Source: a virus. Taken from it: a stretch of 31,026 nucleotides of DNA. The translations under genes and the position numbers were made by a program. Below the pieces are notes generated by a model that did no database searches, was not told the origin of the DNA, and was given only the letters and a program-made list of their open reading frames with translations. The stretch is taken from positions 1 to 31,026 of IMG/VR virus record IMGVR_UViG_3300028800_000248. One strand, given 5' to 3'. Shown here piece after piece: positions 1-31,026 of the stretch; positions within the stretch are counted from its first letter, which is position 1, and the number at the start of each line of letters is the position of its first letter.

Positions 1-2
1 AA

Positions 3-1238
3 ATCAACGGCGTGTCTCTTCCAACATCTGGCCCTCATCAAACGGCAGGTGTATTGCAAACAGGTAATGTGCTTCAAGTTACTGGTCCTTCCACATTGGG
101 ATATGCGCCAATAAATCTTTCTGGTGGGTCAAGTTACATCATTGGGGCATTGCCAACAGGGAATCAATCTCCTCAATCGATGGGTGGAGATGTCACTGGC
201 ACAACCGGAGCTTCGGTAGTTACAAAATTGCAGGGTAATGCGGTTGCTTCAGGAACAAATGGGGCAAGTCAAGATGGTTACGTACTTACTTGGAAAAATG
301 CGACATCACAATATCAAGTTGGACCAATGCCTTTGGTTGGAGATATTGATGGATACAACAACGCAACCGTTGTGGCATCTATTGCAACTCATACGACTAC
401 GAATGTTGGAGCAAGCATAACTTCACCAACAGTTCCACAGTTGCAGGTAAATACTATTGCAGTCGGAATTAATATAAGAACATGGTTGCAAACCATACCA
501 GACCCAGCAATAAACGCGGTAACTAATATTTACAAAAATAATTCAACTGGTGGTTATGAAATTGCATCTAACTGTAGATGGACTGGAACCGCTTGGTCTT
601 GTTATACAAGCACTGACGGTGGTGGTACTGACGCAGGATTAACATCAATTGGTAGTAGCGGAACGAATCTAGTTGTTCAAACAAAATCTACAACTGGTTT
701 AACGCCATTTATTACTACATGGACCGATACGTATTCCCCAGGATCTGGTTGGGACTATTACATGCAGTCAAGTTACTCGAATATGCTCATATTCGGAAAC
801 GTTGCCGCAGGCTCAGAGTTTCAAAACACATTATATCCGAATAATATTCCAAAAGCTTGGGCTTCATTTACATTAACAAACGCACCATTGGGTAATAGCG
901 CGATTTATGCGTTAATTCCTGGTACGGATGGCAATTTTTTCAATTGCTCGGTTATATTTTCTTCAGTTCCCGATGATTCGACTGATAATATGCACGTAAC
1001 ATTTGTTAATGCCATGCAAGACGCTTCATATTCAATAGATGTAAACTTTTCTGATATTCCATTAAATAATGGTGGGCCACCTAGCTCAACATCTATGCTT
1101 TTCCCACAAGTGATTAATAAATCTCCAACAAGCTTCGACATTATTGCAGTTGGATTTGATGGAACTCAGTATCCATTTAATACGGCATATAATCAGGGAT
1201 TTTCCTCAGTAGATTTCGTAATAATGGGACTTCAATAA
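3..1238 (+). CDS. Tail fibre protein, 5' end missing
   Basis: The reading frame is open to the left edge (Ile-Asn-Gly before the GTG at 12), and that GTG falls inside a repeat-like stretch (INGVSLPTSG), so the true start is probably outside the window. Around residues 55-105 (counted from the GTG) is a GDVTG...VVTKLQGNAV...DGYVLTW pattern, which I recall as a repeated module in phage tail fibres and bacterial surface proteins. The rest is Gly/Ser/Thr/Asn-rich beta-type sequence with no transmembrane segment, ending in a C-terminal domain of about 250 residues that could be the receptor-binding head. The stop overlaps the next ATG by one base (TAATG), so the two are translationally coupled. 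Fibre identity is inferred from composition and neighbours; the receptor is unknown. Confidence 0.7.
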   Translation: MNGVSLPTSGPHQTAGVLQTGNVLQVTGPSTLGYAPINLSGGSSYIIGALPTGNQSPQSMGGDVTGTTGASVVTKLQGNAVASGTNGASQDGYVLTWKNATSQYQVGPMPLVGDIDGYNNATVVASIATHTTTNVGASITSPTVPQLQVNTIAVGINIRTWLQTIPDPAINAVTNIYKNNSTGGYEIASNCRWTGTAWSCYTSTDGGGTDAGLTSIGSSGTNLVVQTKSTTGLTPFITTWTDTYSPGSGWDYYMQSSYSNMLIFGNVAAGSEFQNTLYPNNIPKAWASFTLTNAPLGNSAIYALIPGTDGNFFNCSVIFSSVPDDSTDNMHVTFVNAMQDASYSIDVNFSDIPLNNGGPPSSTSMLFPQVINKSPTSFDIIAVGFDGTQYPFNTAYNQGFSSVDFVIMGLQ

Positions 1239-1624
1239 TGAATATTTTATATAAAACAGTTTATTCGGATTCAGCCATCAATTATTGCAATTTGCAAGTT
1301 ACTGATGATGGATACCAATCAGATGGATATCATTTGATAGTTGGTGATGGATATATTATGTATTCAAAAGTTAGATACAATATGCCTCAAACAGAAATTG
1401 TTATACCGTTACCATTTCCTAATTCAGTTCGTGGATATTTTTGTTTAGATGGGTATTCTAGCAATGCACCTACGATACTCGTTGACGAGTTACGTGGTAC
1501 CGATAAACCATATGACTTCAAAGATGGACATTATAAATTTATTGATTTATTCTTCAATGCATCAATAGTCGATTTAAATAAGCAAACTATTACATTTTTA
1601 CATATTCTTCCACGGAGTGAGTAA
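1238..1624 (+). CDS. Small DGY-rich protein in the fibre cluster
   Basis: I do not recognise this 128-aa family. It contains four copies of DGY (codons at 1307, 1322, 1346 and 1448), three of them within 16 residues, and is rich in aromatic and beta-branched residues, suggesting a small beta-sheet domain. There is no signal peptide or membrane segment. It overlaps both neighbours by one base (TAATG at each end), so it is probably translated together with the fibre before it and the collagen-like fibre after it. A fibre-associated accessory protein or fibre chaperone would fit this position, but neither is shown by the sequence. Confidence 0.65.
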
Positions 1625-2304
1625 TGGTTAAAGCTAAAAATACTAAAGATATCCCAGGGTTGGTTGAAAAAAGAAAAAATCAAAAAATTGATAATAAAGT
1701 TTCAATCACACCAGGAACTAATAATGGCTCTACTGGAAAACCGGGTCCAACAGGCCCAATAGGACCACAGGGCCCACAAGGTACAGCTGGGCCCCAAGGA
1801 CCCTCCGGTCCACAAGGACCAAGTGGCCCACAGGGGCCTGCCGGTCCTCAAGGTCCAACGGGAAATCCTGGCGGTTCTGCACCAGCTATGGGAATGGTTG
1901 TAAATAATTCCAATGCCAGACATTGGTTGAAATATACTTACACATTTTCAGATTTTGCGGCGGCTTTAAGCACAAACTCACTAACTGTGGTTGATTTACC
2001 AGCTAAAACTGTGATCCACAATGCAATTTTAAAACATTCTGAACAATTTGCTGGAAGCGGATTGTATACATACAGTATTCAAGTTGGAATTACTGGAAAA
2101 CCAAATCATTTATTGGCAATGTTGAATGTATTCAATGCTCCTACTGATGTTAACTACTGCAAAATTCAGGTTAATATCAAAGATCAACCGTTGTCATTTG
2201 TAAATAATATCCCAATAATTATTACAGCTACTTGTAATCCAATGCTTAATAAAGCATTAGCTGGAAGTGTAGATTTATGGATTGAGATCTCTACTTTAGG
2301 ATAA
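1624..2304 (+). CDS. Collagen-like tail fibre protein
   Basis: After a Lys/Asn-rich N-terminus, residues of about 37-85 form an almost uninterrupted Gly-X-Y repeat rich in GPQ, GPT and GPS, typical of a phage collagen-like triple helix. The remaining roughly 140 residues form a globular domain beginning near MGMVVNNS; it resembles C-terminal head domains of short phage fibres that trimerise and may bind receptor. The expected product is a homotrimeric rod. The repeat DNA is much richer in G and C than its surroundings, which follows from Gly and Pro codons. The start ATG overlaps the stop of the 128-aa gene by one base. Confidence 0.8.
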
Positions 2305-2315
2305 AGAGGAAAGAA

Positions 2316-2615
2316 ATGAAGAATTTTTGGAATGTAATTGTTAAGTGTTTTTCTGGATTTTACGCCCTATTGCAAGATCCAGCTGGTATTATTTGTTTAC
2401 TTGCGTTAGCTATCGTTAGTGGATTGTGCTGGTTTCATCGTGTTGGAGATGTATCATTTTCAGCTTGTTGCACCCTTATCCCTGCGGTAATTGCGATGTT
2501 AAAGCATAAATCATTTTCAGGTAGTGATATCGATAAGGCTGTAGTTGCTGATCTTGTTGTCCCACCACCCCCTGTTAACCCAGCTGCTCCACCGCCACCA
2601 AATCCACAAAACTAA
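2316..2615 (+). CDS. Small two-helix membrane protein, holin candidate
   Basis: This 99-aa protein has two hydrophobic segments (about residues 22-40 and 46-63) separated by a short polar turn (HRVGD), then a soluble tail ending in a proline-rich stretch with runs of four prolines (about residues 83-97). A strong ribosome binding site (AAAGAGGAAAG) precedes the ATG. Two helices and small size fit a class II holin, and holins can sit among tail-fibre genes. No endolysin is visible nearby, however, and the proline-rich tail is not a usual holin ending. A membrane-associated virion or superinfection-exclusion protein is possible. The membrane call is firm; the holin call is an inference. Confidence 0.55.
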   Translation: MKNFWNVIVKCFSGFYALLQDPAGIICLLALAIVSGLCWFHRVGDVSFSACCTLIPAVIAMLKHKSFSGSDIDKAVVADLVVPPPPVNPAAPPPPNPQN

Positions 2616-2621
2616 TTAATA

Positions 2622-2672
2622 AGATATATAAGTATTAAGGTGAATAATTCAACATTTTTATAGTTGAACTAT
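2622..2672 (+). promoter_or_regulatory. Intergenic AT-rich element with a short palindrome
   Basis: This leader of the long fibre gene holds GATATATA (2623-2630) followed by AG, giving a TATAAG hexamer. It also holds a 13-base palindrome, ATAGTT-G-AACTAT (2660-2672), overlapping a TTCAAC/GTTGAA hairpin (2648-2653 with 2663-2668). The start is then set by GGAG (2677-2680) and ATG at 2685. The octamer recurs in three other gaps of this window. A late promoter or an RNA-processing/leader hairpin are both possible; no consensus -35 is visible. Confidence 0.25.
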
Positions 2673-2684
2673 TGATGGAGAACT

Positions 2685-5600
2685 ATGACTAATTTCCCCA
2701 ACTCGCTGGATGATGATACATCAATTCCTCGCGTTGACAACAACATAACAGAAATTGGAGGCGATGTAATCAATGCGGAAAGAGACGCAATATTTGCTAT
2801 CGAATCCAATATTGGCATTGGTGCCGCAGGATCAACCGCATCCATCGCAGCACGATTGGGCGTTAGTTTAAATCCCGATGGAACTCTAGCTCCCTCAGTC
2901 ATCACAAGCCTTTATAACACAATAGGTATTACAAATCAACAAGTTGCGTCTGGTGCAGCAATCTCTGAATCCAAATTAAATCTTTCATATTCCACAGCTG
3001 CATTGAACAGTGCTATCGCAACTAATGCAATAGATGTTCAGACAGCATTGCAATATATCTCAAATACTGGATTCAAACTTCAACCTCATCTTGATGGAAC
3101 TGGTTACCGTCATGAAATGAACATGATTGACGTGGATGAAAACCCCGCCAATTGGTTCTTGAATAATTTAGGTAATTTCAGAAATAACACGAATTTATAC
3201 ACATTATTCGGAGATATCAATCAAGATTTAATTAATCATGAAAATGCCGTCCATCCAGGAGCATTAACCCCACCGCCCACTAGCTACGCGCATTGGGCCT
3301 CAGGTATCTTCGTAAATACGAGTGGTTTTATTTCAATTCCACAAACAGCCGATGATGTTCAACAGCTTGCTGAGTATATTGATAGTGCTAACGTATTCCT
3401 TATTGGTTCAAGAATTCAAACTCTTTACCAAAATGGTATCGCAAGAGCGGCTAGAGCCTCAACTCTTACAGATCCAACCCACGGTAAACTAGTATTACCT
3501 CCAACACAATCAATTACATATCGTTCTAATAGCGCGCCAACAGATAATAACATCACTGGCAATGATATCATTAAGATTACGCCAACTGATGGGTATACGG
3601 CATTCACCGCTCAATTTTCTCAAGTTAAAATTGGAGATATTGTTACTGTTAACTACGGATCTGTGGTTGCATCATTCATAGTTAAGGAAACAAGAATTGA
3701 TGGCTATACTGGAACATATGGCTATATTAGAATTGATAGACAAAACATTGCGGCGGTATCCAACGCATTAGTACAAATCAATAGGCCATTATTCAACACG
3801 GATAAACAAGGCGTATTGGCCTTGGCCCAATGCCAGTCTCCAGTTGGACTCCCAAGTTTAATTTGTGGGCAACCTCGTGGAGCGGAAATTCTTGGCATTG
3901 ATTTCAATGCGGACACATTAGATAGCGCGCATTACAATTTGTACTTGACCCTTTACCCAACAGGTAACCCTGCGCAAGGCAATACTTTGCCGGCTATCGA
4001 CGTAACCGGTAATCAAGGCGCCACCCCAGGTAAATACACTTTAGATAGCATTGTAGCAGCGACTAACGCCGCTTTCAGAGCCCCTGGTTACAACTATAGA
4101 TTCATTGCTTATCAATACCAAGGTAACTTTGGAGTTATGCTTTCCGATCCTTATGGCGGAGCAACATTCTCAATAGTGTCTCAAATTGTAAATCAAACAA
4201 CTGGCGTCCCAGATCAAACTCAAACTCAATTATTCTATCCAAACAATGTCGTAGACACATTTAATATAATTGATCCATTGGGATTTGGCCCACTTAACGC
4301 CAACGTAGCAAGCCCACCATATCAAACTACATATGGTTCTGTAGCTGCTGCACAGTTGCCAACAAAAATCTTCGTTCCATTAACAAAAAAGACATTCTAT
4401 GTCAATGGTCAAGATAGAGATACATTAGGATTAGAGCCAGGGCAATTATTTGATGGCTATGGCGATGGGTACTGGTTAGCCAATATAATTTCAGTCAATC
4501 TTACTGGTAGAGTACAAACAACTTATCAAGTCAATGAAGATTTATCCTCATCAGGATTGGCAATTGGTAAGACCATTGTTGTTCAATCCAATGCAGGCGA
4601 CGGTTCTCAAGTTGACTTTGGTAGATTTATAATTGAAAATGTAGTTTATAATGCCTGCAACTGTGATGGATATTCCAATTATGCGCAAATTACAGTTTAT
4701 GATGCGGTGCATGGAACTGGCGTAACTCCATTTGCAACTTCACCAATTGGAACAACTGTTCAGTTATATTTTGCACAGGATTCAGTCAGCTTCAATAAAG
4801 AAAATGCGTCTGATTCTAATTCATTTACTATCTTCAAGAGAAACTTCGAAATACTCGTAGATCAAGATGGATATACGTTCTCTCAAGAACGCGCCAGAAT
4901 GAATGTTAGTGGTTCCAATCAAACAATCAATGCATCACCGCTTGTTGTGCTTTACAGCACTCCATCGGCATCATTTATCAATCTTTATAAGGTATCTCCA
5001 AAACTTAGGGGGTATACCGCTGCCAATACAACAAAGATCACATTACAATTATTAGCTTTTAACACAACGACTGGCATATTTGACGGATATCTTTGCAGTT
5101 ATGATGGTGTATCAGCCACGCATAGTGGGCCAATTGCCACTGGTAAAATGGGGCAGCCAACAAGATTTTATGATGAAACCAATATAGATTATATTGATTT
5201 TATTTTCAATGTTGATGATTCAGTTCCAACAATTTTATCTCCTCAATTTATTGATGTTCAACTTTATCCATCTTTGAGTCTTGATGAAGAACTTTTACTT
5301 TTGGGCACATGTCAGTTAAATGACTTGACTAGTCAACTTACATATTTAAGAGATGAAAGACAATTTGGAAACGTTAGCGAGAAGCAACTTTCCACATCAG
5401 CACTAGATTATATTGCGACACCAACCAGACTTCTAAATGAAAATGGTATCATAAGAGGATTTGATATTACACAAATCCCAACTGGTGCATCACCATTCCC
5501 AAACGCAGTAGCAATCAATGGTGGAACTGCTATTATCAACGGTAAAGTTATTCAAATGAATAATGATATCATTGCATTACCAGTTGTACAAGAGGTTGTT

Positions 5601-7082
5601 GGGGCAAACTTAAATAACACTATTACTTGGTTCATCTGTGTTAATGATAAAAGCGAATTTGAGCTTGTTGCATCAACGGACTTCACTCCTAATTCTGCAA
5701 TTTATTCTGGCCTTGATGAAACCAGATTGTTCACGGTTCAGAATCCAAATCTAGGTTCACCAACCCCATATGTAATTCGTGGAACTTACCTTGCAGATTT
5801 GGTTCAAAATCAAAGAGATTTGGCGTTAATCGGCATCATAACTGCAAATGTTGGATTTGGAATTTCCAATTGGGTAGTCACTAGCGTTGGGACACAAACC
5901 GCAGCAAGTTGCGATGCCAGAAGATTTATTGGGGGAGGATATAGCGGACTCATTAGCCCATTTGTATTGGGCACTAATGGAAGTTTCAGAAGCTTCGCGG
6001 CATTGAATGGCTGGATCAATCAATTAACTAATTTCGTATCAGCAACTCACAAAAATAACTCAATAAGCAAAAAAGTAATTGTTAAAGGCAACTTCCCAAT
6101 TACTGCGCCAGTAACGTTGAATTTCAGCGATGAAATCACATTTGAGGGTGATGGTGGAGTATTCACTATTAACATTGCCACTGGTATATTCGTTGGAAAT
6201 AACGTCAAGTTTAAGAATGTAAGATTCGACTACAATTTCGCAATTTCAAATGATGGATATCTTGGGCATCAAGCCAATGCTGCCGTCTATTGCGTTGTTG
6301 ATCCGGTTAACGGAAACAAGAATATAAGCTTTGAGCATTGCTTGTTTACGTCTGCAACTCAATATAGATATGGATTCTTGACATTTAGTCTTACCCACTC
6401 AACTTGTCTTCTAGAGAATGTCGTAATTATCGACAATAGATTTGAGACGTCAGCAGCGGCTGATGATCAAATGGAAGTTATTACATTCGTCGGACCATCA
6501 CGTAGCCCAACCACAGCAACTGGTGCAAGATTGAATAATTGCGTCATTGAAAGAAACTTCTGTAATAAAAACCAACTAATCCAAATTGCTCCGCTATTGA
6601 CTATTAATTTATTTACAAGTAGCGCTAATGTATTCGATTTGCCAGCAGCAACCAACACTAGAATAGTTGGAAATACTTGTGGAGCCATCAATGTAATGGT
6701 TAAGCAAGATACCCCATTGAATATTCCAAATGTTAACTTTAATCTAGGATCTACAGCTGGGGTAATTATTTCAGAAAATAACTGTAAGTTTATCTACAGC
6801 GGATTTACTAACGGTAACTTCGCACAAGGAAGTTTCAGTAGCATTAATGCAATTCCAGGCGGATTCAATTTCTTAGTTGGAAATCTATCCATTACAAATA
6901 ATAATGTGTCATTTATATATACAGGGTATCGTTCTACAATATATGCGACACCAACATGTATAGTCAAGGCGAATAAGTTCACTGCGTATAATTCAGCATT
7001 TTTAACACCATATTTCAATGGTGTAGTTCAACCACAATCCGGTCTTCTTGCACTTTGGGTTAATAAAGTGGTAGGTAATTAA
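2685..7082 (+). CDS. Long tail fibre / baseplate-attached fibre with beta-helix
   Basis: This 1465-aa protein has a good ribosome binding site (GGAG, 4 bases before ATG). Its N-terminus (NFPNSLDDDTSIPRV, with a helical stretch to about residue 140) resembles the baseplate-attachment end of phage structural proteins. The middle is beta-rich and carries eight DGY tripeptides (near residues 302, 339, 590, 594, 661, 728, 800 and 1190). From about residue 1130 to the end, repeats such as ENVVIIDNRF and LNNCVIERNF mark a right-handed parallel beta-helix, a fold common in tailspikes that bind or cut polysaccharide. The helix does not end cleanly: the next gene starts one base after this stop and continues similar repeats. 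No catalytic residues can be assigned by eye. Confidence 0.75.
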   Translation: MTNFPNSLDDDTSIPRVDNNITEIGGDVINAERDAIFAIESNIGIGAAGSTASIAARLGVSLNPDGTLAPSVITSLYNTIGITNQQVASGAAISESKLNLSYSTAALNSAIATNAIDVQTALQYISNTGFKLQPHLDGTGYRHEMNMIDVDENPANWFLNNLGNFRNNTNLYTLFGDINQDLINHENAVHPGALTPPPTSYAHWASGIFVNTSGFISIPQTADDVQQLAEYIDSANVFLIGSRIQTLYQNGIARAARASTLTDPTHGKLVLPPTQSITYRSNSAPTDNNITGNDIIKITPTDGYTAFTAQFSQVKIGDIVTVNYGSVVASFIVKETRIDGYTGTYGYIRIDRQNIAAVSNALVQINRPLFNTDKQGVLALAQCQSPVGLPSLICGQPRGAEILGIDFNADTLDSAHYNLYLTLYPTGNPAQGNTLPAIDVTGNQGATPGKYTLDSIVAATNAAFRAPGYNYRFIAYQYQGNFGVMLSDPYGGATFSIVSQIVNQTTGVPDQTQTQLFYPNNVVDTFNIIDPLGFGPLNANVASPPYQTTYGSVAAAQLPTKIFVPLTKKTFYVNGQDRDTLGLEPGQLFDGYGDGYWLANIISVNLTGRVQTTYQVNEDLSSSGLAIGKTIVVQSNAGDGSQVDFGRFIIENVVYNACNCDGYSNYAQITVYDAVHGTGVTPFATSPIGTTVQLYFAQDSVSFNKENASDSNSFTIFKRNFEILVDQDGYTFSQERARMNVSGSNQTINASPLVVLYSTPSASFINLYKVSPKLRGYTAANTTKITLQLLAFNTTTGIFDGYLCSYDGVSATHSGPIATGKMGQPTRFYDETNIDYIDFIFNVDDSVPTILSPQFIDVQLYPSLSLDEELLLLGTCQLNDLTSQLTYLRDERQFGNVSEKQLSTSALDYIATPTRLLNENGIIRGFDITQIPTGASPFPNAVAINGGTAIINGKVIQMNNDIIALPVVQEVVGANLNNTITWFICVNDKSEFELVASTDFTPNSAIYSGLDETRLFTVQNPNLGSPTPYVIRGTYLADLVQNQRDLALIGIITANVGFGISNWVVTSVGTQTAASCDARRFIGGGYSGLISPFVLGTNGSFRSFAALNGWINQLTNFVSATHKNNSISKKVIVKGNFPITAPVTLNFSDEITFEGDGGVFTINIATGIFVGNNVKFKNVRFDYNFAISNDGYLGHQANAAVYCVVDPVNGNKNISFEHCLFTSATQYRYGFLTFSLTHSTCLLENVVIIDNRFETSAAADDQMEVITFVGPSRSPTTATGARLNNCVIERNFCNKNQLIQIAPLLTINLFTSSANVFDLPAATNTRIVGNTCGAINVMVKQDTPLNIPNVNFNLGSTAGVIISENNCKFIYSGFTNGNFAQGSFSSINAIPGGFNFLVGNLSITNNNVSFIYTGYRSTIYATPTCIVKANKFTAYNSAFLTPYFNGVVQPQSGLLALWVNKVVGN

Positions 7083-7083
7083 T

Positions 7084-8922
7084 ATGGCACTTGATACAGC
7101 ACTAAGCAATGTAATTATTGAAGATAACGTATTTGACTATGGCCTTTTTGCTACAGATACTAGTCTTTCAACCATCCCAACGACATATGGGTATGCAAGT
7201 TGCATTTTTACGAATTCAGATGCTAAAATTACAGGCAATTATTTTGGTGCGGCAATAAACGGTTCGACTCAAATCATAACTAATGGCACAGCTTCTTGTA
7301 TGATAACGAATAATACATTCGTTAGAGGTACGACTTCGATCGCAGCATACATAAATGCGTCGGCTAGCTTCGGGGATCAAGTCATTGTAGATAATATTTT
7401 CGATAGCCCAACAGTTGATGGATTTAATGAGACATTGGTTCAATTGATTCCAGTCACCTCGGTAACTCCCACCGTTATTTATGAGAGAAACAAAAATCAA
7501 ACGGCGTTCAAACAAATTCAAAAATCGCCATACTTAACCAGCTTTACATCACAGCCAGGATTTAATCTTTCTGAGTGGGCTGGGTACGTAGACAATTCAA
7601 CAACTATAAGCCCATCTAATCCAGCTCTAAATCATCCTTTTAATGGAACTTTCTTTAAACAAGAAGGTGTGGCGGCTAATTATTCAACACCATTTAATCC
7701 TTTAAATGCGATAAGAATGAGTGGATTATTTCATCCACAAAATGGTGATACAACTGTATTAGTCGATAGCCCATTGCCAGTTCAAGTGACCAGCTCCTTC
7801 ACTGGATCTCCATCACTGCCATTCTATATTATGTTTGGTAATGATAACGTTTATTATGAGGTGATAGCTACTTCAACAACTTCTGGTGGCGCGATAACTC
7901 AGCTTGTAATGACAACGCCTTACACTGGACCCACAGATAATGCAATGTTTGCGACATTCTTCCCAATCGGTGGGTTTTTGCAAACCACACTCGGTTCATA
8001 TGCAATAACTGGTGGTACAAGCTCAATAACTATTGCCGGGGCATTAGGTCTTGTCACAATTGGAAGTGTAATTCACGTCAACGATGGAACAGCGGCAACT
8101 TATCGTGTAACTAGCGTTAGCTCATCAAGTATTAGCATAAGCCCTTCATATGGTGGTTCAACCGGAACATACGTAATAACAACGGGCTCAACTGTCTTAG
8201 CAGCCAATTTTTCCGTAAATCTATCCGAAGTATTGCCATCCAATGTTAAAGTTGTCAGTACGGTATTTGGTATTTGGGGAAATAATAACATAAATCCTTC
8301 TGGTAATTCTACCAACGTCACCCCTTTGATTACCGCTGACTATAATGCCTTTATGCACATGAGTTCTGGTACACAACTATATGCTAATAATTTAACAAAT
8401 TTAACATTCACATTAGTTACCAATAGCGCAACAGTCACGGCAAGTGCTACACCAGTTGGATTGTCAATTGGAAGTGCAATATGTTTCAGCCCACAATCTG
8501 ATTTTGTGTATCCAATATCAAATATCGTTGGAACAACGATAACATTAGGTGTTCCATATGTTGGCGCCCCTTCTACGATTGCTACAGCAGTTTATTTTGA
8601 TAACACCATGGCTGACGCGTCGAACTATTCAATAGTATCAGGCACATCGGCAGCTTTCGGTAATCCAATTTCAATGGTAGTTGGCGGGGGTAGTGGAATA
8701 GATAAAAATGTTTTTGCTGCACACACTCAATATCTAAAAATTGATCCATCAGATCCTCTAATCAGTAATGGATTTCCATATTTCACCGGCAGTGGAATAT
8801 TACTTAGATACAATCTAAATATTACAATCAATATGGCCACCGTGACAAATAATGGAAGTAGTATTGTTCCAAGCTCTATGTTTTTACCTGAATCTCCACT
8901 TATTGTAAAATATCGTTGGTAA
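7084..8922 (+). CDS. Tail fibre protein beginning inside a beta-helix
   Basis: This 612-aa protein starts one base after the stop of the 1465-aa gene, in the +1 frame relative to it. Its first 120 or so residues are beta-helix rungs (SNVIIEDNVF, DAKITGNYF, ASCMITNNTF, DQVIVDNIF) of the same type that end the upstream protein. The rest is Ser/Thr/Gly-rich beta sequence, likely the distal or receptor-binding part. A weak purine-rich site (GGTAGG) lies upstream, so coupled re-initiation is plausible. The pair could be two subunits that complete one spike, or one ancestral gene split by a frameshift. It has no DGY copy, unlike the upstream protein. Confidence 0.7.
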   Translation: MALDTALSNVIIEDNVFDYGLFATDTSLSTIPTTYGYASCIFTNSDAKITGNYFGAAINGSTQIITNGTASCMITNNTFVRGTTSIAAYINASASFGDQVIVDNIFDSPTVDGFNETLVQLIPVTSVTPTVIYERNKNQTAFKQIQKSPYLTSFTSQPGFNLSEWAGYVDNSTTISPSNPALNHPFNGTFFKQEGVAANYSTPFNPLNAIRMSGLFHPQNGDTTVLVDSPLPVQVTSSFTGSPSLPFYIMFGNDNVYYEVIATSTTSGGAITQLVMTTPYTGPTDNAMFATFFPIGGFLQTTLGSYAITGGTSSITIAGALGLVTIGSVIHVNDGTAATYRVTSVSSSSISISPSYGGSTGTYVITTGSTVLAANFSVNLSEVLPSNVKVVSTVFGIWGNNNINPSGNSTNVTPLITADYNAFMHMSSGTQLYANNLTNLTFTLVTNSATVTASATPVGLSIGSAICFSPQSDFVYPISNIVGTTITLGVPYVGAPSTIATAVYFDNTMADASNYSIVSGTSAAFGNPISMVVGGGSGIDKNVFAAHTQYLKIDPSDPLISNGFPYFTGSGILLRYNLNITINMATVTNNGSSIVPSSMFLPESPLIVKYRW

Positions 8923-8925
8923 TCA

Positions 8926-9741
8926 ATGGCAACTGGAAATATATTTAAATCAGATTTACCAGGCCTACACAATGTAGTGCAGAACACTTGTATAGTTCAA
9001 CCTAAAGACATTGTGTTATCGCATTTACGCAGATATTTTTCAGATGATACCTATTATCACTATTCTAAAGATCCGTGGGGATTCCCAAATACAGTTGACC
9101 ATACTGACTTGCCTTTGACCGCCGGTCTAAATGACAATATTACCACCAGATTGTTCATTGGCGAGAATTACAGACAGGATGGAATTTTCTACCCAGCGAT
9201 TTTGGTAAAGCATGGGGGAAGTAAATCTGTGCCTCTTTCTATAAACAGAGAAAGGGGATCAGTTCAATGGGAAATTAGAAGCTATCAAGATGGATATGGT
9301 AATGTTTCATTTTATCGTTCCCCGAAGAGTTTTATTTATGCGGGGGCTTGGGAAGGATCATTAATTATAGATATTAAAACTAGAAGTATAAGAAGTCGAG
9401 ATGATATTGTAGCGGAGTGTATGTTATGTTTTACAGATATCCTTTATGAAGATTTAAAGAATGCGGGTGTACTTTGTAAACCACCAACTGTTAGTGGAAC
9501 CTCTGAAGATGATGATAGAAATGATAAAGTATTTAGGCAAACTATCACATTAGATATACGAACTGAATGGAGAAGGGAAATACCAGTAAGTAATATTGTA
9601 GAAGTTATTAACTTTGCTGTAGAATTCGGTAATTTGGCGGTTCCAAACGCACCAATTGCGCAGAATTTAACGATAAATACAGATTTGACCTTTGTAGACA
9701 TAATGAACGGTTTACCAGCAACTCCAATTAATGGTCCCTAA
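8926..9741 (+). CDS. Putative tail terminator / neck protein
   Basis: This 271-aa protein lies directly before the sheath gene, where myoviruses often encode a tail terminator or head-tail joining protein. Near residues 135-185 it has EGSLIIDIKTRSIRSRDDIV followed by a helix, a pattern I associate with tail-terminator-type folds (a strand with Arg-Ser-x-x-x-Arg-Asp, then a helix). It has one DGY near residue 122, no membrane segment and no signal peptide. The start lies three bases after the previous stop with only a weak ribosome binding site, suggesting coupling. An alternative is a neck or fibre-attachment protein; the assignment rests mostly on position. Confidence 0.45.
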   Translation: MATGNIFKSDLPGLHNVVQNTCIVQPKDIVLSHLRRYFSDDTYYHYSKDPWGFPNTVDHTDLPLTAGLNDNITTRLFIGENYRQDGIFYPAILVKHGGSKSVPLSINRERGSVQWEIRSYQDGYGNVSFYRSPKSFIYAGAWEGSLIIDIKTRSIRSRDDIVAECMLCFTDILYEDLKNAGVLCKPPTVSGTSEDDDRNDKVFRQTITLDIRTEWRREIPVSNIVEVINFAVEFGNLAVPNAPIAQNLTINTDLTFVDIMNGLPATPINGP

Positions 9742-9857
9742 AATATATTGAATGAGGTTGGGGAAAACAAGGCATAAAAAAATATAAACTATATATCACC
9801 ACAATAGCAATAATTGTGTATTTTAGTTGATATTAGACAATTTTTAGAGGAAACAAT
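9742..9857 (+). promoter_or_regulatory. Leader region upstream of the sheath gene
   Basis: This 116-base gap is the longest in the window. It is very AT-rich and includes TATAAA (9783-9788), a weak inverted repeat CACAAT/ATTGTG followed by TATTTT, and AGTTGATAT (9825-9833). A strong ribosome binding site (AGAGG) precedes the sheath ATG. A dedicated promoter for sheath and tube would be expected here because those proteins are needed in many copies, but no clear -35/-10 pair is visible. Confidence 0.3.
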
Positions 9858-12674
9858 ATGGCAGGCAATATACCCGGAGCACCAACAGCACTTCCTGGAG
9901 TTTACGATCAAGTCGAAACTCAATCCAGCGGCTCAGCAGTCCCTGGTGGGATCAGAATCGCTGCTATAATTGGCGAAGGTTCAAAGAGTGAAACACTAGT
10001 CGCCGCAGCTTTAGGTGGTGGTGTAGACGGCTTAAACCCCTCCTATACCAGTCCTATAGGCGCAGATGGTAGACATTTCGCGTTATCACTATTTCCTATA
10101 ATTTCTAACAGAACTCAATTATTCAAGAATGGGTTCCCACTTGTGGGAATTGAAGAGTTAATTGATGCCAATCCATTTTCTAATCAATATGATTATAGAG
10201 TTGATATTGCAACTGGACACATTCAGTTGCAAGGCGCCTACCTTGTAGATCAAGGTGGCACATTCTATAGAACATCAGCTACAAACGTAGGCATTGGTTC
10301 AATTCAGAATTTAACTTTACCAGATTTAGAAGCTCCAACCGAAACCTGGACCATCAAGTGTATTTCCGTTCAAAGAAATGCAATGAGTCAACCAATTGCA
10401 CAAACTGCAAAGTTTATCGCGACTGGAACTGTCTCTGGGAACGTCCTTGATGCAAATGGCAATCAAGTCGTATGGGTAGCAAATAATCAAGTTGTAACGA
10501 ATACAATTTTATCCTTCAGTATCAATGAAGGTGCAACTCCATTTAGAGAGGGTGACTCTTTCGTAATTCAAGTTAAGAGCGGCGTTCTTATTAGAAACGA
10601 TTCATTAACTGCGTCTTACATCCCAACACAAAATCTTAATGACCCACAATTGCTTGCAACAACTGCTGATGTAACCGCCAAGCACGGTGTCGCCAGCTTA
10701 TCTAACAATCTTTCATTAGGTTGCCAACTTGCATTTGAAAACGGCGCTCCAAGCATCATGTGCGTTCAAGCAGCACCTGCGGTTCCAAGAAGAACCTCAT
10801 ACGAGCTAGATCAAGATGGCGTCAATGCAAATTCAACGAATCCACAGGATTTCATCTACCCACTTCCACCAGGAGTTGTTCCAGATTTAGATTCGGATAT
10901 CCATGTCTTCGTTACTGATCCAACCACAAATATTGAAACTCAGCTATTACCAAACAAGTTTCCTTTCTATACGTTAGGAACTAGCGGACAACCAAGCGTT
11001 GATACATTCATTCTAGACAACGTAAATCCACCAAGTGGAAATTCGTTCTCATATAGCGTTATTCAACAAAATCAATCAGATATCGTTGGATACGACGGAT
11101 ACATCACAAACTATCCAGGCGACTCAAGCACACTACATTGTTATTTTAGCTCAGCCTCTAATACATTCGTAAGTGCCGATGTTGGAGATGTATTAGCGGT
11201 ATACGATGCAAAGAATGTGGCAAATACAGGCTACTACGTTATCGAGAACATCGTTAACGGAGCAATCGATGGCTACCTTTGTGACGTCAACCCAACGAGC
11301 TTAGTGTTCGAAGATTTCCGCACTAATTTCCCAGATTTCACGGTTCAAGCTCAAGGTGCGAATATCGCGTTTGAAGTAATCAACCCAGTGAATAATTCGG
11401 TTGTTACCTCTGGCACAGACGGTTACATTCCAAACATCGTATCTGTAAATAGCGGAGCTGCGATCTTCAGTAGCGTGTCACAGGTTAACTTCGGTGGCAT
11501 CGGTGGCATCACTGGCTATCAGTTAAAAATCAGTGGAACACCAAACAATAACGGATTGTATTTGATTACAAGTCCATCAGGCGGATCAATCACAATCACC
11601 AAAACTGTAACTACAGAGTCTAGCTTAAGATATGCGATCATTGATGCAACTGTAGTTGGTCAGTATGTTGTTCTTAATCACAACATCGTTCCAAACAATA
11701 ATTCAGTAAGAATTACATATGTTGATGAACGTGACGCACCATTCTTTGATGCGGGTTGGGAGACAGCATTAGCAGCTCTTGAAACTCAAGAAATTGATAT
11801 TCTTGTAACACTTCCTAAGTCAACAATTTCTATTATCTTCCAAAATGCATTTAATCATTGCGTAACAATGAGTAGTATTCTTAATAGAAAGGAAAGAATA
11901 TTCTTCACCGGCGCAATCAATGGATTGACCCCAGCTAACTTAACAGGGGCTCAATTGGCAGCGGTTGAACAACTTGGTGTATTCGAAGGTATTCCAAACA
12001 ATGATATTCCAACATTGTTAGCTGGGGAGCTTTCTGATATCGCGAACTACTCTGTCCCAGATGCTTTCGGTGACTCTTTCGCAGCTTATCGTTGTGTATA
12101 CTTCTATCCAGATCAAATCGTCGTTTCCAGCAATGGAAGCAATACATTGCTTGACGGATTCTATATTGCAGCAGCCGCAGCAGGATACTTATCAGGCGTT
12201 TCCAACGTTGCAATCCCACTTACAAAGAAAGTTATCGACGGATTTACAATTCTTAGAAACAAACAATTCTCTCCACTTACACTTTCTCAATTAGCTAACG
12301 CTGGTGTCTGTACCTTACAACCAGTTCAAGGCGGTGGACAAGTTGTTTGGGGAATCACAACAACACAAAGCGGATTCGTTGAAGAAAGAGAAATCAGCAT
12401 CGTGTTCATCAGAGACAGAATTGCCAAGTCTCTTAGATCTGGATTTGCTGGATACATTGGTATCGCCGCAGATAATAACATCATTGAAACCTTAAGTGCC
12501 CGTGCTAACTCACTATTATCAGGATTTATTGCCGCTGGACTTATAAGCGCATATAAAGATTTATTAGTTGTTCAAGACTCAGTTGATCCAACACAATGGA
12601 ATATTTCAGTTAGATGCCAACCAATCTACCCTGTTAACTTTATCTTAGTAACAGTATCTCTTGGTCTTCTATAA
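9858..12674 (+). CDS. Tail sheath protein
   Basis: At 938 aa this is larger than typical sheaths (about 400-700 aa). The N-terminus (ALPGVYDQVETQSSG, IRIAAIIGEG) and the C-terminal part from about residue 615 to the end are typical of the contractile sheath: DAGWETALAALE, the VYFYPDQIV strand, ASAGYLSG-like AAAAAGYLSGV, a segment ending in VVWGITTT, and EREISIVFIRDRIAKSLR. Between about residues 170 and 610 is a beta-rich insertion expected to decorate the outside of the tail. It carries three DGY tripeptides (near 413, 471 and 521), one in a GDVLAVYD...GYYVIENIV...DGY hairpin resembling the long fibre. The protein polymerises around the tube and contracts at infection. The next gene is the tube, as expected. 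Confidence 0.92.
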   Translation: MAGNIPGAPTALPGVYDQVETQSSGSAVPGGIRIAAIIGEGSKSETLVAAALGGGVDGLNPSYTSPIGADGRHFALSLFPIISNRTQLFKNGFPLVGIEELIDANPFSNQYDYRVDIATGHIQLQGAYLVDQGGTFYRTSATNVGIGSIQNLTLPDLEAPTETWTIKCISVQRNAMSQPIAQTAKFIATGTVSGNVLDANGNQVVWVANNQVVTNTILSFSINEGATPFREGDSFVIQVKSGVLIRNDSLTASYIPTQNLNDPQLLATTADVTAKHGVASLSNNLSLGCQLAFENGAPSIMCVQAAPAVPRRTSYELDQDGVNANSTNPQDFIYPLPPGVVPDLDSDIHVFVTDPTTNIETQLLPNKFPFYTLGTSGQPSVDTFILDNVNPPSGNSFSYSVIQQNQSDIVGYDGYITNYPGDSSTLHCYFSSASNTFVSADVGDVLAVYDAKNVANTGYYVIENIVNGAIDGYLCDVNPTSLVFEDFRTNFPDFTVQAQGANIAFEVINPVNNSVVTSGTDGYIPNIVSVNSGAAIFSSVSQVNFGGIGGITGYQLKISGTPNNNGLYLITSPSGGSITITKTVTTESSLRYAIIDATVVGQYVVLNHNIVPNNNSVRITYVDERDAPFFDAGWETALAALETQEIDILVTLPKSTISIIFQNAFNHCVTMSSILNRKERIFFTGAINGLTPANLTGAQLAAVEQLGVFEGIPNNDIPTLLAGELSDIANYSVPDAFGDSFAAYRCVYFYPDQIVVSSNGSNTLLDGFYIAAAAAGYLSGVSNVAIPLTKKVIDGFTILRNKQFSPLTLSQLANAGVCTLQPVQGGGQVVWGITTTQSGFVEEREISIVFIRDRIAKSLRSGFAGYIGIAADNNIIETLSARANSLLSGFIAAGLISAYKDLLVVQDSVDPTQWNISVRCQPIYPVNFILVTVSLGLL

Positions 12675-12691
12675 CAGTTAAACAATATAGT

Positions 12692-12703
12692 GATATATAT
12701 AAT
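12692..12703 (+). promoter_or_regulatory. Candidate -10 element before the tube gene
   Basis: The sheath-tube gap contains GATATATATAAT, which includes the recurring octamer GATATATA and an exact TATAAT (12698-12703). No convincing -35 hexamer lies 17 bases upstream. A seven-T run and AGGAG ribosome binding site follow before the ATG at 12732. It could be a promoter boosting tube expression or merely AT-rich leader sequence. Confidence 0.3.
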
Positions 12704-12731
12704 AGTAGGGAATTTTTTTAGGAGTATTTAA

Positions 12732-13343
12732 ATGACTTATCCACAAACGGGCAGTACATTGTATGGCCCAAATGGGCAGAACGAAACTAGAGTATCGGTA
12801 TCAACAAATATAGTAATTAAAGTTGGTCCTAATACTATTGGAGCAATTCAAAAGTTAGATGTTGCCGAAGCCAGAAATATTCAAATGATTGATGAAGTTG
12901 GAACGGATGGTCATATCGACGGCGTTCCAAACAAGTCAACGGATATTTCAGGTGGATGCACCAGAATTCGTTTCGATAGAATGAGAGTTGCAGAAGCTTT
13001 CAGCAGAGGTTTCCTTCACGTCCATTCTCAAAGAGTTCCCTTCGACATCGTAATTATTGACAATTGGAACGGAGCCGGAAATTTATCTTTAGTTACAACA
13101 ATCAGAGGCGTATGGATTGAAAACATTTCATATGCTTACGGCGTTGATAACTGGATTGTCTCCGATGATATGAAGTGGAAAGCACAAGCAATTCAAACAA
13201 CCTTAGCTAACTCGTTCGCAGCTACTGGTGGAACAAGAAACATTCCTCTTGCAATCGATCCAATTGAACAAGCCGCAGACATTGGTCTTCGTCGTGGTTC
13301 TCTAGATGCACCAGGTTTATTACAAGCGTTCCTTCCATACTAA
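12732..13343 (+). CDS. Tail tube protein
   Basis: This 203-aa protein immediately follows the sheath and has the length expected of a myovirus tail tube subunit. The core of about residues 75-160 (RIRFDRMRVAEAF, then PFDIVIIDNW and a WIENISYAYGVDNWIVSDDMKWKA-type stretch) fits the paired beta-sheet tube fold. Tube subunits stack as hexameric rings inside the sheath and form the DNA channel. A strong AGGAG ribosome binding site precedes ATG. An intrinsic terminator lies right after the gene, consistent with high expression of the sheath-tube pair. Confidence 0.85.
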   Translation: MTYPQTGSTLYGPNGQNETRVSVSTNIVIKVGPNTIGAIQKLDVAEARNIQMIDEVGTDGHIDGVPNKSTDISGGCTRIRFDRMRVAEAFSRGFLHVHSQRVPFDIVIIDNWNGAGNLSLVTTIRGVWIENISYAYGVDNWIVSDDMKWKAQAIQTTLANSFAATGGTRNIPLAIDPIEQAADIGLRRGSLDAPGLLQAFLPY

Positions 13344-13368
13344 TATTTAACTCCACAATACTTATAAG

Positions 13369-13409
13369 TCCTATCTCAGTTGATATATAATCTTGAGGTA
13401 GGATTTTTT
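13369..13409 (+). terminator. Intrinsic terminator after the tail tube gene
   Basis: TCCTATCTCA (13369-13378) pairs with TGAGGTAGGA (13394-13403) over ten positions with a single T-G wobble. The 15-base loop is AT-rich, and six T residues follow directly (13404-13409). This is a textbook rho-independent terminator. The loop contains the recurring GATATATA and an exact TATAAT (13386-13391). It probably limits read-through from the highly expressed sheath and tube genes into the chaperone and tape measure genes. Confidence 0.85.
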
Positions 13410-13431
13410 GTATTTCAAGGGGTTGAAAAGA

Positions 13432-14190
13432 ATGAACAAAGTAAAAAGTGATTTAACTAATAAAAATTTTGGGGCTGGACATAAGGGTGGATTTAGAACC
13501 ATTGAAGTAACTGATGAGTCCGATCAACTATATGATTATAGCCAAGATCAAGGGCCACCGCCAAATTTAGAAGGCGCAGATCTTGAGACAGTTAATGCTC
13601 ATTTGAGATCCCGAGGGTTACCACCTATTGAATCGGCTAGACTAAAGGCTCAAGCCAGACAACCTCAAGCTAGACAACCGGAACCTGTAAGACAGGCAGA
13701 GGATGTCCCAATGGAAGAGTTTAATGAGATTGATAATCAAATTAGATATGCCAGAAAGGTAAAGTCAAGTGGTAAGGAAAGATTATCTGAAGGGGCAAAG
13801 AATCGCATTGAAACACTATGCGATATGTTTAGAAAAACTAAAGAAGTAGAAATCGAAGGTCAAGTCTTCGTGTTGCGAACTCTAAAGGGCAAAGAGATTA
13901 AACAAGCTTTGATGGCGTCGGCAGCTTTTGATGGTACCGTTGAATTGGCATTTGAAAGTAGAAGACAATTTTTAGCCCGATCGTTAACACATGTTGCCGG
14001 AAATGAAATTGGAATGTTCTTGGGCGATAACTCAATCGAAGCAAAATTAGAATTTATCGAAGAACTCGATGAACCAATTATCGCAAGATTAAATGCTGAA
14101 TATGCAGCGTTAGACAAGTTAAGCAAAGATAAGTATAAGTTTCAATCAGCTGCGGATGCTGATGAGGTCTCGGCTGATTTAAAAAAATAA
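13432..14190 (+). CDS. Tail assembly chaperone, short form (gpG-like)
   Basis: I choose ATG 13432 (252 aa): AAGGGG lies nine bases upstream, whereas the in-frame TTG at 13408 overlaps the terminator T-run. An acidic, glutamine- and proline-rich N-terminal half contains the repeated QARQPQARQPEP (about residues 73-84). The second half (LKGKEIKQALMASAAFDG, ARSLTHVAGNEIG, LEFIEELDEPIIARLNAEY) resembles tail assembly chaperones that coat the tape measure protein during tail assembly. The location between tube and tape measure is the classic place for this gene. The last codons carry a -1 frameshift signal, so part of the ribosomes should make a longer form. Confidence 0.8.
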   Translation: MNKVKSDLTNKNFGAGHKGGFRTIEVTDESDQLYDYSQDQGPPPNLEGADLETVNAHLRSRGLPPIESARLKAQARQPQARQPEPVRQAEDVPMEEFNEIDNQIRYARKVKSSGKERLSEGAKNRIETLCDMFRKTKEVEIEGQVFVLRTLKGKEIKQALMASAAFDGTVELAFESRRQFLARSLTHVAGNEIGMFLGDNSIEAKLEFIEELDEPIIARLNAEYAALDKLSKDKYKFQSAADADEVSADLKK

Positions 14191-14540
14191 TAAATGAACC
14201 AGATCATAGGTTTCTCTGGTTCTTAGTAAAAACTTTCAAATGTATGCCGGATGACGAAATTATAGAGAATATGAATCCCGTTACAAAAATGTGGATGTTC
14301 TATAATTGGCTAGAAGATCAAAGAGATGATACTGAATTAGTGAAAAATCACGCATATCTATTAGGGTCTTTCTGGAATCCTGAAGCAGTTAAGAAACTTA
14401 CAGGCGAGGGTGGTCAAACACACACATCTACTGATGAAGAATTTGAGCAATCAACTCAATTAGTTATGCAAGACATTTTGGAAAAATCTGAAGTGCAGAA
14501 AGGAAAGAAAAAACGAAGAAGAAAAATTAAACAAGGCTAA
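13432..14540 (+). CDS. Tail assembly chaperone, frameshifted long form (gpGT-like)
   Basis: A -1 slip on the overlapping heptamers at 14178-14187 leads into a frame with no stop until 14540. The product joins residues 1-251 of the short form to 118 residues read from 14184, for 369 aa. Residues bridging the junction read KIINEPDHRF, then LWFLVKTFKC before the Met at 14244; this continuous, protein-like bridge is strong evidence that the second frame is normally reached by frameshifting. In lambda-type systems the long form binds the tape measure protein through its extra domain while the short form coats it. The ratio of the two forms cannot be read from sequence. Confidence 0.8.
14178..14222 (+). 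promoter_or_regulatory. Programmed -1 ribosomal frameshift signal
   Basis: TTTAAAA at 14178-14184 is read in phase as T TTA AAA, a classic slippery heptamer. It overlaps a second in-phase A AAA AAA at 14181-14187. The zero-frame TAA follows at once (14188-14190). GAACCAGA (14196-14203) then pairs perfectly with TCTGGTTC (14215-14222), an 8-bp stem with an 11-base loop, starting 8 bases after the second heptamer and 11 after the first. Slippery site, spacer, hairpin and open -1 frame together match known chaperone frameshift sites. Confidence 0.85.
14244..14540 (+). CDS. Distal (T) frame of the tail assembly chaperone
   Basis: As a stand-alone reading frame this would be 98 aa from ATG 14244, but no ribosome binding site precedes it, and its frame stays open upstream to the slippery site. 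I therefore regard it as the C-terminal part of the frameshift fusion. It contains an aromatic helical segment (KMWMFYNWLEDQ), an acidic middle and a very basic C-terminus (KGKKKRRRKIKQ) that may contact the acidic tape measure/chaperone complex or RNA. Independent initiation cannot be excluded, as another ATG lies four bases earlier in a different frame. Confidence 0.7.
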   Translation: MPDDEIIENMNPVTKMWMFYNWLEDQRDDTELVKNHAYLLGSFWNPEAVKKLTGEGGQTHTSTDEEFEQSTQLVMQDILEKSEVQKGKKKRRRKIKQG

Positions 14541-14543
14541 TAA

Positions 14544-16736
14544 ATGACTAATCCTACTGATCCAAATGCACTGACGAATCCTGTGAACGCTACAACTTCG
14601 GCAGTCACAGCATCCGACGATGCGATAACTAAATACAATGATAGTTTAAAACGTATTTCGCAAGAAGGCATTACGAACGTCATAACGTCATTACTTAGTT
14701 TGAATGAAAAATCAAAAGATTTGTTAGCTGCAACGAATTCTAATATTGACGCTATAGATTTGATAACTACCGAGGTATTAGGTGCCACGAAAGCTTTTGA
14801 TGGGTTCACTGATAATATAGCTGCGGTGAATCTATTTACAACCCAAATTACCGATTTGGGTGATGCAACAGCTTTTACTACCAACATCATGGCGAAGTTT
14901 GCTGGTAGCCTTGGAATGTCAGACGCATTTAGTAAAAGTGGTGGGGCAATTAAGGATTTCATCGGGAAGATAGCCGCCAGCGCCGATGGTGCCGTTAAGT
15001 TACAACAAGAATACATTGGTATGATGGGCGCCACAGGTGGATTGAGCCAAGTATTTACAGACGCTGGCGATAATCTCGGCAACCTGAATGATATGATGCA
15101 AGTACAAAGAACTTTAATTGATGATATTGCAGATTCCACAGCAACATCAGCTACAAAGGTATCATCGTTTTATGCGGCACTAGGTAAGGCTATACCTCAG
15201 TCAACCGACTTACAAGTTAATGCTGGTAACGAAGCTGGTCTCACGATGAACAATTTGGAAGCTGCAATGAAGCTTGCCACAGGCACGGGACGCACGCAAG
15301 GTGAAATGGTTAAGGACCTGTCTACGGCATGGGAAACGTACGGATTAGAGGGAGATAAGGCGTTAGAATTTACACAGAGAATGTCAGATTTATCTAGTAA
15401 GTTTAATATTAATCTTGATTATACAAGAGGATTCTTAACTGAAAATGCCAATGCATTTAAAATGCTTACTAATAATGGAACTGATGCTGCCGATACATTT
15501 AATAGATTATTTCCGGCATTAAGAGAAACTGGGTTAAGTGCAAAAGAAGCATCTGGATTAATTGGAGATGTAACGACTAGCGTATCTAAATTAACCATGG
15601 CTCAAAAAATACATTTATCTCAACAAATGGGTGGACCAGGTGGATTGAGAGGTGGTTTTCAAGTTGAGCAGATGATAAGAAAAGGTGATATCGATAAATT
15701 ATTACAGACTGAAATCAATGATGTCATAAAAAGAAATGGTGGTAGAATTTTTACTCAAGAAGAAGCCGCAAACGATGTTACTGGGTTTTCAGCGCAAGGC
15801 CTTCAACGCCAAAATGCAATGTTGCAGAGTGGCGCATTCGGTGGAATGGTTAAAGATTCCGGTACAGCGGAAAGACTTTTTGAAGCAGTAAAAAAAGGGA
15901 CTTCTGTAAAAGAGGCTTTGGAACCCGTAGCAAATACTGTTGCTAAGTCTGTAGATAGAGGCGCCCAGATCCAACAAACCACAAACACTATCCTTTCACA
16001 ACAACTAAGAAATCTTGAAAGACTTAGAGGTGTTGAATCAATTAAGGACTTAAAATTATTACAAAATACGGTAGGGACTGGAACTGCAACTACCGCTATA
16101 TCAGCGGAAAGTTTAAGAAATGCGACTGCTCAAGCTACGATTAAAGCTAATCAAGTAAGTTCAATATCCAATCAGCACATGGGTGGAACCGCAAGTGTAA
16201 TTGACACATCGAAAGAAAGAGAGCAAGTAGTTGTTGCGGCGATTGATCAGATGGAAGAGTTAGTTCCTAATATTTTAAAGCCAGCACTTGAGAGTCTTAA
16301 GCAAGCGATAACTTCATCAAAAGCAGAAGATCAATCTAAGGGTGCACAGGACTATCAAAAAGTAGTTGATGGGTTAACTCAACAACAAAATACGATAACA
16401 AAAAGTATGGCAGAGCATGGCGGTAAAATATCTCCAGAAGACCAAGAAAAATTAAAGGCTATCTCGAACGAAAGGGCTCAATTAGCAAGTTTGAGCAATA
16501 TGTATACAGAATATACAGGGCGTTCATTAGGGGTTGCTCAAGCGGCACAAACGGTTACGGCAAACCCTCCTAACGCTCAAACTAGTCGTGGTAGAGCCGG
16601 AGATGCGCCTGTGCCAATGCCACCTCAGAAAGTTATCATAGAAACAACTGGAATATCCTGCGTTCATTGTCACACGCCAATCGCAGTTAATCAACATACC
16701 AACATCATTACTGGTGGAGCAAGTACACCCAGATAA
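14544..16736 (+). CDS. Tape measure protein
   Basis: This 730-aa, mainly helical, Ala/Gln/Asn-rich protein directly follows the chaperone frames, the standard place for the tape measure protein that sets tail length and occupies the tube before DNA release. It has no clear transmembrane segment and no muramidase or peptidase motif that I can see. With the usual rise of about 0.15 nm per residue it predicts a tail of roughly 110 nm, an estimate only. Near the C-terminus (residues 706-710) it has CVHCH, a CXXCH motif, followed by His near 719. The ribosome binding site is AAGG in the end of the preceding frame. Confidence 0.85.
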   Translation: MTNPTDPNALTNPVNATTSAVTASDDAITKYNDSLKRISQEGITNVITSLLSLNEKSKDLLAATNSNIDAIDLITTEVLGATKAFDGFTDNIAAVNLFTTQITDLGDATAFTTNIMAKFAGSLGMSDAFSKSGGAIKDFIGKIAASADGAVKLQQEYIGMMGATGGLSQVFTDAGDNLGNLNDMMQVQRTLIDDIADSTATSATKVSSFYAALGKAIPQSTDLQVNAGNEAGLTMNNLEAAMKLATGTGRTQGEMVKDLSTAWETYGLEGDKALEFTQRMSDLSSKFNINLDYTRGFLTENANAFKMLTNNGTDAADTFNRLFPALRETGLSAKEASGLIGDVTTSVSKLTMAQKIHLSQQMGGPGGLRGGFQVEQMIRKGDIDKLLQTEINDVIKRNGGRIFTQEEAANDVTGFSAQGLQRQNAMLQSGAFGGMVKDSGTAERLFEAVKKGTSVKEALEPVANTVAKSVDRGAQIQQTTNTILSQQLRNLERLRGVESIKDLKLLQNTVGTGTATTAISAESLRNATAQATIKANQVSSISNQHMGGTASVIDTSKEREQVVVAAIDQMEELVPNILKPALESLKQAITSSKAEDQSKGAQDYQKVVDGLTQQQNTITKSMAEHGGKISPEDQEKLKAISNERAQLASLSNMYTEYTGRSLGVAQAAQTVTANPPNAQTSRGRAGDAPVPMPPQKVIIETTGISCVHCHTPIAVNQHTNIITGGASTPR

Positions 16737-16747
16737 CAAAGGAACAA

Positions 16748-17587
16748 ATGGCTTCGCCTATCGATAATATAATTAATGGTCTAACAAATGCTACAACTAC
16801 TAATCCCAATGATTCATTTGGTGGATTTAGTTCGCAACCAATTCCATCGGCTGATGGTAATGGTTTACCTTCAAGCAAAGTCCAAAATTATAGAGTTGGA
16901 CAAAATACAAGATCTTTAATCAGTTGGTTCGTGCCAGAATTTGGCGTTATCCAGATGTATATCAATCCTAAAAATATCAGTTACGCAGATAAAAAGCTAA
17001 TTAATAAAGAAAGAACTAAGGGTGGATTTATTTTACAATACTGGGGAGAAGAGTTAACCGCAATAACACTTAATGGAACTACGGGTAGTTCAGGTATCGA
17101 AGGTATAAATGTTTTGCATGAAATTTACCGTGCGGAGCAATATGCATTCGACGGTATCGGATTATCATTGGCTGCTGATAATGCTAATCAGGGAGCCGCT
17201 AACCAAATTATTGGAGGCATTGGTAACGCCATTGGTGGGTTGGCATCTGGCACTTCTGTTGGAAGTGATATTGGCGGATATATAGCTAAGTCTTTATTCG
17301 GAACAGACCCAGCTTCGCAGGCGCTTGCAGCCCAGAATATACCTTCCTTGGCACAATATGCATTTGGTGTTGAAATGTATTATTTAGGATGGATTTACAG
17401 AGGATATTTCGAATCAATGACCGTTAGAGAATCTGCTGACAATTTGGGGTTATTTGATTATGACATTAGTTTTAACGCAACTGAAAGACGCGGATATAGA
17501 TTGAATAACCTTCCTTGGCAAAAAAGCGCAACTAACGGGCCAAGCGGATATAATATTCCACTTTCATTCGGTGGGATTACACTTTAA
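16748..17587 (+). CDS. Baseplate / tail-tube initiator-like protein
   Basis: This 279-aa protein follows the tape measure gene with a good AAAGGAA ribosome binding site. Residues of about 70-123 (MYINPKNISYADKKLI, ERTKGGFILQYWGEEL, then a TGSSG turn) and 211-247 (YLGWIYRGYFESMTV, then GLFDYDISFNATE) form a pattern I associate with baseplate proteins that join tube and hub, comparable in place to Mu gp43 or T4 gp48/54. A glycine- and alanine-rich linker lies between them. No LysM or hydrolase motif is clear. The role as the ring on which the tube starts is inferred from position and pattern. Confidence 0.55.
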   Translation: MASPIDNIINGLTNATTTNPNDSFGGFSSQPIPSADGNGLPSSKVQNYRVGQNTRSLISWFVPEFGVIQMYINPKNISYADKKLINKERTKGGFILQYWGEELTAITLNGTTGSSGIEGINVLHEIYRAEQYAFDGIGLSLAADNANQGAANQIIGGIGNAIGGLASGTSVGSDIGGYIAKSLFGTDPASQALAAQNIPSLAQYAFGVEMYYLGWIYRGYFESMTVRESADNLGLFDYDISFNATERRGYRLNNLPWQKSATNGPSGYNIPLSFGGITL

Positions 17588-17596
17588 AGGAAGTAT

Positions 17597-20500
17597 ATGG
17601 GTTCAGATTTTTTAACAGGATTATCCAATCAAATAAGCGGTCAATTTAACCTTGGTGATAATCAAAATAAATCGCTTGATGTAGCTAATGATGGCACGGC
17701 GCAACGCTATGGCAAGTTGGGTGATTTTGCGAAAAAATTTGACCAGTCTCAAGAGCGTAAATATCTACAAGAAGGATACTTGCGCACTGACTACTACAAT
17801 GCTGAGCCGAAAGTCCTTGAAGTTCTATTTCAAGAGCCTGATATTACTGTTCTTGTGAAGAAGAGAGCTTTTTGCGCTCTAGCAGAAAATTTTGATCTAT
17901 CCCACATGGATGCAGATGAGAAGTTATTTTACAAGGCGACGAAGATACTTTTCTCTAACAAATGTCAGCAAATCGCGGCATATGAAATGTTATCTAAGAT
18001 TCAAAGAGTATCGGCAGCAGCAGGAAACATTTCAACGCAACTAATTCCGTTGGTTATCAGTTTAGTAAATGAACTTAGCAGTGGAACATCAGATTTTACA
18101 ACAATTTCTCCGAACACTGTAGCCAGCGGTACCGATCCAACGGGCGGCGGGTTATCGAAGCTAAAGAGCACACTTACTGAATTACAAAATGTATATTCAT
18201 TCCATGATAGTAATTTTTACACAACTTGGCTTGTTGACTCATCGAATCTATTCAAATCAAAATTTGGACAAGGAACTGGCGTTATGGAATTTTGTAACGT
18301 CACCAACATTAATACAACCACTAGTTTGGAACTGGGCGGCGGTAATGTAACTATGGATATTTCAGATCCATACAATATGATGTGGATCAATAATTATGAT
18401 ATTGAAAAAGCATTGAGTGATGCAACTAATCCAATCTATAATAATCAGGTATTTCAATTTGGTCAAGACAGCGTTGATTCGCAAGCTGCCTTGCAGACTC
18501 AGCAGCTTAATGATGCGCGTGCTCAGCGCGGCGCGGGCCCAATTCAATTTATAACAAATCCAAACTCGCTTTTGAGTGCCAAGGTTGTGGCGATCATTAC
18601 AACTATTGGAGAACAAATTAACTTCACCTACGATGCAGGATTTGGCCTTGGTGAGCTTGGTGGCGGGGGAGTTACTGTAGGACAAGAATCCTTGGTTGGT
18701 GGCCCTAATGTTTTTGATCAGGGATTGCAGCCAGGCAACGAAGTAAACCTATTCTCGCAAGTTGTCAACACGTTATACAGTGGGATTCAATTAAAATTAA
18801 ATTCTCAAAATATTACTAAGCAAAATTCGAACGTAACGAACTATGCTAGAAACAAGTTAAGACTTCATTATAATGGTAAGAGTTTGATTCAGCCAATGGA
18901 TCAAATTCATATTTACATTGGCTCAAAAGCTAGATTAGATAATAAAATTATAGGTGGATTGCAAGGGGCTTTTACTGGACTTGGCTTCTTACAGCAACTC
19001 AGCAACACTGCGGCTGGATTTAAAGATTCATTTCAGGCGTTATTTAACCCTAACGCTAATGCCAATTTTCAATTAGAAAAAACAGTTCTTGTAGGAGCTG
19101 ACTTTCCAAACTGGCTCTGGACTTTATTAAGAAACATGTTCGTAACAGAGACATCGGGCGTTCATGTCTTTGGCGGCGTAGCTCAACAGCCAGACTCTGG
19201 CTACAATAATGGCTCCTATAAACTCAACATAAGTGGTAAGGATATGAGCCACTATCTAGAGCAAGGTAGAGTCAATTTTAAGCCTGCGGCTAGTGTTTTT
19301 AACGGACCACTTTATGATCCATTGACCCCATTTAAGACATCAATCGATGTTACTACAGATGTAACCAAGACCAATGCCGTTGACTTACTAGATGAAAATA
19401 AACAAATCTTAGCAACAAATTCTATAAAATTTAAAGCTGGGCATTTAGCTGGAAGACAAGCAACTGAGAGCAATATAAATCAGCAAGATAGTGAATTAAG
19501 TAACCTTGGTCAAGTTCGAAAAGTATTATACCCGCCTGATGGATTTGTTTATAAATGGAAAGAGGGTATTGGAACGCTAGTTCAACTAAGTGACTCATAT
19601 AATATACAAGGTGATAATACCATTAGTCCACAGGCTTTCACTGTAAATCCTTTTGCTGGGCAAGATATTATGAATATAATATCGTTATCCATCACTGGTA
19701 TCCCATACAATTTTGCAACCTATTATCAAGCTAATCAAACAAGTGTTAATGGTTCGGGAAGAGATCCTCAAACTGGTGAGGATGCTGCGTTTTCTTACTT
19801 CAAATCGTTGAGTTTAAATCTACAGAAGAATAATTTACTTTGGGGTAATTTTATTCCATTCAAGCTTTTGTACATGGGCGAAGCTACTTTTCAAAAAGTC
19901 ATTACGGCACAATTTACTATTAATAATGCAAATTCAATTGTCAACGATCAATTACAAAAGATACAAGATCTTTCTAATCAATTAAAACTCATTCTTGGAA
20001 GAAATACTGGTAGCCAAACTGAAAATAGCGCAAAGCTCCAACTTCAGAATCAACTTCAACTCGAGACGGATACTTTGCGCAAAGAGACTCAAAGAATTAA
20101 CGCGCAACTAACCAGCTCAGGGACTCAGGGATTGAGTATAGTTGGTAATGATGTTAGTTTCGACACTGATTCGCTTGTCAATGCAGGCCAATCTGACAGT
20201 CAAAGTCTTTCACAACCTTGGCTTCGTAAAGATCTACGCAGAAAGACTAATTTCCTAACCAGAAGATTATCCTGGAAGGTTAGATCGAATGAAGATCAAA
20301 ACCTGTTCATAGTGGATGATACCTATGATAAAGACTATGATATTCAAGCATTCGAAAGTAAATTGGAAGACCCTAAATTATTCGAAAGCCAATTTGCATC
20401 TCCACTTGAAAATATAAAAACTACCTCATCATTACTGAATTTGGAAGTATTTTGCGATTCTCAAGGTCATATACGAGTTCGAGCCCCACTTTACAATAGA

Positions 20501-22486
20501 ATGCCAAGCTCTGTATTTTATAGAATGTTTCAAATGAAAAGTGCTACCGGAGTTCAGGTTTATCCAGACTTTTTAGAAACATTATTTATCACTCAATTAC
20601 AATCACTACAGAATAATCTTGAAGTAATTGAAGATCAGATTAGACTGGATTGTGCATTGCTAGGAATTGCAAATGATAGTGGTTGCTACAATTTAGTTGC
20701 CGGGTTACTAGGGGGTCAGCAGAATAACAAATCGTTAGGAGAGGGTGGGCAATTTATGTTCATCACTAACGAGCAAACTGGAACTATTAAGGACTTCAAT
20801 GTTTTATACACTGAAGCCAACCCTGATAAAAAAATTGATCAAATAAATAATTCGATAGAAGGCAAACTTAACACGCAAGCCGGAATCAATAATTTATTTA
20901 ATAGCGTTCAAAGATCGGCGTTCATTCTATCCGCCAGTTCCACTAATCAATTATTATCCAATGCCGCAGTAACTAATCCATCCACATCACCAGTCGCACA
21001 GGATAGATTGAATGTAATTCAAGCTCGTCTTTTTCAAAAGACCGGGCAACAAGTCAACATCGATCAGTTTGAATCGACAAATCCTTCTCTAGCATTTACG
21101 ACACCATCAGCTAAAGTTCCAGACTTATTAAAAATTACCAATGATGTAGCTACCAAATTATCTGGAAGACAAAAGCTAGTTAAGCAATTGAACAATGCCC
21201 TTAAAAATGCAAAAGAATCTATCGCCTTGGATAGCACGACAAGCCAGGATACGGCGAACAAATTATTATTTTCAAATATATCTCAGAACACTCAACTTCC
21301 TGAAATTTTTGAGGAAATGATTGAGGATGAAACGTATGATGATTTGGGTCCTGGGTCTGGAAGAAGATATGTTATTGAGGATCATCAAATTACCAGCTTC
21401 AATATCCGCGAAGTGGCTCCAGAATTCACAATGATAACGGTGAATGGTCAATTGGATTTATTTTTACCAAATGAACAATTACCAGCCGATTTGAATACAT
21501 TTGAGGCCAGCGGATCAGGAGGCGGGAATGCATTGGTTAGCGCAACAGCTGTAGACTATGATATGTGGAGAATGTATGGATTCAAAAATTCTTCAGCTCT
21601 ACCAGCGCCATTCCTATCAGACCCAACATCTCAGTGCGCTCCATACGCTTCGATGGTATTGAGTAGAGCTAGAAAAAACATATTGCAAGGAACCCTCACA
21701 ATCGCTGGCAATGAGTATCAACAAGCCGGAGATGTAATCTACTTAAAATGTAGAGATTTACTATTCTATGTTACATCCGTATCTCATAGTTTTTCATATG
21801 GCAATAGTTTTAATACGACGCTAGAATTGAAATATGGTCACAGCCCAGGCGATTATATCCCAACAACATTGGATACAATTGGTAAGTTACTCTACAATAA
21901 TCGCCACGATACTAGTTTTATTAACTATCGTCAGAATAATGCATACAATCAACAGCCAGTAGGAGTTATTATCCTAGATAAACGTGGTAATGACGTAAAT
22001 ACTCAATTACTAGGTGGAACATACGGCGTCCAGAATACTAAAGTTGTTAATGATATTTTGACAACTGTTAATTTTGCAATGCAATCTAATTCTGATCCAA
22101 ACACTACAGTAAATTCATTCATAGAGATAAGAACATATTTTAATTCGGATACGGGCTCAGCTGATGCAGTATTAAGTTCTGCCGCGGATACCATAAAACA
22201 AATGTTGTCTGGACAAAATGAATTCCAAAGCGTGACTCCAAATCCAAATCAGGGAAAGGCAGTTGATCCATCACTTATTACGGTTGTGGCAGTTGATGTT
22301 GCTGGCAAAACTGAATCAAGAAGCCCAAGCCAAAAAGCCGTTGATATGGTTAGGAATATCTTGGGAACTTCAAGTGTATCCAGCCCATCAACGAATTCTA
22401 GTAATTTAAATCAAACTTTATTTGGATATATAATAGATGTTTGGGTCACATTTAAAAGTCTTCCAAATGATATATCAATTGCTTAA
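17597..22486 (+). CDS. Very large baseplate hub protein
   Basis: At 1629 aa this is several times longer than T4 gp27 or Mu gp44. Hub-like signatures are present: a strand-rich segment near residues 420-445 (GKSLIQPMDQIHIYIGS), one near 540-560 (YKLNISGKDMSHYLEQG), and a C-terminal domain of about 1366-1420 (GTLTIAGNEYQQAGDVIYL, then FYVTSVSHSFSYG and LELKYGHSPGDY), which are typical of the gpD/gp44 class. A probable coiled coil lies near 785-840. The gene comes before the spike gene, as in Mu and P2-like modules. Long extra regions may replace several separate hub proteins. No lytic catalytic motif was recognised. Start site AAAGGAAG is strong. Confidence 0.75.
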   Translation: MGSDFLTGLSNQISGQFNLGDNQNKSLDVANDGTAQRYGKLGDFAKKFDQSQERKYLQEGYLRTDYYNAEPKVLEVLFQEPDITVLVKKRAFCALAENFDLSHMDADEKLFYKATKILFSNKCQQIAAYEMLSKIQRVSAAAGNISTQLIPLVISLVNELSSGTSDFTTISPNTVASGTDPTGGGLSKLKSTLTELQNVYSFHDSNFYTTWLVDSSNLFKSKFGQGTGVMEFCNVTNINTTTSLELGGGNVTMDISDPYNMMWINNYDIEKALSDATNPIYNNQVFQFGQDSVDSQAALQTQQLNDARAQRGAGPIQFITNPNSLLSAKVVAIITTIGEQINFTYDAGFGLGELGGGGVTVGQESLVGGPNVFDQGLQPGNEVNLFSQVVNTLYSGIQLKLNSQNITKQNSNVTNYARNKLRLHYNGKSLIQPMDQIHIYIGSKARLDNKIIGGLQGAFTGLGFLQQLSNTAAGFKDSFQALFNPNANANFQLEKTVLVGADFPNWLWTLLRNMFVTETSGVHVFGGVAQQPDSGYNNGSYKLNISGKDMSHYLEQGRVNFKPAASVFNGPLYDPLTPFKTSIDVTTDVTKTNAVDLLDENKQILATNSIKFKAGHLAGRQATESNINQQDSELSNLGQVRKVLYPPDGFVYKWKEGIGTLVQLSDSYNIQGDNTISPQAFTVNPFAGQDIMNIISLSITGIPYNFATYYQANQTSVNGSGRDPQTGEDAAFSYFKSLSLNLQKNNLLWGNFIPFKLLYMGEATFQKVITAQFTINNANSIVNDQLQKIQDLSNQLKLILGRNTGSQTENSAKLQLQNQLQLETDTLRKETQRINAQLTSSGTQGLSIVGNDVSFDTDSLVNAGQSDSQSLSQPWLRKDLRRKTNFLTRRLSWKVRSNEDQNLFIVDDTYDKDYDIQAFESKLEDPKLFESQFASPLENIKTTSSLLNLEVFCDSQGHIRVRAPLYNRMPSSVFYRMFQMKSATGVQVYPDFLETLFITQLQSLQNNLEVIEDQIRLDCALLGIANDSGCYNLVAGLLGGQQNNKSLGEGGQFMFITNEQTGTIKDFNVLYTEANPDKKIDQINNSIEGKLNTQAGINNLFNSVQRSAFILSASSTNQLLSNAAVTNPSTSPVAQDRLNVIQARLFQKTGQQVNIDQFESTNPSLAFTTPSAKVPDLLKITNDVATKLSGRQKLVKQLNNALKNAKESIALDSTTSQDTANKLLFSNISQNTQLPEIFEEMIEDETYDDLGPGSGRRYVIEDHQITSFNIREVAPEFTMITVNGQLDLFLPNEQLPADLNTFEASGSGGGNALVSATAVDYDMWRMYGFKNSSALPAPFLSDPTSQCAPYASMVLSRARKNILQGTLTIAGNEYQQAGDVIYLKCRDLLFYVTSVSHSFSYGNSFNTTLELKYGHSPGDYIPTTLDTIGKLLYNNRHDTSFINYRQNNAYNQQPVGVIILDKRGNDVNTQLLGGTYGVQNTKVVNDILTTVNFAMQSNSDPNTTVNSFIEIRTYFNSDTGSADAVLSSAADTIKQMLSGQNEFQSVTPNPNQGKAVDPSLITVVAVDVAGKTESRSPSQKAVDMVRNILGTSSVSSPSTNSSNLNQTLFGYIIDVWVTFKSLPNDISIA

Positions 22487-22495
22487 TAGGGATTT

Positions 22496-24499
22496 ATGCT
22501 ACCAAAAAGTTTAAACATAGCCTTGCCGGTAGGCGTTATGAGATTAGCTAGAATTATTAGCTATGACACCACCGCGGGCAAAGCAAAAGTAAGGTTGGCA
22601 AGCGTTGCCGAGAGTATAACTCCGGGGGCAGATATTGACATCTTTATTCCAAATGGATTTTATTCTGATGATGGTTTATTTATTGGCGGGTTGGTCAAGA
22701 GCAATACTCCTATTGTAATTGCACAAGGCGAGGGCGGTAAGTGGTATTTTATTTCATTCCTTATGACCACTGGTGCAAAATCTCCGACTTTGATTCCTGG
22801 GCAACTTCTCATACAATCAACACCAACATCCAAAATAACGCTGGATGTAAAAAATAACATAGATATTGGTTCTGATACGGATGGCCTACATATCTACACG
22901 GGGACATCAGAAACCTCACTCGTTACTTCAACGTTAAATAATTCATTCTCATTTACGGAAGCATCTCGAGTAGTCGATGGGTTGGTTAAAAGAGAAACTA
23001 AAAAATTAGCTAATTTCCCGCCCAATACAAAATTAGAGTCCGATGATTATTTCATAAGACTTTATCCAATAGGATTAGATCCAACTGTTACCCCATCTTA
23101 TTCATTTATTGACCAAGTAAAAAATCCAACTTTCGCCGAAACACGAGAAGTGGTATATGAATTTGCCTATACATATGATGTGACCGATGATCTTACGGAG
23201 TCCGGTTACTATAATAAGGCTGGCACGTCACCACCCAAGACTGTAGATTCATCAGCTTACACAAATAGAAGACAAAGTCGAGCAGATACATTAAGTTTGA
23301 GCTTAGTATCTCCCAATTATTTAATGGAGACAACTAAGGGCACAGTTATAGATATTTTTGGAAATATTCTCAATTTGAATAGAACTCCAATCCTTATTGG
23401 AAAGTCTTTAGACTTAACTCTTAACATTGCGAATGGTAACAATATTACTTCTGCGATCTTTGATAATATTAAAGCCGCAGAAAGAAACAGCATCGCTTAC
23501 CATTTTGAGTTGAATGCTAGAAAGGACTTAGGATTAAATAATGTCCAATCTGGTAGTGTAGTAAACCTATTAGACATTAATTCTGATGCTGATTATGCGA
23601 GGGTTAGAAGTCGTTTCTTCGTAGATATCGATAAGGAAGGGCAATTCAAAGTTAACGTTCCTTCATCGAGCGAAACTGGTAACGTTGCATTGCTAGCTCG
23701 CTACGAGAACTATTCTACGTTTGGCCCTGAAGAAAATGGCAACGTTGATAAGTTAATTTATCGCGATGATAATCTCGATATATTTTTGGATTCGTTTTCA
23801 ACTCAAGATATCGACATTGTTAATAGTGATGGATCCGCAGCGACTGCAATCGATAGAATTTCTGGACTTCACATTAAGAAGGGTATGCCGTTCCATTCTA
23901 TTACAAATAGTTTGCAGATGTTTCAATCTCCTTGGGCAAGTCAGTTTTTGGATTTCCAATATAACGAAGCTGTGGATTTGGTTGGACTACCAACAATCAC
24001 CAACGTCGTAAATCCAACAATTAAGGTCTCAGGGCCACAAGCCAATGCTGGCGGCAGAAGCGGTACCATGCATTTTGACGGCTCACTAGAGCTTAGCTTG
24101 GGCGCGAATACTGTAGATAGACAATCTCTTTGGGTTGATACTGCGGGTGGCGTACTTGGCAATATTGGGCGCGATCTCAATAATGTCAGCGCCGGCTTAT
24201 CGCTTGATGGTGACTTAATGATTCAGGTAGGTGGGATTGGCGTATCCAGCGATAGTAGATTTTCTAGCGTAAACAATGCATATAGGGGTGGCACTTTTGA
24301 TATCCGTGTAATGAATGAAGGATTTACAGTTTCAATTATACGAATTGATAAAAATGGTATAACGGTAGCAACCCCTAATACTATTACTTTAAAGGGAAGA
24401 GATATAACGATTAGCGCAGAAGGAAATTTGATTCTTGAAGGCGATAATGTTTCTGTAAATAATAGAGCTGTTACACTTTATCCAGTAACATCTGTATAG
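22496..24499 (+). CDS. Baseplate central spike (gp5/gp45-like, OB-fold)
   Basis: The first 105 or so residues of this 667-aa protein (VMRLARIISYDTTAGKAKVRL, IDIFIPNGF, then GLVKSNTPIVIAQGEGGKWY) look like the OB-fold that opens phage spike proteins. The C-terminal 90 residues are repetitive beta sequence (FDIRVMNEGFTVSIIRIDKN, NTITLKGRDITISAEGNLIL), fitting a trimeric beta-prism needle. The middle 450 residues are not recognised and contain no obvious lysozyme. The position right after the hub matches Mu gp44-gp45 and T4 gp27-gp5. It is the only gene here ending in TAG, with an in-frame TAA two codons later. Confidence 0.65.
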   Translation: MLPKSLNIALPVGVMRLARIISYDTTAGKAKVRLASVAESITPGADIDIFIPNGFYSDDGLFIGGLVKSNTPIVIAQGEGGKWYFISFLMTTGAKSPTLIPGQLLIQSTPTSKITLDVKNNIDIGSDTDGLHIYTGTSETSLVTSTLNNSFSFTEASRVVDGLVKRETKKLANFPPNTKLESDDYFIRLYPIGLDPTVTPSYSFIDQVKNPTFAETREVVYEFAYTYDVTDDLTESGYYNKAGTSPPKTVDSSAYTNRRQSRADTLSLSLVSPNYLMETTKGTVIDIFGNILNLNRTPILIGKSLDLTLNIANGNNITSAIFDNIKAAERNSIAYHFELNARKDLGLNNVQSGSVVNLLDINSDADYARVRSRFFVDIDKEGQFKVNVPSSSETGNVALLARYENYSTFGPEENGNVDKLIYRDDNLDIFLDSFSTQDIDIVNSDGSAATAIDRISGLHIKKGMPFHSITNSLQMFQSPWASQFLDFQYNEAVDLVGLPTITNVVNPTIKVSGPQANAGGRSGTMHFDGSLELSLGANTVDRQSLWVDTAGGVLGNIGRDLNNVSAGLSLDGDLMIQVGGIGVSSDSRFSSVNNAYRGGTFDIRVMNEGFTVSIIRIDKNGITVATPNTITLKGRDITISAEGNLILEGDNVSVNNRAVTLYPVTSV

Positions 24500-24508
24500 T
24501 GGAGATAA

Positions 24509-24865
24509 ATGAATAACTTAAAATCAAAAACTCGTGATATTATCGTAATGCAAGCTACTGAAGCTAAAATTTTAGGTTTCAATAGATTGGGTGAAGCCGT
24601 TTTAAATTCTGTTGGTGCCGTTCCACGCGAAGAAGGAAACTTTCTATATTCAGAAGCTCAACTACAACAACAAACATATGAAAAACTATGGAAAGTAGCT
24701 ATGGAAGTTATCGCTTATCATGATATTGACAACGTGGATATCCAACAAGTTGATGATATGGTTGTGAAACTTACGAATGCTGTAGTTGCTAAGGTTGAAG
24801 CCAGCTTAGGAGTTGAAGGAAAAATCGGTCCCTTGGAGCCTGCGGTTCCTGGTCAATCTAAATAA
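24509..24865 (+). CDS. Small hypothetical protein between spike and membrane-like protein
   Basis: I do not recognise this 118-aa protein. It is predicted mainly helical (AKILGFNRLGEAVLNSVG, a Gln-rich turn, then EKLWKVAMEVIAYH), acidic toward the C-terminus and ends in a Gly/Pro-rich tail. It has no Cys, membrane segment or signal peptide. A GGAG site seven bases upstream supports the ATG. It sits in the baseplate operon between the spike and a hydrophobic virion protein, so a small baseplate or assembly factor is likely, but no function can be assigned. Confidence 0.6.
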   Translation: MNNLKSKTRDIIVMQATEAKILGFNRLGEAVLNSVGAVPREEGNFLYSEAQLQQQTYEKLWKVAMEVIAYHDIDNVDIQQVDDMVVKLTNAVVAKVEASLGVEGKIGPLEPAVPGQSK

Positions 24866-24869
24866 TTAC

Positions 24870-24877
24870 GATATATA
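24870..24877 (+). promoter_or_regulatory. GATATATA octamer before the 724-aa gene
   Basis: This is the fourth intergenic copy of GATATATA, placed 11 bases before ATG 24888. The gap has no purine-rich ribosome binding site, unlike nearly all other gaps here. It could be part of a promoter or just an AT-rich leader. Confidence 0.2.
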
Positions 24878-24887
24878 GTAATTTAGA

Positions 24888-27062
24888 ATGCCTTGTAATC
24901 CATCCGATCTTACCATTAATGTTTCGTCAGGCCCATCCGCTGCTTTAATTCCTGGGTTTGGAAAGCCCTTTGCGCCTACATTGCCAAGTTTCACATTACC
25001 ATTTCCGGGTGGATTTCCTGAAGATCTATTAGGCATTTACAATGCACTACAGTTTATTTTGCCACCAGGTACAATTAAACCGTCATTAAATCTAAATTAT
25101 AGCAAAGATATTTTTGATGCGATTATGAGTTTAATGGATAAGTTCTTTCCATTCTTAATGCTTTACAAATTTTTTATGCCAGTTCTCGATTTAATCATTT
25201 GTATTATTGAAGTTCTGTGTGCATTGTTAAATCCATTTAAATTGCCAGGCGCGATTTCTAGATTATTCACTCAGTGCTTGCCAGCCTTTTTAGCGCTGTT
25301 TCCGATATTTGCATTAATCGTAATGATTCTTTCATTGTTGAATTTAATTATTTCAATAGTAGAATATTTATTGAATGAGATTTTGAAATTAATTAAAATT
25401 CTACTAAAAAATATCCAAACTATTACTAATGCATTGGTCAAGGCGGATCAGGTAACGGTTCTTGCCGCTATTAATAAGATTGGCATGATTCTTTGTAGTT
25501 TTCAAAGTTTATTCGTGATACTAGCGTTATTCGATATTATTATCGGTGCCATCAAAGATATGATGAAAATCATCTCTAGTATTCCACCTTGTGATAACAA
25601 CAACAATAGTGGCTTTCAATGTTGCACCCCTGATGTGTGTCCATCGTTCATCAAAAATGATGATGGTTTGGTTAGAGCTACGGGAACGCTTCAATATTAC
25701 AACGCTGTTAATCAGGATGCTGGCTATCTATTCCCCGGGGTTACATTGCCATTCCCTCTTACGAATTCAGCGAGACCAGAGAGTTGGCAGTTTTACGACA
25801 CAGGGGCAGCTATTCCAGACGCGTTTTGGAATATTACTAGTGCATACGACTTGCCAGCAGGGGTTGAACAAATCTTCTTCCCAACCGACGCAAATTATAC
25901 CGATGCAACGCCACCAAAGCAAGTTGCGTATACAGTGGACTTGAGATTATTTTATAATCCATCCACCTGGGGTATCGTTGATTCAAAGGGCCCAAGATAT
26001 GTTCGAGTATCGGAATGCATCGTCCTCAAGGCTCCAACCCAAGACCTAACATTGTATAACAATACAGATACAACCATTACTAATGGCGTGTTAGAGATAA
26101 CTGGTGGTACTGTTACAGAAGATGACGGTCTAACCGAAGTTTTCATTAATGGAGTTAATGCTACACTCAATAATCTAATCCACTTGCCACCAACCACTTT
26201 TAGTGGAACTGCCAGCGGTCCAGATCCTGTGGTATTTAATCCTACAGATGGATATGCATTCGATGATGTGACTTATACATTTCACATTAATTACCCAGTG
26301 TTATTACAAAAGGGTTTAATAACGGTAGGCTGTCTACCAGAAGTCAATCTTAATAAAACATTCATTAATAACATATATGGTGGTAATGTTGGTCTCAATT
26401 TTACTCTATTGAATAACCTATTGAATAGTGGGACCTTCCCAGATACCGCGGCTGCGCAGCAATGTCTCACAACTGCACTAACCAATTTACAAAATAATGT
26501 TAGCGCCCAAGCTGTGGCAGACTTCCAAGCCATGACAACTGTTTGTTTAAACACCCTTGGCGACAACGCTATAACTTCAATGAATACATTGGTTGGCATC
26601 GGATTTGATCCATACAAGAGCACATTCACTATTACCCCAATAGTTCAATTTACTACGCAATCCATTTTAATATCAGTTAGTTTGAATGAAAACAGTGGCC
26701 AGTCCATGACCACAAATTTGCCGGCGTCCATATCACAAGGTATTGCTGAAAGAATAACGGCGATTAGCACTTTTGGAGATGTCAGCCTGTTTTCATATGA
26801 TGGCTATCAACAGTTCACGGGCCAGATAACAAGTCCAGCTGCTGGAGCCGGCACAATTCAAATCAAGTTTGATAATAAAATAATTAGCGTGGTCAATATT
26901 CCATCTGATACGACTGTTACTCCAACGGTTACTCCATTGACATTAGATTATACATTTATTTACTCTCCATCTGCACTTGGTGGTCAATCTGGTTCAGTTG
27001 GAACTGATGGTTCTCCAAGAAGAGATGAGGGTGATGTAGCTAGAGATGGCAGCGAGGGATAA
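24888..27062 (+). CDS. Hydrophobic virion protein with several membrane segments
   Basis: This 724-aa protein starts with a Pro-rich segment, then has long hydrophobic stretches at about residues 86-114, 131-160 and 198-222, separated by short charged or amphipathic parts (ILKLIKILLKNI). A cysteine cluster follows (C235, C245, C246, C251). The C-terminal 450 residues are soluble beta-type sequence with two DGY copies (near 454 and 638) and a charged Gly/Asp/Arg tail. The gene is unrecognised. Because it lies between spike and wedge genes, a baseplate component that enters the host membrane at DNA delivery is a reasonable idea but unproven. The ATG lacks a clear ribosome binding site; the stop overlaps the next ATG (TAATG). 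Confidence 0.7.
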   Translation: MPCNPSDLTINVSSGPSAALIPGFGKPFAPTLPSFTLPFPGGFPEDLLGIYNALQFILPPGTIKPSLNLNYSKDIFDAIMSLMDKFFPFLMLYKFFMPVLDLIICIIEVLCALLNPFKLPGAISRLFTQCLPAFLALFPIFALIVMILSLLNLIISIVEYLLNEILKLIKILLKNIQTITNALVKADQVTVLAAINKIGMILCSFQSLFVILALFDIIIGAIKDMMKIISSIPPCDNNNNSGFQCCTPDVCPSFIKNDDGLVRATGTLQYYNAVNQDAGYLFPGVTLPFPLTNSARPESWQFYDTGAAIPDAFWNITSAYDLPAGVEQIFFPTDANYTDATPPKQVAYTVDLRLFYNPSTWGIVDSKGPRYVRVSECIVLKAPTQDLTLYNNTDTTITNGVLEITGGTVTEDDGLTEVFINGVNATLNNLIHLPPTTFSGTASGPDPVVFNPTDGYAFDDVTYTFHINYPVLLQKGLITVGCLPEVNLNKTFINNIYGGNVGLNFTLLNNLLNSGTFPDTAAAQQCLTTALTNLQNNVSAQAVADFQAMTTVCLNTLGDNAITSMNTLVGIGFDPYKSTFTITPIVQFTTQSILISVSLNENSGQSMTTNLPASISQGIAERITAISTFGDVSLFSYDGYQQFTGQITSPAAGAGTIQIKFDNKIISVVNIPSDTTVTPTVTPLTLDYTFIYSPSALGGQSGSVGTDGSPRRDEGDVARDGSEG

Positions 27063-28741
27063 TGGCTACTAACAAAGTCAGTGGGACTGGTCCACAAGAC
27101 GCATTTAATGAAAATCAAAATTACGATGTTGATATTAATAAAATTTATCAAGACTTCGTTGTTGAGATTGATAAGATGCGTAGTAATGTAAGCGTTCAAA
27201 ACAATCCAAGCTTACAATCGATAACAGCTTTCAATACAAGCACTAGCCCGGCTAATGTAAAAATTGAAACTACTCCACAAGAAAGTAGATGTCATGCGTT
27301 TTACAGATTGCTAGGGTTACCAGTTTCCGACGGTGATAGTCTTTATTGCCCAGGATTCGATCAGCCAAATAATAGTGATCAGCAGTTAGCTGCGCATAAG
27401 ATTACCATCGCTGGTAATTTATTGGAAGATCCAATTCTTTCAGTAATAAATATTAGAGAGACTGTGCCAAGAAGCTATCTATCAATCTTTGCCTTGCAAG
27501 ATGTAAACGCCATGGCATTAGCTATGTCCTCAGCAGAAGTCCGTTTTTTTCAGGCACCACTAACTTCGCTAACAGGGGCGTTTGACGCCAATCTGAATCA
27601 TCAAATTTATACTTCCAACATAACCCAAAGGTTAATCAATAACGTCCATGCTAGTGATGGGTATACTCTTCCTACAAACATAAATTCATTTATACAAAGA
27701 TTTCATATACTATCTCCGTTTATTGTAGATCCAAGAATAGATTTTAATGTTTATCCAAAGAGAAATACGATTGCAGTTCCATTCCTTGCTGATAAATCTC
27801 AGACCAAATTAACTGAGAATGTATATTTAAAACGCCCATATATTGAAAAAGTTTGTAGAGATAGATTTGACGCGAGTAACACAACCGCCAAGCTTGGACC
27901 AAGCCTAGCCGATATTGCCTCCAATATTAAAGCCAATCCATTCTTTCAGGATAACTCATTAATTCAGTCGGCTTTCAATCTAGATAAAATTACGGGAGCT
28001 ACAGTTCAATTTGCCAATTATTTCAATGCGATACGCTCTACTTTGAAGCAACTTTACAAGGCCATCCAAACTGTACGTGTGGTTATGGCAGCGGATCCTA
28101 ACTCAAATAATGCAGCTAAATATAATTGGACTCCTATTCCAGATAAATCCGGGCCAGAGTTTGGCTCAACAACCAGAGATTTATTTTCTCAACAATTTAA
28201 TGATCCTCATAATACTAAATATGATTGGTCAATAATTGGTGTCATTTACCAGCAACAATTGACTAGCATAAGCAATAAACTTACCACTCAACAAGATGTT
28301 GATATAGGCGGATTTGCCTTTGATAACATAGAGTTAACTCCAGACCAAAATTCAACCGACGCTCTTGGAGATACCAATGCGGCGCCTATTGATACTTCAC
28401 AAAGTGAACGCCAATCTCTAACAGATGCGGCTAATGAAGCCCTAAAGACCATTGAGATTATTACTGGAGAATTCAGCGGGCTTGGATTAATTGACATATT
28501 TGTAATTTCGGCGGCATTTTGGATAATGGATAAAACATTTTTAATAAGTTTATTGGATACGATTGCTGTTAATCGTATGATTACCAATGCTAATTTACAA
28601 GATCCGATTGCATTGCAAGCTAAGAATGAACCCATTCATAGCCCATTAGATGCAATAGGGAATTTCCAATCTCAAGTTCTACAGATTTACCAAGTTGTAG
28701 ATTTGCTTTGGATTCAAATCCAAACTCAAAATACATCTTAA
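27062..28741 (+). CDS. Hypothetical baseplate-region structural protein
   Basis: This 559-aa protein is not recognised. Its ATG overlaps the stop of the hydrophobic protein by one base, so the two are probably made in coupled amounts and may form a complex. The N-terminus is Asn-rich and helical; the middle contains RETVPRSYLSIFALQDVNAM and one DGY near residue 199. A moderately hydrophobic stretch near residues 475-505 (IDIFVISAAFWIMDKTF) could be an amphipathic or membrane helix. Placement just before the gp25-like gene suggests a baseplate component. Confidence 0.6.
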   Translation: MATNKVSGTGPQDAFNENQNYDVDINKIYQDFVVEIDKMRSNVSVQNNPSLQSITAFNTSTSPANVKIETTPQESRCHAFYRLLGLPVSDGDSLYCPGFDQPNNSDQQLAAHKITIAGNLLEDPILSVINIRETVPRSYLSIFALQDVNAMALAMSSAEVRFFQAPLTSLTGAFDANLNHQIYTSNITQRLINNVHASDGYTLPTNINSFIQRFHILSPFIVDPRIDFNVYPKRNTIAVPFLADKSQTKLTENVYLKRPYIEKVCRDRFDASNTTAKLGPSLADIASNIKANPFFQDNSLIQSAFNLDKITGATVQFANYFNAIRSTLKQLYKAIQTVRVVMAADPNSNNAAKYNWTPIPDKSGPEFGSTTRDLFSQQFNDPHNTKYDWSIIGVIYQQQLTSISNKLTTQQDVDIGGFAFDNIELTPDQNSTDALGDTNAAPIDTSQSERQSLTDAANEALKTIEIITGEFSGLGLIDIFVISAAFWIMDKTFLISLLDTIAVNRMITNANLQDPIALQAKNEPIHSPLDAIGNFQSQVLQIYQVVDLLWIQIQTQNTS

Positions 28742-28755
28742 TTATGGTATCTATA

Positions 28756-28773
28756 TTATCACATAGTTGATAA
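28756..28773 (+). repeat. Short inverted repeat before the gp25-like gene
   Basis: TTATCA (28756-28761) and TGATAA (28768-28773) form a perfect 6-bp inverted repeat with a 6-base spacer, 20 bases before the ATG. No T-run follows, so it is not a terminator. It may be an mRNA hairpin or operator-like site, or chance. Confidence 0.25.
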
Positions 28774-28793
28774 CAAAGGGAAAAGGGTAAATA

Positions 28794-29228
28794 ATGTCTT
28801 TTGATCTAAAAGTCAGAAATGGTGATTTAGTTCTCAATCGTGGGGACTTGCAAACTGTTGTTGACAGTGAAAAATTAATCCAAGATATTTTAAAAATAGC
28901 TTTAACACCAGCTGGATCAAATCCATCTTTTCCTTGGTATGGTTCTTTCGTTTCAAGAACATTAATTGGTTCGCCACTAGGAACATCGATTATAATTCAA
29001 GTGGGGCAATCTCAATTACAGAATGCAATTCAAATTCTCATGCAATTGCAAAGCGCTCAATCTAAATCAGGACAAAGTGTTAGTGCAGATGAACAAATTA
29101 ATTCTATATTGGATATATCTATAATGAGAAGTATTTCAGATCCAACCTCATATAATGTCAGAATTAAAGTTTTGAGTAAAGGGTTTAAACCAATTACGAC
29201 TGCATTCACCGTTTCAACATTAACTTAA
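28794..29228 (+). CDS. Baseplate wedge protein, gp25/gpW-like
   Basis: The 144-aa length and place just before the gpJ-like gene match the gp25-like wedge protein (T4 gp25, P2 gpW, Mu gp46). The N-terminus (DLKVRNGDLVLNRGDLQTV, then EKLIQDILKIALTPAGSNP) gives the family's beta-hairpin followed by a helix and a TPxGSNP-type turn. The C-terminus ends in a beta strand (YNVRIKVLSKGF). The family forms part of the inner baseplate and starts sheath assembly. It has two good purine-rich sites (AAAGGG and AAAAGGG) upstream. I did not confirm the EPR motif seen in many members. Confidence 0.7.
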   Translation: MSFDLKVRNGDLVLNRGDLQTVVDSEKLIQDILKIALTPAGSNPSFPWYGSFVSRTLIGSPLGTSIIIQVGQSQLQNAIQILMQLQSAQSKSGQSVSADEQINSILDISIMRSISDPTSYNVRIKVLSKGFKPITTAFTVSTLT

Positions 29229-29240
29229 GCCCGGACAAAC

Positions 29241-31026
29241 ATGGTAACAATTCGTAGCGTCAATGAAATCATCTTAAGTCTTATCGACTTTTTCAAGTTA
29301 GTTCAGCCTGACGCTGACACTAAACCTGGCACTGTTATTCGCGATCTTGTCATCGATGGGCCTTCAAATCAAATCTCTCTAGTCTATGATGAGCTATCCA
29401 AAGTATCTAATCAACAGTCTTTCAGACTCGTCGTTGGTTCTGACTTAGATAAGTTGGCTAAAAATTTCGGACTTGTTAGAAAAGTTGCCACAACTTCAAG
29501 CGGCATAGCTCTACTTACTTTTAACTCAATCGTAGCAACCATTACTATTAACCAAGGCGATGTAATCACTGCGGCTAATGGTTTCAGCTTTGCGGTTGCA
29601 AATGGTCTATCTATCGTTCCATCACAAATAAACTATTATAAGTCACTTGCTGCCAAATACCAAAACGATCTAACCTTCGTTGGGATTAGCGATCCATATG
29701 CGGTGCAGGTGTCGATTACGGCTACTACACCAGGCTCTGCGGGCAATATCTCAAAGTACGCCCTTAACTCAACAACCATTCCAGGCATATCCAACGTGAC
29801 AAACGTCAATGCCTTCTTAGGTGGCAATGACCAAGAAGACGACGCTACCTTCCGTAACCGTGTTCTATCGCTATTTAGCGGCTCCAGCATCGGCACAAGC
29901 TTAGGATATAAGAATACCGCCCTATCAACAAATGGCGTCATCGACTGTTACGTAGTCAGCCCCGGCGATCCATTGATGACACGCGATGGCAGCATCGTCA
30001 CTTCAGACTCTCAAGGGAACCTAACTATCGTATCCGAAGGTACAGGCGGCAAAGTCGATATCGTTATCTTAGGAACTAATCTCGTTCAAAATACAGATAG
30101 CTTTATCTATCAAGACAAGAGCAACAACAATGATCCAACAAATGCGAAAAACAATTTCGTATTAGGACAAATTGTTGGTGATGCAAATAAGACTTTCAAT
30201 CAGAAACGTATTGGTGACATTGCAGCTGGCACATTGCCGGAGCAACCAGTTGATAGCATCGTACAGGTGACTGGGTCACTCAGCGGCTCAAACTTCTTGC
30301 CAGAGTCCATAGATTCATTAGGGCGTATCACAGGAAATTATAAATTAATTAAAGATACGGGCGTTTATGCAGGTAGCCCATGGGGATTTGATACTTTTGC
30401 TTGGATTAACAATCAAGTTTCATTTAGTGAAGATAAGATTAAAGGAAAGTCCAACGGTCAAGACCCAGTTACCTTCTCTGATGTATTAGCTATACCACAA
30501 GTTCAACAAAACCTATCTATCACAAACGAAAACAGCAACGTTCTAAACTCCAATAGAAGTCTTGTTCAACTTCTACATACTCCCGCCACAGCAGTGACCA
30601 GAGTATTCAATGTTAACACTGGTGAAAGATATACGATCGTAAATCAAAATCCAAATGGTACCGGGGCAATCAACACTTCAGGCGTAGTGCAGATCTCCGG
30701 TAATACGTTGCCATCACAAAGTGATGTATTACAAGTTGATTATAGTTGGGTTGTAACATTTGACCAGTACTTCGATTATGATGGTTTGGTATTGACAAAT
30801 AATTCTAGAGTGGTTGATGACAGCATTGACTGGGGCTATTCAAATCTTGTAAGAAATGAAAAAATAGTATTTGCTAGAAATCAGTCAAATACATTCTTCA
30901 TTGGTTCAACATCATTGCCAATTAATTCGGTTATCACCGCAGCAACATTTAGTGAGATTGATGGATACATTACCACGGTAACCTCTGGCGTTCTCACCGG
31001 AAGATTAGCGATTACATTCAATAACC
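29241..31026 (+). CDS. Baseplate wedge protein, gpJ/gp6/gp47-like, 3' end missing
   Basis: The frame opens at ATG 29241 and has no stop through the right edge, giving at least 595 residues. The N-terminus (VNEIILSLIDFFKLVQPDAD, PGTVIRDLVIDG) and the later TTPGSAGNI and GGNDQEDDATFRNRV (about residues 165-208) are hallmarks of the baseplate J-like family, where GG-D-E-D-RxR follows a PG-x-x-GN turn. These proteins form the wedge ring that links sheath and fibres. A DGY occurs near residue 574. The gene begins 12 bases after the gp25-like stop with only a weak CGGA ribosome binding site, so coupling is likely. It is already longer than Mu gp47 or P2 gpJ. Confidence 0.85.
   Translation, partial: MVTIRSVNEIILSLIDFFKLVQPDADTKPGTVIRDLVIDGPSNQISLVYDELSKVSNQQSFRLVVGSDLDKLAKNFGLVRKVATTSSGIALLTFNSIVATITINQGDVITAANGFSFAVANGLSIVPSQINYYKSLAAKYQNDLTFVGISDPYAVQVSITATTPGSAGNISKYALNSTTIPGISNVTNVNAFLGGNDQEDDATFRNRVLSLFSGSSIGTSLGYKNTALSTNGVIDCYVVSPGDPLMTRDGSIVTSDSQGNLTIVSEGTGGKVDIVILGTNLVQNTDSFIYQDKSNNNDPTNAKNNFVLGQIVGDANKTFNQKRIGDIAAGTLPEQPVDSIVQVTGSLSGSNFLPESIDSLGRITGNYKLIKDTGVYAGSPWGFDTFAWINNQVSFSEDKIKGKSNGQDPVTFSDVLAIPQVQQNLSITNENSNVLNSNRSLVQLLHTPATAVTRVFNVNTGERYTIVNQNPNGTGAINTSGVVQISGNTLPSQSDVLQVDYSWVVTFDQYFDYDGLVLTNNSRVVDDSIDWGYSNLVRNEKIVFARNQSNTFFIGSTSLPINSVITAATFSEIDGYITTVTSGVLTGRLAITFNN

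Follow-up and report, generated by a model that had tools for sequence, protein, structure and literature searches.

The tripeptide DGY is strongly enriched in certain tail proteins of a family of uncultured jumbo myophages, where it probably serves as a sequon for tyrosine O-glycosylation of the virion. It was studied in a stretch of 31,026 nucleotides from the viral record IMGVR_UViG_3300028800_000248, here called the window, and in related loci.

DGY in the window

The window contains 22 in-frame DGY in eight proteins (Table 1), the first at 273-281 and the last at 30960-30968, and the hand count of a preliminary description, with its split of 2, 4, 8, 1, 3, 2, 1 and 1 per protein, proves exact. 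A six-frame scan finds 23 DGY on the plus strand, the additional one (20065) being out of frame within the 1629-aa gene, and none on the minus strand. Shuffling each protein gives an expectation of 1.5, with a maximum of 6 over 1000 shuffles (Poisson P ~2e-18), while dipeptide counts of DG and GY give 3.8 (P ~2e-10), so that the excess holds against either figure as it did against the earlier estimate of about two. When all tripeptides are compared with shuffled proteins, a check that the preliminary description had proposed, DGY is first in the window both by count and by z (16.6); the next-ranked tripeptide has a z of 5.7 and the highest across 200 shuffled sets is 8.4. Nor do the related glycine-containing words that it had named as possible equals match DGY: NGY occurs 0 times (2.3 expected), DGF 5 (2.1) and DGT 6 (3.8). 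The reported absence of the word from tape measure, hub, tube and others is likewise borne out, the 730-, 1629-, 667-, 203-, 260- and 98-aa proteins all being without it.

Table 1. Window genes with DGY, and DGY-free internal controls (the last three rows).
Protein	Position	Strand	DGY in window	DGY in relatives
Fibre-like, 5' end outside window	3..1238	+	273-281, 348-356	
128-aa protein	1238..1624	+	four: 1307, 1322, 1346, 1448	relatives searched, no homologue found
Long fibre-like, 1465 aa	2685..7082	+	eight: 3588, 3699, 4452, 4464, 4665, 4866, 5082, 6252	2-7 in each of 16 homologues
Tail-terminator-like, 271 aa	8926..9741	+	9289-9297	13/18 aligned sequences
Tail sheath, 938 aa	9858..12674	+	11094, 11268, 11418	
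Tail protein, 724 aa	24888..27062	+	26247, 26799	16/22 and 14/22 aligned sequences
Tail protein, 559 aa	27062..28741	+	single: 27656	0/25 homologues
Baseplate J-like, runs off window	29241..31025	+	30960-30968	12/22 aligned sequences
Tail-tube-like (weak PHROG virion match)	12732..13343	+	none	absent from 29/29 homologues
Tape-measure-like, 730 aa	14544..16736	+	none	absent from all 13 homologues
Hub-like, 1629 aa	17597..22486	+	none	absent from all 31 homologues

The sheath is identified by a PHROG sheath match over residues 760-935, the baseplate J-like protein by PHROG and Pfam Baseplate_J matches, and the terminator-like protein by Foldseek matches to phage neck and terminator proteins. 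In models of low to moderate confidence, the terminator DGY is predicted to sit at a hairpin tip, in the turn joining two strands. The sheath copies appear, from the alignment and the predicted model, to fall within variable insertion β-domains, two of them inside predicted strands rather than turns in a model that is weak overall. The lone DGY of the 559-aa protein may be due to chance or recent, because none of its homologues carries one.

Specificity, level of selection and turnover

Among related jumbo-phage loci, DGY ranks as the top tripeptide in 76 of 111. Across the 2573 ORFs of the family set there are 1611 copies against 191 expected (about eightfold), and no word one residue away exceeds 2.3-fold, the best being WGY (2.25-fold) and DGT (1.98-fold). 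The same strictness is seen in five long contigs, where DGY reaches 6.8-fold but NGY 1.3, EGY 0.9, DGF 1.3, DAY 0.8 and DSY 0.9. The near-chance frequencies of these variants suggest that the carboxylate, the glycine and the phenolic hydroxyl all seem to be required. Proline directly after DGY is nearly absent from family ORFs (6 against 73.7 expected), compared with 79 against about 112 after other DGx words and 46 against 56 after GY not preceded by D.

The family sites lie in 1361 distinct 15-mers, contexts too different for low-complexity or duplicated repeats to be their source. Glycine-rich, low-complexity (DGYG)n arrays occur in many viral contigs that do not belong to the family, and look like a separate phenomenon. 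A literature search for 'DGY motif' and phage found no paper.

A general trait of myophage tails was considered and rejected, since no excess of this size is seen in the tail regions of Bacillus phage G (3 against 2.7 expected), an Eggerthella phage (2 against 3.3) or the T4-likes (19 against 12; T4's own region 10 against 2.5). Nor is a compositional habit of the host the source, judging by one metagenome-assembled genome that holds a family phage: its bacterial contigs have DGY at expectation (11 against 10.0), while 200 kb of phage contig has 49 against 7.9.

Codon use for DGY is close to background, with GGT somewhat under-used within the window, and 351 of 412 GAYGGNTAY matches in the DNA are in frame. 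Because of this near-background codon choice and in-frame placement, selection is, on the sequence evidence, acting on the protein and not on the DNA, as had been proposed; a DNA-level motif such as an uptake signal or modification site was rejected, the matches being in frame and on the coding strand only.

Of 51 core families, about 11, mostly from the tail exterior, account for the DGY; in the other 40 or so it is absent or almost so. Within alignments its retention surpasses that of other tripeptides in all identity bands short of 100%, by about two- to threefold at 40-70%, and at aligned DGY columns the frequent alternatives are DGT, DGV and NGL. Individual sites nevertheless turn over between phages, so that the conservation in relatives which the preliminary description had asked about is real but incomplete: in the sheath, DGY is spread over 21 different columns among 24 sequences. 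Distribution and turnover fit restricted surface sites that are gained and lost, with positions taken from the low-to-moderate-confidence models. The proposal of a surface β-hairpin tag is thus upheld in part: the modelled sheath insertion domains and terminator hairpin tip would place the mark on outward parts of tail proteins, but a hairpin is not the whole story, for the usual substitutes in such turns, NGY, DGF and DGT, show little enrichment or none, and selection is therefore on D-G-Y exactly. Of the several options originally offered, a modification site fits best.

A glycosyltransferase cassette and the probable role of DGY

Directly after the last DGY-rich tail genes lies a cassette encoding a GT4 glycosyltransferase, two GT2 enzymes and a dTDP-glucose-dehydratase-like enzyme, in a conserved gene order. 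The window ends 5' of the cassette, and the GT4 gene was observed in its nearest relative, G017. The GT4 product matches PF00534 above the cut-off (E=3e-8) and the solved glycosyltransferase 7mi0 (E=1.5e-10), and in its EX7E signature the first Glu is present in 51 of 51 sequences and the second in 48 of 51. Of the 43 family records 38 have it, and the remaining five stop short of its position or close to it. At 63 GT4 loci, the tail side typically has 5-20 DGY against about one or fewer expected, and the other side 0-2. From a blind scan for DGYxDGY arrays, 22 records were followed up. The family baseplate gene was present in 12 of these, of which 11 also had GT4, the exception being a 17.7-kb fragment; of the 10 that lacked the gene, none had GT4. 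Since the records share ancestry, this near-perfect co-occurrence does not represent many independent events, and the link between glycosyltransferase and DGY is one of genomic proximity within a single clade. Phage glycosyltransferases can instead modify DNA or the host surface.

Some members fit less neatly. The GT2 genes are absent or diverged in some DGY-rich members; in G027 a stop interrupts the GT4 frame, yet that member is DGY-rich; and the contig of the DGY-poor L021 ends before the cassette, a longer relative having been sought and none found. No GT4 was found in phage G, the Eggerthella phage or T4, or in a search for it among cultured phages. A 329-aa gene within the cassette was rejected as a further glycosyltransferase, having no family match; its sequence reads as spanin-like, with an N-terminal membrane anchor, a coiled coil and a β C-terminus.

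We infer that DGY would act as a recognition word in exposed turns and strand ends of outward-facing tail proteins. Once these proteins are made, a glycosyltransferase of the phage, for which the GT4 is the likeliest candidate, would recognise the exposed tripeptide and attach a sugar to the tyrosine hydroxyl; the pair of GT2 enzymes and the dTDP-glucose 4,6-dehydratase-like enzyme might extend that sugar or supply a deoxysugar. Small glycans would thereby come to cover the sheath and terminator, the periphery of the baseplate and the fibres in large numbers, and this coat could benefit the phage by shielding it from binding proteins and proteases or by helping it stick to host sugars.

A non-covalent short linear motif, on whose exposed copies an abundant phage decoration, fibre-attachment or assembly protein docks through a DGY-binding pocket, would be just as consistent with the strict specificity, the exposed placement, the multivalency and local arrays like DGYADGYDGYTDGY. 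We nevertheless consider such docking unlikely: no candidate binder was found, the turnover of positions is harder to reconcile with fixed docking, and the neighbouring sugar cassette stays unexplained. That Phe does not replace Tyr, nor Glu or Asn Asp, fits an acceptor hydroxyl with a recognition carboxylate, and so would also accommodate another modification of Tyr or Asp (sulfation, phosphorylation, hydroxylation, dityrosine or some other crosslink), whether the enzyme comes from the phage or from its host. This is decidedly improbable, as the scanned share of the core genes has, near the tail module, glycosyltransferases and a sugar-nucleotide enzyme but no kinase, sulfotransferase or oxygenase.

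A favoured β-hairpin or G1-bulge sequence in β-rich fibres would agree with the modelled terminator turn, with the DGT, DGV and NGL seen at DGY columns and with the mild rise of DGT; it is already largely refuted, and very unlikely, because the equivalent turn NGY is lacking in the window and, like DGF, barely raised in the family, and because the T4-like, Eggerthella-phage and phage G tails have no comparable excess. Least credible of all is adhesion of the virion surface to a host or environmental partner, as RGD serves for integrins: DGY is exposed, repeated and lineage-wide, but the terminator and sheath are unlikely places for receptor binding, no receptor is known and the cassette is again left unexplained.

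An eightfold word across unrelated virion proteins, with one-residue variants near chance, is an unusually clear sign of a reader. If that reader glycosylates, DGY would be a sequence-defined tyrosine sequon with a ready enzyme candidate, and glycosylated virions of uncultured giant phages could be recognised from sequence alone; if DGY is a docking motif, the virion has a component that has yet to be recognised. A single recombinant tail domain together with four genes would be enough to test either reading directly, and the tripeptide scan can be applied to any phage lineage. We tentatively suggest that this could be the first three-residue modification sequon spread over the exterior of a tailed-phage tail, with one tyrosine glycosyltransferase serving about ten unrelated tail proteins as a position-independent, heritable lineage trait.

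Comparison with known systems

The N-X-S/T sequon is also a three-residue word in which proline is disfavoured and whose exposed sites are gained and lost. The residues of DGY are different, proline is excluded after the word rather than at its middle, and the genes scanned revealed no oligosaccharyltransferase. Among phages, the nearest described relative by the baseplate J protein is phage G (29% identity), which differs from the family in having neither the tail DGY excess nor the GT4.

Virion glycosylation by phage-encoded glycosyltransferases is described for mycobacteriophages Che8, Corndog and Myrna (Freeman et al. 2023, as cited in PMC12363180 and PMC12619734). As far as these accounts go, phage enzymes there modify the phage's own structural proteins, as proposed here from sequence, with glycans on the C-terminal ends of capsid and tail-tube subunits (PMC12619734). 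In the DGY family, in contrast, a tripeptide recurs in many outer tail proteins, and the tube-like protein lacks it. A 'moraphage' jumbo lineage has four core glycosyltransferase groups (PMC12619734), and overlap with the DGY family is possible.

Tyrosine O-glycans are found on bacterial S-layers, for example Paenibacillus alvei SpaA (PMC2943079), a surface protein that self-assembles and in which tyrosine is likewise the acceptor of an O-linked sugar; S-layer glycan pathways include a GT4 rhamnosyltransferase, WsaF. Of the lipid-linked glycan and oligosaccharyltransferase expected of such a pathway, the scanned core genes gave no sign. S-layer proteins have few sites each, and the words consensus and sequon are absent from that review (PMC2943079), whereas DGY would amount to a defined sequon, one carried on the virion.

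The DGY excess and the exactness of the word

A mechanical scan of the window, a complete IMG/VR record that is itself a 31,026-bp fragment with 20 genes, all on the plus strand, finds 22 in-frame copies of the tripeptide DGY in eight proteins. One further copy, at 20065, is out of frame and the minus strand contains none. The total, the eight proteins and the per-protein numbers are exactly those of the preliminary description, whose expectation of about two copies was also sound: per-protein shuffling gives a mean of 1.5 and a maximum of 6 over 1000 shuffles, while dipeptide counts predict 3.8. No other tripeptide of the window is as frequent as DGY or reaches its z score (16.6, against 5.7 for the next), and NGY, DGF and DGT occur 0, 5 and 6 times. 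The observation is confirmed, and is much stronger than a reader of the sequence alone could know.

In the pooled set from the family, the uncultured jumbo myophages related to the window by their tail genes (2573 ORFs with some redundancy; 1361 distinct 15-residue DGY contexts), DGY is seen 1611 times where 191 are expected, an 8.4-fold excess. The highest values for its one-residue variants are those of WGY (2.25) and DGT (1.98). Over five long contigs NGY, EGY, DGF, DAY and DSY all lie at 0.8-1.3, so that aspartate is not swapped for asparagine or glutamate, glycine for alanine or serine, nor tyrosine for phenylalanine. Residues flanking DGY in the pooled set are mostly loose, the exception being proline, nearly missing from the following position (6 vs 73.7 expected); where another DGx or another GY precedes, its depletion is much weaker (79 of about 112 and 46 of 56, respectively). 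Codon use inside DGY is near background and 351 of 412 GAYGGNTAY matches are in frame. As the preliminary description had suggested, selection acts on the peptide, not on a DNA motif.

Proteins and positions that carry DGY

Among the identified proteins, which include none of the capsid, DGY is confined to certain tail proteins. Of 51 gene families common to at least four of the five long contigs, about 11 hold most of the DGY. Besides the long fibre, the sheath, the terminator and the 724-aa protein, these are the two largest proteins encoded downstream of the baseplate gene and a small number of others. The other 40 or so have no DGY or one stray copy, among them tube, tape measure, hub, gp25-like and tubulin-like proteins, helicases and ribonucleotide reductase. 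The window proteins described earlier as free of DGY do lack it, as do two further fibre-like proteins. The window's 1465-aa and 612-aa genes (see table) may each encode half of a single long fibre; in other family members, homologues of the former are up to 1961 aa long. The whole tripeptide ranking of contig G003 is dominated by collagen-like triplets.

The sheath alignment has 21 different DGY columns over 24 sequences, mostly each in a minority. None falls within the conserved C-terminal core, and most appear to lie in variable insertion β-domains according to structure models, which have moderate or low confidence overall and show position in the fold. In the predicted model of the terminator, a protein grouped by Foldseek with phage neck and terminator proteins, DGY sits at the turn joining two long strands. 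Some copies coincide with dockerin-type calcium loops, for example DVNGDGYITSA. One gene of a second, fibre-like cluster has an ice-binding-like β-roll match and 10 DGY in 909 aa.

In aligned homologue pairs DGY is kept more often than other tripeptides in all identity bands below 100% (0.40 vs 0.13 at 40-50% identity; 0.65 vs 0.29 at 60-70%), and the DG and the Y of a site tend to disappear together. Turnover combined with retention is the behaviour that would be expected of a word that is important in itself but need not stand at a fixed position. Of the roles suggested earlier, that of a word for modification or binding is supported; that of a mere hairpin marker is not.

Features of the window and of related contigs (G) and loci (L)
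Feature	Coordinates	Strand
Collagen-like fibre protein with GPQ/GPT repeats	window 1624-2304	+
1465-aa gene	window 2685-7082	+
612-aa gene	window 7084-8922	+
Dockerin-type calcium-loop match in DGY-rich tail protein	L072:8202-11738	-
Dockerin-type calcium-loop match in DGY-rich tail protein	G015:239303-242311	
Second cluster of DGY-rich fibre-like genes, apart from tail module	G004:123540-131182 (L062)	
Unannotated 329-aa gene within cassette; reads like membrane-anchored spanin	L072:2976-3962	-
TubZ/FtsZ-like tubulin gene	L059:16927-18285	+
Holin-like gene inside tail module	L074:10553-11008	
LAGLIDADG-type endonuclease genes, in and near a relative's tail module	L074:15885-16874; L071:2401-3210	-

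Spread through the phage lineage

With the baseplate J-like protein and the sheath as queries, over 100 loci from uncultured phages were retrieved, many of them on contigs 130-480 kb long. Of 111 such loci, 76 have DGY as their most over-represented tripeptide, a typical locus having some 8-10 copies vs one expected, and the excess is scattered across the entire baseplate-gene tree. The five long contigs show 99 vs 10, 45 vs 7.6, 105 vs 21, 60 vs 8.9 and 43 vs 6.0 (observed vs expected). A natural exception, L021 on contig G021, is a family member with essentially no excess (2 vs 1.5), where no other tripeptide clearly substitutes.

The nearest described phages, phage G judged by its baseplate protein (29%) and an Eggerthella phage judged by its sheath, are distant, and the tail regions of both lack a DGY excess. 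Pooled T4-like phages have 19 vs 12 expected, the T4 region alone 10 vs 2.5. In the one MAG holding a family phage, the bacterial contigs have 11 vs 10.0 expected and 200 kb of the phage contig 49 vs 7.9. The excess is a property of a phage lineage. The binning of this 383-kb phage contig (L134, G022:C75) into a Chitinophagales MAG is a weak hint of a Bacteroidota host.

The adjacent glycosyltransferase cassette and a possible role

The last DGY-rich tail genes are followed directly by a cassette that opens with a GT4 glycosyltransferase retaining the EX7E signature. Next come a GT2, in most cases a spanin-like gene, another GT2, a sugar-nucleotide enzyme most similar to dTDP-glucose 4,6-dehydratase and a tubulin-like gene, the last adjoining the cassette in 45 of 63 GT4 loci. 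Of the 43 family records tested, 38 have GT4; in the remaining five, as read from coordinates, the contig stops near or before its expected position. GT4 is absent from phage G, the Eggerthella phage and T4, and had no match among 50,697 phage records. Across 63 loci with GT4, typically 5-20 DGY lie on its tail side, where about one or fewer would be expected, and 0-2 on the opposite side; the window's nearest relative has 16 and 10 in the two large proteins just 5' of its GT4. DNA was also scanned blindly for DGYxDGY arrays: of 22 records hand-picked from that scan, 12 have the family's baseplate gene, 11 of them together with GT4, and none of the 10 others has GT4. Five of the hand-picked records belong to a more divergent branch, with DGY at 3-6 times expectation.

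An exact three-residue word, selected at the protein level, is carried by outer tail proteins across the lineage beside a conserved glycosyltransferase set. The inferred mechanism is that GT4, or a GT2, reads DGY and glycosylates its tyrosine, the other cassette enzymes extending or supplying the sugar. The more likely acceptor is tyrosine, since it bears a hydroxyl and phenylalanine does not replace it. The link between enzymes and word is weakened by the common ancestry of all glycosyltransferase-bearing records, by DGY-rich G027 (L249), whose GT4 frame is interrupted by a stop, by L021, the sole clearly DGY-poor member, which stops before the cassette, and by the possibility that the enzymes have DNA or the glycans of the host as their substrate instead. 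The main rival to tyrosine glycosylation is that DGY is a docking motif for another virion component.

We found no paper on such a motif in phages in the openly accessible literature. Both elements of the proposed glycosylation have parallels: S-layer proteins are known to bear tyrosine O-glycans (PMC2943079) and, as cited in two later papers, phage-encoded glycosyltransferases glycosylate the capsid and tail tube of mycobacteriophages (Freeman et al. 2023, via PMC12363180 and PMC12619734).
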